Shown here: positions 1-64,000 of the stretch, one piece after another
Layout: every line of letters starts with the position of its first letter
How positions within the stretch are numbered: position 1 is the stretch's first letter
Assembly: GCF_022179805.1 (NCBI RefSeq)
Contig: NZ_BPUO01000008.1
Location: forward strand, 186,001 to 250,000
Origin: Cupriavidus pauculus
GTDB lineage: Bacteria > Pseudomonadota > Gammaproteobacteria > Burkholderiales > Burkholderiaceae
Direction: 5' to 3'
Length of the DNA: 64,000 nt
Position numbers and translations under genes: made by a program
The notes under the pieces: generated by a model
The model's input: only the letters and a program-made list of their open reading frames with translations
Told to the model about the DNA's origin: nothing
Database searches by the model: none

Positions 1-282
1 CAGATGGTGCGTACGCCGGAAGACCGGCGCGACCAGGCCATCATCGACAAGGCGTGCGAGCGCACTGAGCCGCTGGCGAAGATGCTCGACGATGCCCTGA
101 CCAACCGCGAGTTCATCGGCGGCGACCGCTTCACGATGGCCGACATCTCGCTGGCCTGCGCCGCGCACCGCTGGTTGGGTACGCCGGTGCCGCATGCGCC
201 CAGGCCCAACCTGGAACGCTGGCTTGACGCGATGCGTGCGCGCCCGGCCGCGGCCACTATCCTCGTACTGCCGTTGAAGTAA
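1..282 (+). CDS. glutathione S-transferase, C-terminal part (5' end outside window)
   Basis: The reading frame is open from base 1, so the gene begins upstream and only about 93 C-terminal residues are visible. They carry the alpha-helical GST C-domain pattern: an 'FIGGDRFTMADISLACA' segment, which is the N-capping box and hydrophobic staple region of GSTs, followed by 'NLERWLDAMRARPA', the usual terminal helix. The N-terminal thioredoxin-like glutathione-binding domain is missing from the window. Cytosolic enzyme that conjugates glutathione to electrophiles; the substrate cannot be judged. It converges on the chromate transporter pair with 15 bases between stops. Confidence 0.85.
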   Translation, partial: QMVRTPEDRRDQAIIDKACERTEPLAKMLDDALTNREFIGGDRFTMADISLACAAHRWLGTPVPHAPRPNLERWLDAMRARPAAATILVLPLK

Positions 283-297
283 GCCCGCTGCCTGGGG

Positions 298-828
298 CTA
301 CACCAGCCCCAGCAGCCCGGCGCCGGCGCCCAGCGCCACCAGCACCAGCGGGTGCACCTTCGTCTTCAGCATCAACCCCACCGTCACCAGCGTCACCGCC
401 ACGGCTGTCCAGCTATGGTCAACGCTCGTGGCCAGCACCCAGCCCGTCGACATCAACAGCCCGATGGTCAGCGCCGACAGCCCGCGCTTGATCAGCGACG
501 GCCACACGGCGTGCGGCGAGCGTCCGGCGAAGTATTCGAAGCCAAGCGCGATCACGCTCGACGGTCCGCAGATACCCAGCATCGACGCAAACGCGCCGGC
601 CGCCCCGGCCACCTGCCAGCCGAACAGCGCCACGAACAGGATGTTCGGCCCCGGCGACGCCTGCGAGATGGCGTACAGCGCCGCAAACTGCTCGTCGGTC
701 ATCCACTGGCGCGACTCCACGAGGTACCGGTGCATGTCGGGAATCACGGTGCCGCCGCCTCCCACGGCCAGCAGCGACAGCATGCCGAAGTGGCCCAGCA
801 GGTCGCGCAGGATTTCGGGCGATGCCAT
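298..828 (-). CDS. chromate transporter, second half-size subunit (CHR domain)
   Basis: This 176-aa membrane protein is one of two adjacent half-length CHR proteins. It contains the CHR signature region 'AISQASPGPNILFVALFGW' and ends in hydrophobic helices. The start ATG at 828 overlaps the stop of the preceding gene as TGATG, so the two are translationally coupled, and the longer upstream frame is not needed. Short-chain ChrA pairs are known to act together, with opposite membrane topology, in proton-coupled chromate efflux; that the partner here transports chromate rather than another anion is inferred from family. Confidence 0.85.
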   Translation of the reverse strand: MASPEILRDLLGHFGMLSLLAVGGGGTVIPDMHRYLVESRQWMTDEQFAALYAISQASPGPNILFVALFGWQVAGAAGAFASMLGICGPSSVIALGFEYFAGRSPHAVWPSLIKRGLSALTIGLLMSTGWVLATSVDHSWTAVAVTLVTVGLMLKTKVHPLVLVALGAGAGLLGLV

Positions 829-1406
829 CACGCCCCCTTGCGCATCGCGCGGTATTCCAGCACCAGCGCCACCGGCACCAGCACCGCCATCACCGGCAGC
901 AGCGGCCAGCGCAGCCACCCGATCGCCACGAACGCCACCGCCCCCACGGCCACCGCCCGCACCGAGCGCGGCTGGCTCTGCGCGAGCTTCACACCGGTGG
1001 ACAGCACCAGCCCGGCGGCCACGGCGGTCATGCCAGCCAGCATCTGGCGCACCTGTGGGACGTCCTGGTAGCGCAGGTACAAACCCATCGCGCAAAGCAC
1101 CACCACCATCGGCACGAACACCAGCCCGCTGAACGCCGCCACGGCACCCCGCAGTCCCGCGAAGCGCAGGCCAAGCATCAGCGCCAGGTTGATCACGTTG
1201 GGGCCAGGGAGCACCTGCCCCAGGCTCAGGATCTCGACAAAATCGCGGTCACCGAGCCAGCGGTTGCGCTCGACAACCGAGCGCCGCACGAACGGCAGCA
1301 CCCCGCCGAAACCGGACAGGCCCATGCGGGCAAATTCAAAGAACAGCGTACGGGCGTTGGGCGGCGGGGCGAGCTCTGGCTCGACGACGAGGGGCGTGGA
1401 GGACAT
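828..1406 (-). CDS. chromate transporter, first half-size subunit (CHR domain)
   Basis: A 192-aa protein when started at the ATG at 1406 ('MSSTPLVVEPE'); an extension to 1541 is open but has no transporter-like content. It carries the CHR motif 'GFGGVLPFVRRSVVERN' near the N-terminus and 'LGQVLPGPNVINLALMLG', which mirrors the partner's 'QASPGPNILFVALFG'. Five or six hydrophobic segments are visible. Its stop overlaps the start of the second half gene, so the two form a bicistronic chromate-efflux unit in the inner membrane. Confidence 0.85.
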   Translation of the reverse strand: MSSTPLVVEPELAPPPNARTLFFEFARMGLSGFGGVLPFVRRSVVERNRWLGDRDFVEILSLGQVLPGPNVINLALMLGLRFAGLRGAVAAFSGLVFVPMVVVLCAMGLYLRYQDVPQVRQMLAGMTAVAAGLVLSTGVKLAQSQPRSVRAVAVGAVAFVAIGWLRWPLLPVMAVLVPVALVLEYRAMRKGA

Positions 1407-1560
1407 GATCGTGATGAGGGGGCCTGCCGTGCGGAATCGGCAAGGTGCCGACATGGTACGGCAGTCCGGCCACCCACGGGGGAAGCCAGCCATCACGGTT
1501 CGGCAAGAGGGGGTCGCGTTTGAAGATGGGGGCAGCTGCAATCAATGTGCCGCCGGACGG

Positions 1561-1697
1561 GCTCCCCTCTCCCGCGAAGTAGGAAAGGGGTTGGGGGTGA
1601 GGGCCAGCGGCTCTGCTTGCCGACGATGTCGCAATTTGAACCGCTATGCCCTCACCCCCAGCCCCTCTCCCGCCTTGCGGGAGAGGGAAGCAAACAG
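1561..1697. repeat. interspersed GC-rich palindromic repeat, long composite copy
   Basis: The copy is made of two arms. The left arm runs 'ctcccctctcccgcg...ggaaaggggttgggggtgagggcc' and the right arm is its approximate inverse, ending 'gccttgcgggagagggaagcaaac'. They enclose a centre with 'cgcaatttgaaccgct'. The same architecture, including that centre, occurs at 57741-57872, 56 kb away. It lies in the 305-base gap between the chromate pair and parC, which holds nothing else I can identify. Confidence 0.8.
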
Positions 1698-1711
1698 CCA
1701 GAAAGCAAGCC

Positions 1712-4042
<2,331 letters not shown>

Positions 4043-4172
4043 GGTTGGCAAGGGTTCGGCATGCCAGGCGCGGGCGCGCCAGGCTTCCGGCTATTGCAGT
4101 CAGCGTGGGATTCTAATGGAAGTGGGTGACGAGGCCGCCGGAAATAGCACCCGGAAACCTGCAACCGTCGCG

Positions 4173-4973
4173 TCAGGGCATCGGCCGGCGCCCGCCGCCA
4201 ATGACCATGCGCACCCGGTCCGCCGCCACGCCGGTACGGATGACCCCGCCGGCCGACGGCTGGTACAGCCGGTAGAACTCCAGCACGGTCGTAACGTACT
4301 GGCGTGTTTCGGGGAACGGCGGAATCTGGTTGTTGTAGCGCTGCACCGCGCCCTCGCCGGCGTTGTACGCGGCCAGCACCAGATCCAGGTTGTTCGGGAA
4401 CAGCTCCATCAGAAAGCGCAGATAGCGCACGCCGGCGGAGATGTTCAGCCTCGGGTCGGCCAGCTTCTGCTCCACCGTGCGGCGCTTGTCGGCGGCCACG
4501 CCGAATCGCGCGCCGGTATCCGGAATCACCTGCATCAGCCCGATGGCACCCTTCGGCGACACGGCCGACGCGTTGAAGCCGCTTTCCACCGCCATCACCG
4601 CCTTCACCAGGGCCGGATCCACGTCGTGCGCCTGGGCTGCCTGCTGGATCAGCGGATCGACCGTGCGCAGGTTCGGGTGGTTGAGCAGGTAGCGGAACAG
4701 CTTGTCCTTGTCCGGGCTCGACTTGTCGCCCAGCGTGATCACGCCGCGATGGCCCAGGTCGGCGGAATCGAACTGCCCGCCGTCCTTCATGAACAGCTTG
4801 TAGCGCTCGTCAAGCTTCGTATCGGCAAAGTGGGCCACGCCCTCACCGTCGATATAGCCCCAGAGCGCGGCATGGGTCGGCGCGGCGATGCCGAACGAGC
4901 CGAGCACAGCCAGCGCGCAGGCCAGGCGTCTCGCCCGCCCCTTCCATCGCTGTTGTCCGCTTCGTTCCTGCAT
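4173..4973 (-). CDS. lytic transglycosylase, SLT domain
   Basis: A 266-aa exported protein. Residues 15-36 form a signal peptide ending 'APTHA-A'. A short N-terminal region ('WGYIDGEGVAHFADTKLDERY') resembles a DUF4124-like domain, and residues about 108-240 are the goose-lysozyme-like SLT domain with 'VMAVESGFNASAVSPKGAIG' (catalytic Glu near 130), 'GLMQVIPDT' and 'LAAYNAGEGAV'. The enzyme cleaves the MurNAc-GlcNAc bond of peptidoglycan to give 1,6-anhydro ends in the periplasm. It lies between parE and parC, 27 bases after the parE stop in map order, so a shared transcript is possible. Confidence 0.92.
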   Translation of the reverse strand: MQERSGQQRWKGRARRLACALAVLGSFGIAAPTHAALWGYIDGEGVAHFADTKLDERYKLFMKDGGQFDSADLGHRGVITLGDKSSPDKDKLFRYLLNHPNLRTVDPLIQQAAQAHDVDPALVKAVMAVESGFNASAVSPKGAIGLMQVIPDTGARFGVAADKRRTVEQKLADPRLNISAGVRYLRFLMELFPNNLDLVLAAYNAGEGAVQRYNNQIPPFPETRQYVTTVLEFYRLYQPSAGGVIRTGVAADRVRMVIGGGRRPMP

Positions 4974-5000
4974 CGTCGCTCCTTGCCCGTGTGGCTGCCG

Positions 5001-6995
5001 TCAGATGTCGGCCACCACCTCGTTGCCCTTCTCTTCGAGCCAGCTACGGCGCTGCGACGCCTCGCCCTTGCCCATCAGCATGTTCATCATCGTCACGGTC
5101 TGCGGCAGGTCGAATTCGCCCAGCGCCACCGGCAGCAGCCGGCGCGTGTCCGGATTCATCGTCGTTTCCCAGAGCTGCGCGGCGCTCATTTCGCCCAGGC
5201 CCTTGAAGCGCGAGATCTGCCAGGCACCGTCCTTGACGCCGTCCTTGAGCAGCTTGTCCTGGATGGCTTCCAGCTCGCCTTCGTCCAGCGCGTAGAGCTT
5301 CTGCGCCGGCTTCTTGCCGCGCGCCGGTGCATCCACGCGGAACAGCGGCGGGCGCGCCACGCAGACGTGGCCCAGGTCGATCAGCTTCGGGAAATGGCGG
5401 AAGAACAACGTCAGCAGCAGCACCTGGATGTGCGCGCCGTCCACGTCGGCATCGGACAGGATGCAGATCTTGCCGTAGCGCAGGTTCGACAGGTCGGGCT
5501 CGTCGTCGGCGCTATGCGGGTCGACGCCGATGGCCACGGCGATGTCGTGCACTTCGTTGTTCGCGAACAGGCGGTCGCGCTCGGTTTCCCAGGTGTTCAG
5601 CACCTTGCCGCGCAGCGGCAGGATCGCCTGGAATTCCTTGTCGCGGCCCATCTTTGCCGAACCACCGGCCGAGTCACCTTCCACCAGGAAGATCTCGTTG
5701 CGCGTGATATCGGTCGATTCGCAGTCGGTGAGCTTGCCGGGCAGCACGGCCACGCCGGAGCCCTTCTTCTTTTCCACCTTCTGCGCGGCACGGGTGCGGG
5801 CCTGGGCCTGGCGGATCACCAGTTCGGCCAGCTTCTTGCCGAAGTCCACGTGGTGGTTCAGCCAGAGTTCCAGCGCGGGACGGCTGAACGTGGACACCAG
5901 GCGTACGGCGTCGCGGCTGTTCAGGCGTTCCTTGATCTGGCCCTGGAACTGCGGGTCCAGCACCTTGGCCGACAGCACGAACGAAGCGCGCGCGAACACG
6001 TCTTCGCTCATCAGCTTCACGCCCTTGGGCTGCAGCGAGTGCATCTCGATGAAGCTCTTCACGGCCAGGAACAGCCCTTCGCGCAGGCCGGACTCATGCG
6101 TGCCGCCGGCCGGCGTGGGAATCAGGTTCACATACGATTCGCGCACCGGGGCGCCTTCCTCGGTCCAGGCCACCACCCACGATGCGCCTTCGCCTTCGGC
6201 AAACCCTTCCTCGCCGGCATTCTTGTCCGGATCGGCAAAGTGCTCGCCCTCGAACATCGGGATCACCAGCTCCGCGCCACTGCCCTGGGCCAGCGCTTCC
6301 ACCAGGTAGCCCTTCAGGCCCTGCTCGTACTGCCAGACCGTCGACTCGCCGGTCTTTTCCAGCACCAGCGTCACCTTGACGCCCGGCAGCAGCACGGCCT
6401 TGGAGCGCAGCAGACGCTGCAGCTCGGCCATCGGAATGGCGGGCGAATCGAAGTACTTGGCATCGGGCCATACCTGCACCCGCGTACCGTTCTTCTTCTC
6501 GCCGCGCTCCAGCTTGCGCGTTTCCAGCGGGCGGGTCACTTCGCCGCCGTGCTCGAAGGTCAGCGTCGACTGCGCGGCGTCGCGCCAGACGGTCACGTCC
6601 AGCCGCGTGGCCAGCGCGTTGGTCACGGACACACCCACACCGTGCAGGCCGCCCGAGAACGCGTACGCGCCGCCCTTGCCCTTGTCGAACTTGCCGCCCG
6701 CGTGCAGGCGCGTGAAGACGATTTCCACGACGGGCACGCCTTCTTCCGGGTGCATGCCGACCGGAATGCCGCGGCCGTCGTCTTCCACGCTGATGCTGCC
6801 GTCCTTGTGCAGCGTCACGAGAATCTCTGTGCCGTAGCCGCCCAGCGCTTCGTCCGAGGCGTTGTCGATCACCTCCTGCACGATGTGCAGGGGGTTGTCG
6901 GTACGGGTGTACATGCCGGGGCGCTGCTTGACCGGCTCCAGGCCCTTCAGGACCCGGATGGAAGATTCGCTGTACTGACTGGTTTTGCTCGCCAT
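5001..6995 (-). CDS. parE: DNA topoisomerase IV subunit B
   Basis: ParE of 664 aa. The chosen ATG (6995) gives 'MASKTSQYSESSIRVLKGLEP', the usual family start; the 39 extra upstream residues look non-conserved. The GHKL ATPase is clear: 'EVIDNASDEALGGYG' (Mg/ATP Asn), 'DDGRGIPVG' and 'GGLHGVGVSVTNAL'. The TOPRIM domain has 'EGDSAGGSAKMGRD' and 'LSDADVDGAHI'. The protein ends with the GyrB-type C-terminal 'RFKGLGEM' region. It is the ATP-driven partner of ParC. Confidence 0.96.
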   Translation of the reverse strand: MASKTSQYSESSIRVLKGLEPVKQRPGMYTRTDNPLHIVQEVIDNASDEALGGYGTEILVTLHKDGSISVEDDGRGIPVGMHPEEGVPVVEIVFTRLHAGGKFDKGKGGAYAFSGGLHGVGVSVTNALATRLDVTVWRDAAQSTLTFEHGGEVTRPLETRKLERGEKKNGTRVQVWPDAKYFDSPAIPMAELQRLLRSKAVLLPGVKVTLVLEKTGESTVWQYEQGLKGYLVEALAQGSGAELVIPMFEGEHFADPDKNAGEEGFAEGEGASWVVAWTEEGAPVRESYVNLIPTPAGGTHESGLREGLFLAVKSFIEMHSLQPKGVKLMSEDVFARASFVLSAKVLDPQFQGQIKERLNSRDAVRLVSTFSRPALELWLNHHVDFGKKLAELVIRQAQARTRAAQKVEKKKGSGVAVLPGKLTDCESTDITRNEIFLVEGDSAGGSAKMGRDKEFQAILPLRGKVLNTWETERDRLFANNEVHDIAVAIGVDPHSADDEPDLSNLRYGKICILSDADVDGAHIQVLLLTLFFRHFPKLIDLGHVCVARPPLFRVDAPARGKKPAQKLYALDEGELEAIQDKLLKDGVKDGAWQISRFKGLGEMSAAQLWETTMNPDTRRLLPVALGEFDLPQTVTMMNMLMGKGEASQRRSWLEEKGNEVVADI

Positions 6996-7221
6996 GGAGT
7001 CGATACGGATATTGGTCTTGCCGGCCGTGCGCGGCCGGGATGCGCTGCATTGTAATGGATCGACGCGCCGGGTCATCCGAATGGAAAGCCGCCGGAATAC
7101 GTAGTCGGGCACGAAATCGGTGCCCGGCTTACACTAGGCGCCGGCCGCCAGATCGCCCCCCAGGCGCGCAAGAACGACAAGGCCAGCGCAGAGAGAACAA
7201 TAGAGACAATCCGAGCCCGAC

Positions 7222-8433
7222 ATGACCGACCGAAAACTTTCCCTGACCACCGTGCTCGTGTGCGGCGGCCTTCTCGTCACCCTTTCGATGGGCATCCGGC
7301 ATGGCTTTGGCCTGTTCAACCTGCCGATCACCCAGACCCACGGCTGGAACCGCGAGACCTTTGCGTTTGCGCTGGCGCTGCAGAACCTGATGTGGGGTGC
7401 CAGCCAGCCGATTACCGGCGCGCTGGCCGACAAGTTCGGCGCAATGCGCATCATGATCGTCGGGGTGGTGCTCTATGTGGCCGGCCTGATCGTGATGGCG
7501 ATGGCCACCAGCGGCACCGCGTTTGCCACCGGCGCCGGCGTGCTGATCGGCATCGCGCAGTCGGGCACTACCTATAGCGTGGTCTATGGCGTGATTGGCC
7601 GGGTAGCCAGCGCCGAGAAGCGCGTGTGGGCCATGGGCATCGCCGCGGCGGCCGGATCGTTCGGCCAGTTCCTGATGATTCCGGTCGAGCAGACGCTGAT
7701 TTCCACCGCGGGCTGGCAGAACGCGCTGTACATCCTGGCTTTCCTGGCGTGCTTCATGCTGCCGCTGGCCTTTACGTTGCGCGAGCCCGACATGGGGACC
7801 AGCACCGGCGGCCACCACCAGACCATTGGCGAAGCCACGCGCGAGGCGTTCGGCAACCGTAATTTCCAGTTGCTGACGCTGGGCTACTTCGTGTGCGGGT
7901 TCCAGGTGGTGTTCATCGGCGTGCACCTGGCGCCGTACCTGAAGGACCGGGGCCTGGTCGACGTGAAGATCGCCACGGTGGCGCTGGCGCTGATCGGCCT
8001 GTTCAACGTATTCGGCACCTACACGGCCGGCGCTATGGGGCAGCGCATGCCCAAGCGCTACCTGCTGTCGTCGATCTACATTGCCCGATCCATCGTCATC
8101 GCCGGCTACCTGCTGCTGCCGCTGACGGCCTGGAGCACCTGGATCTTTGCCGCGCTGATGGGCTTCCTGTGGTTGTCCACGGTGCCGCTGACCAACGGCA
8201 TCATCGCGCAGGTGTTTGGCGTGAAGTACCTGTCGATGCTGTCGGGCGTGGTGTTCTTCTCGCACCAGATCGGCAGCTTCCTGGGTGCCTGGCTGGGCGG
8301 CTACCTGTTTGACCGCACCGGCAGCTACAACATCGTGTGGATTCTGGCGATTGCGCTGGGCGTGCTGGCCGCGCTGGTCAACCTGCCAATCCGCGAGCAG
8401 GCGCTGGTGCGCCCGCAGCCGGTGGGAGTCTGA
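7222..8433 (+). CDS. MFS transporter (oxalate/formate antiporter-like)
   Basis: A 403-aa, 12-helix major facilitator protein. The N-terminal half has 'GALADKFGAMRIMIVGVV', the MFS motif A between helices 2 and 3, and the C-terminal half has 'GGYLFDRTGSYNIVWIL'. 'MGIRHGFGLFNLPITQTHGW' resembles monocarboxylate or oxalate/formate-type MFS carriers (OFA-like), but substrate cannot be assigned. It is followed after one base by a tiny membrane protein gene, suggesting a two-gene operon. Confidence 0.88.
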   Translation: MTDRKLSLTTVLVCGGLLVTLSMGIRHGFGLFNLPITQTHGWNRETFAFALALQNLMWGASQPITGALADKFGAMRIMIVGVVLYVAGLIVMAMATSGTAFATGAGVLIGIAQSGTTYSVVYGVIGRVASAEKRVWAMGIAAAAGSFGQFLMIPVEQTLISTAGWQNALYILAFLACFMLPLAFTLREPDMGTSTGGHHQTIGEATREAFGNRNFQLLTLGYFVCGFQVVFIGVHLAPYLKDRGLVDVKIATVALALIGLFNVFGTYTAGAMGQRMPKRYLLSSIYIARSIVIAGYLLLPLTAWSTWIFAALMGFLWLSTVPLTNGIIAQVFGVKYLSMLSGVVFFSHQIGSFLGAWLGGYLFDRTGSYNIVWILAIALGVLAALVNLPIREQALVRPQPVGV

Positions 8434-8434
8434 C

Positions 8435-8560
8435 GTGACCTGGGCGCGTGGGGTTGGCTATGTGGCGCTGGCGGCGGTACTGACGCTGGGGTTCATGGCT
8501 TACCTGCGCCCAGCGTTCATGGTGGATTTGACGAATATGGTGCTGGCTTGGTGCGGGTGA
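8435..8560 (+). CDS. 41-aa single-span membrane protein after the MFS gene
   Basis: A GTG codon one base after the MFS stop starts a 41-residue reading frame with a hydrophobic span ('VGYVALAAVLTLGFMAYL') followed by 'RPAFMVDLTNMVLAWCG'. The composition and near-overlap with the transporter gene argue that it is expressed. Function is unknown; it may be an accessory peptide of the transporter. I recognise no named family. No good Shine-Dalgarno is separable from the end of the MFS coding region, so translation would be by coupling. Confidence 0.55.
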   Translation: MTWARGVGYVALAAVLTLGFMAYLRPAFMVDLTNMVLAWCG

Positions 8561-8596
8561 GGTTTTAGCTGGCGCTGGCCGGCTCCCTCGTTTGTT

Positions 8597-8670
8597 TGCT
8601 CCCCTCTCCCACGCTTTTTGCTCCCCTCTCCCGCCTTGCGGGTGAGGGGAGACAACTAAGGGAGCAAACC
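8597..8670. repeat. interspersed GC-rich palindromic repeat, tandem copy
   Basis: Two successive 'gctcccctctccc' arms occur (from 8598 and 8620). The second is closed by 'gccttgcgggtgagggg' to make a hairpin, and a loose 'gggagcaaac' end follows. This is the same family as at 1561, 45371, 50652 and 57741. It lies between the convergent MFS/small-protein unit and the ABC-F gene, where it could also act as a bidirectional transcription stop. Confidence 0.75.
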
Positions 8671-8682
8671 CGAAGCGATGGA

Positions 8683-10602
8683 TCAGCCCTCGCCCTTCGT
8701 CTTCTTCTCCAGCACGTCCCAGCGTTCCAGCGCTTCCAGCAGTTCCATCTCGATGTCGTCGTGGCGCGAGGCCAGTTCGGCGGCGCGGGCCGGGTCGGTG
8801 GCGTAGAGCGAACCGTCCTCAAGCTGGGCGCCGATGGGCTTCTGCTCGCCTTCCAGTGCCGCGATGCGCTCGGGCAACCCGTCAAGCTCGCGTTGTTCCT
8901 TGTACGACAGCTTGACCGTGCGATTGGCACCACGTGCCTCGCGCGTGGCAGTCTTGAGCGCCTCAGCCGGCTTCGGCTCGCCCTTGGCCGCCTGCAACGC
9001 CTGCGCACGGGCCGACTGCTCTTCCCAGTCGGAATACCCGCCCACCGATTCGCGCCACTGGCCGTCGCCTTCGGCCGCGATGGTCGACGTCACCACGTTG
9101 TCCAGGAATGCGCGGTCGTGCGAGACCAGGAATACGGTGCCGGGATAGTCCTGCAGCAGTTCTTCCAGCAGTTCGAGCGTGTCGATGTCCAGGTCGTTGG
9201 TCGGCTCGTCCAGCACCAGCACGTTGGCCGGCCGGGCGAACAGGCGCGCCAGCAGCAGGCGGTTGCGCTCGCCGCCAGACAGCGACTTGACCGGCGACCG
9301 CGCGCGCTCCGGCGCGAACAGGAAGTCGCCCAGGTAGCTCATCACGTGCTTGCGCTGGCCGTTGACCTCGACCCAGTCGCTGCCCGGGCTGATGGTGTCG
9401 GCCAGCGACCTTTCCAGATCCAGCGCGGTACGCATCTGGTCGAAGTACGCCACCTGGAGGTTGCTGCCGTTGCGCACGGTGCCCGAATCGGGCGCGAGAT
9501 CGCCCAGGATCAGCCGCAGCAGCGTGGTCTTGCCGGCACCGTTCGGGCCGATCAGGCCCACCTTGTCGCCACGCATGATGGTTGCCGTGAAGTCGCGCAC
9601 CACCACCTTGTCGCCGTACGACTTCGACACATTGGTCAGTTCCGACACGATCTTGCCCGAGCGGTCGGCCTGCGACACTTCCAACTTCACATTGCCCTGC
9701 ACCTCGCGGCGCTGGGCGCGTTCGTTGCGCATGTCCACCAGACGCTGCACCCGCGCCACACTGCGCGTGCGGCGGGCTTCCACGCCCTTGCGGATCCACA
9801 CTTCTTCCTGCGCCAGCAGCTTGTCAAACTTGGCCTGCTCCACGGCCTCGTTGGCCAGCAGTTCGGCCTTGCGCGTCTGGTAGGCCGCGAAATTGCCCGG
9901 GAACGACAGCAGCTTGCCGCGATCGAGTTCGACGATGCGGGTGGCCACGCGGTCCAGGAACGCGCGGTCGTGGGTGATCAGCAGTACGCTGCCCCGGAAG
10001 CCCAGCAGCAGGTCTTCCAGCCAGCGGATGGCTTCCACATCAAGGTGGTTGGTCGGTTCGTCGAGCAGCAGGATGTCCGGCTCGGCCACCAGGCCCTGCG
10101 CCAGCGCCACGCGCTTTTGCAGCCCGCCGGACAGCGCATCGACCCGTACGTGCGGGTCCAGCTGCAGCCGGGCCAGCGTGGTTTCCACGCGGGTCCGCAG
10201 TTGCCAGGCGTCGGCGGCATCGAGTTCGGCCTGCACGCGGTGCAGTTCGGCCAGCGTGGCTTCGTCGTGATGGGTTTCGAGCTTGGCCAGCGCGGCGTCG
10301 TAGCGCAGCAGCAGGTCGTGCGCGGCGCCCATGCCCTGGCTGACCGCGTCGAACACGGTGATGCCGGGCGCGAACTGTGGCTCCTGCGCAACATAGGCCG
10401 AAGTCACGCCGCTCTGGCGTGCGATCAGCCCGTCGTCGGGCGCGGAGGCGCCAGACACGATCCGCAGCAGCGACGACTTGCCGGTGCCGTTGCGGCCGAT
10501 CAGGCCAACGCGTTCACCGGCTTCGAGCGAGAAATCGGTATGGTCGAGCAGCGCCACGTGGCCAAAGGCCAGTTGGGCGTCGGTAATGGAAAACAGGGCC
10601 AT
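8683..10602 (-). CDS. uup: ABC-F family ATPase, Uup-like
   Basis: A 639-aa soluble protein with two ABC ATPase domains and no membrane segments. The first has Walker A 'GRNGTGKSSLL' and signature 'LSGGLQKRVALAQ'; the second has 'GPNGAGKTTLLRL' and 'LSGGERNRLLLAR'. A charged linker with 'EVWIRKGVEARRTRSVARVQ' joins them, and a C-terminal coiled-coil ('ALEGEQKPIGAQLED...') is typical of Uup. The start at 10602 ('MALFSITDAQLAFG') begins directly at the first ABC fold. ABC-F proteins act on the ribosome or, for Uup, in replication-linked DNA processes. A terminator hairpin sits 110 bases upstream in the leader. Confidence 0.88.
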   Translation of the reverse strand: MALFSITDAQLAFGHVALLDHTDFSLEAGERVGLIGRNGTGKSSLLRIVSGASAPDDGLIARQSGVTSAYVAQEPQFAPGITVFDAVSQGMGAAHDLLLRYDAALAKLETHHDEATLAELHRVQAELDAADAWQLRTRVETTLARLQLDPHVRVDALSGGLQKRVALAQGLVAEPDILLLDEPTNHLDVEAIRWLEDLLLGFRGSVLLITHDRAFLDRVATRIVELDRGKLLSFPGNFAAYQTRKAELLANEAVEQAKFDKLLAQEEVWIRKGVEARRTRSVARVQRLVDMRNERAQRREVQGNVKLEVSQADRSGKIVSELTNVSKSYGDKVVVRDFTATIMRGDKVGLIGPNGAGKTTLLRLILGDLAPDSGTVRNGSNLQVAYFDQMRTALDLERSLADTISPGSDWVEVNGQRKHVMSYLGDFLFAPERARSPVKSLSGGERNRLLLARLFARPANVLVLDEPTNDLDIDTLELLEELLQDYPGTVFLVSHDRAFLDNVVTSTIAAEGDGQWRESVGGYSDWEEQSARAQALQAAKGEPKPAEALKTATREARGANRTVKLSYKEQRELDGLPERIAALEGEQKPIGAQLEDGSLYATDPARAAELASRHDDIEMELLEALERWDVLEKKTKGEG

Positions 10603-10710
10603 GATGTGCGAGGACGGATAAGCGGCGCCGGCCACGAAAGCCGGCGCGCGGGCAGGCCCGAATTGTAGACGACGCAGGCCAGACGGCCGTTGCCGGCGCG
10701 CGGCGCGCAA

Positions 10711-10743
10711 AAAAGAAAAGGCCCGTTCGTCTGAACGGGCCCC
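10711..10743 (-). terminator. intrinsic terminator in the leader of the ABC-F gene
   Basis: On the minus strand GGCCCGTTC-AGAC-GAACGGGCC is followed by TTTTCTTTTTT, a textbook intrinsic terminator. No gene ends just upstream on that strand; the next annotated start, at 11082, lies on the other strand. It therefore stands between any promoter in about 10750-11000 and the ABC-F start at 10602. Either a small RNA ends here or it is an attenuator for the ABC-F gene. The rest of the 479-base gap 10603-11081 shows no gene I can support. Confidence 0.75.
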
Positions 10744-11081
10744 AAGAGTCTCTCCTCGGTGCCCTGCTCGCAAGGCACGACTGAAGCATAGCCAGCGGCG
10801 GCGCGCGCCAGAAGTCGGACAAATCCGTAAGGGAAACTCCCCGTCAACCTGCGGCGCGCCGGAGCGTTGCGCGCCGGGGACGTTGAACGCCGCCACTAGC
10901 GTCCACAGTTGTGCCTTGCCAGTCGCCCGTGGAACAATCCGGCATCGGATTTTCTCCGAAAGCACAACGACAGCAGCACCGCGGTAAACAGTAGTCATAG
11001 AGCCGGAAGCATCCGGCCATGGGCGGACGGCTAACGCGCCGCCAGGGTTATTTCCCTAAAAACTTTCGACGGGTGTCTTTC

Positions 11082-12017
11082 ATGACCAATTCGGGCCTGC
11101 CGCGCCTTGCCTCGTTCCGAGGCCTGGCGTCTGTCGTATTTTCCCTAGCCACCCTGCTCTGCCTGCCGGCCATGCCGACAGCGCAAGCAGCCACGCCAAA
11201 TTCCGTGGTGCTCCGCATCCAGCAGACTGGCGCGATCCGCATTGCCCACCGCGAAAGCTCGGTGCCCTTCTCGTTCGTGGTGGACGGCAAGCCCATGGGC
11301 TATGCCGTGGACCTGTGCCTGAAGGTGGCCGACGCCCTGCGCACGCAACTGAAGCTGCCGCAACTGCGCGTGGAATGGGTGCCGGTGACGCCGGCCTCGC
11401 GCATTCCGTCCATCGTCGACGGCAAGGCGGACCTGGAGTGCGGGTCCACCACCAACAACCGCGACCGCCGCGACCAGGTGGCATTCACCATCCCGCACTA
11501 CATTGCCGGCAGCCGCATGCTCGTGAAGACGGATTCGGGCATCCGCAAATGGAGCGACCTGCGCGGGAAGACCGTGGTTTCCACCACCAAGACCACGCCG
11601 CTGGAGATGATCCGCAAGATGGATGAGGCTGGCGCCATGGGCTGGAAGGTAGTGGAGGCCAAGGACCACGCCGAGGCGTTCGCGATGGTGGAATCGGGCA
11701 AGGCCGATGCCTTCGTGATGGACGACGTGTTGCTGTTCGGCCTGCGCGCCAATGCGAAAAACCCGGCGTCGCTGGCCGTGACCGGCGACCTGCTCACGAT
11801 CGAGCCGTACGCGATCATGCTGTCGAAGCACGACGCCGAGTTCAAGAAGCTGGTCGACAAGGCCATGATCGCCTCGATCTACGACCAGGACACGCAGAAG
11901 CTCTACCGCAAGTGGTTCCAGCAGCCGATTCCGCCCAACGGCATCACGCTGGACATCCCGATGAGCTACCTGCTGCGCGATTCGTTCAAGTTCCCGAGCG
12001 ACAAGGTGGCGGACTGA
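11082..12017 (+). CDS. amino-acid ABC transporter substrate-binding protein
   Basis: A 311-aa periplasmic binding protein of the SBP_bac_3 family. A signal peptide covers about residues 1-37 ('ATLLCLPAMPTAQA-ATPN'). The mature part begins with the family pattern 'LRIQQTGAIRIAHRESSVPF' and has 'GYAVDLCLKVADAL' and 'DLECGSTTNNRDRRDQVAF', close to glutamate/aspartate-binding proteins (GltI/DEBP type). No permease or ATPase genes adjoin it, so it is an orphan binding protein or serves a distant transporter. The ATG at 11082 is preferred because it starts the signal peptide. Confidence 0.9.
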   Translation: MTNSGLPRLASFRGLASVVFSLATLLCLPAMPTAQAATPNSVVLRIQQTGAIRIAHRESSVPFSFVVDGKPMGYAVDLCLKVADALRTQLKLPQLRVEWVPVTPASRIPSIVDGKADLECGSTTNNRDRRDQVAFTIPHYIAGSRMLVKTDSGIRKWSDLRGKTVVSTTKTTPLEMIRKMDEAGAMGWKVVEAKDHAEAFAMVESGKADAFVMDDVLLFGLRANAKNPASLAVTGDLLTIEPYAIMLSKHDAEFKKLVDKAMIASIYDQDTQKLYRKWFQQPIPPNGITLDIPMSYLLRDSFKFPSDKVAD

Positions 12018-12115
12018 CAGCAGCAACCCATCCTCCCGGCAGTGGTGCCGGGAGAAAGCCGTGCGAACGAATCGTGCGAAGATAGCGCCCCCTGCCGCTA
12101 TCCGCACGTAACGCC

Positions 12116-13303
12116 ATGTCCGCCGCCCCCCTGAAGCTGTCCGATCTATCCGTCTCCACCGTTGTGGCCGGGCTGATCGCCCTGCTGACTGGCTACGCCA
12201 GTTCGCTGGTGCTGATGATCCAGGCCGGCCAGGCGGCGCACCTGACCGACGCCCAGGTGGCGTCATGGATCTGGGCGCTGTCGATCGGCATGGGCGTCAC
12301 CACGCTGGGGTTGTCGCTGCTCATGCGCGTGCCGGTGGTGGTAGCGTGGTCCACGCCCGGCGCCGCGCTGCTGATTGCCAGCCTGCCAGGCGTGCCCTAC
12401 GCCGAAGCGGTCGGCGCCTTCCTGATGGCCGCGCTGCTGATGACGGCGGCCGGCATGACCGGCTGGTTCGACAAGCTCATGAAGGCGCTGCCGGCCAGCA
12501 TTGCGTCGGCGCTGCTGGCCGGCATCCTGTTCCGCATCAGCGTGGATGTGTTCGTCCATGCCCAGTACCAGACGGTGCTGCTGCTGGCGATGTTTGCCGC
12601 CTACTTGGCGGGCCGCCGCTGGTGGCCGCGCTATGCCGTGCCGGGCGTGCTGGCCCTTGGCGTGGCGCTGGCGGGCGCGCTCGGGCAGCTTCATTTCGAC
12701 CAGTTCCATTTCGCGGTGGCCCTGCCCGTGTGGACCACGCCGGCATTCTCGCTGTCGGCATTCGTCAGCATCGCCGTGCCGCTGTTCATCGTGGCGTTGG
12801 CCTCGCAAAACATCCCCGGGCTGGCCGTGCTGCGTGCCGACGGCTACCACGTGCCAGCCAGCCCGCTGATCACGGTCACGGGCCTGGCATCGGCCATCCT
12901 GGCCCCGTTCGGATCGCACGGCATCAACCTGGCGGCCATTACGGCGGCTATCTGCACCGGCCCGCAAGCCGACGCGGACCCGCGGCGCCGCTACATGGCC
13001 GCCGTGGTCTGCGGCATCGGCTACCTCGCCATGGGCGTGATGGCGGCCAGCATCGCGGCGCTGTTCGCCGCGTTTCCGAAGGCGCTGGTGGTGGCCGTGG
13101 CGGCCTTTGCACTGCTGGGATCGATTGCCAACGGACTGACCGTGGCCATGCAGACGCCGGCCGAACGCGAGTCCGCGCTGCTGACGTTCATGATCACGGC
13201 CTCGGGCATGACGCTGGCCGGCGTGGGCTCGGCGTTCTGGGGCGTGGTCGGAGGCATGCTCGCGTTGCTGGTACTCCGGCCGCGCGAGGCCAAGACGGCT
13301 TAA
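12116..13303 (+). CDS. benE: benzoate/proton symporter family protein (BenE-like)
   Basis: A 395-aa polytopic inner-membrane protein with about 12 hydrophobic segments. Family-typical stretches are 'PVVVAWSTPGAALLIAS', 'ASQNIPGLAVLRADGYHVP' and 'APFGSHGINLAAITAAICTG', matching the BenE/YdcO family. The last stretch is the conserved loop of that family. BenE members are annotated as benzoate:H+ symporters but many are uncharacterised, and no benzoate catabolic genes adjoin here, so the substrate remains open. Confidence 0.88.
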   Translation: MSAAPLKLSDLSVSTVVAGLIALLTGYASSLVLMIQAGQAAHLTDAQVASWIWALSIGMGVTTLGLSLLMRVPVVVAWSTPGAALLIASLPGVPYAEAVGAFLMAALLMTAAGMTGWFDKLMKALPASIASALLAGILFRISVDVFVHAQYQTVLLLAMFAAYLAGRRWWPRYAVPGVLALGVALAGALGQLHFDQFHFAVALPVWTTPAFSLSAFVSIAVPLFIVALASQNIPGLAVLRADGYHVPASPLITVTGLASAILAPFGSHGINLAAITAAICTGPQADADPRRRYMAAVVCGIGYLAMGVMAASIAALFAAFPKALVVAVAAFALLGSIANGLTVAMQTPAERESALLTFMITASGMTLAGVGSAFWGVVGGMLALLVLRPREAKTA

Positions 13304-13343
13304 GGCGCTGCCAACCGGGCGGCGCCGGGCCGCCCGTGCTGGT

Positions 13344-13880
13344 TCAAAGCAGCAGAAAAGCCAGTTCGGCGGCCGTGATTTCCGTCACCGGCACGCCCTT
13401 GCGGCGCTGGAACAGCACGTGTTCCAGCACCCTGTCACGATGCTCGGCAAATACGGCCGGCTCGAAACGCAGCGCCGCCGTGCCGTAATGCTCCGCCAGC
13501 AGCTTGTAGACGCGATGCCGCACCAGCAGCATCTCGTTATCGGCGTGCAGGCGCGTCGTTTCGGCAGCGTGATCCTCCTCGAGCTGGCGCATGCCGACCA
13601 CCACCCGCCCATGCATGCCGCGATAGCGATCGACCTCGGTATGGGCGCGGCGCAGTTCCTCGCGCAAAGCCCGCACTTCCTGCATCAGCTTGAGATTTTG
13701 CTGGACACCCCGCTGGATGCGGGATGCTTCCTCCAGCGCATGATCGGCGGCGGCAATGGTGTTCTGCCAGACGCCCTCCACGGCTTCGCCATGGCCGGTG
13801 CGGTCGGCGGACGTTCCCTCGACGTCGGCCGGCCGCCGGATGGCAGGCCACGCAGTGGCCGCACCCAGTTCGTTCTTCAT
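13344..13880 (-). CDS. hypothetical coiled-coil protein
   Basis: A 178-aa protein started at ATG 13880, which follows a strong GGGGAG ribosome site seven bases away. The middle (about 50-120) is charged and helical ('LKLMQEVRALREELRRAHTE') and predicts a coiled coil. The C-terminal third ('YKLLAEHYGTAALRFEPAVF', 'TEITAAELAFLLL') looks folded. I recognise no family. No signal peptide is present, so it is probably cytoplasmic. It converges on benE. Confidence 0.7.
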   Translation of the reverse strand: MKNELGAATAWPAIRRPADVEGTSADRTGHGEAVEGVWQNTIAAADHALEEASRIQRGVQQNLKLMQEVRALREELRRAHTEVDRYRGMHGRVVVGMRQLEEDHAAETTRLHADNEMLLVRHRVYKLLAEHYGTAALRFEPAVFAEHRDRVLEHVLFQRRKGVPVTEITAAELAFLLL

Positions 13881-14235
13881 ACAGCTCCCCTTGATCCCGT
13901 CTACCGAGACCCGCCGCCGGCGCATTTTTTTGATGCCGGCATGGTCAGGCCACTGGTGCTTGTGTCGCCGCGACTTTATTCTGGCCGCCTCGTTTCAAAC
14001 GCCGGGCAGCTTTAGCTTATGACTGCATTCAAGACCTGTATCGCCTAATGCACAACCACCGTGTGGGAGGGTAATCCAAACCGCCCGAAACCCGCATGGC
14101 GTCTGGATCTTCGGCATTTCTGGCATTGTTTTGCAGACTCTGACAGGTTGCGTCCCGCATAACGGCCTTGTCGAGCGCCTTAAGCATCGCTTTTGGGCCG
14201 TTTTCTTCCGATTTTCAGCCTTTTCTCGCCCCGCC

Positions 14236-14565
14236 ATGAACGGATACCTGCTCCTCGCCCTGGCCATCGTCGCCGAAGTCATCGCCACCAGCAGCCTCAA
14301 GGCCGCCGAGAATTTCACGCGCCTCTGGCCCAGCGTACTGGTCGTAGTCGGCTACGTGGCCGCCTTCTGGCTGTTGATGCAGGTGATGAAAACCGTGCCG
14401 GTGGGGGTGGCCTACGCCATCTGGTCGGGCGCCGGCATCGTGCTGGTAACGATGATCGCGGTGGTGCTGTACCGGCAGGTGCCTGATCTGGCCGCCGTCG
14501 TCGGCATCGCCCTGATCATCGCCGGCGTGGCCGTGATCCAGCTTTTCTCGAAGATGAGCCACTGA
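14236..14565 (+). CDS. small multidrug resistance (SMR) transporter
   Basis: A 109-aa, four-helix membrane protein of the SMR family. The essential membrane-embedded glutamate is in 'ALAIVAEVIATSSLKAAENF' and the family signature 'VPVGVAYAIWSGAGIVLVT' is present. It is closest to EmrE/QacE-type proton-coupled cation exporters; some relatives export guanidinium. The ATG at 14236 gives the usual length; the open frame further upstream is unlike the family. The 355-base gap 13881-14235 upstream shows no convincing riboswitch or gene. Confidence 0.92.
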   Translation: MNGYLLLALAIVAEVIATSSLKAAENFTRLWPSVLVVVGYVAAFWLLMQVMKTVPVGVAYAIWSGAGIVLVTMIAVVLYRQVPDLAAVVGIALIIAGVAVIQLFSKMSH

Positions 14566-14603
14566 CCCGGCCAGCGTCCTAGCCCGCGCGCCGGCCCGCC
14601 GCC

Positions 14604-14930
14604 TCAGCTCTTGGGCGGCAACGCGCGCAGCAGCCGGTTGACCTGCGCCAGCGTCTCGCACTCGTCATCCTTGCGCTTGCGCCGTTCCTCGATGATCTCC
14701 AGCAACGCCCGCACCTGCCCATTCTTGACCTCGCAAGCGTCCTTGCCCTCCTTGGGACACACCACGTCGATCTCCCCCCGCAGGCTCTCCTGAACGATAT
14801 CGATCAGCGCCGTACACCCCGACGTGTCGTTCAACGCGGGATCGGACGCCGGCTGCACAGCCAGCACAGAGGCGGCGGCAAACATGGCTAGCGCTGGAAG
14901 CCAACGCAAGGGCGTCCGGAAAAGGGGCAT
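14604..14930 (-). CDS. hypothetical secreted protein
   Basis: A 108-aa protein with a signal peptide (about 1-25, 'WLPALAMFAAASVLAVQPA') and a mature part with four cysteines ('SGCTALIDIV', 'DVVCPKEGKDACEVKNG', 'KDDECETL') that may form disulfides in the periplasm. The remainder is charged and helical. I recognise no family. It is the last gene before the left end of the island. Bases 14931-15128 hold only a short low-quality frame I do not call. Confidence 0.6.
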   Translation of the reverse strand: MPLFRTPLRWLPALAMFAAASVLAVQPASDPALNDTSGCTALIDIVQESLRGEIDVVCPKEGKDACEVKNGQVRALLEIIEERRKRKDDECETLAQVNRLLRALPPKS

Positions 14931-15128
14931 GGTTTGGCAGTGAAAGGCAGGACACGCACGCCGCGGCTGCGGCGTGCGGGCTACATGATAGCGGTTTGTT
15001 GAGGTTTGCCGATGGAAGGGGGGCTCGGACGGCGATTCGCGCGCTGGTGGCGCGATGCCTTCAATCGTGATACCCCGCGCCGAGATGGGCAGCGAGCAAG
15101 AATTGGGGAGAACGACCGCGGATATTTG

Positions 15129-15147
15129 ATGGTCCCGCCGACAGGAA
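15129..15147. other. attachment-site direct repeat, distal copy
   Basis: The 19-mer atggtcccgccgacaggaa is identical to 22037-22055, which is the 3' end of the tRNA-Arg gene. Sequence to the right of this copy ('ccctaaagtc') no longer matches the tRNA, as expected for the far attachment site of an element inserted at a tRNA 3' end. Confidence 0.85.
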
Positions 15148-15255
15148 CCCTAAAGTCGGCTACAGCCCTTTATCTTGAGGGCAGACTGGATTGTGAATAG
15201 TTTCGATGCCCCTTCCCGTGCCCCTAAATGGAAACTCTGGCCATAGGTGCGGCGT

Positions 15256-15639
15256 CTACTTCTTGCGGTTCCCGTAGCGAGCGAGATACTCCGGTGCGAA
15301 CTGTGCTCCCCATCCGGTGTGTAAGCGTGCGATGGCTTCGAACTGGCAAACCCCTGTACTGACAAGCCGACGCACTTCGGCATCGACACGTTCCTCAGTG
15401 AAAATGCGGGTTTTCACTTGATCATCAGCATCCTGGCAACGTGGCGATACACGGAGGGCCATCAACGCACCCGGCATGACATCGCAGAACCACGTACGAT
15501 CCCCGCATGTGCGCCCGTCGTTGTTCGTGAGGAACACAACGATGCCCAACACCATGATGCCCGCGACAACTAATGCGGCGCGCCTAGCGCCCGTAAACCA
15601 AAACCACGCAAACGCGCCGAACATTGCGATTCCGCCCAT
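15256..15639 (-). CDS. hypothetical membrane protein in the island
   Basis: A 127-aa protein with two closely spaced hydrophobic segments at the N-terminus ('MFGAFAWFWFTGARRAALVV' and 'GIMVLGIVVFL') and a cytosolic or periplasmic tail containing four cysteines ('RTCGDRTWFCDV', 'SPRCQDADD', 'STGVCQF'). An internal ATG five codons in (15624) is an equally plausible start. No family is recognised. The 325-base stretch from 14931 to its 3' end holds only the attachment repeat. Confidence 0.45.
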   Translation of the reverse strand: MGGIAMFGAFAWFWFTGARRAALVVAGIMVLGIVVFLTNNDGRTCGDRTWFCDVMPGALMALRVSPRCQDADDQVKTRIFTEERVDAEVRRLVSTGVCQFEAIARLHTGWGAQFAPEYLARYGNRKK

Positions 15640-15758
15640 GAATCAGTCCACCCTTTGGAGCGTGCGTGTTGCGATAGCGCCCATGGTAAGTGCCCCCTTT
15701 CCGGCTAGGCTCTGCTAAGAGGCGGCCATTGTACCGTGAGCCGGGCAACTCCCCCGTC

Positions 15759-15905
15759 CTAGCGCGGCCACGCCTCCACCGTCTTCCGATGCTTCGATTC
15801 GCACGCGCCTAGCGCTTTCAGCACGTCCCTCATCCCCCATTCCTGCCACGCATCACATCATAGTCGGCCGTAGCGGTCGCGTCCGGCAGGTCGCCACACC
15901 CCTCT
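15759..15905 (-). pseudogene. broken Rz1-like spanin fragment (second copy)
   Basis: The minus strand reads '...LPDATATADYD' and then, after a 2-base insertion, 'AWQEWGMRDVLKALGACESK' and '..KHRKTVEAWPR' with a TAG stop at 15759. This closely parallels the intact Rz1 at 18177-18428 ('IPDAPAAADYDAWQEWVMGD', '..KHRKTVEVWPR'). The frame break and lost N-terminus make it a pseudogene. It implies that a second lysis cassette once lay in the island. Confidence 0.7.
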
Positions 15906-16181
15906 TGGCGGCGATGGATCGACTACACGCGGGCACCGAATCGAAGGGGTTTCACGGATGGGAGAACGGGCTGGGCGAGCACGCCAAGGCAAACAAGCCT
16001 GATCACAGGCGCCGACTTCGATCCTGAGGCGTTCAAGCGCATCTGGAAGTTGGAAGCCATCCAGCGGGCTGCTAGCAGCTACGGTTGGCGCGGGCTTGCC
16101 GAAACAGTCTGGGCGGCAGCATTTGCCGAGGCTCGGGGTACCATTGTCCATTCCACATCGGAGGCAGACCAATGTTCGTGA
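15890..16181 (+). pseudogene. unrecognised open frame, no clear start
   Basis: The frame ending at the TGA at 16179-16181 reads like real protein over its last 75 residues ('SLITGADFDPEAFKRIWKLE', '...SYGWRGLAETVWAAAFAEAR'), but no ATG or GTG with a ribosome site can be found and the 5' part is uncertain. Its stop overlaps the start of the next small gene (ATG 16172). I do not recognise the product; it may be the 3' remnant of a phage gene. Confidence 0.3.
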
Positions 16182-16297
16182 GTTCCGCACCCGTTCAGCG
16201 CTCGGCGCTCCGAAACTTGTTCGGCGTCGAGCCGCCGGCCAGCGAGTGGAAGGCACAAGACCTGACGACCAGTCTCAGACGCTTAGATCAACCATGA
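16172..16297 (+). CDS. 41-aa hypothetical protein coupled to the DUF3800 gene
   Basis: The frame 'MFVSSAPVQRSALRNLFGVE', then 'PPASEWKAQDLTTSLRRLDQ', ends in TGA overlapping the ATG of the DUF3800 gene (ATGA at 16294-16297). It also starts inside the last codons of the preceding frame, with a GGAG sequence about 11 bases upstream. Such coupling suggests a small real gene in a short operon. Function is unknown. Confidence 0.45.
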   Translation: MFVSSAPVQRSALRNLFGVEPPASEWKAQDLTTSLRRLDQP

Positions 16298-16491
16298 ACA
16301 ATCGCATTACATATTTCGGGAACCATACCGCATCGAGATTTGTCGCGTTTGGAGACGAATGTAGATACGGAGAAATTCTAATATACGCAGTAGTTTACGT
16401 TGCTAGAACCAGGGCGAAATTTATTGAACGAAAACTTATCAACTTAAAGAAAAAATTTCAGCTCCCCATACATAAACGGCGGTCTCAAGAG
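16294..16491 (+). pseudogene. DUF3800 protein, 5' fragment (interrupted by IS)
   Basis: The 66 residues before the insertion sequence include 'ASRFVAFGDECRYGEILIYA' and 'KFIERKLINLKKKFQLPI', which fit the N-terminus of DUF3800 proteins: the 'DE' of the RNase H-like fold, followed by a helix leading to 'LKK.LGLP'. The IS30-type element begins directly after codon 66. The remainder of the gene lies after the element at 17548-18175. DUF3800 genes are common on phages and islands, and their function is unsettled. Confidence 0.6.
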
Positions 16492-17511
16492 TCAAGTGCA
16501 ACGTTTAGCTAGTTTTTCGGCTTCCAGTTCCTTGGCCACTGCCTCTTCAGGCGTATCCCAGCCGAGTGTTTGACGTGGCCGTCCGTTGAGCAATTTGGCA
16601 ATAGCGTTGAGCTGGGTCTGTGTGACCTGCGAAAGATCTGTGCCCTTAGGCAAAAACTGACGCAACAGGCCATTGGTGTTCTCATTGCTGCCACGTTGCC
16701 AAGGGGCATGCGGATCGGCAAACCAGATATCGAGATTCAGGCTCTTCGCAAGTTCGACATGGCAAGTCATTTCCGTTCCGCGGTCGTACGTCAGGCTTTC
16801 TCTGAGGAACACCGGCAGCCTTTTCATCTGCCGCGTGAAGCCCTCGAGCGCGTCCTGGGCCGTACAGCCGTCCATGCGACACAACACGACAAAGCGCGTC
16901 TTGCGCTCGACCAGCGTGCCGACGCAAGAACGATTAAATGCCCCTTTGATGAGATCGCCCTCCCAGTGGCCGGGCCATTGCCTCAGCGCAATCTCCTCGG
17001 GGCGATGGACGATACGCAGCGCTTGCGGGACGAAACTCCCGCCCGCAAGGCTCGTTCGCCTGCGCCCGCGAGCCGGTTTCTCCTGGCGCAAGGCGTCAAT
17101 CATCGCCTGCTTGAGTCCACCGCGCGGGTGCGCGTAAATTGCCGCGTAAATCGTTTCGTGGCTGATGTGCTGATCGGGGGCATCTGGGTACATACGCCGA
17201 AGTCTCGCAGCAATCTGCTGCGGGGACCAGCGCCAGTAGATTAATTGGTCATGCACACGCTGGTACAAAGCACTCCCGGCAACGAGCTTGCGCCGACGCA
17301 CACAACGCCGCCGACGGGCCTGATAAGTCAACGCAGCCTGTGTCGCGTTGTACCGCGTCGACCCGACTTCGAGGTTGCGCGCCAACTCGCGCGACACCGT
17401 CGAGCCACTTCGTCCCAGCACACGCGCTATCGCCCTGATGCTGCTACCTTTGCCGCGTTCGATCATGATGAGCGCTCGTTCTTCCGCACTCAAATGGCTG
17501 TAATTCTTCAT
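16492..17511 (-). CDS. IS30 family transposase
   Basis: A 339-aa transposase. An N-terminal helix-turn-helix ('AEERALIMIERGKGSSIRAI', 'ARVLGRSGSTVSREL') precedes a DDE domain with acidic residues in 'HWEGDLIKGAFN', 'TYDRGTEMTCH' and 'SNENTNGLLRQFLPKG' (the N-x-x-E motif of IS30). It ends 'RPRQTLGWDTPEEAVAKE', another family hallmark. It appears full-length and intact, so the element may still be active. Confidence 0.95.
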   Translation of the reverse strand: MKNYSHLSAEERALIMIERGKGSSIRAIARVLGRSGSTVSRELARNLEVGSTRYNATQAALTYQARRRRCVRRRKLVAGSALYQRVHDQLIYWRWSPQQIAARLRRMYPDAPDQHISHETIYAAIYAHPRGGLKQAMIDALRQEKPARGRRRTSLAGGSFVPQALRIVHRPEEIALRQWPGHWEGDLIKGAFNRSCVGTLVERKTRFVVLCRMDGCTAQDALEGFTRQMKRLPVFLRESLTYDRGTEMTCHVELAKSLNLDIWFADPHAPWQRGSNENTNGLLRQFLPKGTDLSQVTQTQLNAIAKLLNGRPRQTLGWDTPEEAVAKELEAEKLAKRCT

Positions 17512-17547
17512 TCCAACACCCTACCTCATCACGGGTGTTGCACTTGA
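16492..17547 (-). mobile_element. IS30-family insertion sequence
   Basis: This 1056-bp element has inverted ends TCAAGTGCAAC: 16492 on the plus strand and ending at 17547 as the complement. One transposase gene fills it. The transposase stop codon (TCA on the plus strand, 16492-16494) lies inside the left inverted repeat. I cannot see a clean target duplication: the flanks are 'agag' and 'tact'. The size and end sequence are typical of IS30 relatives. Confidence 0.85.
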
Positions 17548-18175
17548 TACTAGAGACTAAGAACCCATCCATTGCAGAGTACTACTTAGCCCTGATCAAC
17601 GCCAGAAGCACAATATCTCACACCTCAACACGAATGACGCCCGCAGCGTTATCGCCCACGCCATTGGAATTATGGCGGAGAGCCGCGCTTTCATTCGGTA
17701 CGCCTACACTACAATTCCCAACGCAAGATCCGCACTTGGAGAATTCCTCACAGTAATGGATGCGCAGGGAGAATGGCACGACAATCCAGTTGGTGATGAC
17801 CATAAGAGTTTTTTTTCAATTCTTATGACAGCGGCAACTGGGACCGAATATCCCGGGGCACCATCGGCGCGAGAAACCGAATTTTTTATATCAGAAGAGA
17901 AATCAAAGATTGATTATTTTGGCGCGAATCGGCGTGCCGATGGAACATTGAGCTATACCCTTAGCGATGAACCAGAGGGTACGCTGAAACTTAATCCAAG
18001 AATTATTAAGGCTGATGAGCATCCACTATTGGAGCTATCTGACATAGTGGCTTATGTCTGCGCGCATGCACATGAGGTATCGCCAAAGTACCCGTTCTTT
18101 AAAGAACAGTGTATGAGGCTCGCTCACAAAATGGTTTCCGTTGAGATGTTCCGCGATGGGCGTAAGACGGCTTAA
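17548..18175 (+). pseudogene. DUF3800 protein, 3' fragment
   Basis: Downstream of the IS, a frame ending at 18175 reads '...LNTNDARSVIAHAIGIMAES', '...FIRYAYTTIPNARSALGEFL' and '...EHPLLELSDIVAYVCAHAHE', the last being the typical C-terminal segment of DUF3800. The frame between 17550 and 17630 is ambiguous (two frames look coding), so an extra frameshift besides the insertion is likely. An ORF from the ATG at 17672 is intact (167 aa) but lacks the N-terminal active-site region. Confidence 0.6.
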
Positions 18176-18176
18176 A

Positions 18177-18428
18177 TCACCGAGGCCACACCTCCACCGT
18201 CTTCCGGTGCTTGGCCGCACACTCCCCTAGCGCCTTCAGCACGTCCCCCATCACCCATTCCTGCCAAGCGTCATAGTCAGCGGCTGCCGGCGCGTCGGGG
18301 ATTCGACACGGAGCGGCCAGCGCGCTATCGAGCGGAGGCGGCTTGCTTGGCCGCGTCGACTGCGTCGGACAGCTTGCGCACCCGGAAATCGTCAGGGCGG
18401 CAATCCACAGGCAGAGGCTTCTTCGCAT
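18177..18428 (-). CDS. Rz1-like outer-membrane spanin lipoprotein
   Basis: An 83-aa lipoprotein with lipobox 'LTISGC' (Cys17) followed by a proline-rich stretch 'TQSTRPSKPPP', as in phage Rz1 proteins. It starts inside the Rz gene in another reading frame and overlaps its 3' end by about 100 bases, the classic nested Rz/Rz1 arrangement. With Rz it bridges inner and outer membranes and fuses them in the final step of host lysis. Confidence 0.75.
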   Translation of the reverse strand: MRRSLCLWIAALTISGCASCPTQSTRPSKPPPLDSALAAPCRIPDAPAAADYDAWQEWVMGDVLKALGECAAKHRKTVEVWPR

Positions 18429-18723
18429 TTCGGAATTCCATCACGGCTTGGTCGACCTTGGCGGTCAGCGCGGCCTGGCTGGCGTTGAACTCATTGGCCT
18501 TTGTCTGGATGGTCGCGCTGGCTTTGCCGAGATCGTCGAGCGCCTTGTTGGCGCCGGCCAGATCAGCCTGAGCGCTGGCCGTCTTCATCCGGTCGATCTC
18601 GGCATCCTTGCGCCAGCCGTTGGCTACCCAGCCGGCGGCGAAGATGGCCAGGGCCAGCAGCGCGGCGCCGAGCGCGCGCCAGGGAATCGCGGCCAGCGCA
18701 GCGCGCGGATCAAGAATGCTCAT
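18325..18723 (-). CDS. Rz-like inner-membrane spanin
   Basis: A 132-aa protein started at ATG 18723 with one N-terminal transmembrane helix ('ALGAALLALAIFAAGWVANG') and a long periplasmic coiled coil ('DRMKTASAQADLAGANKALD...'). It ends with 'PVDCRPDDFRVRKLSDAVDA', a common C-terminal pattern of phage lysis regulatory (LysB/Rz) proteins. It partners Rz1, which is embedded out of frame in its 3' end, and overlaps the preceding small membrane gene by 14 bases. Confidence 0.75.
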   Translation of the reverse strand: MSILDPRAALAAIPWRALGAALLALAIFAAGWVANGWRKDAEIDRMKTASAQADLAGANKALDDLGKASATIQTKANEFNASQAALTAKVDQAVMEFRNAKKPLPVDCRPDDFRVRKLSDAVDAAKQAASAR

Positions 18724-18973
18724 GGGGCCTCCAGTGGTGCCGCAGCTCCAACCGCCAGACGCCCCACAGCACGCCCAGCGCGACGGCCGCGTTGAGTGCC
18801 ACCTCCGGGTCGCTGTGGCAGGCCCAGGGGGACACCATGTTGCCGAGCGCGGCGAAGTTAACCAGCAACAAGACCAGCGCACCGCCCGTGCGATTTGGTA
18901 CCTTGTGCGTGAGCACGGCCCAGATCGAGCCGGCGAAGATAATGGCGTTCGCTACCAGGTTGATGCTCTGCAT
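18710..18973 (-). CDS. small phage membrane protein, holin-like
   Basis: An 87-aa protein with three hydrophobic segments ('LVANAIIFAGSIWAVLTH', 'GGALVLLLVNFAALGNMV', 'EVALNAAVALGVLWGVW'). It lies directly between a holin/endolysin remnant and Rz, the usual place of a second holin or antiholin. Assignment rests on size, topology and position; I recognise no specific family. It overlaps Rz by 14 bases and begins one base after the preceding fragment. Confidence 0.6.
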   Translation of the reverse strand: MQSINLVANAIIFAGSIWAVLTHKVPNRTGGALVLLLVNFAALGNMVSPWACHSDPEVALNAAVALGVLWGVWRLELRHHWRPHEHS

Positions 18974-18974
18974 C

Positions 18975-19145
18975 TCAGCTCCCCGTGAGACGGCGCCGGA
19001 TGGCGTTCATCCACTCGGGAATCCGCTGCATCCCGTTGTTGACGATCGCCAGGCCGAACACCGCGGAAGCGGCAACCGCAAGCATGTGGGTATAGCTGCC
19101 CGGCACCAGGCCGAACCGCTCCACCGCCGCGCTGCCACCAGTTCC
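18975..19145 (-). pseudogene. holin-like 3' remnant
   Basis: The frame ending at 18975 reads 'AAVERFGLVPGSYTHMLAVA', 'ASAVFGLAIVNNGMQRIPEW' and 'MNAIRRRLTGS', with one good transmembrane segment, which looks like the C-terminal part of a phage holin. A TGA in the same frame upstream (about 19160) and lack of a start show it is broken; the adjoining frame ('ALGSAIAVKFIPG') may be the displaced N-terminal part. It abuts the endolysin fragment. Confidence 0.45.
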
Positions 19146-19189
19146 CCGGAATGAACTTCACTGCGATGGCCGATCCCAACGCTGCCGCG

Positions 19190-19327
19190 CCGCCCGACCA
19201 CCACGTCATAGCCGTGATTGGCTGTCCGCTGCACGCCGTTGTCTGTACCCTCGCTGAACGCCAGCATGTCGAGGAACGCGGCCATGTTCTGCCCGCCCGG
19301 AAGCTGGTCTGCTCTGGTAAATGGCAT
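19190..19327 (-). pseudogene. phage endolysin, 5' fragment
   Basis: Starting at ATG 19327 after a GGAGG ribosome site, about 45 residues read 'PFTRADQLPGGQNMAAFLDM', 'LAFSEGTDNGVQRTANHGYD', 'VVVGG', the N-terminus of phage lysozyme-like glycosidases in which the glutamate of 'FSEGT' is catalytic. The match then stops and the sequence runs into a holin-like remnant, so a deletion has fused the two. Confidence 0.65.
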
Positions 19328-19343
19328 ACGTCCTCCAGAAATG

Positions 19344-19366
19344 AAAAAAGCCCGCTCAAGGGCAGG
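19344..19366 (-). terminator. terminator-like hairpin above the lysis remnant
   Basis: On the minus strand GCCC-TTGA-GCGGGC is followed by TTTTTT. It lies 17 bases before the start of the endolysin fragment and has no gene upstream on that strand; the next gene is transcribed the other way. It is probably the 3' end of a lost phage gene. Confidence 0.5.
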
Positions 19367-19433
19367 CATGACCGGATTGCTATACTGCCGCGCTCTGTAT
19401 CAGAAACGAAACATCGCGGCTACAAAACAAAAA

Positions 19434-20468
19434 ATGCAAAGAACGGACTGGATCGACCGCGCAAAAGGTATCGGCATCCTCCTCGTCGTGATCGGTCACT
19501 CTACGCAGTACCTCTACACGGACAAAGCGGCGCTGGCCCTTACCGGCCTTATCTACAGCTTCCACATGCCGTTGTTCTTCATGCTGTCAGGCATATTTGC
19601 AGAGCACAGCCTGACGAAACGAGGAACGTCCGAGTTTGTCATCGACAAGGTACGGACGATTGTCTACCCGTACGTAATCTGGTCCATATTTGAGGGCGCC
19701 TACCGCTACGCGCTAGGCAAAACCACGGGGTTTACTGACGTCCAAGGCGTTCGCCAGATTTCGGCCATCTACTACAAGCCGATCTATCACTATTGGTTTC
19801 TGTATGCGCTCGCGGTCTGCTTCTTTCTTTTCGCAGCCATCTACCGACTGCCGAAAGCGATGAAGCCACTCGCTGTTCTTTCGGCTATTGCGGCAGCGAC
19901 ATTCATGTTGTCTGGCCTACTGCCTCACACCATCGTCAGGCAGATCGCTGAGTCTCTTATTTACTTCGTTGCCGGCATTCACTTGTCGCGTGCGATGGGC
20001 GTCGCGGGCTCGGATGGCCCCTCCCCGTCTGGTATCGCCGCCGGCCTTGGCGCACTCTTTCTCTTCGGCAGCGTGCTGAACTTTGTCGGGTTGGCTCCTG
20101 ATGCCCCGCGTACCGTTCAAGTACTAGGATTCGCCGCGATAGGGATCGCCTTCACGTCTGTCGTATCAGCACTGATTCCCAGCGAGTCGCCTGTCGGTCG
20201 AGTCCTTACATACCTTGGCCGCATCAGCATGGCCATCTACATCTTCCACATCCCCCCGATGGCATTGGCAAAATTCTTCATGGACAGCCAAGGCATCACC
20301 GGACTACTGCCACACGTCTTAGTGGAATGCACACTCGGACTCGTGGTTCCAATACTGATTCATAGATTCGTGGAACCAAAAATCCCACGCCTCTACCAGT
20401 GGCGTCAGCAAGCGCCGCGCGTGAACGCTGAACTGACTCGCTCGCTTCCATCGTCCTTGCGGCCTTGA
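19434..20468 (+). CDS. acyltransferase 3 family membrane protein
   Basis: A 344-aa protein with about ten transmembrane helices. The family start 'RTDWIDRAKGIGILLVVIGH' (conserved Arg/His of acyltransferase_3) and 'HMPLFFMLSGIFA' are clear, and 'HYWFLYALAVCFFLF' follows. Such proteins transfer acetyl or other acyl groups to surface sugars (O-antigen, exopolysaccharide). In an island with phage genes it may have served lysogenic conversion. Codon use and sequence style differ from the flanking chromosome, consistent with transfer. Confidence 0.85.
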   Translation: MQRTDWIDRAKGIGILLVVIGHSTQYLYTDKAALALTGLIYSFHMPLFFMLSGIFAEHSLTKRGTSEFVIDKVRTIVYPYVIWSIFEGAYRYALGKTTGFTDVQGVRQISAIYYKPIYHYWFLYALAVCFFLFAAIYRLPKAMKPLAVLSAIAAATFMLSGLLPHTIVRQIAESLIYFVAGIHLSRAMGVAGSDGPSPSGIAAGLGALFLFGSVLNFVGLAPDAPRTVQVLGFAAIGIAFTSVVSALIPSESPVGRVLTYLGRISMAIYIFHIPPMALAKFFMDSQGITGLLPHVLVECTLGLVVPILIHRFVEPKIPRLYQWRQQAPRVNAELTRSLPSSLRP

Positions 20469-20612
20469 CCAATAGCCCCTTTAGGGCTATTGCAGGTCTC
20501 ATAGGGTAGCGCCTTCCGCGCAGCCCGCCACCCGCAAGGCGATCAACTAGGCTTTATGTCTCCTCCCAACTGGGCTACGGAGGGGATGGACAGAGCGACA
20601 GCGGACGGCCGG

Positions 20613-21671
20613 CTATCTCATAGGGGACGCAGCGCGCCTCGGCGGCCGCCACAAATTAAGAAGCAACGTCGTCCAACGATGGATCGGCCTCTCCACAACG
20701 TAGTGGGTAGCCAAGCCGCACGCGACTGCGGAACATCCGATCATGACTATCGCCAGCGTCCCATTACCCGTGAGTCCATAGGCGACCAGCGTCGCCGGAA
20801 TGCTAGCTAGCGGCAGCTCGTGGCTGAGATAGATCGAGTAAGAGGCGTCGCCAAGGCGGGTGAGCCAACGCCCAGCCTGAAAGCCCTCAACCTCTAGCCA
20901 GAGTGCGACAAGCACAACGCATGCAGCGGGAATGCCGAACAATACAAACCGGAACGACTCAAACTGCATGGGCGTCAGCTTCGGCCCCAGCGAAATGGCC
21001 AGCACCAAAAGAACCCCGGTGAGTGCGGCCCCCACAGCGATGCGCTTGCTCAGTCTGCCGGCCAAGAAAAGCTCAGCGGACGCGATTCCGAAGAGGAACT
21101 CAAAGTAAATGGGGTTGGAGAAGAACACCTTAAGGGCTGACTTTTCGGGTAGTACTGAACCCACCACGAGCGCGCACAGGAACACCGCCAAGATCTTCAG
21201 AGACACAAAGCGCCGTGGCGTAAGCATCGTCGCGGCAAACACAAAGTAGAAAAACACCTCATAGATGAGCGTCCACCCGGGGACCAGCGGTGGATACAAC
21301 TCGAAGCTCGGGCTCAATGCAGGAAAAAGAAAAAACGATTTAGCCGCATAGGCGAAATACTCATCCGTCTTTCCTGACAGGTAGCCTAACATCCATGGCG
21401 CCTCCAATAGCAAGCAGACCCACCATAGAGGGTATATTCGCGCCGCACGTGACAGCATGAACCGAGCTCCTTGTCCCCACGTGCTTCGCGTAACGTAGAA
21501 CATGATGAACCCGCTGATCACAAAGAAGACGTCCACCCCGAATACACCCCACCCGGCAGGAAACTTAGGGAGAAATGGATAGAGGCCGCCCAGCCCTCCA
21601 ACGTGGGCTAGCAGAACGATCAGCGCCGCGATACCACGCAGCGCCTGGATGTTACAAAGTTTGTGATTCAT
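20613..21671 (-). CDS. acyltransferase 3 family (OafA/YrhL-like)
   Basis: A 352-aa polytopic protein. 'LCNIQALRGIAALIVLLAHV' and 'FGVDVFFVISGFIMFYVT' are hallmarks of OafA/YrhL-type O-acetyltransferases; 'WTLIYEVFFYFVFAA' and 'YSIYLSHELP' are the later family motifs. It is predicted to acetylate a surface glycan in the inner membrane. It faces the other acyltransferase gene tail-to-tail, and the two share only the family. Confidence 0.88.
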   Translation of the reverse strand: MNHKLCNIQALRGIAALIVLLAHVGGLGGLYPFLPKFPAGWGVFGVDVFFVISGFIMFYVTRSTWGQGARFMLSRAARIYPLWWVCLLLEAPWMLGYLSGKTDEYFAYAAKSFFLFPALSPSFELYPPLVPGWTLIYEVFFYFVFAATMLTPRRFVSLKILAVFLCALVVGSVLPEKSALKVFFSNPIYFEFLFGIASAELFLAGRLSKRIAVGAALTGVLLVLAISLGPKLTPMQFESFRFVLFGIPAACVVLVALWLEVEGFQAGRWLTRLGDASYSIYLSHELPLASIPATLVAYGLTGNGTLAIVMIGCSAVACGLATHYVVERPIHRWTTLLLNLWRPPRRAASPMR

Positions 21672-21725
21672 TGACTCGCTGCGGGCACATTGCGGCGGTA
21701 TTTGACCGTGAACGAGCCAAGAACG

Positions 21726-21950
21726 TCAAGCTGGAGCCGGCTTCGAAGGGTCCCATTGCGCCTGGATCATCTCCGTGGTGCGCACGAACGTCAGCGCCAT
21801 GAACTGCAGCGCCAGGCGCGTCACCCTGTCACCCTCGTAGCCATCGATGTCGCGCATGAGAGGCTCTACCGTACGGGGCATCGCGTAGGGGCACCGATAA
21901 TCCGGGCATAAGAGAATGCCCCAAAAAGTGACGGATTGCCAACGGTTCAC
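21726..21950 (-). pseudogene. tyrosine integrase fragment (P4 type)
   Basis: The segment 'VEPLMRDIDGYEGDRVTRLA', 'LQFMALTFVRTTEMIQAQW' matches the region of P4/CP4-57-type integrases just before and including the first catalytic arginine ('LTFVRT.E'). The frame ends soon after ('DPSKPAPA'), and the rest of the catalytic domain (RxxR, Tyr) and the N-terminal part are absent. Its position beside the tRNA-proximal attachment site is where an intact integrase would be expected. Confidence 0.7.
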
Positions 21951-22036
21951 CGCGAACTCTGGTGAACGTCGAAAGACCAGATGGCCTTGATTTATGGCTG
22001 GGGAGAGAACTTCGGAGAGCCGCTAAAGACTTGTTT

Positions 22037-22055
22037 ATGGTCCCGCCGACAGGAA
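22037..22055. other. attachment-site direct repeat, tRNA copy
   Basis: The 19-mer atggtcccgccgacaggaa covers the CCA end, discriminator, acceptor 3' strand and start of the T-stem of the tRNA-Arg gene. It repeats exactly at 15129-15147. Confidence 0.85.
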
Positions 22056-22112
22056 TCGAACCTGTATCTAGCGCTTAGGAGGCGCTCGTTCTATCCATTG
22101 AACTACGGCGAG
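22038..22112 (-). tRNA. tRNA-Arg (anticodon CCT)
   Basis: The minus strand folds as a cloverleaf: D-arm 'GTTC...GAAC', anticodon stem-loop GAGCGC-CTCCTAA-GCGCT with anticodon CCT, T-arm ACAGG-TTCGATT-CCTGT, and an encoded CCA end. The acceptor stem pairs 5' CTCGCCG with 3' CGGCGGG, with one T-G wobble at position 2, and the tRNA starts with C. The odd 5' end may reflect the 3' half having been supplied by the island at integration. Confidence 0.9.
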
Positions 22113-22329
22113 CGGACCGTCTGCAGGGGGTTCGCGCCGCGCTACGGCGGGCGAGTCGCAAGACGGGGCGCAGTATAGCAAACTCGGTGGCGGCGGGGAC
22201 ATCGCGGCGGGCAGGTTGGCCGGCGCGGTGGTGGTGCGTATGGGTGCTGGCGCTGCCCGGTCCGCACCGGCGGTGGCAGGCGCGGCCGGTGCGGGTGTCG
22301 CAGCTTTCCCAGTCGATCAGTCCGGACAT
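22075..22329 (-). CDS. possible small Cys/His-rich protein (doubtful)
   Basis: An ATG at 22329 follows a good GAGGGAG ribosome site, 39 bases after the LRAT gene on the same strand. The first 35 residues ('MSGLIDWESCDTRTGRACHR', 'RCGPGSASTHTHHHRAG') could be a real peptide, but the open frame runs on into the tRNA gene, where it cannot be functional coding sequence. I keep it only because it could be a co-transcribed member of the peptide system. Confidence 0.25.
   Translation of the reverse strand: MSGLIDWESCDTRTGRACHRRCGPGSASTHTHHHRAGQPARRDVPAATEFAILRPVLRLARRSAARTPCRRSARRSSMDRTSAS
22172..22177 (-). promoter_or_regulatory. probable -10 box of the tRNA-Arg gene
   Basis: TATACT on the minus strand lies about 60 bases upstream of the tRNA 5' end in an otherwise GC-rich stretch. 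No convincing -35 hexamer is seen 17 bases upstream. Confidence 0.4.
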
Positions 22330-22368
22330 GGCAGGCTCCCTCAGTGAAAGTTGGAAGGTGGCGGGGGT

Positions 22369-22836
22369 TCAGGCGGTATGCAGGCCGACGAGGTGGACGC
22401 TCGACAGCACGGCCAGGGCCATATGGAGCACCGTGACCATCGCGGTGCCGGGGTTGCGCAGGCAGGTTTCCACTTGTTCGCTGCGGGCCTGGCCCAGCAG
22501 GCACCACGTGCAGAAGTGCTCGCAGTTGTTGGTCAGCAGGTGGTAGCGGTCTTCGCCCAGGCGGCTGCGGGCGCGGATCACGGCTTCGGTGCCGAGGTAG
22601 CGTGCGCAGGGTTCGGACTTGACTGCCACCGTGTGGCCGTCGGCGAACTGTTCCAGCGAGGTTTCTTCCACCGGGCCGGCGTGCAGCGCGTGGCAGAAGC
22701 CGGTGTAGTGGATCACGCGGCCGCGGCCGGTGTAGATGCCATGGTGGGCGTAGCCATTGCGTTCCGTCACGAGATGGGAGCCGGGCAGGTAGGTATCGTC
22801 CAGGCGGCTGATTTCTTGTTGGTCTTGGGCGTTCAT
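22369..22836 (-). CDS. LRAT-domain protein with C-terminal membrane segment
   Basis: A 155-aa NlpC/P60-superfamily protein. The conserved histidines lie in 'GSHLVTERNGYAHHGIYTG' and 'VIHYTGF', and the LRAT signature 'NNCEHFCTWCL' carries the catalytic cysteine (about C105). Residues 131-150 are hydrophobic and may anchor it. LRAT proteins are thiol acyltransferases or phospholipases, and the superfamily also has peptidases and amidases. A sigma-54 promoter and the shared palindrome lie upstream, tying it to the divergent precursor-peptide gene; it may modify the peptide, which is inference. Confidence 0.82.
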   Translation of the reverse strand: MNAQDQQEISRLDDTYLPGSHLVTERNGYAHHGIYTGRGRVIHYTGFCHALHAGPVEETSLEQFADGHTVAVKSEPCARYLGTEAVIRARSRLGEDRYHLLTNNCEHFCTWCLLGQARSEQVETCLRNPGTAMVTVLHMALAVLSSVHLVGLHTA

Positions 22837-22879
22837 GGCGGGTCTCGATTCGGTGTCGGTGGCTGGCAGTCAGGACTGC

Positions 22880-22896
22880 GTTGGTGCCTACCCAAC
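22880..22896. promoter_or_regulatory. GTYGG-N7-CCRAC palindrome, site 1
   Basis: GTTGG-TGCCTAC-CCAAC, a perfect match, lies between the sigma-54 promoter of the LRAT gene and its start codon. From this place a bound protein would more likely repress than activate. Confidence 0.5.
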
Positions 22897-22897
22897 C

Positions 22898-22912
22898 GCA
22901 TCAAGCGTGCCA
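22898..22912 (-). promoter_or_regulatory. sigma-54 promoter of the LRAT gene
   Basis: The minus strand reads TGGCACGCTTGATGC, with GG and GC exactly ten bases apart as sigma-54 requires (consensus TGGCACG-N4-TTGC). It lies 62 bases before the ATG at 22836. Confidence 0.75.
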
Positions 22913-22977
22913 GTGGACCCGAACCACGGTGAAACATGGGCTGGCGGGATATGGGGCGTTTCCGGCAACGCCAGTTC

Positions 22978-22994
22978 GTCGGCCGCATGCCAAC
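22978..22994. promoter_or_regulatory. GTYGG-N7-CCRAC palindrome, site 2
   Basis: GTCGG-CCGCATG-CCAAC lies midway between the two divergent sigma-54 promoters (66-82 bases above the LRAT promoter), a usual place for an activator site. It is one of a pair with site 3, 34 bases centre to centre. Confidence 0.5.
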
Positions 22995-23011
22995 AGAATC
23001 TTGCGCATTGT

Positions 23012-23028
23012 GTTGGTCGATGGCCGTC
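23012..23028. promoter_or_regulatory. GTYGG-N7-CCRAC palindrome, site 3 (imperfect)
   Basis: GTTGG-TCGATGG-CCGTC has a perfect left arm and three of five bases in the right arm. Its distance of about three helical turns from site 2 would suit cooperative binding of two activator dimers. Confidence 0.4.
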
Positions 23029-23114
23029 AGCGGCATGGTTCACGTTGGGCGGGTTCGGGCGGTTCCGCCAGCCAGCCCGACTGATGGTCGCCAACCACCA
23101 GCCCCGCCGCGAGT

Positions 23115-23131
23115 GTTGGTCGGCTACCAAC
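23115..23131. promoter_or_regulatory. GTYGG-N7-CCRAC palindrome, site 4
   Basis: GTTGG-TCGGCTA-CCAAC is a perfect match, 73 bases upstream of the -24 element of the precursor gene at 23265. The 428-base gap 22837-23264 holds only this regulatory region and the two promoters. Confidence 0.6.
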
Positions 23132-23203
23132 CGCCCCAGCGCCTGAAAAGCCCGATGCGGCACTTCCAGCGATTGGGAAGTCGCGGACATCACATCTATC
23201 GCG

Positions 23204-23218
23204 TGGCACACCGCTTGC
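23204..23218 (+). promoter_or_regulatory. sigma-54 promoter of precursor gene 1
   Basis: TGGCACACCGCTTGC matches the sigma-54 consensus TGGCAC-N5-TTGC exactly, with GG and GC ten bases apart. It is 46 bases before the start codon at 23265, giving a leader of roughly 35 bases. Confidence 0.85.
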
Positions 23219-23264
23219 TCCATACAAGCACCCACTTTCCGATGCCCGCCCAAGGAGACCCATC

Positions 23265-23555
23265 ATGGCGACCGTCACCATCCGCGATCTGAATGCCCAC
23301 CGTGAGCTGGATTTCCGCGCCATGTCGTCCGTGCGGGGCGGCGGCGCACCCTGGGTTTTCGGCTGGATCCAGCCTTATGTGCAGTCGCGCCCCAGCGCGT
23401 TGCCCGTCGTGAACTTTTACGAGATCAACTACAGCTTCTATGCTGATCAGATGAACAATCAGTTCCAGAACGTGAACGTCCAGAACACGGCGCCGAATTC
23501 GACGATTACGGTCGACGCCGCCATGGACGCCCGCAACAAGGGACGACTGGTCTGA
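23265..23555 (+). CDS. double-glycine leader peptide precursor 1
   Basis: A 96-aa protein whose first 26 residues ('MATVTIRDLNAHRELDFRAM' plus 'SSVRGG') match the leader shared by five other genes in this window: I/V-x-DL at 6-9, LD at 15-16, A/S-V/I-R-GG at 22-26. Cleavage after Gly26 would release a 70-residue, cysteine-free core rich in Asn and Gln ('QMNNQFQNVNVQNTAPNSTI'). It has an AAGGAG ribosome site and a sigma-54 promoter. The C39-peptidase exporter is encoded 2.2 kb away. Confidence 0.8.
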   Translation: MATVTIRDLNAHRELDFRAMSSVRGGGAPWVFGWIQPYVQSRPSALPVVNFYEINYSFYADQMNNQFQNVNVQNTAPNSTITVDAAMDARNKGRLV

Positions 23556-23583
23556 GTCCTGCAGCGCCGTTCGGCAGGACTTT
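23555..23583 (+). terminator. hairpin after precursor gene 1
   Basis: AGTCCTGC...GCAGGACT with a short TTT run follows the precursor stop. It probably ends most transcripts, so that the phosphatase gene downstream receives only read-through; a second GC hairpin (GGCGCC...GGCGCC) follows near 23611-23630. Confidence 0.55.
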
Positions 23584-23660
23584 CGCGGTGACTTCCAGAT
23601 ACCCGGCGCCCCGGGGGCGCCTTATGCGCGGAACGAAATCGGTCCGCGCAGGAGCATGCC

Positions 23661-24440
23661 GTGACCTGCGTATCGCAATTCCGCTGGACCTCGGCCGCGT
23701 GCACAGACGTCGGCCGGGTGCGTGAGCGCAACGAGGACGCTTGCCTGGCCATCCCCGAACAGGGCATCTGGGTGGTGGCCGACGGCATGGGCGGCCATGC
23801 GGTGGGCGATTTCGCCAGTCGCGCGGTGGTCCAGGCGTTGTCGGCGCTGCCCGCGCCTGCGAGCCTGGAGGGCGCTGCCGAGAACGCACGCATTGCGATA
23901 CAGACCGTCAACCAGTTACTGATCGACGAAGCGCTGAAGCTGAAGGTGCGCGTGATCGGCAGCACCGTGGTCGTGCTGCTGGCCTGCGAGCGCCGCTGCA
24001 GTTGCCTGTGGGCCGGCGACAGCCGGCTCTACCTGTTCCGCGACGGCCACCTGAAGCAGCTATCGCGCGACCACAGCCAGGTGGAACGCCTCAAGGCGCG
24101 CGGACTGATCACGGCCGAGGAAGCCCGCCACCACCCCGCCCACAACACCATCACGCGCGCCGTGGGCGCGGCCGCCACGCTCGACCTCGAACGCCTGACG
24201 CTGGAAATCGGCGATGGCGACGTGTTCCTGCTGTGCAGCGACGGCCTGAGCAACGAAGTCGAGGACGACCAGATCGGCGCCATCCTGGCGGCCAACGCCG
24301 CCGACCCCACCATGGCGGCCGACGCGCTGCTGCGGCAGGCGCTCGACAACGGCGGGCGCGACAACGTGTCGGTGGTGGTGATCCGCGCCGAGGACATCGG
24401 CGGCGGCTCGGACATGACGTTGCTGAATCCGGAGGTTTGA
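23661..24440 (+). CDS. PP2C-family Ser/Thr protein phosphatase
   Basis: A 259-aa cytosolic phosphatase started at GTG 23661, six bases after AGGAG. PP2C motifs are complete: 'DVGRVRERNEDA', 'VVADGMGGHAVGD', 'GSTVVVLL', 'WAGDSRLYLFRDG', 'LLCSDGLSNEVEDDQI' and 'GGRDNVSVVVI', containing the aspartates that hold two metal ions. It resembles Stp1/PppA-type enzymes that reverse Hanks-kinase phosphorylation. The obvious partner is the kinase at 38664-40826, and the FHA protein would read the phospho-threonine. It converges on the sigma-54 activator. Confidence 0.92.
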   Translation: MTCVSQFRWTSAACTDVGRVRERNEDACLAIPEQGIWVVADGMGGHAVGDFASRAVVQALSALPAPASLEGAAENARIAIQTVNQLLIDEALKLKVRVIGSTVVVLLACERRCSCLWAGDSRLYLFRDGHLKQLSRDHSQVERLKARGLITAEEARHHPAHNTITRAVGAAATLDLERLTLEIGDGDVFLLCSDGLSNEVEDDQIGAILAANAADPTMAADALLRQALDNGGRDNVSVVVIRAEDIGGGSDMTLLNPEV

Positions 24441-24468
24441 GGGGCCGACTCTGCTTCCTCTACTCCCC

Positions 24469-25785
24469 CTACTTCCCATCCACCTGCCGGTTGTTCCGGA
24501 AATCCTTCGAGTGGATGCCGTGCTTCTTGAGCAGCATCTGGATGTGGGACCGGTTCATGTCGAAGCGGCGCGCCAGTTCGGCCACCGTGCCGCCCACCTC
24601 CTGCAGGCCGCGCTCCAGGAACGCGCGCTCGGCTTCGTCGCTGGCGGCGCGTTTGGCTTCGCTGAGCGATGTAGCCGTGCTCAGGTCGGTCACGGTTGGC
24701 TTGCCTCCAATGGCGGCCGCCACCGGAGTGCCGGCCGGCTTGGGGCGGATGTCTTGCGGCAGGTGGATGAAATCGGCGGTGTCGCCCGCCAGGCATGACA
24801 GCCGGTACATCAGGTTGCGCAGTTCGCGGATGTTGCCCGGGTATTCGTAGTGCAGCAGGAAGTCGCGCAGCCGGGGCGTCAGCTTCACCGGCCGGCGCTT
24901 GAGCAGGCCGGCCGCCTCGTCACCGAAGTACGCCACCAGCAGCGGAATCTCGTCGCGCCGTTCGCGCAGCGCGGGCAACGTCACGTGGATCACGCTGAGC
25001 CGGTAGAACAGGTCCTCACGGAACGTGCCGTCCTGGCTCATCCTGCGCAGGTCCTTGTTGGTGGCCGCCACGATGCGGGTATCCACGGCGATCACCTCGT
25101 CTGAGCCCACGCGCTGGATCTCGTGTGCCTCCAGCACGCGCAGCAGCTTGACCTGCCCGGTCAGCGGCAGCTCGCCGATTTCGTCGAGAAAGATCGTGCC
25201 GGTATGCGCGCTCTCGAACTTGCCGCGCCGGTCGTTGGCCGCGCCGGTGAAGGCGCCCTTCTTGTGTCCGAACAGTTCGGACTCCAGCAGGCTGTCGGGA
25301 ATCGCGCCGCAGTTCACCGAGATGAACGGCTTCTCGTTGCGCACGCCGTTGGCGTGGATCACCTTGGCCATCAGCTCCTTGCCCGTGCCGCTCTCGCCGT
25401 CGATCAGCACGGGCAGATCGGTAGGCGCCGCCTTCTCGGCGATTTCCAGTGATTCCAGCAGCTTCGGATTGTCGCCAAACGTGCCCTCGAAGATAAAGCT
25501 GCGCTCCATCAGCGCCTGGCGCCGCTCGCGGGCGGACATCTCCACCGGCTCCACCACTTCTTCCTCGGGCTCGCCCGTGGCCGACGCGGCGGCGACAAAG
25601 CGCTCCTTGTGCGACAGGCCCATCACCTCGTCACGCAGCGTAGTGGCCTGCTTGAGCAGCTTCTCGATGTCGGGGCGTTCCAGCCGCGAAGACCAGCGCA
25701 GCGTGGAGCGCAGGATCTCGATCCGTTCGATCAGGCCCGCGAACGACACCGCGGACGTGGCAGGGGTGGGGTTGTATAGCTTCAT
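24469..25785 (-). CDS. sigma-54-dependent transcriptional activator
   Basis: A 438-aa enhancer-binding protein. After a 95-residue N-terminal region that is neither a receiver nor a PAS or GAF domain comes the AAA+ domain with Walker A 'GESGTGKE' (130-137), the sigma-54-contacting GAFTGA loop (177-182) and 'GTIFLDEIGEL'. A Fis-type helix-turn-helix ends the protein ('GGTVAELARRFDMNRSHIQM'). Its ATG overlaps the exporter stop (ATGA), making it the last gene of the export operon. It is the obvious regulator for the four sigma-54 promoters here. Confidence 0.93.
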   Translation of the reverse strand: MKLYNPTPATSAVSFAGLIERIEILRSTLRWSSRLERPDIEKLLKQATTLRDEVMGLSHKERFVAAASATGEPEEEVVEPVEMSARERRQALMERSFIFEGTFGDNPKLLESLEIAEKAAPTDLPVLIDGESGTGKELMAKVIHANGVRNEKPFISVNCGAIPDSLLESELFGHKKGAFTGAANDRRGKFESAHTGTIFLDEIGELPLTGQVKLLRVLEAHEIQRVGSDEVIAVDTRIVAATNKDLRRMSQDGTFREDLFYRLSVIHVTLPALRERRDEIPLLVAYFGDEAAGLLKRRPVKLTPRLRDFLLHYEYPGNIRELRNLMYRLSCLAGDTADFIHLPQDIRPKPAGTPVAAAIGGKPTVTDLSTATSLSEAKRAASDEAERAFLERGLQEVGGTVAELARRFDMNRSHIQMLLKKHGIHSKDFRNNRQVDGK

Positions 25786-28700
25786 GCCGCGCTCAACTGC
25801 TTCTGGACCAACTGGTAGTACATGCCGCGGCGCTCCAGCAATTCCTCATGCCGCCCCTGCTCCACGATGCCGCCTTCGTACAGCACCAGGATCTTGTCCG
25901 CCTGCATGATCGTGCTGAGCCGGTGCGCAATGATCACGGCCGTGCGGCCACGCAGGATTTCCTGCATGTTCGCCAGGATGTTGCTTTCCGACTGCGTGTC
26001 CAGCGCCGACGTGGCCTCGTCGAACACCAGCAGGCGCGGATCGTGATACAGCGCGCGGGCAATGCACAGCCGCTGGATCTGCCCGCCCGACAACCCGATG
26101 CCGCGCTCCCCCACCACCTGCTCGTAGCCGAGCGGCAGCTTGGAGATGAACGCGTGGGCGTCGGCCATCTTGGCCACCTCCTCGATGCGGCGCCGGTCGG
26201 GGCTGTCCTCGCCGCAGGCGATGTTCTCGGCCACGGTGCCCGAGAACAGCAGGTTGGTCTGCATCACATAGCCCACCTGCGCGCGGAAGAACTCGGTGTC
26301 GATCACGTTCATGTCGTAGCCGTCCACCTTCATCGACCCGTCCGACGGCTTGTAGAAGCCCACCAGTAGCTTGGCCAGCGTGGTCTTGCCCGACCCGCTG
26401 CGTCCGACGATGGCCACCATCTCGCCGGGCCGCATATGGAAGCTGATGTTCTCCAGCACGTAGGGCGTGTCCTCGCCGCCGTAGCGGAAGTACACGCCAT
26501 CGAACTGGATCTCGCCCTGCAGGTCTGGCAGCGACACGCGCGACATCACGTCCGTCGCGCTCTGCTCGGGCTCCAGGTCCAGCACGTCGCCCAGCCGCTC
26601 CATGGCCACGCCCGCGTCATTCAGTTGCCCCCACAACGCCACCAGCCCCATCAGCGGGGCCAGCACGCTGCCCATGAACGCGTTGAACGCAATGAGCTGG
26701 CCAATTGTCAGTTCGCGCTCCAGCACCAGCGTGGCGCCCACCCACAGGATGGTGATCGTGGTGGCCGCGTTCAGCACCTGGCTGACCAGCCCCACGAGGA
26801 TGTGGAACGACTGCGCCTGGTACTGCTTGTCCAGCGCCTTGGCGTACTTGCGTTCCCAGCGCAGCCGCACGGGCCGCTCGATGCCCATGCCCTTGACGGT
26901 CTCCGCGCCGCCGAGCGTTTCCATCAGATACGCCTTGGCATCGGTCGAGGCCGCGAACACCTCGCGTGCGTAGGTCTTGACCTTGGGCGTCACCACCACC
27001 GTCAGCGCCGCGATCGGTATCACGAACGCAATCAGCAGCAGCGTCAGCTTCACGTTGTAGAGGAACATGATGCTGAAGTAGATGAACACCATCAGCAGGT
27101 TCAGGGCCGTGGTCACCGTGGACTCGGTCAGGAACGCGCGGATGGTCTGGTTTTCCTGGAAGCGCGCGAAGATGTCGCCGGTCTTGCGCTTGGCGAAGAA
27201 CCCCAGCGGCAGTGACAGCGTGTGCTTGAAGAAGTGCGACATCATCGCGAAGTCCATATTGCGGACCATGAAGTTCGCCAGATACGCACGTATGGTGACC
27301 ATGAGCTGTGTGAAGACATTGGAGATCACCAGCCCCAGTATCAGCAGGTGCAGCAGCCCGATGTTCTGGTGCACCACCACGCCATCGAGGATGTTCTGGA
27401 TGATCAGCGGCGGCACCACGCCCAGCACCTGGATCACGAACGTAGCCAGGAACAGATGCCCGAGGATGCGCTTGTACGGTGACAGGTAACTGATGAACCG
27501 CAGCCACGGCGACCGCGACACCGCCAGCTCGTTCATCTGGGCACCGGGCGAGAACAGCAGGCAGGTGCCGCTCCAGCCGCGCTCGAATTCCTCGGTGCTC
27601 ATCTTGCGGAAGCCGATGGCCGGGTCCGCTATCCACACATAGCGCGACGACACGCCGTAGACCACCACGTAGTGATAGCCCTCCCAGTGGATGATGAACG
27701 GCAGCTCGAATCCCATCAGCGCATCGCGCGTGCACTGCACGCCGCGCGCCGTGAAGCCCAGCGATTCGCCCGCACGCGCCAGGCTGTCCAGCGTGGCGCC
27801 GGCCGTCGTCACATTGGCCAGTTCGCGCAGCTTGCCCAACGTCATCGGAATGCCGTAGTGGCGGCACACCATCGCCAGGCACGCGGCGCCGCAGTCCATC
27901 TCCTCGGCCTGCTCCACCAGCGCGAAGCGGCGGATCAACCGTTCGCCCAGTTCGGGCTTGGAATGCAGGTCCAGCAGCACGGGCCGCTTGCGCCGCTCGG
28001 CCAGTTTCTTCTGCCGGTGCAGTTCGCGATCCACGGTGCGGATGCGTTCCTCCAGCACCTCGCGCAGGCGCGCATTGCGCTCCAGGATCAACTGGACGGT
28101 CTTCTCCGGAATTACCAGCAGCCGCGTGTCGGTCTCGGCGACGACCGATGCCACCTGCTCCTGCCGCATCACGCAGGCCCGCTCGCCAAAGATCTCGCCC
28201 TGCCCCAGCGTGGCCAGCGCAAACATATCGCCGTCTTCCTCACGCTCCACGCGCACCGTGCCCTGGCGCACCACGTAGAGACGGCGGTCCTCGCGGCCGT
28301 CCTGCTGCAGGATGGTCTTGCCCGCCGCCACGCGCTTCACGCCCACGCTGCGCACCGCGTCTTCCAGTTCCGTCTTGTCCAGCTTGCCGCGCAGATCGAA
28401 CAGCCGCGCCACGAAGCCGCCCGCTGAACTGATGGCCACGTAGCTCGTGATAAACGCCAGCGCAGCCGGATTACCACCCACCGCCGGCTCCGACACGCTG
28501 CGCGGAATCACGATCAGCTCGGTCTTGCCCGACGCCCGCACCGACGACTCATGCCGATACTCGCGCAGCAGCGCGATATCGGCGAACACCTCGCCGGTCT
28601 TGCGCACGCCCATGCTGATTTCCTTGCCGTGTTCCTCGTTGAACACGCGCACGGACCCTGCACGCACGATAAAGATGCCGTCGGCGGGCTCGCCCGCATT

Positions 28701-28880
28701 GCACACCGTGTCGCCAAAGCCGAAATGCAGCGTTTGCGCACTGGCGGCCAGCCGCTCGATCTCGTCGCGCGTCAGCGGCGACAGGATCTCCACGGTCGCC
28801 AGGAAGTCGGCCAGCGACTGCCCGACGGGCGACTGCGGGGCCGGCGCGGCGGCCGCTTCGCTAGCGGGCTTCGATGACAT
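25782..28880 (-). CDS. peptidase-containing ABC exporter with two cNMP-binding-like domains
   Basis: A 1032-aa inner-membrane exporter of HetC-like layout. Residues about 25-150 and 165-290 are two cyclic-nucleotide-binding-type beta-barrels ('GDTVCNAGEPADGIFIVRAG', 'GQGEIFGERACVMRQEQVAS'). A C39 peptidase follows with Cys330 in 'EEMDCGAACLAMVCRHYG', histidine in 'HWEGYHYVVVYG' and 'WIADPAIG'. Then come six membrane helices and an ABC domain ('GRSGSGKTTLAKLL', 'LSGGQIQR', 'LLVFDEATSALD'). C39 domains cut double-glycine leaders during export, which fits the six precursors. It overlaps PpiC upstream and the activator downstream. Confidence 0.93.
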   Translation of the reverse strand: MSSKPASEAAAAPAPQSPVGQSLADFLATVEILSPLTRDEIERLAASAQTLHFGFGDTVCNAGEPADGIFIVRAGSVRVFNEEHGKEISMGVRKTGEVFADIALLREYRHESSVRASGKTELIVIPRSVSEPAVGGNPAALAFITSYVAISSAGGFVARLFDLRGKLDKTELEDAVRSVGVKRVAAGKTILQQDGREDRRLYVVRQGTVRVEREEDGDMFALATLGQGEIFGERACVMRQEQVASVVAETDTRLLVIPEKTVQLILERNARLREVLEERIRTVDRELHRQKKLAERRKRPVLLDLHSKPELGERLIRRFALVEQAEEMDCGAACLAMVCRHYGIPMTLGKLRELANVTTAGATLDSLARAGESLGFTARGVQCTRDALMGFELPFIIHWEGYHYVVVYGVSSRYVWIADPAIGFRKMSTEEFERGWSGTCLLFSPGAQMNELAVSRSPWLRFISYLSPYKRILGHLFLATFVIQVLGVVPPLIIQNILDGVVVHQNIGLLHLLILGLVISNVFTQLMVTIRAYLANFMVRNMDFAMMSHFFKHTLSLPLGFFAKRKTGDIFARFQENQTIRAFLTESTVTTALNLLMVFIYFSIMFLYNVKLTLLLIAFVIPIAALTVVVTPKVKTYAREVFAASTDAKAYLMETLGGAETVKGMGIERPVRLRWERKYAKALDKQYQAQSFHILVGLVSQVLNAATTITILWVGATLVLERELTIGQLIAFNAFMGSVLAPLMGLVALWGQLNDAGVAMERLGDVLDLEPEQSATDVMSRVSLPDLQGEIQFDGVYFRYGGEDTPYVLENISFHMRPGEMVAIVGRSGSGKTTLAKLLVGFYKPSDGSMKVDGYDMNVIDTEFFRAQVGYVMQTNLLFSGTVAENIACGEDSPDRRRIEEVAKMADAHAFISKLPLGYEQVVGERGIGLSGGQIQRLCIARALYHDPRLLVFDEATSALDTQSESNILANMQEILRGRTAVIIAHRLSTIMQADKILVLYEGGIVEQGRHEELLERRGMYYQLVQKQLSAA

Positions 28881-29613
28881 GTTCCTGCGCCCTCGCCATC
28901 AGCCATTCCTCGCGCAACAGCCGCCGGATCTCCACCACCACGTCGGGGTCCAGCCGCGCGGGATGCTTGGCGCGCACCAGGAACACCTCGAAGAATGATT
29001 TGTCCGGCGCCGGAAACGGCCCCAGCAGGTCGCCAGCCTCGGCATTGAACACGCGGGCCTCGATATCGCCCTTGAGCGAGCCGCGCAGCACCTTGCCGAT
29101 ATCGCCGCCCTGCTCGCGCGTATCGGCAATCGAGTGCTCGCGGGCCATCTCGGCAAAGCTGTCGGGGTCGTCCTGCAGATACGACACCAGTTCCTTGGCC
29201 TTGCCTTCGGTATCCACCACGATATGGCTGACCTCGATACTGTCGAACTTCGGCGAGTTGAGCTGGAAGTACGTCTCCACGGCCTGTTCCGTGCCCACCT
29301 GCTCCATCATCTTTTCCTGGTACAGGCTGTCGGTGATGAAGTTCTCGAACTCGTCCAGCGTGATGTTCAGCGCGTCCAGGTAGTGGTTCATGTCCGACGC
29401 GCGGTGCAGGCCGTGCACGCGCCGGAACTGATCCGCGCGCTCCTGCACCTCTTCCGGCGAAAGCTTCACGCCGTGCCGGCGCGCCGCGTGCGCGGTCAGC
29501 TTGTCTCGCACCAACTGCTCCACCAGCCCCTCGAACTGGCCGGTCAGCTTCAGCACCCTCACGAATTCGTCGACGCCGATCACTTCGTCGTCGATGCGTA
29601 CGATGGCTGTCAT
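28861..29613 (-). CDS. PpiC-type peptidyl-prolyl isomerase/chaperone
   Basis: A 250-aa protein starting after a GAGGAG ribosome site. It has an N-terminal SurA-like helical region ('VEQLVRDKLTAHAARRHGVK') and a parvulin domain ('VSHIVVDTEGKAKELVSYLQ', 'FAEMAREHSIADTREQGGDI', 'GLGPFPAP'-like end 'LLGPFPAPDKSFFEVFLV'). No signal peptide is visible, so it may act on the cytoplasmic side, presenting precursor peptides to the exporter. A PpiC/HlyD/peptidase-ABC trio is also found in cyanobacteria. Its 3' end overlaps the exporter start by 20 bases. Confidence 0.85.
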   Translation of the reverse strand: MTAIVRIDDEVIGVDEFVRVLKLTGQFEGLVEQLVRDKLTAHAARRHGVKLSPEEVQERADQFRRVHGLHRASDMNHYLDALNITLDEFENFITDSLYQEKMMEQVGTEQAVETYFQLNSPKFDSIEVSHIVVDTEGKAKELVSYLQDDPDSFAEMAREHSIADTREQGGDIGKVLRGSLKGDIEARVFNAEAGDLLGPFPAPDKSFFEVFLVRAKHPARLDPDVVVEIRRLLREEWLMARAQEHVIEAR

Positions 29614-29630
29614 CGCCCTCTCCTCACGGT

Positions 29631-31013
29631 TCAACCTGCGACCTGCCTGAACGGATCGAGCCCCAGGTCGATCAGGCGCCTCTCCCGTACCACGATCTCG
29701 GCCGTGGCGGTCATGCCGTAGCGCAGCGGATACTTGCTGGCGGCCACGCTGTAGTAGTCCTGTGCCAGCCGCACGCGCCCCTCGTACACCGGCTGCTTGT
29801 CCGGCCCCGATGGCTTGGTGGCCGGCGAGATGTATTCGAGCGTGCCCGCGATCAGCCCGTAACGCTGGTACGGAAACGCGCTGAACTTGAGCTTGACAGG
29901 CAGCCCTTCGCGCAGGAACGCGCGGTCGCGCTCGGCAATCTCGATGCGCAGCATGGGCCGCGCGTCCTTGGGCGCGATGCCGCCCAGCGGCGTATTGGCC
30001 TGCACCTTGTCGCCGCGCTGCGTCGACGTGACATCGGTGATCACGCCCGACACCGGTGCCAGGATCAGCAGGAAGTTGTCCTTGTCGATGTTCTCGAACT
30101 TGATGCGTGCCGCTGCATCGGCCACAAGCCGGGCCGTCTGCACCTGCAGGCGCAGCTTGTCCTCGGTGCCCGTGATCTCGCGCACGGCGGCGTCGTACTG
30201 CACGCGCAGGCTGGCCAGCTCCTGGCCGCTGCCTTCCAGTTGCGCGCTGGCCTGCGTCAATTGCTGCGCCAGCCGTGCATCCAGTTCGGCCAGCCGCGAC
30301 TGCGCCACGCGCAGGTTGTTCTCGGCTTCCTGCGTGGTGGCGCGCTTGGCCTCGACCTGCGACTGCGACACCCCGCCGCCTGCCGGCAACGCAAACAGCC
30401 GTGCATAACGGTCCTGCTCCTGGCGCGCGAACTCGCGGGCGCGGCGCGCGTTCTCCAGGTTGCTGCGCGCCTCGGTCAGTTGCGCGCGCTGCTGCTCGGC
30501 CAGCCGCGTGGTGCCTTCGGCCAGCCGGTTCTCGTGCTGGCGCGTATTGAGTTCGATCTGCTGCTTCAGCGCCAACGCCCGGCGTTCCAGCAGCGCCTTG
30601 CGCTCCGGAAACTGCTTCCACTCGCGTTCGGCATCCTCCAGCTTGAGCTGTGCCTGCAGCGCGTTGGCCGCAGCCTCGATCGCGCCACGCGCGTTGAGCC
30701 GCGCCACCACGTCGTCCTTCGATACGGGCTGGCCCTCGGCCACGTAGAGGTCCACCAGCTCGCCATCCACCGGCGCGTAGAACCGCCGCACCTCGGACTC
30801 CGGCGCCAGCGTGCCCTGCGCGGTGACGATGACATCCGCGTGCCCGAAGAACGACCAGAGCACCGAGCAAAGCACCAGCACGGCCGTGGTCACCACCGTC
30901 AGCAGCGTCAGCCTGCGCGGCTCGGCACTGAGCAGCGCGATGCCTTCAGCGCTGTGGTCGTCCAGGGCCTCTGTCAGCGGCCGCAGCTTGTGGTCGCGGT
31001 TCTCGTCCTTCAT
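29631..31013 (-). CDS. HlyD-family periplasmic adaptor protein
   Basis: A 460-aa membrane-fusion protein. One transmembrane helix near residues 36-58 ('LTLLTVVTTAVLVLCSVLWSF') is followed by a biotinyl-lipoyl half ('VRRFYAPVDGELVDLYVAEG'), a long coiled coil (about 105-290) and the second half ('ILAPVSGVITDVTSTQRGDK'), then a beta-barrel. It would link the ABC exporter to the TolC-like channel. The ATG overlaps the stop of the FHA gene (ATGA), so both are translated together. Confidence 0.93.
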   Translation of the reverse strand: MKDENRDHKLRPLTEALDDHSAEGIALLSAEPRRLTLLTVVTTAVLVLCSVLWSFFGHADVIVTAQGTLAPESEVRRFYAPVDGELVDLYVAEGQPVSKDDVVARLNARGAIEAAANALQAQLKLEDAEREWKQFPERKALLERRALALKQQIELNTRQHENRLAEGTTRLAEQQRAQLTEARSNLENARRAREFARQEQDRYARLFALPAGGGVSQSQVEAKRATTQEAENNLRVAQSRLAELDARLAQQLTQASAQLEGSGQELASLRVQYDAAVREITGTEDKLRLQVQTARLVADAAARIKFENIDKDNFLLILAPVSGVITDVTSTQRGDKVQANTPLGGIAPKDARPMLRIEIAERDRAFLREGLPVKLKFSAFPYQRYGLIAGTLEYISPATKPSGPDKQPVYEGRVRLAQDYYSVAASKYPLRYGMTATAEIVVRERRLIDLGLDPFRQVAG

Positions 31014-33637
31014 GGCGTGGCTCCGGCTTCGGGTTTCGCGGCAGTCGTGGCGCCGTCCTTGGCACTGTCTTTGGCGGCATCCTTGGTGCTGTCTTTGGCA
31101 CCCTCCGGGCTGCCCTCGCCGACCAGCGCCAGCTTGGCCTTGAGCACCGCCGGGTCCAGCACCATGCGCAAGTCGGTCAGCGAGCGGCGCTGGGCGTCGA
31201 TCTCGGCCTGGATGTCGTCGCGGATCTTGCTCCACTGCGCCGTGTCATCAATCTTCAACTGTGCATAGATGCGCAAGCCCTGCCGCGCGTCTTCCTGCGC
31301 ATCGGCCAGCAGCTTGGCCTGGCTGCGGAACTTGGCCGAGATGCCTGCTTCGAGCCGTTGCTCGCCGGCGATCAGGCCGTTGTTGCGATACTGGCGCCAC
31401 GACGTTGCTGCGCGGTTCAGCAGCATGTTGGCGCGGCGCAATGCCGCGTCGCGGATCGTGTTGACGTCGGCGTCCACGACCTTGGCGAAGAACGCGTCGG
31501 CCTCGGGGTCGAGCGAGGCATAGAACCCCAGCAACTGGTCTTCGTAGCCCGGCGTGCCGCGTGCGGCCTTGACCGCCGCGTATTGCGACAGCACCTGCTC
31601 CTTGTGCGCGACGTCGCGTGCCACATCCGCCGCCCACGGCCCTGCCGTCACGGCCTTCAGCGCGGTAATGGCCGCCACCCCGTCGCCCTGCTCCCATGCC
31701 TTGCTCGCAGCCACGTATTGCTTCTGCACGTCTTCGCCGGGCAGGCGCGCGGCCTTGAGCTTCTGGTAGGCGGTCTGGAATGGCGGCGTCGCGAACTTCG
31801 CCTTGAGCATCTGCGCCACCAACGGCCCCGGGGCCCGGTCGCGCAGCGAGCGGATCATGGCCGTGTACTGGCGCAGGTCGCTTTCCACCGCATCGAGCCC
31901 CGACAGCCGCGCGTACTTGTCCTTGTACTCCACCAGCATCGATTGCAGCGCCTCGGGCTGGTCACGGCCCAGTTCCGTCGCGATGGCCGCGTCGAGCCGG
32001 TCGACGGCGGCAAGCAGCACCGATTCGTCGTTCTGCAGGCGACGCAGATCGCTCAGCGCCCGCGCGTAGGTATCGCGAAATGGCGGCACATCGTTGGCAA
32101 TGCGCCCCAGCAGCCGCTGGTGCGACGCGGTGTCGTCCTCCCAGCGCTGCAGCAGGTCGCGAATCCGCGCTTCATCTGCATACATGCGGATCGGGCCTTC
32201 AATACCGCCGCGCTGCGCCACATATTGTTCGAGGTCGCCCACCCAGGCCAGTTGAGTGATCAGCGCCTGGCCATCGGGATTGTGCTGGCTGCGCGCGCGC
32301 ATCTCGTCGAGCACGGCACCGGCGCCGGTGAAGTCGCCGGCCTGCAGCCGGGTGGCCCACTGCGGCACGTAGCCACGCATCAACGCCTCGGCACCCAGCG
32401 TCTTGTAGTGGGTCTCGTCGGGCCGGCGCGACAGCACCTTGTCCGCCACCTCGGCGGCCCGCGCGTACTTGCCTTCGTCGACCAGCGCCTGCAGCGACCG
32501 GTCCGGCGCGCCGCGCCACCAGATATAGCCGCCGCCGATCACCAGCACGGCAATCACCAGGATTGCCACGCGGGCGGCCCGTTCCACCTGGTGGCGGTCG
32601 CGGATGCCGAAGTTGCGCAGCGCCTCCACCACCATCATCGTCACGCGGCCGCGCGGTGCCGGTGCATGCGCGGCATCGGCCGCGTCGGGCATGGCCTCGG
32701 GGTTGACTTCATCCTCCTGCGCGGCGGGGTAATCCATGCAGAAGATGTCGAGGAAGGAATCTGCTGCGCCCACGAACGTGGTCTTGTCGGGGTCGACATC
32801 GACCGGCATGGCGGCGCCCGCGCCGTTGAGCGGCGGCTGCGCGGCGGATGCTTCGAGTGATGCCGGCGGCGCCATGCCGGCCAGCGATGTCCTAGTGGCC
32901 GTGGCATCGGCGTCAGCCTCGTGCTCGATGCCCACGCGGTAGACGAAGTGGCTGCCGCCAAACGCCACCACGTCGTCGGGTTCCAGCCGCACCGACTGGT
33001 CGCGCAGCCGCACGCCATTGACGAACGTGCCGTTGGTGCTGCCCAGGTCCTCGATCCATGGCACGCCTTGTTTCAGATACACATGGGCGTGCCGGCGCGA
33101 CAGGTAGTTCACCTGGTGCGGATAGTTGTCGCGATAGCGGGCAAACGTGTCGTCGGCCTTGCTGACCATGAACGGAAAGCCGCCGATGATCACGGGCTGC
33201 AGGCCCAGGTCCTCGCGCATCGGCACCAGCGTGACGGCCACACGGGGCGGCTCGGCTTCCGGCGGGCGCGCGTAGAGCCTGACGCGATACGCGAGATCGG
33301 CGCCGAAACTGACTTCGTCGCCATCGCGCAGCCGGGCCGGCTGCTGCGCAACGGTGTCGCCGTTCACGCGTGTGCCGTTCTTGCTGCCCAGGTCGGCCAC
33401 ATAGACCGCGCCGTCCTCGGAAAAGATACGCGCGTGGCGCCGCGACAGCACCGAGATGGCTTCGGTTGGATACGCGGCGAATGGCGCCTCGCCGCGCCCG
33501 ATCGCGAACAGGTCTTCGTCGATGCGGATTTCGCCTAGCTCGGGGCGCGACACCGGCATCAGCAGGACATCGAACGCCTGGCCCGGCCGGGGAGCCATGA
33601 CCGGCACATCCATGAAAGGAGCTTCGTCGCGCGTCAT
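31010..33637 (-). CDS. double FHA-domain membrane protein
   Basis: An 875-aa protein with two FHA domains at about 40-120 and 145-235, each with the phospho-threonine-binding pattern ('LSRRHARIF...GSKNGTRVNG'; 'LSRRHAHVY...GSTNGTFVNG'). One transmembrane helix lies at about 356-374 ('RVAILVIAVLVIGGGYIWW'), then a 500-residue helical periplasmic part with TPR-like character and an Ala/Lys-rich tail ('KDSTKDAAKDSAKDG'). A 'DPDKTTFVG' segment before the helix is a possible phosphorylation site. It likely couples kinase signalling to assembly of the exporter. First gene of the FHA-HlyD-PpiC-ABC-activator operon. Confidence 0.9.
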   Translation of the reverse strand: MTRDEAPFMDVPVMAPRPGQAFDVLLMPVSRPELGEIRIDEDLFAIGRGEAPFAAYPTEAISVLSRRHARIFSEDGAVYVADLGSKNGTRVNGDTVAQQPARLRDGDEVSFGADLAYRVRLYARPPEAEPPRVAVTLVPMREDLGLQPVIIGGFPFMVSKADDTFARYRDNYPHQVNYLSRRHAHVYLKQGVPWIEDLGSTNGTFVNGVRLRDQSVRLEPDDVVAFGGSHFVYRVGIEHEADADATATRTSLAGMAPPASLEASAAQPPLNGAGAAMPVDVDPDKTTFVGAADSFLDIFCMDYPAAQEDEVNPEAMPDAADAAHAPAPRGRVTMMVVEALRNFGIRDRHQVERAARVAILVIAVLVIGGGYIWWRGAPDRSLQALVDEGKYARAAEVADKVLSRRPDETHYKTLGAEALMRGYVPQWATRLQAGDFTGAGAVLDEMRARSQHNPDGQALITQLAWVGDLEQYVAQRGGIEGPIRMYADEARIRDLLQRWEDDTASHQRLLGRIANDVPPFRDTYARALSDLRRLQNDESVLLAAVDRLDAAIATELGRDQPEALQSMLVEYKDKYARLSGLDAVESDLRQYTAMIRSLRDRAPGPLVAQMLKAKFATPPFQTAYQKLKAARLPGEDVQKQYVAASKAWEQGDGVAAITALKAVTAGPWAADVARDVAHKEQVLSQYAAVKAARGTPGYEDQLLGFYASLDPEADAFFAKVVDADVNTIRDAALRRANMLLNRAATSWRQYRNNGLIAGEQRLEAGISAKFRSQAKLLADAQEDARQGLRIYAQLKIDDTAQWSKIRDDIQAEIDAQRRSLTDLRMVLDPAVLKAKLALVGEGSPEGAKDSTKDAAKDSAKDGATTAAKPEAGATP

Positions 33638-33847
33638 GTTTCAACTGAGCCAACAGTGCGGCCCGTGGCGCGCGACCGCGAGGCAACGCTGCACGCGGGG
33701 CGGCAGGCGTCGGCAAGGGGGCGGCAGGTCACGGGTAAGAACATAGTAGGCCACGCTCAGGGGGAGTCAATGCGCTGCGGCGCAGCGTTGCGCAAACGCA
33801 TGCGCGGTGCGGGTTTCAGGGTTGCAACGCTTTGTGCGCCGCTGCGA

Positions 33848-35329
33848 CTAACGCGCCGCCTTGGGCACCGGCGCGCCGGGGGCCGGTGCGGCATCGGCGG
33901 TGGTGTCCGTGCGTCCATTGCGCACGTTCACATCGGGCCAGCCGCCGCCCAGTGCCTTGTACAGCGTGACGGTATCGGCCAGGATTTGTTGGTGCACGGC
34001 CAACAACGATTGCTCGGCGGACAGCAGCGAACGTTCCGACTCGAACACGTCGAGCTGCGATGCGATGCCTTCGCGCGCCTGGGCCTCGATCTGCGCGCCC
34101 ACCACGCGTAGCTGGCTCACCTGCTGCTGCAGTTCGATGCGCTGCTTCTTGTGGGCGTCGACGTTGACGAGTGCGCTTTCCACCTCCTCGAACGCGGTCA
34201 TCACGGTGCGGCCGTATTCGTTCTCGACCACGCCGACATTGGCCTCGGTGGTCTTCACCCGGGCACGCACGTTCGGGTCGAGCATCGGCAGGTTGATGCT
34301 GGGCATGAAGCCGAACGTGAACGACTTCATCAGGTCGGACAGCGCAAAGCTGGCCGTGCCGCCACGCGCGGTCAGGCTGATGCTGGGCAGTTGCGCCAGC
34401 CGGGCCTGGCCCACCAGGTTGTAGGCCGCCAGCACGCGATACTCGGCGGCGACGATGTCGGGCCGCCGGGCCAGCAGTTGCGACGGCAGCCCGGCCGGCA
34501 CCACGGGCAGCTTCACACGGTCCTGCAGCTTGCCCGGCGGCACCTTGAGCTCGCCGGCAGGCACGCCCACCAGCGTGGCCAGCGCGTTCTCGGCCACATT
34601 GCGCGAGCGCTGAAATTCGAGCAGGTCCTTGGTCAGCCGGTTGATTTCGGCCTGCTGCTGCATCACCCGGATCTGCGGCAGCAGCCCGTTGGCCAGCATG
34701 GCCTTGTACGTGCCCAGAATGTCGTTGTTACGGCCCACCGTGCGGCGCTGCTGCGCAATCTGTTCGTCGAGCAGCAGGATGGTGAAGTACGTGATCGATA
34801 CATCGGACGCCAGCGCCAGGTATCCGGCACGCCAGTCGGCCTCGGTGGCGCGAAACTCGGCGGTTTGCGCCTGGACGCCCTTCTCGACCTTGCCCCAGAC
34901 GTCGATGTCCCAGTTCACCGTGCCGCCCAGGTTGTAGGTGCGCGATACCGGCTGGCCGGTGGTCTTGCTCACGTCCAGCCCGGCGCCGATGTCAAACACG
35001 GGCAGCGCGCCAGCGCGTGCCTCGGAAATCTGGGCATTGGCCACGCGGATGCGTGCCGCCAGCACCTTGATGTCGTAGTTGCCGGACAGCGCCTTGGCCA
35101 CGAGCTGGTCCAGGAACGGATCGCCAAAGCCTTGCCACCAGTTCGGCAGGATCGTCTCGGTGGGCGAAACGCTGACCGATTCGTTGCCGCTCCACGCCGC
35201 CTTGGCCGGCGTTTCGGGCCGGTTGTATTCGGGCGGGCGGAAATCGGCACAGCCGGCCAGCAGCACCACGGACAAGGCGAGGCCCGACAACAGGCACTTG
35301 CGATGCGGAGCGAAGGCGATTGCGTTCAC
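33848..35329 (-). CDS. TolC/NodT-type outer-membrane efflux lipoprotein
   Basis: A 493-aa outer-membrane factor with a lipobox 'LLAGC' (Cys27) and two repeated halves of the outer-membrane-efflux fold ('LDQLVAKALSGNYDIKVLAA' and 'LARRPDIVAAEYRVLAAYNL'). NodT family members usually serve RND pumps, but no RND gene adjoins here and its position just before the FHA-HlyD-ABC operon makes it the likely exit channel of this type I system. The 210-base gap to the FHA gene shows no terminator or sigma-54 site. Confidence 0.92.
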   Translation of the reverse strand: MNAIAFAPHRKCLLSGLALSVVLLAGCADFRPPEYNRPETPAKAAWSGNESVSVSPTETILPNWWQGFGDPFLDQLVAKALSGNYDIKVLAARIRVANAQISEARAGALPVFDIGAGLDVSKTTGQPVSRTYNLGGTVNWDIDVWGKVEKGVQAQTAEFRATEADWRAGYLALASDVSITYFTILLLDEQIAQQRRTVGRNNDILGTYKAMLANGLLPQIRVMQQQAEINRLTKDLLEFQRSRNVAENALATLVGVPAGELKVPPGKLQDRVKLPVVPAGLPSQLLARRPDIVAAEYRVLAAYNLVGQARLAQLPSISLTARGGTASFALSDLMKSFTFGFMPSINLPMLDPNVRARVKTTEANVGVVENEYGRTVMTAFEEVESALVNVDAHKKQRIELQQQVSQLRVVGAQIEAQAREGIASQLDVFESERSLLSAEQSLLAVHQQILADTVTLYKALGGGWPDVNVRNGRTDTTADAAPAPGAPVPKAAR

Positions 35330-35460
35330 GATGGCTTCCTGCTTGAAGCGCCAGCGGACCGTGGCAGAGCGTCCTGGCGTTCGTTCTGTATTGTGGGTCG
35401 GCGTCCGGCGTACGCCAACCTCGGTGTGCGTGTCCGCGAGAAGCGGACGAAAAAAAGGGC

Positions 35461-35494
35461 AAAAAAAGCGCCGGGGCGGAGGTGTCCCCGGCGC
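35461..35494 (-). terminator. intrinsic terminator after precursor gene 2
   Basis: On the minus strand GCGCCGGGG...CCCCGGCGC is followed by TTTTTTT. It separates precursor gene 2 from the TolC-like gene, so the peptide mRNA is short and independent. Confidence 0.85.
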
Positions 35495-35572
35495 AAGCTC
35501 CCCGTGCGGCTGGTACGTCGATGGCCTATTGGCTGGCCTGCGACGCCGGTGCCGCCTGAACCGTACGGATCA

Positions 35573-35839
35573 TCAAGCGTTGTTCTGGGCGTACTGGTTC
35601 GTCGTCACGTTGTTGTGCATATGGTCCTGGAAGGCCGAGCCGTTACCGAAGTAGTTGGCCACCGACTGCATCTGCTGGTTCGATTGCGTGATCGTCTTGT
35701 GCGAGTCGAACGACAGGCTCACCGGCGTGTAGATCGAGGTGTACGGGGCAAACAGTGCGATACCGCCGCGTACTGCCTGCAGCTTCTTGGCGTCGAGGGT
35801 TTTGGTCGAGGACAGGTCTTTGATGGTCAGCGTGGTCAT
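35573..35839 (-). CDS. double-glycine leader peptide precursor 2
   Basis: An 88-aa precursor with the shared 26-residue leader ('MTTLTIKDLSSTKTLDAKKL' plus 'QAVRGG') and a 62-residue core without cysteine. The core ends with 'NYFGNGSAFQDHMHNNVTTN' and 'QYAQNNA', almost identical to precursors 3 and 4. AGGAG lies seven bases before the ATG. The promoter region is a near copy of that of precursor 3, in opposite orientation. Likely cleaved and exported by the C39 transporter. Confidence 0.82.
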   Translation of the reverse strand: MTTLTIKDLSSTKTLDAKKLQAVRGGIALFAPYTSIYTPVSLSFDSHKTITQSNQQMQSVANYFGNGSAFQDHMHNNVTTNQYAQNNA

Positions 35840-35921
35840 GATGGTCTCCTAGAGAAGGAAGGTGCTGCTTTGGGTCAGGTTTGTCGAGCATCGGGTTGGT
35901 GTCGCGCTCGGACCAGATATC

Positions 35922-35936
35922 GCAGCAAGCGTGCCA
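35922..35936 (-). promoter_or_regulatory. sigma-54 promoter of precursor gene 2
   Basis: The minus strand reads TGGCACGCTTGCTGC (GG and GC ten bases apart), identical to the promoter at 41102. It is 83 bases before the start codon. The 330-base gap 35840-36169 contains this promoter, the palindrome at 36037 and a terminator. Confidence 0.85.
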
Positions 35937-36036
35937 GCCCGGGCCAGGCCGATGAAAAAAGTCTGGAAACGCTTGTAGAGCAAGGCTTTGCGGGTTTCGG
36001 ACGGAGATTTCGCTGACGGCCAGCGCCAGGCAAGGT

Positions 36037-36053
36037 GTTGGACGGTCACCGAC
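36037..36053. promoter_or_regulatory. GTYGG-N7-CCRAC palindrome, site 5
   Basis: GTTGG-ACGGTCA-CCGAC lies about 100 bases upstream of the -24 element of precursor gene 2, a normal enhancer position. It overlaps another inverted repeat, GGACGG-N10-CCGTCC. An A-tract (about 35953) lies between site and promoter. Confidence 0.55.
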
Positions 36054-36087
36054 AGCCGTCCACACACTGTTGGCTTGCGCCGCTCAC

Positions 36088-36118
36088 CAAAAAAAGCGGC
36101 GCACATCGCTGTGCGCCG
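36088..36118 (-). terminator. intrinsic terminator after the DUF4399 genes
   Basis: The minus strand has GGCGCACA-GCGA-TGTGCGCC followed by a run of T. It closes the DUF4399 unit about 50 bases downstream of its stop. Confidence 0.85.
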
Positions 36119-36169
36119 TATCGGAGACAGGCGGACCGCCCCGCCTTTTCGCTCCGAGCCCTTGACCGG

Positions 36170-36694
36170 TCATTTCACATAGATCGTGATCTTCTTCGAG
36201 TAGATCGGGGGATTGGTCGGGATGTGCTTCTCGTCGCCCATCAGCAGTTGCAGCGTGTGCTTGCCCGGCGGCAACTCGATGGTGGTTTCCGTTTCGCCCG
36301 CGCCAAAGTGCAGGTGGTTGCGGTCGTTCGGGATTTCCTTGTCCAGCGGTGGCAGGTCGACATCGATCAGCAGGTGGTGGTGGCCCGTGTTCGGATACTT
36401 GACGTCCTTGGGCGCCACGCCCATGTTGCGCAGCCCGAACCACACCTTGATGGGCTTGCCCGCCTGCAGCGTCTGGTTGTTGTTCGGGAAGCCAATATAG
36501 AGATAGGCATTCTTCGGTGCCGGCGTGGGCCCCGAGGCCGCGCTGGCGGCTGCGGGCGCCATGGCGTGGCCGGCATGGGGCGACGATGCCGTGGGGGCGG
36601 ACGCATCGGCGGCGCGCGCCAGGCCCGCGTACAGCATGGCACCGGCGGACAGCAACGTCATGCCCGCGATAAGCATCGGTCTGAAATGGGTCAT
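36170..36694 (-). CDS. DUF4399 periplasmic protein, copy A
   Basis: A 174-aa exported protein: signal peptide to about residue 28 ('LYAGLARA-AD'), a low-complexity Ala/Ser/Pro linker with 'SPHAGHAMAP', and a DUF4399 domain with 'YPNTGHHHLLIDVDLPPLDK' and 'PNDRNHLHFGAGETETTIEL'. The histidine clusters suggest metal or glycan binding. It shares its domain with the next gene at about 75% by eye, so they are tandem duplicates. The fold is beta-rich with no recognised catalytic site. Confidence 0.82.
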   Translation of the reverse strand: MTHFRPMLIAGMTLLSAGAMLYAGLARAADASAPTASSPHAGHAMAPAAASAASGPTPAPKNAYLYIGFPNNNQTLQAGKPIKVWFGLRNMGVAPKDVKYPNTGHHHLLIDVDLPPLDKEIPNDRNHLHFGAGETETTIELPPGKHTLQLLMGDEKHIPTNPPIYSKKITIYVK

Positions 36695-36720
36695 GGCTCC
36701 CCCGTTCGCGCCTGTGTGCG

Positions 36721-37149
36721 CTAGCGCACAGTGATCGTGATCTTCTTGGAGTAAATCGGCGGATCGAACGGTACATGTTTGCTGTCGCCCAGCAGCAGCT
36801 GCAACGTGTGCTTGCCCGGAGGCAGTTCGATGCGCGCGTCGGTTTCACCGGCGCCAAAGTGCAGGTGATTGCGATCGTTCGGGATTTCCTTGTCCAGCGG
36901 CGGCAGGTCGACGTCGATCAGCAGATGGTGATGTCCGCAGTTTGGCCGTTCGATGCCCTTGGGACAGACGCCCATGCCCTTGAGCCCCATGCGCACCCAG
37001 AGCTTGCCGCCCTCGATGACCGTGCCGTCGGCGGGCCAGATGATGTACGTCTCCGCGCCCTTGGGGGCCGGCGTGAGCGGTATCGCGAATGTCGTCCAAC
37101 TGGCCAGGAATGCGGCCGCGAGCGCGTGCAGCAGGGATCGTCTGGACAT
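36721..37149 (-). CDS. DUF4399 periplasmic protein, copy B
   Basis: A 142-aa protein started at ATG 37149 behind a GGGAGGAG ribosome site. It has a signal peptide ('SLLHALAAAFLASWTTFAIP') and the DUF4399 domain ('RPNCGHHHLLIDVDLPPLDK', 'LHFGAGETDARIELPPGKHT'). Unlike copy A it lacks the linker and has a cysteine before the HHH cluster ('NCGHHH'). Only 26 bases separate the genes, so they are co-transcribed. Their link to the peptide system rests on position. Confidence 0.8.
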   Translation of the reverse strand: MSRRSLLHALAAAFLASWTTFAIPLTPAPKGAETYIIWPADGTVIEGGKLWVRMGLKGMGVCPKGIERPNCGHHHLLIDVDLPPLDKEIPNDRNHLHFGAGETDARIELPPGKHTLQLLLGDSKHVPFDPPIYSKKITITVR

Positions 37150-37373
37150 GGCGGCTCCTCCCGGAGAACTGTCCGCTTCACACGGTATTCCCGCGGGGGA
37201 GCGGATTCTTGGTGGATGTTCTTGATGCGCTCGGCGATGTGTCCTGAAGCGTAGGTCGGAAGACACCAAAAAGCGAACTTTCACGCCACAAGGGCTGTGC
37301 TATCTTGAAACGGCCGGTACCGCGTCTCGGCAACTCCACACCGCATGCCGCGGCGATCCTGAAGGGGATGAAT

Positions 37374-38642
37374 ATGTGGCGGAAAGCATTTTTCGTAGCG
37401 CTGCTGGCACTCGGCCCGGGAATGGATGCGGCGTTGCATGGGCCACCATCGGGCAACGCATGGCCTGGCGCCAGCCTGCTGCCGCCATCAGCCCACGCAG
37501 GCATCCTGCCCAAGAACAGCGACGAGCAGTACGAACTGACGTTCTGGGATTCGATCAAGAACAGTACCTACGCCGCGGACTACGAGGCCTATCTGAAGCA
37601 GTACCCCAATGGGCGCTTCGCGGCGCTGGCCAAGTCCCGGCTCGAACGCATCAAGGCCACCGCGCCAGCACAGGCCGCGCAGCCCCCGGCCGCCCAGCCC
37701 CCAGCCACCAAGCCCGACACCAAGGCGGAAGCGAAGCCCGAGCCGCCCAAGCCCGCACCCGCCGCCAAGCCCACGCCTGCCCCGGCACCCACGCCGCCCA
37801 CGGCCGGCGCCGCCGGGCAGCCGCGCACGCGCGCGGGTGGCGCGATTGCGCAGGGAACGGTGACCTATCCGGCCGAAGGCAAGGAAGCGCCAGCCGGCGG
37901 CGCGGCAAGGCCGGCCGAGGCGCGTGGCGCGGAGTCGCGCGACTGTCCGCAGTGCCCGGTGATGATCGCCGTGAATCCGGGCGGCTTCACGATGGGCAGC
38001 AATACCAGCGATCCCGCCGAGAAGCCGCCGCATCACGTGAACGTGGGCAATGCGTTCGCCATCGGCAAGTACGAGGTCACGGTGGAGCAGTGGAACGTGT
38101 GCGCCGACGCCAACGCCTGCCCGCGCATCGCCACCAACCCGCCCGAGGCCAAGAACGCGCCCGTCCGTGACGTCAGCTGGGACGACGCGCAGCAGTACGT
38201 GGCGTGGCTGTCGAAGACCACCGGCAAGACCTATCGCCTGCCCACTGAAGCCGAATGGGAATACGCGGCGCGCGGCGGCACCAGCTCCGCGTTCTGGTGG
38301 GGCGACAAGATGAGCAAGGGCAACGCCAACTGCAAGGACTGCGGCGACCCATGGAGCGACGCCGCGCCGGCCAACGTCGGGTCGTTCGCGGCCAACCCGT
38401 TCGGCTTGCACGATATGAACGGCAGCGTCTGGGAATGGGTGTCCGATTGCTGGCACAGCTCGTACAAGAACGCGCCGACCGATGGCAGGTCCTGGGAAGA
38501 GCCGGCCTGCACGGCACGCGTGATCCGAGGCGGATCGTGGCGCGAGGGCGCCAGCTACATGGTGTCATCCACGCGCTTCAAGTACAGCTCCAGCGTGCGG
38601 CAGTCGCAGAACGGGTTCCGCGTGTTGCGGGATGCAAAGTAG
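37374..38642 (+). CDS. SUMF1/FGE-fold exported protein
   Basis: A 422-aa protein started at ATG 37374, seven bases from GAAGGGG. An N-terminal hydrophobic signal ('[14 protein letters not shown]') precedes a segment ('[20 protein letters not shown]') resembling the small domain often placed before such modules, then a Pro/Ala-rich linker and a SUMF1 domain (about 205-422: 'GGFTMGSN', '[18 protein letters not shown]', '[16 protein letters not shown]', '[17 protein letters not shown]', '[17 protein letters not shown]'). The copper-binding cysteine pair of true formylglycine generators is absent after 'RGGSW', so it is probably a binding module. Convergent with the kinase. Confidence 0.82.
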
Positions 38643-38663
38643 CGCGTTCCACGGCCGCTGAGA

Positions 38664-40826
38664 CTACTTGGCGCGTGTCGAGATCTGCACGATGTCGGCG
38701 CTGATCTGATCGCGCCCCAGCTTGCCGGCCATCTGCGCCAGCGGCTTTTCCAGCGCGCGCAGGTATTCCTGGCGCGTTTCCACTTCGGGCCGCCGCGTGG
38801 TGAACAGCGGCGCGGGCGTGGTCAGCAGCACCACCAGTTCGGTACCGAACGGCTTCGAGATGACCCAATCCCCGCTGTCGCCCACCGTGGCGCTGTAGCT
38901 GGCCGGCGCCTGGTTGCCCTGGATGCGTCCGCTGGGCACAAGGTGGGCCACCTTGCCATCGGCCGAGAAATAATCAACATAGACATACGAGTCGTGCGGC
39001 GGCGTATTGATGTCGAGCACCAGCGGCGTGCCTTCGGCCAGTTGCGTGCCGCCGCGTGTGCGCAGCGCTGCCCCGGCCTTTTCTCCGGCCTTGCGGCCGC
39101 CCGACCAGTAGGGCGCGACCAGCCGCACCACATCGCACTTGTCGTTGGCCAGCGGCTGGGCGTCGAGCTTAAGCGATTTCACGCCCGACACCTTGTTGAG
39201 CTTGTCGCGCAGGCCGTCCGCCGCCGACTCGGCAACGTAGCCGCTAACCAGCAGCGTGTTGCCTTCGATGTTGGCGGTCAACAGCGAGCACGGCGTGGCC
39301 GCGATCACCTGGGCCACTGCTTCGGGTTTCAGCGGCACCGCCTCCGGTGGCGGCGGCGCGGAAGGAGTGGACGGTGCCGGTGCTTCGGCCTGCGTCGGCG
39401 GCGTGGTGTCCGGCGTCGACACGTGGTTGCGCCAGAAGTAGACCAGCACGCCAGTGGCCAGCGCCACGCCGGCAATCACGCTGCCGGCAATCACCGGCAG
39501 GCGCACGCCGCCTTCCTGCGTCTCGCCGCCAAGGCCGGCGAGGAACTGCTTGACCGTCGGCGTACGCGTGGCGCGGTCCAGCGACAACGCCTGGCGCAAC
39601 GCCTTCCACTGCCCACGCGATAGCGCCTTGGGCTGCTCGGGACGCAGGCTCTTGACGCGTGCCTCGGCGGCCGACATCCGGTTGAACGGATGCCGCCCGG
39701 TCAGCAGCTCGTAGCTGACGCAGGCCAGCGCGTAGATATCGTCACGCGGATCGGGCTCGCGATGCTCGAACATCTCCGGGCTGGCGTAGGCCGGCGTCAT
39801 GCCGCCCAGCGATCCCGGATCGAACACGGTCTGATCGGCGTCGTCGGCAGGCTGCTGGAAGCCGCGCGCAATGCCGAAGTCGATGACCTTGACCTCGCCG
39901 CGATCGGTCAGGAACACGTTGGCGGGCTTGAAGTCGCAATGCACGAAGCCGCGCTCGTGCGCGTAGGCCAGCGCGCTGCCCATGCCGACGATGATCGGCA
40001 TGGCTTTTATGTATGGCAGCCCCTGGAACTCGGGCGTGCGCAGCACCCGGTTGAGCGACTTGCCCTGCAGGTATTCCATGGTCAGGAAGACCGTGGGGCC
40101 GTCGCGGTCGAAGTCGTACACCGTGACGATGTTCCGGTGCGCCAGTTGCTGTGCCTTGCGCGCCTCGCGCTGCAGGGCGATCAGTGATTTTGGATGGCCG
40201 CTGAACTGCATGTTCAGCACCTTGATGGCGATGTACGGCTTGCGGTCTGATGCTTCGAGCTTGCGCAGGTCCAGCGCCTTGTAGACCGTGCCCATGCCGC
40301 CCACGCCCAGGCATTCCTCCAGCACGAACCGCCCGTTCAGCGTATCGCCCACGCCCTTGGTGGGTCCCGACGGCACGTAACCGCCCGTGAAATGTCCGCT
40401 CTGGCCACCAGTACTGCTACCGGTATTGCTGCCCGTGTTGCTTCCCGTATTGCTGCCTGTATTGCCCGTGTGGCCGCCCGTCATGCCGCTGAGCGGCGAC
40501 GGTGCCTCGGGCACGATGCGGGTTTCCTCGCCAGGCATGTCGTGCCGCGCATCGTGCTGCGTGTCGTGCTGAACCGGATGCTGCACTTCGCCCACCGGGT
40601 CGAACTGGGTGGCCATGTGCGAGTCGATGCGATGCATGACTTCGGCGTAGACGGCCGGCGGCAATGGAAATCGCGTGTGCTCCTCGGAGAGCACGCGGGC
40701 GAACTGCGTGGAGTCGGTCTGATCGTCCTTGAGGGCCAAATCCACCGATGCGAGGAATTCGTCGCGGCTCAAACTGCCCCGCTGAAAATTCCGTATGAGT
40801 TCGGTCAGGCTGGACATCCGGTGCAT
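38664..40826 (-). CDS. Hanks-type Ser/Thr protein kinase with DUF4384 domain
   Basis: A 720-aa membrane kinase. A Gly/Asn/Thr/Ser linker with near-perfect 'NTGS' repeats (about 121-139) precedes the kinase domain (about 165-430): 'LGVGGMGTVYKA', 'IAIKVLN' (Lys202), 'VHCDFKPANVFL' (Asp298, with Cys in place of the Arg of HRD), 'VIDFGIARG' (Asp316) and 'PAYASPEMFEH'. One transmembrane helix (about 443-465) leads to a periplasmic region ending in a DUF4384-like domain ('DSYVYVDYFSADGKVAHLVP'). The start could also be the ATG at 40817. It is the likely writer for the PP2C/FHA circuit. Confidence 0.92.
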   Translation of the reverse strand: MHRMSSLTELIRNFQRGSLSRDEFLASVDLALKDDQTDSTQFARVLSEEHTRFPLPPAVYAEVMHRIDSHMATQFDPVGEVQHPVQHDTQHDARHDMPGEETRIVPEAPSPLSGMTGGHTGNTGSNTGSNTGSNTGSSTGGQSGHFTGGYVPSGPTKGVGDTLNGRFVLEECLGVGGMGTVYKALDLRKLEASDRKPYIAIKVLNMQFSGHPKSLIALQREARKAQQLAHRNIVTVYDFDRDGPTVFLTMEYLQGKSLNRVLRTPEFQGLPYIKAMPIIVGMGSALAYAHERGFVHCDFKPANVFLTDRGEVKVIDFGIARGFQQPADDADQTVFDPGSLGGMTPAYASPEMFEHREPDPRDDIYALACVSYELLTGRHPFNRMSAAEARVKSLRPEQPKALSRGQWKALRQALSLDRATRTPTVKQFLAGLGGETQEGGVRLPVIAGSVIAGVALATGVLVYFWRNHVSTPDTTPPTQAEAPAPSTPSAPPPPEAVPLKPEAVAQVIAATPCSLLTANIEGNTLLVSGYVAESAADGLRDKLNKVSGVKSLKLDAQPLANDKCDVVRLVAPYWSGGRKAGEKAGAALRTRGGTQLAEGTPLVLDINTPPHDSYVYVDYFSADGKVAHLVPSGRIQGNQAPASYSATVGDSGDWVISKPFGTELVVLLTTPAPLFTTRRPEVETRQEYLRALEKPLAQMAGKLGRDQISADIVQISTRAK

Positions 40827-40974
40827 CCCGACGAGTAGTTTTGAGGCGGAACCGTTGCGTCACGGCGCATGGCCTTCGATGGATACTAGTGCGCACTCCG
40901 GCCATTCGCAATCCCACACTGCGGCGCCGCGCCACCTTGCCCGTTGCTGCCGCGCAGACACCCGACACCTTTCT

Positions 40975-40991
40975 GTTGGCCGGGCCCCATC
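40975..40991. promoter_or_regulatory. GTYGG-N7-CCRAC palindrome, site 6
   Basis: GTTGG-CCGGGCC-CCATC, one mismatch from consensus, lies 111 bases upstream of the -24 element of the precursor 3 promoter, nearly the same spacing as at precursor 2. A T8 tract (about 41076) lies between, as an A-tract does at precursor 2. The 373-base gap 40827-41199 holds only this regulatory region. Confidence 0.5.
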
Positions 40992-41101
40992 ACTTCGCGG
41001 GCCACCGCCCTGCCGCGCCGGCCAGGCCCACACCACCCGTTTTCCCGCAAACCCTTGTGCCACAACGCCTCGCCGTTTTTTTTCGCGGACATGGCCCGCG
41101 C

Positions 41102-41116
41102 TGGCACGCTTGCTGC
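41102..41116 (+). promoter_or_regulatory. sigma-54 promoter of the precursor 3-4(-5-6) operon
   Basis: TGGCACGCTTGCTGC has GG and GC exactly ten bases apart. The surrounding roughly 100 bases, to the ribosome site TAGGAGACCA, are nearly identical to those of precursor gene 2 on the other strand. Confidence 0.85.
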
Positions 41117-41199
41117 GATATCTGGTCCGAGCGCGACACCAACCCGATGCTCGACAAACCTGACCCAAAGCACCACCTTCCTTACCTTAGGAGACCACC

Positions 41200-41475
41200 A
41201 TGACCACGCTGACCATCAAGGACCTGTCCTCGACCGAAACCCTCGACGCCAAGAAGCGGCAAGCCGTACGCGGCGGCATCGCCTTCCTGCCCGTTACCAC
41301 CGTCTACAGCCCGTTCAAGCTGTCGGTCGACAAGGTGTTCGACGTCAAGCAGTCGAACCAGCAAATGCAGGAAGTCACGAACTACTTCGGCAACGGCTCG
41401 GCCTTCCAGGAAAACATGCACAACAACGTGACGACGAACCAGTACGCGCAGAACAACGTGTACCACCCCGCCTGA
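41200..41475 (+). CDS. double-glycine leader peptide precursor 3
   Basis: A 91-aa precursor: leader 'MTTLTIKDLSSTETLDAKKR' plus 'QAVRGG', then a 65-residue core 'IAFLPVTTVYSPFKLSVDKV...' ending 'YFGNGSAFQENMHNNVTTNQ', 'YAQNNVYHPA'. It differs from precursor 2 by few leader residues but has a divergent middle, and its end is extended by 'VYHPA'. First gene behind the sigma-54 promoter at 41102 and likely the head of a run of four precursor genes. Confidence 0.82.
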   Translation: MTTLTIKDLSSTETLDAKKRQAVRGGIAFLPVTTVYSPFKLSVDKVFDVKQSNQQMQEVTNYFGNGSAFQENMHNNVTTNQYAQNNVYHPA

Positions 41476-41552
41476 GCACGGACGCACCCAGGTTTTACAC
41501 CGGCACCATCGCCACCCATCGCCTTACCATCATCGCCCCTTAGGAGACTGCC

Positions 41553-41819
41553 ATGAGCACCCTGACCATCCTCGACCTGTCCAGCACCACCACCCTCGAA
41601 GCCACCCGCATGAAGTCGGTACGCGGCGGCCTGGGCCTGATCGCCCCGTGGACCAGCGTCTACGCCCCGGTGAAGCTGTCGTTCGACTCGCACGTCAAGA
41701 TCGACCAGCAGAACCAGCAGATGCAGCAGGTCGGCAACTACTTCGGCAACGGTTCCGCGTTCCAGGAACATATGCACAACAACGTGACGACGAACCAGTA
41801 CGCCCAGAACAACGCCTGA
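41553..41819 (+). CDS. double-glycine leader peptide precursor 4
   Basis: An 88-aa precursor: leader 'MSTLTILDLSSTTTLEATRM' plus 'KSVRGG', core 'LGLIAPWTSVYAPVKLSFDS...NYFGNGSAF', 'QEHMHNNVTTNQYAQNNA'. Precursors 2 and 4 agree over most of their cores. It has its own TAGGAG site but no sigma-54 promoter of its own, so it is probably read from 41102, 77 bases after precursor 3. Confidence 0.82.
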   Translation: MSTLTILDLSSTTTLEATRMKSVRGGLGLIAPWTSVYAPVKLSFDSHVKIDQQNQQMQQVGNYFGNGSAFQEHMHNNVTTNQYAQNNA

Positions 41820-41827
41820 TTCGCCAG

Positions 41828-41858
41828 GCTGGCGGGCAGCGCCCTCGCGCCCGCCAGC
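41828..41858 (+). terminator. hairpin between precursors 4 and 5
   Basis: GCTGGCGGGC...GCCCGCCAGC forms a strong hairpin without a T-run directly after the precursor 4 stop. It may protect the upstream mRNA 3' end or partly stop transcription, lowering expression of precursors 5 and 6. Confidence 0.5.
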
Positions 41859-41904
41859 ACCGGCCCACATCAGACACGCCGCATCCGCCTTCAAGGAGTC
41901 CACC

Positions 41905-42177
41905 ATGTCATCGATCATCGTCCGCGACCTTGCCGTCAGCAAGGACCTCGACCAACAATCGCTGCGCGCCATCCGTGGCGGCGCAGACTGGCTCGGCAAG
42001 ATAGCCGCCACCGGCCCGCTGGCCAACGTCAACGTCAATATCAACCAGAGCGTGCAGCAGCTGCAGCAGGTGAACGTTGCCGCGTTCAACAACAACAAGA
42101 TTGTCGGCGTCGACCTGGGCAACCTCGCGCTGAACATCAAGCCGACGCAATGGGGCGGCAACCTGGCAGTGGCCTGA
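41905..42177 (+). CDS. double-glycine leader peptide precursor 5
   Basis: A 90-aa precursor: leader 'MSSIIVRDLAVSKDLDQQSL' plus 'RAIRGG'; core of 64 residues 'ADWLGKIAATGPLANVNVNI', 'NQSVQQLQQVNVAAFNNNKI', ending 'QWGGNLAVA'. The core is unrelated in detail to precursors 2-4 but again Asn/Gln/Val-rich and cysteine-free. AAGGAG precedes the ATG. It is the most diverged of the group with a full-length core. Confidence 0.78.
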   Translation: MSSIIVRDLAVSKDLDQQSLRAIRGGADWLGKIAATGPLANVNVNINQSVQQLQQVNVAAFNNNKIVGVDLGNLALNIKPTQWGGNLAVA

Positions 42178-42328
42178 GTGCCGCGCGTCCAGGAGCGGTC
42201 CTGTCTCGTGCGCTGCGCATGCGGCGGGACCGTTCGCCTATACTGAATCGGGCCCGCGCCTGCCCCGGCGCTGCCCGACCGGTGCCATTCAGGCCGGCCG
42301 CGGCGAGGCCCGTATGCTGGAGAACGCC

Positions 42329-42544
42329 ATGGCAGTGATCGTCATCAAGGATTTGTCGGAGAACATGGACCTCGACCGCGAGGCCATGACGGCCATCATC
42401 GGTGGCGCACGGCTTGCCGGCAGCTATCGCTGGCAAGCGCACCGACGCCCCACGCTTGCACGACTGATCCAGTATCCGGAGGGATTCCCCGGCACATCGC
42501 AGGTTGCAGGGCAGGAACGGGAGACCAAAGCCACGCGCAAGTAA
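42329..42544 (+). CDS. double-glycine leader peptide precursor 6
   Basis: A 71-aa protein from ATG 42329, six bases after GGAG; an ATG five codons earlier is possible. The leader 'MAVIVIKDLSENMDLDREAM' plus 'TAIIGG' keeps the GG at 25-26 but has Ile instead of Arg before it. The 45-residue core is basic ('RWQAHRRPTLARLIQYPEGF...', 'QERETKATRK') and unlike the neutral Asn/Gln-rich cores of the others. A possible -10 box TATACT lies at about 42239, so it may also have its own promoter. Confidence 0.7.
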   Translation: MAVIVIKDLSENMDLDREAMTAIIGGARLAGSYRWQAHRRPTLARLIQYPEGFPGTSQVAGQERETKATRK

Positions 42545-42588
42545 GTCAGCTTCATCTGCGCGCGACGCTCAGCTGGTCTAAAAAAAGA

Positions 42589-42616
42589 AAAGCCCGCCAA
42601 GTAATTGGCGGGCTTT
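42589..42616 (+). terminator. terminator closing the precursor gene run
   Basis: AAAGCCCGCCAA-GTAA-TTGGCGGGCTTT is a near-perfect, symmetrical hairpin preceded by an A-run and followed by 'ggtt'; it could work in both directions. It ends the peptide system region. Confidence 0.75.
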
Positions 42617-42975
42617 GGTTGCGGACGGGCCCGGATCTCCTGGGTCTACGTCACCGGCTGATTCCGGTCATTCCCTTGCCAAGCATGTTTCCCATGGATT
42701 CCGCCCATGACGCGGACGCCCATCCGGACCACCCGGACAGTCGGAGGAAACCTGGCAGTGGCATCAATGACCGCAATACCGGTGCCGAGCGGCAAGCGAA
42801 CCTTGCCAAAGGCAGAATCAGCGGGGCTGATCCGTCCACCCCATACGGGCATGCATGCCCGCGTTTGCAGTATAGGCAGCGCGCCTCGACATTCAAGCGA
42901 TGCCCCGGCCGCATGCGCTTACGTTTGATTACGTTTGCGTCTTTTCGCGGTGCAACAAAAATTTCGACGTTCTGC

Positions 42976-42981
42976 TATACT
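42976..42981 (+). promoter_or_regulatory. probable -10 box of the helicase gene
   Basis: TATACT in a locally AT-rich stretch, about 390 bases upstream of the helicase start. No strong -35 hexamer is seen. The rest of the 826-base gap 42545-43370 holds a terminator and then nothing I can support; the long frames there cross this promoter and look non-coding. Confidence 0.4.
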
Positions 42982-43370
42982 CCGCGCCGTGAGTTTCGCA
43001 CTGTGAGTTCCGCACCGCGCCCGAAGGCAACACGCCGTGGCGTATCCGCTACCTCCCAAGATCTGCTCCCTGCCTCTGTCATCACACGAAGTTCCGACAG
43101 GTGCCTGGCCAGAACGCACCGCTCACCTGACGTCGCCTCGTCTCCGATCCTGATGAACAGCCGAATTGATGCGCTGTTTGCCTGCCAGGGATTTTTCGGC
43201 CGGTCTGCCTGATTGACCAGTCGCCTCCCCTGCCTGCCGCCGTATTGCCAGCTGAGTCTGTCGTACGGCCTTCCGATTGGCGCCGAAGCCTTTTTTAAGA
43301 CTTTGCACTTGCGCCTACCCTCGAGCATCACAATGCCCCAGGGTGCCATGCATTTTTAATCACGTACGAC

Positions 43371-45290
43371 ATGACCCAGCACGAAGATTTCCGTGCGGAG
43401 CAGCCTATTGCTTCCGCCGCCGACGCATCCGCCACGCCCGCCGCTGCCGTGAGCCCGCTCGACAAGCTCGACGCCATGCTCAACGCCGATGCAGCGCCGG
43501 CCGCCGCCGACGCGCCGCAAGCGGTGGAAAGTGGCTTCGCCAACCTCGGCCTGGACGCCGCCATCCTGCGCGCCCTGGCTGAAGCCAACTACAACAACCC
43601 CACTCCGGTTCAAGCCGAGGCCATTCCCGCCTTCCTGGCTGGCCGCGACCTGCTCGTTTCGAGCCAGACCGGCTCGGGCAAGACCGCCGCGTTCATGCTG
43701 CCCGCCATCCAGCGCATCAGCGAGAAGCCGGCCCCGAACCGTCCGACCGAACCGGCCAAGCGCATGAAGGGCAAGCGCCCCCGTCCGGCCGCCGCACAGC
43801 CGTCGCTGCTGGTGCTGACGCCGACGCGCGAACTGGCCCTGCAGGTCACGGAAGCCGCCGCCAAGTATGGCCGCCATCTGCGCCGCATCGTCTGCGCCAG
43901 CATCCTGGGCGGCATGCCCTACCCGAAGCAGCTGGCCATGCTGTCGCGCATGCCGGACATCCTGGTCGCCACGCCGGGCCGCCTGCTTGACCATATCGAA
44001 GCCGGCCGTATCGACCTGTCCGCGCTGGACATGCTGGTGTTCGACGAAGCCGACCGCATGCTGGACATGGGCTTTGCCGATGACATCGACGCCATCGTGG
44101 CTGCCACGCCGGCATCGCGCCAGACGCTGATGTTCTCGGCCACGCTGGACGCCCGCATCGCGCAACTGGCCTCGCGCCAGCTGAAGGACCCGCAACGCAT
44201 CGAGATCGCCGCCGCACGCGCCGATCACAGCAACATCGAGCAGCGCCTGCACTACACCGACGACATGTCGCACAAGGAACGCCTGCTGGACCACCTGCTG
44301 CGCGACGCCGGCCTGAAGCAAGCCATCGTGTTCACGGCTACCAAGCGCGACGCCGATTCGCTGGCCGAGCGTCTGTCGGACACCGGCTTTGCCGCTGGCG
44401 CCCTGCACGGCGACATGACGCAAGGCGCGCGTAACCGCACGCTGACCGCCCTGCGCCGCGGCAACCTGCGCATCCTGGTGGCCACCGACGTGGCCGCCCG
44501 TGGCATCGACGTGCCCGATATCACCCACGTGGTGAACTTCGACCTGCCCAAGCAGGCTGAAGACTACGTGCACCGCATTGGCCGTACGGGCCGTGCCGGT
44601 CGCTCGGGTATCGCCATCAACCTGGTGAACCACGGCGACGTGTTCCAGTGGCGCCGTATCGAGCGCTTCACGAACAACCGCATCGACGCTTCGGTGATCG
44701 AAGGCCTGGAGCCGCGTCGTACGCCCAAGCCGCGTTCGAACTTCGGCGGCAAGCCGGGCGGCGGCCGTGACGGCTTCCGTAGCAACGGCGGCGGTTACCG
44801 TGGCAACAGCAACGGCAACGGCGGCGGCTATCGCGGCAACCGCGAAGGCGGCGAGCGCAGCTTTGGCGACCGTAACTTCGGCGACCGCAAGTTCGGCAAC
44901 GACGGCAACCGTGGTTTCGGTGACCGTGGCGAGCAACGCAGCTTCGGCGGCGAAAACCGTGGCTTCGGCGATCGTGGCGAACAACGTGGCTTTGGCGATC
45001 GCGGCGAGCAGCGCGGCTTCGGCGACCGTGGCAACGGCGGCGGCTATCGTGGCCAGGGCCAAGGTCAAGGCCAGGGTCAAGGCCAGCAGCGCAGCTTTGG
45101 CGATCGCAGCTTCGGCGGCGAACAGCGTTCGTACGGCAACCGTGAAGGCGGCCAGCGCGACGGCAACCGCGGTGGCTTCGGCGGCGAGCAGCGCAGCTTC
45201 GGCGACCGCAAGTTCGGCGACCGCGGTGGCGATCGTGGCGGCTTCGGCGGCCAGCGCAACGGCAACAGCCGCTCGCGCTACGAGCGCTAA
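43371..45290 (+). CDS. rhlE: DEAD-box RNA helicase, RhlE type, long RGG-like tail
   Basis: A 639-aa helicase. The core (about 45-450) has the Q motif 'NPTPVQAEAIPAFLAGRDLL', Walker A 'SSQTGSGKTAAF', 'PTRELALQ', 'VFDEADRMLDMGF', 'FSATLD' (SAT), 'ARGIDVPDITHVVNFDLP' and 'HRIGRTGRAG'. About 160 residues of Gly/Phe/Asp/Arg repeats ('GFGDRGEQRSFGG' and variants) follow, an unusually long disordered tail able to bind RNA and perhaps to condense. A transcript from TATACT at 42976 would carry a leader of nearly 400 bases, reminiscent of cold-regulated helicases. Confidence 0.93.
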   Translation: MTQHEDFRAEQPIASAADASATPAAAVSPLDKLDAMLNADAAPAAADAPQAVESGFANLGLDAAILRALAEANYNNPTPVQAEAIPAFLAGRDLLVSSQTGSGKTAAFMLPAIQRISEKPAPNRPTEPAKRMKGKRPRPAAAQPSLLVLTPTRELALQVTEAAAKYGRHLRRIVCASILGGMPYPKQLAMLSRMPDILVATPGRLLDHIEAGRIDLSALDMLVFDEADRMLDMGFADDIDAIVAATPASRQTLMFSATLDARIAQLASRQLKDPQRIEIAAARADHSNIEQRLHYTDDMSHKERLLDHLLRDAGLKQAIVFTATKRDADSLAERLSDTGFAAGALHGDMTQGARNRTLTALRRGNLRILVATDVAARGIDVPDITHVVNFDLPKQAEDYVHRIGRTGRAGRSGIAINLVNHGDVFQWRRIERFTNNRIDASVIEGLEPRRTPKPRSNFGGKPGGGRDGFRSNGGGYRGNSNGNGGGYRGNREGGERSFGDRNFGDRKFGNDGNRGFGDRGEQRSFGGENRGFGDRGEQRGFGDRGEQRGFGDRGNGGGYRGQGQGQGQGQGQQRSFGDRSFGGEQRSYGNREGGQRDGNRGGFGGEQRSFGDRKFGDRGGDRGGFGGQRNGNSRSRYER

Positions 45291-45313
45291 GCACTAAAGC
45301 TGGAAAGTAAAAA

Positions 45314-45338
45314 AGGCACCTGCGGGTGCCTTTTTTTA
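45314..45338 (+). terminator. intrinsic terminator of the helicase gene
   Basis: GGCACC-TGC-GGGTGCC followed by TTTTTTT, 24 bases after the stop codon. Confidence 0.9.
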
Positions 45339-45370
45339 TTGCTGCGGTTTTTCTTGGGGGGGTTCTCTTG

Positions 45371-45399
45371 CTCCCCTCTCCCGCCGTGCGGGAGAGGGG
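45371..45399. repeat. interspersed palindromic repeat, short copy
   Basis: ctcccctctcccgcc / gtgcgggagagggg forms a perfect hairpin and belongs to the same family as the copies at 1561, 8597, 50652 and 57741. It lies between convergent genes. Confidence 0.8.
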
Positions 45400-45413
45400 C
45401 GCTAAAACAAATA

Positions 45414-46670
45414 CTAGATCTCGCAGGTCCGGAACCCAACAAACGACACATCATCCTCCGGCAGCAGCGCCGTGCGAGCCCGCACATGGCGCAGCCGCTG
45501 CGGGCTCGCGAACGACACGCCGCGCACTGCCTGATGCGTGCCGAAGCGGCCGATGATCTCGCCATCGGTCGGCTCGGCGGCAAACCCCAGGTATGGCTCG
45601 TAAGGGGTGGCCGTCCATTCGCGCAGCGCGCCCCATTGCAGCCCGCGATTCTGCGTGGCCGCCAGCTCCCATTCCACTTCCTGTGGCAGGCGGCGTCCTG
45701 CCCACACACACCACGCCTGCGCCTCGAACAGCGTCACGTGGCGCACCGGCTCGTCGGGATTGAGCGTGCGCTCGGTGCCAAAGCGCGATACCACCCAGCT
45801 ACGGCTCACCGCGTGGCGCGCCCAATAACGCGGCGCCGACCGCTCCTGCGTCATCAGCCACTGCCGCCCGGCCGTGGACCAGTACGACGGATGCTCATAG
45901 CCGTGGTCCTCGATAAATTCCAGGAACTGGGCGTTGGTGACCAGCGCCGCATCCATCTCGAACGCGGGCACATAGATCTTCTGGGCCGGAATTTCGTCGG
46001 GCCAGGCGAATCCGCCCTGCTCCGGCCAGCCCTGCGTGAAGTTGCCGCCCGGGAAATGCAGCGTGCCGGATGAGGCCACCGCGCCCATCGGCGCAATCGA
46101 TGCCGGCTCGGCCGGCGCCAGTTCCAGCGCCTGCAGCAGCGCGGCCACGGTTTCGCCCTGCACGTCCTCGTAGTGCAGGGCGCGGCGGAACGGGTACAGC
46201 GTGTCGTCGTTATCGTCGGGCAGCAGCGCAATGCGGCGCAGCAGGCCATCGAGCACCTGCGTGGCGTAGTGCTTCACCACCGCCACGTCGGGCAAGGCGA
46301 TTTCCCAGCGCTCGTCGGGGCCGATGCGATCCGGGTCGAACCATTCGTCGGCGCCGTCCAGCAGCGACGGCTCGCTGGCCACTGGCAGACGGATGCCGCC
46401 CTGCTCCAGGTGCCGCACGCCGCGCAGGCACCACCACTCGGCATGCCAGGCGATATTGCCCAACGCCCACAGCGGCGGATTGCAGTCGTACTGGCGCGGC
46501 ACGGTCCAGCCCTTGCGGGTCTGGCCGAATGCACCCAGCCATGCCAGCGTGCGGTTGCGCGACTCCACCAGCGCTTGCGCCAACCCCTCGCGCGGCAACC
46601 GGCGCGCGTCGGGCCAGCCCGCCGTGCCGCCGGTGAAGTGGAGATCGGGAAGCATGGAGAAGCCGCTCAT
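45414..46670 (-). CDS. EgtB/SenA-like sulfoxide-synthase family enzyme
   Basis: A 418-aa protein from ATG 46670. An N-terminal DinB-like region ('NIAWHAEWWCLRGVRHLE', 'RRALHYEDVQGETVAALL') supplies histidines for non-haem iron, and the C-terminal SUMF1/FGE-like part has 'LHFPGGNFTQGW', 'VTNAQFLEFIEDHGYEHPSY', 'RRLPQEVEWELAAT' and ends 'VSFVGFRTCEI'. This architecture is that of EgtB, which joins a thiol to trimethyl-histidine, or SenA, its selenium counterpart. Lying 137 bases after an egtD gene on the same strand, it is likely the second step of ergothioneine or selenoneine synthesis. Confidence 0.82.
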   Translation of the reverse strand: MSGFSMLPDLHFTGGTAGWPDARRLPREGLAQALVESRNRTLAWLGAFGQTRKGWTVPRQYDCNPPLWALGNIAWHAEWWCLRGVRHLEQGGIRLPVASEPSLLDGADEWFDPDRIGPDERWEIALPDVAVVKHYATQVLDGLLRRIALLPDDNDDTLYPFRRALHYEDVQGETVAALLQALELAPAEPASIAPMGAVASSGTLHFPGGNFTQGWPEQGGFAWPDEIPAQKIYVPAFEMDAALVTNAQFLEFIEDHGYEHPSYWSTAGRQWLMTQERSAPRYWARHAVSRSWVVSRFGTERTLNPDEPVRHVTLFEAQAWCVWAGRRLPQEVEWELAATQNRGLQWGALREWTATPYEPYLGFAAEPTDGEIIGRFGTHQAVRGVSFASPQRLRHVRARTALLPEDDVSFVGFRTCEI

Positions 46671-46807
46671 CGAGGAATCCGTGTCGGAGGGTGAATATCG
46701 GTGCCGGCCGGGGCCGGCTGCGCGCATTATGACACCACGTTCGCGCGCGTTCCGGCCAGTGCCTTTCCACCCTGCTGGCGGCGCGGCTACCGCCAGGCGG
46801 CGCGCGC

Positions 46808-47908
46808 TCAGCCGCGCGCGTGGAACACCGCGAACCAGCCGCGCGGATCGGTCCAGCAAACGGGATCCGTGAATCCCGCAGCTTCGAGCAGGATCGCGAA
46901 ATCGTCGGGCCGGTACTTGTGCGAATCCTCGGTATGGATGCGTTCGCCCGCCGCGAAGCGCCGCTCGCCGTCAGGCCAGCGCACGGTCACGTCGCGCTCG
47001 GCCTGCAGGTGCATCTGGATACGCGACGCCTGCACATCGAACGTGGCCGCGTGCCGCCAGTCTTCCAGCGCAAAGTCGCTACCGACGATGCGGTTCACAT
47101 TGCGCAGCACGTTGCGGTTGAACGCGGCGGTCACGCCCAGCGCATCGTCATAGGCGGCCACCAGGGTGTCGGTGTCCTTGTGCAAGTCTACGCCGATCAG
47201 CACGCCGTCGCCGGGGCCCGCCGCCGCGCGCAGCCGCTGCAGCAGCGCCAACGCATCGATCGGCGTGAAATTGCCGATGCTGGAACCGGGATAGAAGAAC
47301 AGGCGCCGTCCGCGCCTGACGCTGGTGGGCAGGTCCAGCGGACCGCACAGGTCGGCGCCGAGCCCAAGCATCGGAATCTGGGGGTTCTGCTGCTGCAGGT
47401 TGGCCAGCGTGCCGCGCAGGAATTCCACCGAAATATCGAGCGCCACGTACTGGGCCGGCTGCAGGCTCGGAAACAGCCGAGCGGCCTTCTGGCAATTACC
47501 GGCGCCCAGGTCGATCAGCACGCAGCCGCTGCCCGCGCGCGCGGCAATGGCCGGCGCGGCCGTGGCGAAGATCGACGCCTCGGTGCGCGTGGGGTAGTAC
47601 TCGGGCAGGTCGGTGATGGCCTCGAACAGCCTGGAGCCCAGCACATCGTAGAAAAACTTCGGACTGATCCTGGCCTGGGCACCGCTCAACCCCTGGGCGA
47701 TCTCGGCGCGCAGCGCGTTGCTGTCTTCGCGGTACTGCTGCACGAATTCGGGCTGCGGCGTGCCGTTGGTGCGGGCGTGGCCATTGCCGACGATGATGCG
47801 CGGCTCGGGCGCGATTTCCGGGGTGGCGTGGCCGTTCTGGTGGGGGGTCTTGCTGGACTTGAGGCGGGTCTGGGTGTCGGGCGTCTGGAGCGTAGCGGGG
47901 GCCGGCAT
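46808..47908 (-). CDS. egtD: L-histidine N-alpha-methyltransferase
   Basis: A 366-aa SAM-dependent methyltransferase started at ATG 47908 after AAGGAAA. Family motifs are 'ISPKFFYDVLGSRLFEAITD', 'PEYYPTRTEASIF', 'LIDLGAGNCQKAARLF', 'FFYPGSSIGNFTPIDALALL' and 'HTEDSHKYRPDDFAILLEAA'. EgtD trimethylates histidine to hercynine. With the EgtB/SenA-like gene downstream it forms a two-gene pathway. The N-terminal 50 residues are variable and low in complexity. Confidence 0.92.
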   Translation of the reverse strand: MPAPATLQTPDTQTRLKSSKTPHQNGHATPEIAPEPRIIVGNGHARTNGTPQPEFVQQYREDSNALRAEIAQGLSGAQARISPKFFYDVLGSRLFEAITDLPEYYPTRTEASIFATAAPAIAARAGSGCVLIDLGAGNCQKAARLFPSLQPAQYVALDISVEFLRGTLANLQQQNPQIPMLGLGADLCGPLDLPTSVRRGRRLFFYPGSSIGNFTPIDALALLQRLRAAAGPGDGVLIGVDLHKDTDTLVAAYDDALGVTAAFNRNVLRNVNRIVGSDFALEDWRHAATFDVQASRIQMHLQAERDVTVRWPDGERRFAAGERIHTEDSHKYRPDDFAILLEAAGFTDPVCWTDPRGWFAVFHARG

Positions 47909-48254
47909 GACGTTTCCTTGTTGTCGATGGGCACTACGGTGAATCCCTCGCGAAATCTCCGCAATGACACCAAGGGTGCATGCGGACCCGGTTTGGGATG
48001 CGCTCCTGTCAAGTCTGGTGCACATCTGCGCGAACCGATCCACATAGCATAGGTGCATATGCTTATACGCGTGTGACGCGTTGCATCACTTTACAAACTG
48101 CAAGCCGGCGTCAGACGGCATCCATGTCTCAACCTGAATACATACAAACCCCGAGCTAGCAGTGCAACATTTTTTCTCGCACTTCCCTTATAATCGCGTC
48201 CAACGTGTTCACCGGAGCTTCCGGCGGACACGATCCCTTCCAAAGAGGGAAGTA

Positions 48255-48420
48255 AAAGGGGAGTAGCTTGGGGGCATCCGTGCCCTTAGCACAATCGTCA
48301 TTCCGAGACGTCCGCACGTCTCCGGTTGTGCTGACCCTGGCGCGCATTCCGCGCCAGTCAGTCGAGCAAGACCTTTGCACACCTGGTTTTTATGGTTTGC
48401 AAAGGCGGCCCCATTTCACT
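48255..48420 (+). promoter_or_regulatory. yybP-ykoY manganese riboswitch
   Basis: Upstream of the TerC gene, 'aaaaggggagtagcttgggg' contains the hallmark GGGGAGUAGC of the yybP-ykoY motif. Further on, 'gagcaagacctttgca' supplies the conserved 3' part. 'cctttgca...tgcaaagg' (to about 48410) can fold as an expression hairpin. The class binds Mn2+ and controls TerC/MntP-type exporters, fitting the next gene. The 600-base gap 47909-48509 otherwise shows only the divergent egtD upstream region. Confidence 0.82.
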
Positions 48421-48509
48421 TCCGGCGCTCGCTGTAAATCCCAGGTGCAACAAAAAACCCTTGCCGGCCCATTGGCCAGCAGCTTTTTATCCGTACCTGA
48501 GGAGCGTAC

Positions 48510-49226
48510 ATGGAGTGGTTTACCGATCTGTTCACGATGCAGTTCCTGACAGCGCTGCTGTCGATCGTCGTCATTGACCTGGTGCTGGCCGGCGACAACG
48601 CCATCGTGATCGCCCTTGCGGCGCGCAACCTGCCGCCCCATCTGCAGAAGAAAGCCATTATCTGGGGCACCATCGGTGCCGTCGTGGTCCGTTCGGCCAT
48701 GACCATCGGCGTGGTCTGGCTGCTCAAGATCCCCGGCCTGCTGCTGGTTGGTGGCCTGGCGCTGGTCTGGATTGCCTACAAGCTGCTGGCCGCCGAGGAA
48801 GATGGCGACGAGCACGGTGCTGGCGCCAGCACGCTGGTGGGTGCCATGAAGACCATCATCATCGCCGACGCGGTGATGGGCGTGGACAACGTGCTGGCCG
48901 TGGCCGGCGCGGCCCACGGCAGCTTCCTGCTGGTGGTGCTGGGCCTGCTGATCAGTATCCCGATCGTGGTCTGGGGTTCGAGCCTGGTGCTCAAGCTGAT
49001 GGCCCGTTTTCCGTCGGTCATCTACATCGGCGCAGGCGTTCTGGCCTTCACCGCGGTGAAGATGGTGCTGCACGAGCCCGTCACGAAGGCGTTCTTCGAA
49101 AGCCAGCCGGTCATTTACTGGGGCCTGTACGTGGTGATCATCGGTGGCGTGCTGGGCGGGGGCTACCTGACGCAGAAGCGTCGCGGAAGCCGCGAAACCA
49201 CGCAGAAGCCGGTGGAAAGCCACTGA
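48510..49226 (+). CDS. TerC-family integral membrane protein (probable Mn2+ exporter)
   Basis: A 238-aa, roughly seven-helix TerC protein of the YjbE/YceF group. The conserved acidic membrane motifs 'VVIDLVLAGDNAIVIALAAR' and 'IADAVMGVDNVLAVAGAAHG' are both present; they are thought to coordinate divalent metal. The yybP-ykoY leader upstream supports manganese efflux, also proposed to metallate exoenzymes in other bacteria. TGAGGAGCG precedes the ATG. Confidence 0.9.
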   Translation: MEWFTDLFTMQFLTALLSIVVIDLVLAGDNAIVIALAARNLPPHLQKKAIIWGTIGAVVVRSAMTIGVVWLLKIPGLLLVGGLALVWIAYKLLAAEEDGDEHGAGASTLVGAMKTIIIADAVMGVDNVLAVAGAAHGSFLLVVLGLLISIPIVVWGSSLVLKLMARFPSVIYIGAGVLAFTAVKMVLHEPVTKAFFESQPVIYWGLYVVIIGGVLGGGYLTQKRRGSRETTQKPVESH

Positions 49227-49243
49227 TCTGGCTGACCTGACGT

Positions 49244-49275
49244 AAAAATGGCCGCCTCCGGGCGGCCATTTTCGT
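49244..49275 (+). terminator. terminator of the TerC gene
   Basis: AAAATGGCCGCC-TCC-GGGCGGCCATTTT lies 18 bases after the stop and ends in a short T-run. Confidence 0.8.
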
Positions 49276-49344
49276 TCTCAGGCTAAAATCCCCGCTTCCG
49301 GCCAGAAAGCCGACATCACATTCCCCACATCCCATTCCGCGCCG

Positions 49345-50139
49345 ATGAAACAGTATCTCGACTTCATGCGCCATGTTTTCGAACAAGGCACCGAAAAGTC
49401 CGACCGCACCGGCACCGGCACGCGCTCGGTGTTCGGCTACCAGATGCGTTTCGACCTGAGCGAGGGCTTCCCGGTGGTCACCACCAAGAAGCTGCACCTG
49501 AAGTCGATCATCCATGAACTGCTGTGGTTCCTGCAGGGCTCGACCAACATCCAGTACCTGAAGGACAACGGCGTCACGATCTGGGACGAATGGGCCGACG
49601 CCAATGGCGAACTCGGGCCGATCTACGGCTACCAGTGGCGCGCGTGGCCCACGCCGGACGGCCGCCACGTCGACCAGATCAGCGAGGTGATGCAGCAGAT
49701 CCGCAACAACCCCGATTCGCGCCGCCTGATCGTGTCCGCCTGGAACGTGGGCGAGATCCCGCAGATGAAGCTGCCGCCGTGCCATGCGTTCTTCCAGTTC
49801 TACGTGGCCGATGGCAAGCTGAGCTGCCAGCTGTACCAGCGCAGCGCCGACATCTTCCTGGGTGTGCCGTTCAATATCGCCAGCTACGCGCTGCTGACGC
49901 ACATGATTGCCCAGCAATGCGACCTGGACGTGGGCGACTTCGTCTGGACCGGCGGCGACTGCCACATCTACAGCAACCACTTCGAGCAGGTACAGACGCA
50001 ACTGGCCCGCGAGCCGATGAAGCTGCCGACGCTGCGCATCAAGCGCAAGCCGGCCAGCATCTTCGACTACCAGTACGACGATTTCGAACTGGTGGGCTAC
50101 GAGTCGCATCCGGCCATCAAGGCACCGGTGGCCGTATGA
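49345..50139 (+). CDS. thyA: thymidylate synthase
   Basis: ThyA of 264 aa, the standard length. '[20 protein letters not shown]', '[10 protein letters not shown]'-type '[16 protein letters not shown]', the nucleophile in '[13 protein letters not shown]', '[20 protein letters not shown]' and '[15 protein letters not shown]' are all diagnostic. It converts dUMP to dTMP using methylene-tetrahydrofolate, producing dihydrofolate. The stop overlaps the start of folA (ATGA), coupling it to the enzyme that recycles that product. Confidence 0.97.
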
Positions 50140-50636
50140 CGCTGTTGACCCTGATCGTTGCGCGTGCGCGCAACGGCGTGATTGGCCGCGACAACACGCT
50201 GCCGTGGCGGCTGCCCGAGGACCTGCAGCATTTCAAGCGCACCACGCTGGGCGCGCCGATCGTCATGGGCCGCAAGACCTGGGATTCGATCGGCCGTCCG
50301 CTGCCCGGTCGCCGCAATATCGTGGTGAGCCGCAATCGCGGCCTGAAGCTGGAAGGTGCCGAAGTGGTGGGCTCGCTCGAAGACGCCCAGCGGCTGTGCG
50401 TGGGCGTGGAGCAGGTATTCCTGATTGGCGGCGCCCAGCTTTACGCGGAAGCGCTGCCTTCGGCCGACCGCCTGATCGTCACCGAAATCGACGCCGATGT
50501 GCCCGGCGATGCGTTCTTCCCGGCAGTGGACAGGTCGACGTGGATGGAAGTCTCGCGCGAAACCCACCATTCGGAGTCGAATGGGTTCGACTACGCGTTC
50601 GTGACGTACGAACGGCCGCCGTCGGGCGAGGAGTAA
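50136..50636 (+). CDS. folA: dihydrofolate reductase
   Basis: A 166-aa DHFR. '[20 protein letters not shown]' (Met20-loop region), '[20 protein letters not shown]', and '[14 protein letters not shown]' with '[15 protein letters not shown]' match the family. It reduces dihydrofolate with NADPH to tetrahydrofolate and is the trimethoprim target. The ATG lies within the thyA stop. Confidence 0.96.
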
Positions 50637-50651
50637 GACTTTTTGGATGGG

Positions 50652-50686
50652 TGCTCCCCTCTCCCACTTGTGGGAGAGGGGAGTAA
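50652..50686. repeat. interspersed palindromic repeat, short copy
   Basis: gtgctcccctctcccac-ttgt-gggagaggggag forms a perfect hairpin directly after folA, between convergent genes; same family as the other copies. Confidence 0.8.
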
Positions 50687-50708
50687 AACCAGGCAGGCGT
50701 GACCGCCC

Positions 50709-52076
50709 TTAATTCCCAGCGATCGTCATCTGCTCGATCAGGATCGAGCCCGTTTCCTTGGTGCCGCGCACCAGCGCATCGGCGCCCACGGCGACGATCT
50801 GCTTGAACATCTCCACCATGCTGCCGGCGATCGTGATTTCCTCGACCGGGTACTGGATGATCCCGTTCTCGACCCAGTAACCGGACGCGCCGCGCGAATA
50901 GTCGCCCGTCACGTAGTTCACGCCCTGCCCCATCAGCTCGGTCACCAGCAGGCCGGTGCCCAGCTTCTTCAGCATGCCGGCAAAGTCATCGCCCGGCTGC
51001 GTCAGCGAGCTGCTCAGCGTCAGGTTGTGCGAGCCGCCGGCATTGCCGGTGGTCTTCATGCCAAGCTTGCGCGCCGAGTAGGTCGACAGGAAGTAGCCCT
51101 CCACCACGCCGTCGCGCACCACGTCGCGGGCGTGGGTGCGCACGCCTTCTTCGTCGAACGGCGCGCTGCCCATGGCGCCCGGCACATGCGGCCGTTCATT
51201 GATCTGGATGTGGGGTGCGAATACGGCCTTGCCCAGCGTGTCGTACAGGAACGTCGACTTGCGGTACAGCGCTCCACCCGAAACCGCCTGGACAAAGGCA
51301 CCGAGCAGGCCAGCGGCCAGCGGCGCCTCGAACAGCACCGGGCACTTGCGCGTGGACAGCTTGCGGGCATTCAGTCGCGCCAGCGCGCGCTCGGCGGCAT
51401 AGCGGCCAATGGCTTCCGGCTCGGCCAGCGCCTTGGGCGAACGCTTGGACGAATACCAGTCGTCACGCTGCATGCCGGCGCCCGAACCAGCGATCGGCGC
51501 CGCCGAGACGAAATGGCGCGAATACGGATAGCCGCCCACGAAGCCCCGCGACGTAGCCAGCACGAACTGCGAATGCTGCGCCGACACGCTGGCGCCGTCG
51601 CTGTTCTTGATCTTCGGCGATACCGCGAACGATGCCGCCTCGGCACGCTTTGCAATGTCGATCGCCCCGGCTGCATCGATTTCCCAGGGGTGGAACAGGT
51701 CTAGGTCTCGCGGATCGCGCTCCAGCAACTCTTCCTCGGCCAGCCCGGCGCAGTCGTCTTCCGCCGTGAAGCGGGCGATGTTGTAGGCCGCCTCGGCCGT
51801 GGCGCGCAGCGCGGCCGGCGAGAAATCGGACGTGCTGGCGTTGCCGCGGCGCTGGCCGATCAGGACCGACACGCCCACCACCTTGTCGCGGTTCTGCTCG
51901 ATGGTTTCCACCTGCCCCTTGCGCACCGTCACCGACAGGCCGCTGCCTTCGGAGATCTCCGTGGCGGCGTCCGTCGCGCCAAGTTCGCGTGCCACGCGCA
52001 GCACATCGGCCGCCATGGCCTTGAGCTGGTCCTGGGTATAGGTGAAATGCGCGGTCTGTTCGGCGGTCTGGCTCAT
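50709..52076 (-). CDS. pmbA: metalloprotease PmbA/TldE
   Basis: A 455-aa protein started at ATG 52076 ('MSQTAEQTAHFTYTQDQLKA'). The TldD/PmbA fold is shown by 'VRKGQVETIEQNRDKVVGVS', 'LFEAPLAAGLLGAFVQAVSG', 'GVNYVTGDYSRGASGYWVEN' and 'IAGSMVEMFKQIVAVG'. TldD/TldE cleaves peptides such as microcin B17 and CcdA; TldE lacks the zinc motif and partners TldD. Given the peptide system nearby it is worth noting, but pmbA is a core gene in this group. Confidence 0.94.
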   Translation of the reverse strand: MSQTAEQTAHFTYTQDQLKAMAADVLRVARELGATDAATEISEGSGLSVTVRKGQVETIEQNRDKVVGVSVLIGQRRGNASTSDFSPAALRATAEAAYNIARFTAEDDCAGLAEEELLERDPRDLDLFHPWEIDAAGAIDIAKRAEAASFAVSPKIKNSDGASVSAQHSQFVLATSRGFVGGYPYSRHFVSAAPIAGSGAGMQRDDWYSSKRSPKALAEPEAIGRYAAERALARLNARKLSTRKCPVLFEAPLAAGLLGAFVQAVSGGALYRKSTFLYDTLGKAVFAPHIQINERPHVPGAMGSAPFDEEGVRTHARDVVRDGVVEGYFLSTYSARKLGMKTTGNAGGSHNLTLSSSLTQPGDDFAGMLKKLGTGLLVTELMGQGVNYVTGDYSRGASGYWVENGIIQYPVEEITIAGSMVEMFKQIVAVGADALVRGTKETGSILIEQMTIAGN

Positions 52077-52126
52077 GTTTGGGCGGGCGAGTTCAAAGGT
52101 GCAAACGGGAATCATAGCAAGATAAA

Positions 52127-52744
52127 ATGCCGTCCATGACGCGAAATACCCGTAACAACTCCAACGACCGTTTCCCGGGCGCCTTTGCCCCGGAAGACGA
52201 CGACGACCTGCCCAAGAGCAAGTCCCAGCGCAAGCGCGACATGACCGCGCTGCAGGATCTGGGCGTCGAGCTCGAGGCGCTGGCCAAGGACCGCCTGGCC
52301 CGCGTACCCATGCCCGAGGCCCTGTCCGACGCCATCCTGGCCGCCCGCAAGATCACCAGCCACGAAGGCAAGCGCCGCCAGATGCAGTTTGTCGGCAAGG
52401 TCATGCGTGGCCTGGACGACGACGAAGTGGCCGCCATCCGCGCCGCGCTGGACGGCTTCAAGGGCACCAGCAAGGCCGAGACGGCCAAGATGCACCTGAT
52501 CGAGCGCTGGCGCGAGCTGCTGCTGGCCGACGACGCCAACCTGACCAAGTTCCTGGGCGAACACCCGGGCCTGGACGTGCAGTCGGTACGCAACATCATC
52601 CGCAACGCGCGCAAGGAAAAGGAAATGAGCAAGCCGCCGAAGTACTACCGCGAGCTGTTCCAGGCCATCAAGGCCGCGCTCGACGCCGGCCAGCCAGACG
52701 AGCCTGCCGACAAGCCCGAGACCCCCGAGGAACCCGAAGCATGA
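52127..52744 (+). CDS. yjgA: ribosome biogenesis factor DarP/YjgA (DUF615)
   Basis: A 205-aa, highly charged cytosolic protein with the DUF615 signature '[20 protein letters not shown]', '[20 protein letters not shown]' and '[17 protein letters not shown]'. It promotes 50S ribosome assembly. Starts at 52127 and 52136 are both possible. Its stop overlaps mogA (ATGA), and it diverges from pmbA, an arrangement common in beta- and gammaproteobacteria. Confidence 0.93.
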
Positions 52745-53388
52745 ATCCGCCGCTGACCGCCCCCGTCCCCCGCAATCACCCCGACGAGCTGGTGGTCGGC
52801 TTTGTTTCCATTTCTGACCGTGCCTCATCCGGCACTTACCAGGATGAAGGCATTCCAGCGCTGCGCGACTGGTTCGGCAAGACGCTGACCTCGCCGTGGC
52901 AGGCCGTGGAACGGCTGATTCCTGACGAACAGCCGCTGATTTCACGCACGCTGATCGAGCTCGTCGACGTGGCGGGCTGCGATCTGGTGCTGACCACGGG
53001 CGGCACCGGGCCGGCACGGCGCGATGTCACGCCCGAGGCCACGCTGGCCGTGGGCACCAAGGAAATGCCCGGATTCGGCGAGCAGATGCGCCAGGTGAGC
53101 CTGCACTTCGTGCCGACGGCCATCCTGTCGCGGCAGGTGGCCGTTATCCGCGAGACGCCGAGCCGGGCCGCGCTGATCGTCAACCTGCCGGGCCAGCCCA
53201 AGGCCATCCGCGAAACCCTGGAAGGCTTGCGCGACGTGGAAGGCCGCGTGATCGTCCAGGGCGTGTTTGCCGCGATGCCCTATTGCATCGACCTGATCGG
53301 CGGGCCGTATGTCGAAACGAACGAGGCCATCGTGAAGGCGTTCCGGCCGAAAAGCGCGGTCCGGCCGAAACCGGGACCGACGGTCTGA
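52741..53388 (+). CDS. mogA: molybdopterin adenylyltransferase
   Basis: A 215-aa MogA. '[20 protein letters not shown]' and '[20 protein letters not shown]' are the GTP/MPT-binding motifs, followed by '[20 protein letters not shown]' and '[16 protein letters not shown]'. It adenylylates molybdopterin before molybdenum insertion. Translationally coupled to yjgA. Confidence 0.94.
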
Positions 53389-53401
53389 TTGCCCTGCGGG
53401 G

Positions 53402-54283
53402 CTACTTCAGCCCCAGGTACAACCCGATCGGCACGAACACCACGGCCGCGATATTGCCCAGCAGCACGATGGACGCCACCTGGTCGGGTTCCTGCCGGTA
53501 GTGATCAGCCACGAGGAAATTCAGCACCGCCGGCGGCAGTGACGCGAACACGAACAGCAGCCCGCGTTGCAGGTCGGTCATCGGCACCCACCACGCCAGC
53601 AGCAGCGCCACGGCGATACCGGCCAGCGGGCAGACCACCGCGCCCAGCACGCCCATGCCCCAGTTGCGCAGGCTCACGTCCTTCATGCGCACGCCCAGCG
53701 CGAACAGCATCAGCGGCACCGTGGAATCGCCCAGCAGCTTGATCGATTCATAAACCGGATCGGGCAGCGAAAAGACCGGCCGCGCCAGCGACAGCGCCAC
53801 GCCCACCACGGTAGCCAGCACCATCGGATTGCGCGCGATCTGCGCCATCGACGCATGGCGGTTGACGATTTTCATCCCGATGGTGAAATGCATCAGGTTC
53901 GATGCCGCGAACAGCGCCACGGCCGGCGCCAGCCCTACCTGGCCAAACGCGAAGACCGACAGCGGCAAGCCCATGTTGCCGCTGTTGTTAAACATCATCG
54001 GCGGCACGAAGGTGCGGGGGTTGGCGTTGCTCACGCGCGCCACGACCCAGGCCAGGATGCCCGAGCCGATCACCACGGCGATGGCGCAGGCCAGCAGCAC
54101 CAGATGGTCCGCCAGCACGAAATCCTTGCTGATGAAGGCCGACACCACTAGTAGCGGCGCGATCACTTCCAGCATCGCCTTGTTGATACCCGCCATGTCG
54201 GGATGGGCGCGCCGCCCGTATATCCACCCGATCAGGATGATCAGGATGACGGGCGTGATGATCGATACGATGCGCGTGAACAT
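53402..54283 (-). CDS. AEC-family auxin-efflux-carrier-like permease
   Basis: A 293-aa protein with about ten transmembrane helices, from ATG 54283. 'PMMFNNSGNMGLPLSVFAFG' is the characteristic broken-helix motif of AEC carriers, mirrored by the repeat near the C-terminus ('FASLPPAVLNFLVADHY'). The substrate is unknown; relatives move malate, malonate or other organic anions. Converges on mogA. Confidence 0.9.
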   Translation of the reverse strand: MFTRIVSIITPVILIILIGWIYGRRAHPDMAGINKAMLEVIAPLLVVSAFISKDFVLADHLVLLACAIAVVIGSGILAWVVARVSNANPRTFVPPMMFNNSGNMGLPLSVFAFGQVGLAPAVALFAASNLMHFTIGMKIVNRHASMAQIARNPMVLATVVGVALSLARPVFSLPDPVYESIKLLGDSTVPLMLFALGVRMKDVSLRNWGMGVLGAVVCPLAGIAVALLLAWWVPMTDLQRGLLFVFASLPPAVLNFLVADHYRQEPDQVASIVLLGNIAAVVFVPIGLYLGLK

Positions 54284-54361
54284 GGGGCGGCGGGTGACAG
54301 ACACGGGCGGCACGGCCGGCCCCTGCTGGAACCCGCCCGCCGGGATGGTTCTCTTCGCGGG

Positions 54362-55009
54362 TTACGCGGCCGGAGCGGCGGGGGCTTCCGGTGCTGCCGG
54401 AGTTGCCGTTGCAGCTGCCGGGAACGACGCGGCCGCCTCGGCCTGCGTCTTGATGAAGTGCTGGCGGTAGTAGCGCAGTTCTTCGACCGATTCCAGGATG
54501 TCGGCCAGCGCCGTATGCAGCTGGCGCTTATGGAAACCCTTGTGGATGGCCGGCTCCCAGCGCTTGCACAGTTCCTTCAGCGTCGAGACGTCGAGGTTGC
54601 GGTAGTGGAAGAACGCCTCGAGCTTGGGCATGTAGCGGGCCATGAAGCGGCGGTCCTGGCAGATCGAATTGCCGCACATCGGCGACTTGCTGGCCGGTAC
54701 CCAGCGCTTCAGGAAGGCGATCAGCTCGGCCTCGGCCTGGGCTTCGGTCAGCGTGGACGCCTTGACCTTGTCGATCAGGCCCGAACGGCCGTGCGTGCCC
54801 TTGTTCCAGTTGTCCATGCCGTCCAGCACCGCGTCGGACTGATGGATCACCAGCACGGGGCCTTCGGCCAGGATATTGAGTTCGGAGTCGGTCACCACCA
54901 CCGCCACCTCGATGATGCGGTCGGTGTCCGGCTGCAGCCCGGTCATCTCCATATCCAGCCAGACGAGGTTGTTTTCACTTTTTACGGAGGATGCGGCGGG
55001 ACTTGTCAT
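54362..55009 (-). CDS. orn: oligoribonuclease
   Basis: A 215-aa DEDDh exonuclease: '[20 protein letters not shown]' (first Asp-Glu), '[20 protein letters not shown]' and '[20 protein letters not shown]' (final His/Asp). It degrades di- to pentanucleotides, including the pGpG made from c-di-GMP. A 30-residue Ala/Pro-rich tail extends it beyond the usual 180 residues. Divergent from the M48 protease gene. Confidence 0.94.
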
Positions 55010-55172
55010 CTGGCGGTACGGCTCGATATGGAATTCGGAGGAAATCGCCCAGCAAACGGCGGGTGGGCCGGGGCGAACAATTTATAATTCTCGCATATCT
55101 GCCCCGGATGGCATGTGGCGCACCTTCGGCTTTTCCGTTGCTGCGCCGCGCCATCGCCAACAAGGCTTGCCG

Positions 55173-56423
55173 ATGTTCACGCTTATCTTTCTTGCCGCCC
55201 TGGTCATCATGGTGTTGACCAAACTCTGGCTCGCCTCGCGCCAGATCCGCCATGTGGCGCGCCATCGCGGCGCGGTGCCCGAGCGGTTTGCCGACACCAT
55301 CACGCTCGCCGCGCACCAGAAGGCGGCCGACTACACTGTGGCCCGCACCCGCCTTTCCATGCTCGAAGTGATGACCGGCGCCGCCGTGCTGATCGGCTTC
55401 ACGATGCTGGGCGGCCTGCACGCGCTGAACCAGTTCTGGCTTCATGTCTTCGACGGCGGCGGCTACTCCTACGGCGTGGCGCTGATCGCCAGCGTGGCGG
55501 TGATCGGCGGGCTGTTCGACCTGCCCTTCTCGCTCTACGGCCAGTTCGTGATCGAGGAACGCTTCGGCTTCAACAAGATGACGCTCGGACTGTGGCTGGC
55601 CGACCTGGCCAAGATGGCGCTGGTGGCCTGCGTGCTGGGCCTGCCGCTGCTGCTGGCCGTGCTGTGGCTGATGGACCGTGCCGGCAGCTTCTGGTGGCTG
55701 TACACCTGGCTCCTATGGGTGGGTTTCAGCCTGCTGCTGCAGGTGATCGTGCCAACCTACATCGCCCCGCTGTTCAACAAGTTCGAGCCGCTGGCCGATG
55801 AGTCCCTGCGCGAGCGCATCGAGGCGCTGCTGCGCAAGTGCGGCTTTGCAAGCAAGGGCCTGTTCGTGATGGATGGCAGCAAGCGCAGCGCGCACGGCAA
55901 CGCCTATTTCACCGGCTTTGGCGCGGCCAAGCGCATCGTGTTCTTCGACACGCTGCTGGCGCGCTTGGATGGCGAGGAAGTGGAAGCGGTTCTGGCCCAC
56001 GAACTGGGCCACTTCAAGCGCCGCCACGTGGCCAAGATGATCGCGGTCACGTTCGCGCTGTCGCTGGTCTTCCTGGCCGTGCTGGGCTGGCTGGCCACGC
56101 GCGAATGGTTCTTCACGGGCCTGGGCGTGCTGCCCAACTTCAACGCCAGCAACCACGCGCTGGCCCTGGTGCTGTTCTTCCTGGCGCTGCCCGTGTTCAC
56201 GTTCATTCTGGGCCCGCTGGCCAGCCAGTCGTCGCGCAAGCATGAATTCGAAGCGGACGAATTTGCCGCCCACCAGACCAATGCGGGCCATCTGGTGTCC
56301 GCGCTGGTCAAGCTCTACAAAGACAACGCCTCCACCTTGACGCCCGACCCGATCTATAGCGCCTTCTACTACTCGCATCCGCCCGCAGCCCAGCGGATCG
56401 ACCGCCTGCTGGCGCACGCATGA
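55173..56423 (+). CDS. M48 (Ste24/HtpX-like) membrane metalloprotease
   Basis: A 416-aa protein started at ATG 55173. Zinc motif '[13 protein letters not shown]' (HExxH) with downstream '[17 protein letters not shown]' providing the third ligand, surrounded by several membrane helices and '[20 protein letters not shown]', typical of CAAX-prenyl-protease-1-like enzymes. In bacteria it is likely involved in membrane protein quality control. The stop overlaps rsgA (ATGA). Confidence 0.93.
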
Positions 56424-57397
56424 ACCGCAGCGCACGCCATCACAATGCCGGCAAGGGTGCTGGCCGGGGCAATGGAGCCGATTCGGAATCCGCACTGATC
56501 GTCGCCGCACATGGCCGCCACTACGTGGTGGAACGCAGCGATGGCTCGCACCTGCATGCGTTCCCGCGCGGCAAGAAGAGCGACGCGGCCGTGGGCGACC
56601 GCGTCTGCATCGAGCTTGCCTCGGCCGACCAGGGTGTGATCACCGGCATCGACCCGCGCAAGAACCTGCTCCACCGGTCCGACCAGTTCAAGTCGAAGCT
56701 GCTGGCGGCCAATATCGACCAGGTCATCATCGTGCTGGCCACCGAGCCGAGCTTCTCGGAAGACCTGCTGGGCCGCGCGCTGGTGTCGGCCGAGGCGCTG
56801 GAAATCCGCCCGCTGGTGATCCTGAACAAGATCGACCTGACCGAGCGGCTCGAAGACGCGCGCCGCCGCCTGAAGCTCTACCAGGACCTTGGCTACGACA
56901 CGCTGGATCTTTCGGTGCACGGCCGCCCCGACGAGGCGCTGGCCGCGCTGCAGCCGCGCACGGCGGGCGTGTCCAGCATCATGATCGGGCAGTCGGGCAT
57001 GGGCAAATCGTCGCTGCTGAACCTGCTGATTCCAGGTGTGGAAGCGCAGACGCGCGAGATTTCCGCGAAGCTGGATTCGGGCAAGCACACCACCACGTTC
57101 ACGCGTCTCTATCACCTGCCGGCGCAGTGGGCCGTGGTGGACGGAAAGCCTGGCTACCTGATCGATTCGCCGGGCTTCCAGGAATTCGGCCTGCACCACC
57201 TGAGCGAAGGCATGCTGGAGCGCGCGTTTCCTGAGTTCCGGCAGCGCCTGACCGAATGCCGGTTCTACAACTGCCATCACATCAACGAGCCGGGCTGCGG
57301 CGTGCTGTCGGCCATCGACGCCGGCGCGATCTCGCCGCGCCGCCATCAGCTTTACACCCAGTTGCTGCACGAATCGCGGCAGCAAAAGCCGTGGTAA
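56420..57397 (+). CDS. rsgA: ribosome small-subunit GTPase A
   Basis: A 325-aa circularly permuted GTPase: G4 'LVILNKIDL' comes before G1 '[15 protein letters not shown]' and G3 '[10 protein letters not shown]', with an N-terminal OB fold and a C-terminal zinc finger ('[16 protein letters not shown]'). It checks late 30S maturation. Coupled to the M48 gene and followed after 32 bases by a DUF2007 gene. Confidence 0.96.
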
Positions 57398-57429
57398 GTT
57401 AGGCGCACTACTGGCTTGTCGCGCCGATC

Positions 57430-57735
57430 ATGAAACTGCTGCTGAGGACGCCATCGCTGGTCCATGCCGCGCACTGCGAAAACCTGCTGCGCGCCGCGGG
57501 CATCGGCGCCGAGGTCCGCAATACGTGGCTGGCAGGCGCGGCCGGCGACATCCCGCTCAACGAGAGCGCGCCGCAGGTGTGGATCGTGAACGATGGGGAT
57601 GAGGCCGAGGCATGGGCCGTGCTGAAAGCGGCCGCGAATCCTTCGCCGGGGCCCCGCTGGCAGTGCCGTCAGTGCGGGGAATGGCACGAGGCGCAGTTCG
57701 CCGCGTGCTGGCACTGCGGGAAGAACGCTGATTGA
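57430..57735 (+). CDS. DUF2007 protein with C-terminal zinc ribbon
   Basis: A 101-aa protein. The N-terminal half ('LVHAAHCENLLRAAGIGAEV', 'PQVWIVNDGDEAEAWAVL') is a DUF2007/signal-transducing-PII-like ferredoxin fold. The C-terminal part has two CxxC pairs ('WQCRQCGEWH...CWHCGK') that form a zinc ribbon. Probably co-transcribed with rsgA. Function is unknown; related proteins are proposed to sense stress or bind partner proteins. Confidence 0.85.
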   Translation: MKLLLRTPSLVHAAHCENLLRAAGIGAEVRNTWLAGAAGDIPLNESAPQVWIVNDGDEAEAWAVLKAAANPSPGPRWQCRQCGEWHEAQFAACWHCGKNAD

Positions 57736-57740
57736 AGACC

Positions 57741-57872
57741 TGCTCCCCTCTCCCGCGTGCGGGAGAGGGGTTGGGGGTGAGGGCCAGCGGCTCAATCCAC
57801 GACGAATCGCAATTTGAACCGCTGGGCCCTCACCCCCGCCCCTCTCCCATTGCATGGGAGAGGGGAGCAAAC
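57741..57872. repeat. interspersed palindromic repeat, long composite copy
   Basis: Left hairpin 'ctcccctctcccgcg/tgcgggagagggg', then 'ttgggggtgagggccagcgg', a centre with 'cgcaatttgaaccgct', 'gccctcacccccgcc', and a right hairpin 'cctctcccat/tgcatgggagagg' plus 'gagcaaac'. It matches the copy at 1561-1697 across its length, so it is a mobile or formerly mobile unit rather than a chance hairpin. Confidence 0.85.
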
Positions 57873-57893
57873 CGAGCGGGGTGCGAAAAATCC

Positions 57894-58871
57894 TCAGCCC
57901 ACCCACAGCGCCAGCGAGATCATCGCCAGCAGCAGCATCCACAGGATCACGGCGCGCCAGACCAGGCCCACCGCCGACTGCAGCGTGCGGACACCGGGGT
58001 CCGCGCCGTACTCGGGCGGCACCGGGTCGGCATCGCCCATGCCGGGTGCGTAGTCCACGCCGGCCAGGCTGGTGCGCAGCATGACGCTGGAATCCTCTTC
58101 CGCCAGGGGCTGGCCCAGCCGCACGCCCAGCGCGCCGCCGCCACTGGCCAGCAAGATACCGTTCACCGCATCGTTCCACTTGCGCGCGTGATTGCGCCAC
58201 GCATAGACCGCGTCCTCGAAATTGCCGACGATGGCAAACCCGATCGACGTCAGCCGCGACGGAATCCAGTCCAGCAGATAGAAGGCCCGCGCCGCGAAGC
58301 GGCCCAGTGCCGGGCTGCGCTCGTTGGACGGCAGGTTCCACTGGCGATTCAGGAATTCGGCCGTGCGGTACAGCACCACACCGCCTGGCCCGATCGGCAC
58401 CAGGAACCAGAAGAACACCCCGAACACATGCCGGTGCACCGCCACGATGGCGGCTTCCAGCGTATGCCGCACGATCTCGCTGACCGGCATCTCCAACGTG
58501 TCGAGGCCCGTCCATTCATGCAGCAGCGTGCGCGCCGTATGCAGGTCGTCGCGGTTCAGCGCCTCGTGGATATCGGTGAAGTAGTGGCTGAACTGCCGGA
58601 AACCCAGCGTCAGGTAGAGCAGCAGGACGTTCCAGACCAGCGTCAGGGCGACGCTGATCGACGCCAGCAGATAGTGGACGACCACCGCTGCCAGCGTCAG
58701 TGGCAGTACAACGGTCAACCAGGCCAGCGCGGCATCGCGCGGCCGGCCGGTATCGAATGCATGTTCGGCCCGGTCACCCAGCACACGCACGATGTCGGTG
58801 ATGGGGTTGTTCCGGCCGAGCGCACGGAATTGTTCGGCAATCAGCGCCAGGAGAATGGATACGAAGGTCAT
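57894..58871 (-). CDS. CobD/CbiB- or AmpE-like membrane protein
   Basis: A 325-aa inner-membrane protein with 'MTFVSILLALIAEQFRALGR' and 'EWTGLDTLEMPVSEIVRHTL', the pattern of the CobD/CbiB-related family in betaproteobacteria, and 'YLLDWIPSRLTSIGFAIVGN'. True CobD makes adenosylcobinamide; no other cobalamin gene adjoins here, so this paralogue probably has another, unknown role. Confidence 0.8.
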   Translation of the reverse strand: MTFVSILLALIAEQFRALGRNNPITDIVRVLGDRAEHAFDTGRPRDAALAWLTVVLPLTLAAVVVHYLLASISVALTLVWNVLLLYLTLGFRQFSHYFTDIHEALNRDDLHTARTLLHEWTGLDTLEMPVSEIVRHTLEAAIVAVHRHVFGVFFWFLVPIGPGGVVLYRTAEFLNRQWNLPSNERSPALGRFAARAFYLLDWIPSRLTSIGFAIVGNFEDAVYAWRNHARKWNDAVNGILLASGGGALGVRLGQPLAEEDSSVMLRTSLAGVDYAPGMGDADPVPPEYGADPGVRTLQSAVGLVWRAVILWMLLLAMISLALWVG

Positions 58872-59002
58872 CGCGTGACGATTAATCGGCGCGCGGCGAT
58901 GTGCCGCGCCGGTCGCATGGCGGATAGCCAGACGATAGCATAGCGGCAAGATGTCCAAGTACCTGTAAGCACTCGTTACGGGTAAACCAATGACCGATCC
59001 AA

Positions 59003-59038
59003 CACAAATGCCCGCCAGGGGGTGGCAGGCATTTGTGC
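59003..59038 (-). terminator. stem-loop after the pirin gene
   Basis: CACAAATGCCTGCCA...TGGCGGGCATTTGTG on the minus strand starts about 12 bases after the pirin stop. No long T-run follows, so termination strength is unsure. Confidence 0.55.
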
Positions 59039-59049
59039 GGCTGCGATGG

Positions 59050-59751
59050 TCATGCCGGCAGGTCGAACACCAGCACTTCGGCGTCGGCGCCCTTGGACAG
59101 ATCCACGGTACCCACGTCCTCAAGCTTGGCGGCGTCGCCGGTTTCCAGCACCTGGCCGTTGATGCTGACCCCGCCACGTGCCACATACACATAGGCCTTG
59201 CGACCCGGCTGCAGCGCCAGCGATGCAGTCTCATCGCCGTCGATCAGGCCAGCAAACAGGCGCACGTCCTGGTGAATCACGACCGATCCCTCGGCACCAT
59301 CCCGGCTGCCTACCAGGCGCAGGCGGCCCCGCTTGTCAGCGGCGTCGAAGCGCTTTTCCTCGTAGCCGGGCTCGATACCCTGCTGGTCCGGCACGATCCA
59401 GATCTGCAGGAAGTGCGTCGTGTCATTGGCCGCGTGGTTGTATTCGGAGTGGCGCACGCCGGTGCCGGCGCTCATGCGCTGCACGTCACCCGGGCGGATC
59501 ACGCTGCCGTTGCCCATGCTGTCCTTGTGCGCCAGCTCGCCTTCCAGCACATAGCTGATGATTTCCATGTCGCGGTGGCCATGGGTACCAAAGCCCATGC
59601 CGGGCGCCACGCGGTCCTCATTGATCACACGCAGCGGGCCAAACTGGATATGGCGCGGGTCGTAGTAATCGGCAAACGAGAAGCTGTGATACGACTTGAG
59701 CCAACCATGGTCCGCAAAACCGCGTTCTTCTGACTTACGGATTTCAATCAT
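59050..59751 (-). CDS. pirin family protein
   Basis: A 233-aa bicupin. 'FADYYDPRHIQFGPLRVINE', 'GFGTHGHRDMEIISYVLEGE' and 'VQRMSAGTGVRHSEYN' carry the metal-binding histidines (H-x-H...H) of the N-terminal cupin. Some pirins have quercetin dioxygenase activity (YhhW) and others are redox sensors. Divergently transcribed from a LysR regulator, its probable controller. Confidence 0.93.
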   Translation of the reverse strand: MIEIRKSEERGFADHGWLKSYHSFSFADYYDPRHIQFGPLRVINEDRVAPGMGFGTHGHRDMEIISYVLEGELAHKDSMGNGSVIRPGDVQRMSAGTGVRHSEYNHAANDTTHFLQIWIVPDQQGIEPGYEEKRFDAADKRGRLRLVGSRDGAEGSVVIHQDVRLFAGLIDGDETASLALQPGRKAYVYVARGGVSINGQVLETGDAAKLEDVGTVDLSKGADAEVLVFDLPA

Positions 59752-59895
59752 TTTGATGGCCCTCCTTGTGGCCTGGAATCAGACCCTGCGGCTCTTTGCT
59801 GCGGGGTCGGCGGCGTTTCGATGCTAGGCAGTTTAGGGGAGCGGGAGTATATTGGCGGGCACCGCGTTAGAAGCAGTTGTTCAGAAATTCTGAAT

Positions 59896-60828
59896 ATGCC
59901 CCTGTCACTCGAATCCCTCGAAGTCCTTGACGCCATCGAGCGCAAGGGAAGTTTTGCCGCCGCCGCCCACGAAATGGGCAAGGTGCCCTCGGCCCTGACC
60001 TATGTCGTCCGCAAGCTCGAGGAAGACCTCGACGTGCTGCTGTTCGACCGCCGGCGCCACCGCGCCGAGCTGACCCCCGCCGGTCGCGCCCTGCTGGACG
60101 AGGGGCGCCACCTGCTGCACGCGGCCGACGACTTGGCGCGGCGCGTCAAGCGCCTGGCCACGGGCTGGGAAGCCAACCTGAACATCGCCGTTGATGACCT
60201 GATCAACTTCCGCGCGCTGATGCCCGTGATCCAGGACTTCTATGCCGAGAACACCGCCACGCGGCTGCGCTTCTCGAAGGAAGTGCTGGGCGGCACCTGG
60301 GATGCGCTGGTCAGCAACCGCGCCGACATGATCATCGGCGGCGCCTACGAACTGCCCAGCACGCAAGGTTTCCAGGTGCGGCCGCTGGGTACGATCCCGT
60401 TCGTGTTCGCGGTGGCTGCCCACCATCCGCTGGCCACCGAGGAAGGTCCGCTGACGACGATCCAGATCGCCAAGCACCGCATCGTGGCCGTCGGCGATAC
60501 GTCGCGCAACCTGCCCGCCCGTACCCACGGCGTGCTGGCCGGCCAGGACGTACTGGTGGTGCCCACCATGCGCGACAAGCTCGAAGCGCAGATCCGCGGC
60601 CTGGGCTGCGGCTGGCTGCCGGCCCCGATGGCGCAGCCCCATATCGAAAGCGGCATCCTGCAGGTACGCGAGACGGTGGAAGTGCGCGCGCCCGGCACGT
60701 TCAAGGCCGCGTGGCGAACCAACACGCGCGGCAAGGCGCTGCAGTGGTGGGCCAGCAAGCTCGAGGATCCGCGTCTGGCGCAGGCGTTGATGCAGCAGGC
60801 TCCCCAGCAACTGGAGTCGTTCGAGTAA
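59896..60828 (+). CDS. LysR-family transcriptional regulator
   Basis: A 310-aa protein from ATG 59896 ('MPLSLESLEVLDAIERKGSF'). The winged helix-turn-helix ('AAAAHEMGKVPSALTYVVRK') is at 20-45 and the periplasmic-binding-like effector domain follows from about residue 90 ('LNIAVDDLINFRALMPVIQD'). It is close to the regulators beside pirin genes, and the 144-base divergent region would hold the operator. It ends 9 bases before gluQ. Confidence 0.93.
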   Translation: MPLSLESLEVLDAIERKGSFAAAAHEMGKVPSALTYVVRKLEEDLDVLLFDRRRHRAELTPAGRALLDEGRHLLHAADDLARRVKRLATGWEANLNIAVDDLINFRALMPVIQDFYAENTATRLRFSKEVLGGTWDALVSNRADMIIGGAYELPSTQGFQVRPLGTIPFVFAVAAHHPLATEEGPLTTIQIAKHRIVAVGDTSRNLPARTHGVLAGQDVLVVPTMRDKLEAQIRGLGCGWLPAPMAQPHIESGILQVRETVEVRAPGTFKAAWRTNTRGKALQWWASKLEDPRLAQALMQQAPQQLESFE

Positions 60829-60837
60829 CAGCCCCGC

Positions 60838-61725
60838 ATGCCGCAACGCTACCGGGGGCGTTTCGCCCCCTCCCCGACCGGCCCCCTGCATCTCGGTTCC
60901 CTGGTCACGGCGCTGGCCAGCTGGCTCGACGCCCGCGCCCATGGCGGCGACTGGCTCGTGCGCATCGAAGACATCGACTATCCGCGTTGCGTGAAGGACG
61001 CTGACGTCGGCATCGTGCGCACGCTGGAAGCCCTGGGCCTGCATCCCGACGAGCCGCCGGTCTGGCAAAGCCGCCGTGAATCGCTATATGCCGATGCGCT
61101 GCGCCGGCTCGATGCGGCCGGCAACCTGTACCCGTGCGGCTGCTCGCGCAAGGAAATCGCCGATTCGCTGGTGCACGTGCGCGAGCGGCACCAGACGCTG
61201 GGCTACCCGGGCACCTGCCGAACCGGCCTGCACGGCAAGCTGCCGCGCGCCTGGCGCGTGCGCGTGCCCGACGGCCCGGCCGCCACCATCTGCTTTGAAG
61301 ATCGCTGGCAGCAGCGCCAGTGCCAGGATCTGGAAACCGAACTCGGTGATTTCGTACTGCGCCGCGCCGACGGGCTATGGGCCTATCAGCTGGCCGTGGT
61401 AGTCGATGACGCCGAACAAGGCATCACGCATATCGTGCGCGGCGCCGACCTGCTCGACTCCACGCCGCGCCAGATCCATCTGCAGCATCTGCTGGGCCTG
61501 CCCACGCCGTCGTACCTGCACGTGCCCGTCGTGGTCAACGCGGTTGGCGAAAAACTAAGCAAGCAGAGTGGCGCGCTGGCGTTGGACACGAACGAGCCCC
61601 TGCACGCGCTGCGGCAAGCCGGTGCGCACCTGGGTATCGTGAATGGGGAGGCGTCCGCCGCCACCTGGCTGGAGGCGGCAACGGAGCAGTGGGCGAGTCA
61701 GTGGCTGATGCCTGGTCGCCCGTAG
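60838..61725 (+). CDS. gluQ: glutamyl-Q tRNA(Asp) synthetase
   Basis: A 295-aa truncated GluRS paralogue. '[20 protein letters not shown]' has the HIGH-like motif, '[10 protein letters not shown]' the KMSKS-like motif, and '[10 protein letters not shown]' part of the zinc site. It lacks the anticodon-binding half, as GluQ does, and attaches glutamate to queuosine in tRNA-Asp. Confidence 0.95.
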
Positions 61726-61738
61726 AGAACTACAAGAA

Positions 61739-63244
61739 TTACGACTTGCGCGGCGCGCCACCCAGCAGCGCTGCCACCGGACGCTTGGGCGCCTGACGGC
61801 CGCGCGCGAGTGCTGCGGCAAGCTGGTCTTCGGTCTTCGGCGCGGGCGTGTAGTTGCCCGACGGCTCGTACGGACGCGAGAAGAACGGATCGTCGGACGG
61901 ACGGAACGCCGGACCACCATTGGGCTCGGTACGACGGCGGCGCGAGGTCGGCTGTTCCTCGCTCTCACCACCGTTTTCACGCGGACGGCGCACTTCGGTA
62001 CGCTGGCGGCGGCGGTCGGATTCTTCCTGACGCGCACGCTCGCCGGTCGGATCAAAGCCGTCGAGCTTGCCGCGCGGCACGCTGCGCTTGATCAGCTTCT
62101 CGATGTCGGCCAGCAGGCGGTCATCGTTGCCCGGCACGTAGATCGACAGCGCATCGCCGCTGGCACCGGCGCGGCCGGTACGGCCGATGCGGTGCACATA
62201 GTCTTCGGCGCTGAACGGCAGGTCGAAATTGATCACGCACGGCATGGCCGGGATGTCGAGGCCACGAGCCGCCACATCGGTGGCCACCAGCGCGTCGATC
62301 GAGCCATTCTTGAAGCCTTCCAGCGTCTGCATGCGCTCGGTCTGCGTCTTGTCACCGTGGATGGCGGCGGCGTTGATGCCCTCGCGCTCCAGATGGCGCG
62401 CCAGGCGCGAGCAACCAATCTTGCTGTTCACAAAGACGATGCACTGCTTGGACTGCTGCTCGGTGGCGCGCTGCTTGAGCAGATGCACCACGGCAGCCTG
62501 CTTGTGGCCGTCCTGCACCGGGAAGACCAGCTGGCGCACGTTCTCGTTGGTCGAGTTGCTGCGCGCCACTTCGATCGTCACCGGCAGCTTCAGGTAGCTC
62601 GATGCGAGCTTCTTGATTTCAGGCGAGAACGTGGCCGAGAACAGCAGCGTCTGGCGCTGGGCCGGCAGCAGGTTGATGATGCGCTGCAGGTCCGGCAGGA
62701 AGCCCATGTCGAGCATGCGGTCCGCCTCGTCCAGCACCAGCATCTGCACCTGCGACAGGTTCACCGACTTCTGCTGCACGTGATCGAGCAGACGGCCCGG
62801 CGTTGCCACCAGGATTTCCACGCCACGGCGCAGCGCATCGGTTTGCGGGTTCATGTCGACGCCGCCGAACACCACCGTGCTGCGCAGGTCCGTGTGCTGC
62901 GCGTAGCGCGCCACGTTGTCGTAGACCTGATCGGCCAGTTCACGCGTGGGCGTCAGCATCAGCGCGCGCACCGGATGGCGTGCCGGCGATGCGCTGGCGT
63001 TGGCCATCGGCAGCAGGCGCTGGATGATCGGCAGTGCAAAGCCGGCCGTCTTGCCGGTGCCGGTCTGTGCGGCGCCCATGACGTCCTTGCCCAGCAGCAC
63101 CACGGGAATGGCTTGTGCCTGGATTGGCGTGGGCTTGGTGTAGCCCTGGTCGGACAAGGCACGCAGAATGCGCGCATCCAGCCCGAAGCTCTCGAACGTT
63201 TGCTCTGCTGCTGGGGTCTGGTCTGGGGTGTTCGTCATCGTCAT
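61739..63244 (-). CDS. rhlE: DEAD-box RNA helicase, RhlE type
   Basis: About 501 aa with complete helicase motifs: 'KPTPIQAQAIPVVLLGKDVM', 'AAQTGTGKTAGF', 'PTRELADQ', 'VLDEADRMLDMGFLPDL', 'FSATFS', 'VATDVAARGLDIPAMPCVIN' and 'HRIGRTGRAG'. The C-terminal tail is Arg-rich ('RRRQRTEVRRPREN') but lacks the Gly/Phe repeats of the helicase at 43371. Start uncertain between 63244 and 63238. Probably acts in ribosome assembly or RNA decay. Confidence 0.93.
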   Translation of the reverse strand: MTMTNTPDQTPAAEQTFESFGLDARILRALSDQGYTKPTPIQAQAIPVVLLGKDVMGAAQTGTGKTAGFALPIIQRLLPMANASASPARHPVRALMLTPTRELADQVYDNVARYAQHTDLRSTVVFGGVDMNPQTDALRRGVEILVATPGRLLDHVQQKSVNLSQVQMLVLDEADRMLDMGFLPDLQRIINLLPAQRQTLLFSATFSPEIKKLASSYLKLPVTIEVARSNSTNENVRQLVFPVQDGHKQAAVVHLLKQRATEQQSKQCIVFVNSKIGCSRLARHLEREGINAAAIHGDKTQTERMQTLEGFKNGSIDALVATDVAARGLDIPAMPCVINFDLPFSAEDYVHRIGRTGRAGASGDALSIYVPGNDDRLLADIEKLIKRSVPRGKLDGFDPTGERARQEESDRRRQRTEVRRPRENGGESEEQPTSRRRRTEPNGGPAFRPSDDPFFSRPYEPSGNYTPAPKTEDQLAAALARGRQAPKRPVAALLGGAPRKS

Positions 63245-63517
63245 CAATGGAGTGTCTGTGCAGGGCGCGGAGCCGAGGCAACGGACACGCGTCTGGAACG
63301 GTTCAACGGGCCGAATCGCGGAGGAATCACGCGAAAAGATGAATTGCCCGGAAAATCAAAGACTTGGATTCTACCATCAGAGTCGGGCAGCGGACACCGG
63401 GCCCGCTGGGCAGTATCGGCGTTTGACATGTCAATGACGTGTCAACAACGCGTCACAAAAGCTGGCGAGCATAGCGCCCCGGCCACGTGATCCAATCACC
63501 ATCAGACGCGACCCGCC

Positions 63518-64000
63518 ATGACGACCAATCAGCCTACGCAACAGCCTTCCGACGCCACCCGCCGCCGCTTCCTGCGCACTTCCAGCCGATTCCTGGGGCT
63601 GGGCGCCGGCCTTGCCATCCTCGGCCCCGCATCCTTGGCGGCACCGGCCGTGGTGGCTTCCGGCCGCCCGGCGGCGCCCGACGGCATCCAGCTAGGCGAT
63701 CCATCGGACGACGGCCTGGTGGTCTGGGCGCGGGCCGGGCAGCTGTCGCGCATGGTGGTCGAATACGCCACTGACGCGAATTTCCGTAACGCCCTGCGCA
63801 TTTCAGGGCCGCAGGCCGCCGCCGAGACCGATTTCACCGCACGCACCCAACTGACCGGCCTGCTGCCGGGCCAGCAGTACCACGTGCGCGTGGCCTTTGA
63901 AGCACTCGAGCAGCGCCGTAGCCAAGGCGACTGGATGGCCGGCACCTTCCGCACCCGCGCGATGACAGCAGACCGGCCGGTACGCTTTGTGTGGTCGGGC
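63518..64000 (+). CDS. PhoD-type alkaline phosphatase/phosphodiesterase, N-terminal part
   Basis: From ATG 63518 the frame stays open to the end of the window (161 codons). A twin-arginine signal ('TRRRFLRTSSRFLGLGAGLA') is followed by a PhoD N-terminal fibronectin-like domain ('DGIQLGDPSDDGLVVWARAG', 'TQLTGLLPGQQYHVRVAFEA'). It would be exported folded by Tat and hydrolyse phosphodiesters or monoesters. The metal-binding catalytic domain is beyond the window. Confidence 0.85.
   Translation, partial: MTTNQPTQQPSDATRRRFLRTSSRFLGLGAGLAILGPASLAAPAVVASGRPAAPDGIQLGDPSDDGLVVWARAGQLSRMVVEYATDANFRNALRISGPQAAAETDFTARTQLTGLLPGQQYHVRVAFEALEQRRSQGDWMAGTFRTRAMTADRPVRFVWSG

Follow-up and report, generated by a model that had tools for sequence, protein, structure and literature searches.

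A predicted 20-kb double-glycine peptide export locus with sigma-54-type promoters in Cupriavidus and related bacteria

A 20-kb gene set (positions 22369..42544) has been found in a soil bacterium related to Cupriavidus, within a window of 64,000 nucleotides. Genes for an exporter, a PpiC-type rotamase, an HlyD-type protein, an outer-membrane factor (OMF), a double-FHA protein, a Ser/Thr kinase, a PP2C phosphatase, a sigma-54 activator, an LRAT protein, two DUF4399 proteins and a SUMF1-like protein stand amid six precursor genes (Table 1). Judged from the encoded domains, the locus appears to encode a single type I secretion system whose exporter is a long-type PCAT (two cyclic-nucleotide-binding-like domains, C39 peptidase and ABC exporter as one polypeptide), together with HlyD, outer-membrane factor and PpiC rotamase. 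We give a probability of about 0.6 to the whole reading, in which this secretion system is combined with a sigma-54/palindrome switch, phospho-gating and matrix-building cores of precursor classes A to C. If the reading is true, matrix or signal peptides exported by C39 proteins are not confined to cyanobacteria but reach into the betaproteobacteria, where phospho-signalling is added to them. Since promoter, palindrome and activator make a defined circuit, expression, export and function are directly testable.

Gene content and export core

Pfam and NCBIfam scans and the ORF list placed all genes named in a preliminary description of this DNA where it had put them. In the exporter, a C39 domain that contains Cys-His-Asp is joined in one chain to the membrane and ATPase domains of an ABC protein, the domain set of a PCAT, and C330, H403 and D419, which we take to be the catalytic residues of C39, are invariant in ten aligned exporters. 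Its scores against the NHLP bacteriocin export models lie below their cut-offs (TIGR03796, 564.5 against 853.3 bits; TIGR03797, 396.9 against 709.4; TIGR03794, 77.1 against 156.2). The activator ORF overlaps the exporter stop. The PpiC rotamase, for which no signal peptide was seen by eye, is probably cytoplasmic and probably holds the precursors; the C39 domain would then cut after the GG leader, and the cores would exit the cell in one step.

Table 1. Features of the locus, with positions in the window and the basis of each assignment
Feature	Position	Strand	Basis
LRAT-domain protein, NCEHF stretch (by eye)	22369..22836	-	PF04970 81 bits
Sigma-54-like site of LRAT gene	22912	-	site scan
Candidate enhancer palindrome TGTTGGTCGGCTACCAACC, before precursor 1	23114..23132	.	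palindrome pattern
Sigma-54 -24/-12-like site TGGCACACCGCTTGC of precursor 1	23204..23220	+	site scan
Precursor 1 (class A), GG leader 1-26	23265..23555	+	leader profile; dN/dS 0.08-0.29
PP2C phosphatase (Stp1-like)	23661..24440	+	PF13672 60 bits; NF033484 213 bits, below cut-off 230
Sigma-54 activator, AAA+ with GAFTGA	24469..25785	-	PF00158 234 bits
Exporter: two CNB, C39, ABC membrane and ATPase domains	25782..28880	-	PF00027 x2, PF03412, PF00664, PF00005
PpiC-type rotamase	28861..29613	-	PF00639 44 bits; TIGR04500 90 bits, below cut-off 180
HlyD-type membrane fusion protein	29631..31013	-	PF13437; TIGR01843 155 bits, below cut-off 209
Double-FHA protein with TM helix (by eye) and long C-terminal region of unassigned fold	31010..33637	-	PF00498 x2
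NodT-type outer-membrane factor with lipoprotein signal (by eye)	33848..35329	-	TIGR01845 302 bits, above cut-off 210
Precursor 6 (class B)	35573..35839	-	leader alignment and profile
Sigma-54-like site TGGCACGCTTGCTGC of precursor 6	35920..35936	-	site scan
Candidate enhancer palindrome, before precursor 6	36036..36054	.	palindrome pattern
DUF4399 protein, signal peptide (by eye)	36170..36694	-	PF14347 124 bits
Second DUF4399 protein	36721..37284	-	PF14347 127 bits
SUMF1/FGE-like protein, signal peptide (by eye)	37368..38642	+	PF03781 194 bits
Ser/Thr kinase, TM helix (by eye), DUF4384	38664..40826	-	PF00069 133 bits; PF14326 28 bits
Candidate enhancer palindrome, before precursor 2	40974..40992	.	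palindrome pattern
Sigma-54-like site TGGCACGCTTGCTGC of precursor 2	41102..41118	+	site scan
Precursor 2 (class B)	41200..41475	+	leader alignment and profile
Precursor 3 (class B)	41553..41819	+	leader alignment and profile
Precursor 4 (class C)	41905..42177	+	leader alignment and profile
Precursor 5 (class D, basic core)	42329..42544	+	leader profile; dN/dS 0.09-0.46

Precursor peptides

All six small genes do share the 26-residue leader ending in GG that had been ascribed to them, with M1, D8, L9, L15, G25 and G26 invariant in the alignment. Because a profile of the six leaders matched exactly these precursors and nothing else in the 6.8-Mb genome (E<=1), the leaders are no chance pattern. 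C39 peptidases read a leader by its residues at -12, -7 and -4, and these positions are occupied by L in 97%, by M or L in 99% and by V or I in 98%, respectively, of 142 distinct leaders; the terminal GG or GA was a criterion for selecting these leaders and hence is no test. In total 207 precursors were counted in 49 genomes, being those of 210 leader matches that had a score >=14 and >=55 residues (the three dropped have 34-39 residues). They were divided by our own text patterns into classes A to D; whatever fitted no other pattern was put into class B, which therefore also holds divergent types (G028).

No Pfam family is known for the precursors, and one of the 34 scanned lies above the cut-off of an NCBIfam leader model. 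Cores average 49-70 residues in length, with several near-identical copies. Asn and Gln together make up 21-25% of the cores of classes A to C, versus 7% for 15 larger proteins encoded in the window; these cores are nearly Cys-free, carry few charges and have many paralogues. Those of class D have a basic composition and resemble none of the other classes. Only class C shows marked strand-type alternation (mean z 1.6); in classes B and A it is weak (0.9 and 0.4), A leaning rather towards helix spacing (0.9). Curlin and Fap models gave no match among the 34 precursors (Pfam E<=1, NCBIfam E<=0.1), nor did class C cores match PDB sequences. Haemoglobin chains, the sole PDB sequence matches of class B cores (best E 1e-4), were judged to be chance matches from composition, and weak NCBIfam matches to HrpE (1/34, E 0.0015) and to the GG-leader RiPP model TIGR04149 (6/34, best E 0.0078) were judged uninformative.

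Distribution in related genomes

The cluster, in much the same order, is present in many related soil and plant bacteria, with named genomes in Cupriavidus, Paraburkholderia, Caballeronia, Noviherbaspirillum, Herbaspirillum, Aromatoleum and Trinickia, and its gene order is retained in the window and 28 genus relatives. Among 299 family genomes, precursors and exporter are both found in 104 (including one partial exporter match, G287, and one with an internal stop, G161) and both missing from 190; five have precursors only and none the exporter only (Fisher p about 3e-75, a value not to be taken literally since the genomes are related). Thus, at the threshold used, only 5 of the 109 precursor-bearing family genomes lack the exporter, and precursors do not occur without it in most relatives, an outcome in favour of the preliminary description. 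The activator adjoins the exporter in 79/79 and PpiC in 78/78 examinable named loci. No precursor was found in 7 of 80 named loci (L133, L135, L143, L151, L165, L172, L179), only a class D gene lies near the exporter in G007, G016 and G029 (the G016 genome has 17 profile matches), and some genomes have extra precursors far from the exporter.

Sigma-54-type promoters and palindrome

Sigma-54-type sites precede 42/44 class A and 65/104 class B precursors, compared with 1.3% of 6000 random windows; a nearby site was found for 0/27 class C and 1/32 class D precursors. A similar site lies upstream of 28/37 LRAT genes, that of the window included; for each other kind of cluster gene, only 0 to 2 genes have such a site (random windows, 2.6%). 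At a looser score of 12 the whole window has 70 sites, no excess over the 28-70 of shuffled sequence; the signal lies in position and conservation, not in whole-window frequency. With -24/-12 sites and a GAFTGA AAA+ gene in the same locus, this has the gene-level make-up of a sigma-54 regulon with a local activator, and the control by sigma-54 claimed earlier is supported by the promoter sites and adjoining activator gene of the genomes compared.

The palindrome TGTTGG-N7-CCAACA lies upstream of 95/108 sigma-54-type precursor promoters, against 2-3% of random windows, as tested on the same promoters on which it was discovered. By group, it precedes 70/72 promoters of the genus and 25/36 of other genera (random windows, 2.8% and 2.0%); wrong spacers gave 1-15/72 and 0-5/36, and reversed half-sites 0 and 3. 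The own genome has 11 places with the palindrome, hardly more than the 9 of a reversed-pattern control, and its only perfect copy falls within the coding sequence of the OMF, where no sigma-54 site is nearby. From the palindrome pattern, we propose that the activator, encoded in the tight gene run of the exporter, may bind this putative enhancer and would then switch on LRAT and the precursors of classes A and B. Pfam gave no match of the activator to a receiver or DNA-binding domain model; a C-terminal HTH-like stretch was seen by eye.

In another part of the same genome, the palindrome and a sigma-54-like site also precede a FapD-like operon, whose products are a secreted protein rich in Gly and a C39 peptidase of the periplasm. 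The sigma-54 site of this operon occurs in 25/33 genus loci, with or without the exporter cluster (own and 32 loci, L293 and L304 of the 34 fetched being dropped as too short and G014 being an ORF fragment only). Because the palindrome is present only in the own locus and four close relatives, this operon was not counted as evidence of common control. For two more pairs of palindrome and sigma-54 site (L212, L218), no nearby gene was convincing as a target.

Comparison with known systems

The preliminary description knew of no described system with the full set, and there is none among the literature matches listed; its export core, by contrast, has a described cyanobacterial counterpart and is not new in kind. 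According to the available text of Wang et al. (2011, PMC3140520), cyanobacterial bacteriocin clusters of groups I, II and VI have a long-type transporter (N-terminal CAP_ED, C39, ABC), HlyD, a SurA-type rotamase and GG precursors; a long-type C39-ABC protein, HlyD and a rotamase likewise stand together here. For the cyanobacterial clusters, that text names neither a sigma-54 activator nor a kinase, a phosphatase or an FHA protein, and their precursor sequences differ from ours. The novelty lies in the families of precursors, in the circuit of sigma-54 sites and palindrome, and in the kinase, phosphatase and FHA genes that are attached. A plasmid of Nostoc sp. HK-01 encodes a similar exporter (43% identical over C39-ABC), HlyD (24%, E 1e-32), two PpiC-like proteins (29%, E 4e-21; 27%, E 1e-18) and small GGG proteins in tandem; the annotation of that stretch, too, shows none of the four regulatory proteins (activator, kinase, phosphatase, FHA protein). 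In a small tree, which has one cyanobacterial sequence and long branches, the exporter from Nostoc falls among short-type exporters and other ABC proteins (support 0.94) and not with proteobacterial long types; because the exporters do not join, we have not filed the cluster under groups I/II/VI.

By description, the locus is also like PteB/EbfG1-4 of Synechococcus elongatus, a C39 exporter with several small GG proteins whose efficient secretion needs the C39 Cys, which is cyanobacterial and, in the source text available, differently regulated; EbfG1-3 form amyloid and EbfG serves biofilm formation (PMC4997328, PMC9981879). HetC of Nostoc PCC 7120 has cNMP, C39 and ABC domains in one chain, the cNMP domain binding ppGpp in vitro; it is required for heterocyst differentiation as part of the heterocyst programme, and its substrate is given as unidentified (PMC10986499). 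The likeness is again by description, one cNMP domain being described for HetC and two being matched by Pfam here.

Probable function and alternatives

Since class A to C cores are Asn/Gln-rich, nearly free of Cys and in many paralogues, and by analogy with EbfG, they most likely build or coat an extracellular matrix, and the products are most likely matrix or adhesive peptides rather than bacteriocins. That the cores inhibit related bacteria, the paralogues being a toxin set, is in our view improbable, even though microcins are classically exported by the same combination of GG leader, C39 exporter and HlyD. In the text available, the related clusters of cyanobacteria bear the name of bacteriocin clusters; precursor 6 scores above the cut-off of TIGR01847, a model of bacteriocin leaders (17.8 bits, cut-off 15.7, E 0.0035), and the cores of class D are basic; however, no nameable immunity gene was noticed among the annotated ORFs, as seen without systematic search, the cores hardly contain Cys, class A is kept across genera under purifying selection (dN/dS 0.08-0.29), and the GG set with a functional test, EbfG, has a biofilm role in the text available. 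A signalling role of the kind proposed for HetC in Nostoc, with the exported peptides acting as pheromones or in differentiation, is likewise unlikely. The requirement for HetC in differentiation, the several conserved peptide classes and the dedicated regulator would agree with signalling, but the length and near-identical copies of the cores are more like structural subunits, and no peptide-receptor gene was noticed in the cluster on non-systematic inspection. A matrix-secretion system of soil Burkholderiales that is as yet undescribed, with amyloid-like peptides under a dedicated sigma-54 activator and release gated twice, by nucleotide binding at the exporter CNB domains and by a kinase-phosphatase-FHA relay, is possible, and we put it forward as a tentative proposal.

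A Ser/Thr kinase and FHA module is attached to an export machine in the T6SS threonine phosphorylation pathway, and Rv1747/PknF, as far as described in the available text, is an FHA-bearing ABC transporter with a cognate kinase. Such a module stands beside the export machine here too, with the FHA domains, unlike those of Rv1747, on a separate protein; no T6SS genes were recognised among the cluster proteins scanned. The transmembrane kinase (with HCDFKPAN and DFG), the PP2C and the double-FHA protein probably gate export post-translationally as a phospho-Thr relay, and LRAT, DUF4399 and SUMF1-like proteins may act on the peptides. It is somewhat unlikely that two systems merely adjoin, an export/precursor/activator unit and a neighbouring kinase-SUMF1-DUF4399 block. 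This would suit the kinase homologue on the other side of the cluster in G302, G252 and G167, the absence of DUF4399 from 9/72 and of LRAT from 21/78 examinable named loci, and the five Noviherbaspirillum genomes tested, where HlyD and FHA genes are together, apart from the exporter. The FHA and HlyD genes overlap, however, PP2C is in place in 70/78 and FHA in 70/76 examinable named loci, and the kinase is present in 25/29 genus loci, the other four ending before it. The counts of named loci require position, strand and identity (by matches anywhere, LRAT had 59, now 57, PP2C 73, now 70, the rest being equal). Of the earlier claim of one self-contained system, then, the co-inheritance of precursors, exporter and sigma-54 control has stood, and the accessory proteins may belong to it; "self-contained" was slightly too strong, since LRAT is missing from part of the loci, Noviherbaspirillum splits the unit and some precursors are remote.

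Neighbourhood and minor features

A recent tRNA-borne island was considered; old inheritance is favoured because a DEAD helicase neighbour (21/29) and a tRNA beside the cluster (6/7 tested) are conserved in genus loci. To the left, outside the 22369..42544 span, lie tRNA-Arg (22038-22112) and two acyltransferase genes, the latter not conserved with the cluster. The listed ORF of precursor 5 opens at 42314, and its leader aligns from the ATG at 42329. The DUF4399 pair contains a 271-nt repeat, 77% identical between both genes.

Gene content and co-inheritance

The gene set listed in the preliminary description was recovered by inspection of open reading frames and domain families. On the minus strand, the genes for the double-FHA protein (FHA), HlyD, PpiC, the exporter (a 2xCNB-C39-ABC protein) and the sigma-54 AAA+ activator lie in succession, and because the FHA/HlyD, PpiC/exporter and exporter/activator pairs overlap and HlyD and PpiC are about 17 bases apart, this run suggests a single operon.

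Features with coordinates (positions in the window unless another source is named)
Feature	Position	Observation
Export gene cluster	22369-42544	
Class B precursors with promoters	35572-35994 and 41044-41820	Inverted repeats around the DUF4399-SUMF1-kinase block; identity up to 93% over 95 nt
Tandem DUF4399 genes	36170-37284	Common His-containing stretch (GHHHLLIDVDLPPLDKEIPNDRNHLHFGAGET)
Class D precursor	42329-42544	Basic core, unlike other precursors; no sigma-54 site nearby
EgtB- and EgtD-like genes	45414-48058	Adjoin the cluster; presumably for ergothioneine synthesis
Two-gene operon elsewhere in the same genome (L254)	L254:8166-11058; contig C4, 80168-83057	Preceded by a sigma-54 site; Gly/Asn/Ser-rich secreted protein and C39 peptidase

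In 299 genomes of the family we looked for the exporter at E<=1e-200 and for matches to the precursor profile at E<=0.001; the two match lists were compared by eye, genomes without a match being known chiefly as a count. Both were found in 104 genomes and neither in 190; the exporter never occurred alone, and precursors without it, the case that bears on the earlier proposal of one system, were found in just 5, so the proposal held in this comparison. One of the five (G333) has an exporter fragment of 62% identity with two stops, and a close exporter ortholog was not found in the other four. Within the genus, a full-length exporter was present in 28 of 35 other genomes searched (82-96% identity), and in these 28 loci and the window the gene order LRAT, PP2C, activator, exporter, PpiC, HlyD, FHA, outer-membrane factor (OMF), DUF4399, SUMF1 and kinase is retained over the available length of each stretch. 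Of the 29, 9 lack LRAT, 2 lack PP2C and 4 stop short of the kinase.

Scanning named genomes gave 280 relatives; the 80 best were retained, with Cupriavidus sp. U2, Ralstonia sp. 25mfcol4.1 and Cupriavidus sp. D384 as the nearest exporter matches. Among these 80, neighbors were counted at the correct place and strand with at least 35% identity where the stored DNA was long enough: activator 79/79, PpiC 78/78, PP2C 70/78, HlyD 71/78, FHA 70/76, OMF 68/74, DUF4399 63/72 and LRAT 57/78, and a recognisable precursor was found in 73 of the 80. The seven loci lacking HlyD belong to Noviherbaspirillum (six) and Herbaspirillum (one). Since an HlyD of 73-74% identity, immediately adjoined by an FHA relative, lies elsewhere in all five Noviherbaspirillum genomes searched, the export unit there is split rather than lost. 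The 369 genomes searched at class level yielded, apart from the own genome, two exporters at 68-72% identity from outside the family and seven distant ones at 35-37%.

Precursor families

Residues M1, D8, L9, L15, G25 and G26 of the leader are invariant in the alignment of the six precursors, whose profile matches these six alone in their own 6.8-Mb genome (E<=1). From 49 genomes (29 of the genus and 20 other family members), 207 precursors were assigned by text patterns of our own to class A (..WVFGWI..; precursor 1; 44 genes), class B (precursors 2, 3 and 6; 104), class C (..ANVNVNVNQ..; precursor 4; 27) and class D (short and basic; precursor 5; 32). The 142 distinct leaders, selected for a terminal GG or GA, have L at -12 in 97%, M or L at -7 in 99% and V or I at -4 in 98%. 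Cores of classes A, B and C are 21-25% Asn + Gln, with few charged residues and Cys nearly absent; those of class D contain 17% Lys + Arg. Compared with up to eight relatives, precursor 1 of the window has a dN/dS of 0.08-0.29, precursor 5 of 0.09-0.46 and precursor 4 of 0.14-0.84; class B spans 0.06-1.2, an estimate blurred by paralogy. No Pfam family was found for these precursors, and 1 of 34 exceeded the cut-off of an NCBIfam leader model (TIGR01847).

As many as 17 profile matches occur per family genome, some well away from the exporter or on a different contig. Class B copies are frequently inverted around the DUF4399-kinase block, and gene conversion or inversion is suggested because some facing pairs are identical proteins in two genomes (G022, G023). 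Divergent families with the common leader and other cores (SAFSLVGGN.., SNFNIGN.., ..DQANATQQ..) were observed in one family genome (G028) and two loci of named genomes (L177, L184); as the leader is kept while cores diverge, the exporter may accept many different cores. In three family genomes (G007, G016, G029), class D is the only precursor detected near the exporter.

Sigma-54 sites and candidate enhancer

Within 160 bases upstream, -24/-12 sites scoring at least 13 were found for 42/44 class A, 65/104 class B, 0/27 class C and 1/32 class D genes, against 1.3% of 6000 random windows, and site-less genes may share the preceding gene's transcript. Such a site precedes LRAT in 28 of 37 cases and each other cluster gene in 0 to 2; over the whole window, at a looser score of 12, sites were no commoner than in shuffled sequence. 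Dyad counting upstream of 108 promoters gave GTTGG-N7-CCAAC. The palindrome TGTTGG-N7-CCAACA (at most 2 of 12 mismatches), derived from the same promoters as those counted, lies upstream of 70/72 genus and 25/36 other-genus promoters, compared with 2.8% and 2.0% of random windows; half-sites at other spacers gave 1-15 of 72 and 0-5 of 36. With at most one mismatch it occurs at 11 places in the own genome, against 9 for the reversed pattern, and four copies lie in the cluster, three of them immediately upstream of the precursor 1, 6 and 2 promoters; the signal is therefore its placing, not the genome total. The fourth, the only perfect copy in that genome, is within the OMF gene with no sigma-54 site nearby. 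The activator, encoded in the same run as the exporter, has GAFTGA and an HTH-like stretch recognised by eye, a receiver domain was not found by domain-family search, and we infer that the activator is the natural binder of the palindrome.

Proposed mechanism and comparison with known systems

Precursor expression would depend on sigma-54 and the palindrome; PpiC, having no signal peptide by eye, would serve as a cytoplasmic holdase, the C39 domain would cut precursors at GG, and the cleaved cores would exit via HlyD and OMF. The C39 Cys, His and Asp are conserved in ten aligned exporters. The putative ligand-binding CNB pair may be likened to the HetC domain, which is reported to bind ppGpp in vitro (PMC10986499). 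The genes for kinase, PP2C and FHA occur here and are mostly conserved, and Rv1747/PknF offers an example of an FHA ABC transporter linked to a kinase.

Cyanobacterial bacteriocin gene clusters of groups I, II and VI are described as combining HlyD and a SurA-type rotamase with an exporter of the long CAP_ED-C39-ABC type (Wang et al., 2011, PMC3140520). A plasmid of Nostoc HK-01 likewise has exporter, HlyD and rotamase, plus tandem small proteins with GGG, and homology of its PpiC and HlyD to those of the window is detectable. Because its exporter joins short-type and other ABC sequences in a small tree, apart from proteobacterial long types, the present cluster appears alike in kind to the cyanobacterial ones, not a member. 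What sets the present cluster apart as new is its sigma-54 circuit, its precursor families, its OMF and the trio of kinase, phosphatase and FHA protein. The earlier statement that no described system with the full set is known in betaproteobacteria agrees with the literature searched, where no such description was found among the freely accessible papers listed; the export core does have the cyanobacterial counterpart.

Possible role of the cores

A structural or matrix role seems the best fit for the cores because of their composition, their copy number, the lack of a recognised immunity gene in the cluster and the precedent of EbfG1-3, which form amyloid (PMC9981879) and whose secretion is assisted by the C39 protein PteB (PMC4997328). 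Against this role, strand-type alternation is marked in class C only, and curli or Fap models gave no match to any of the 34 precursors scanned.

Elsewhere in the own genome, the operon at L254 resembles a functional amyloid locus of Fap-like kind. Its first product is a 519-aa secreted protein, and the second is a periplasmic, FapD-related C39 peptidase (151 bits against a cut-off of 330), which recurs in 37 of the 40 Cupriavidus genomes examined for it.
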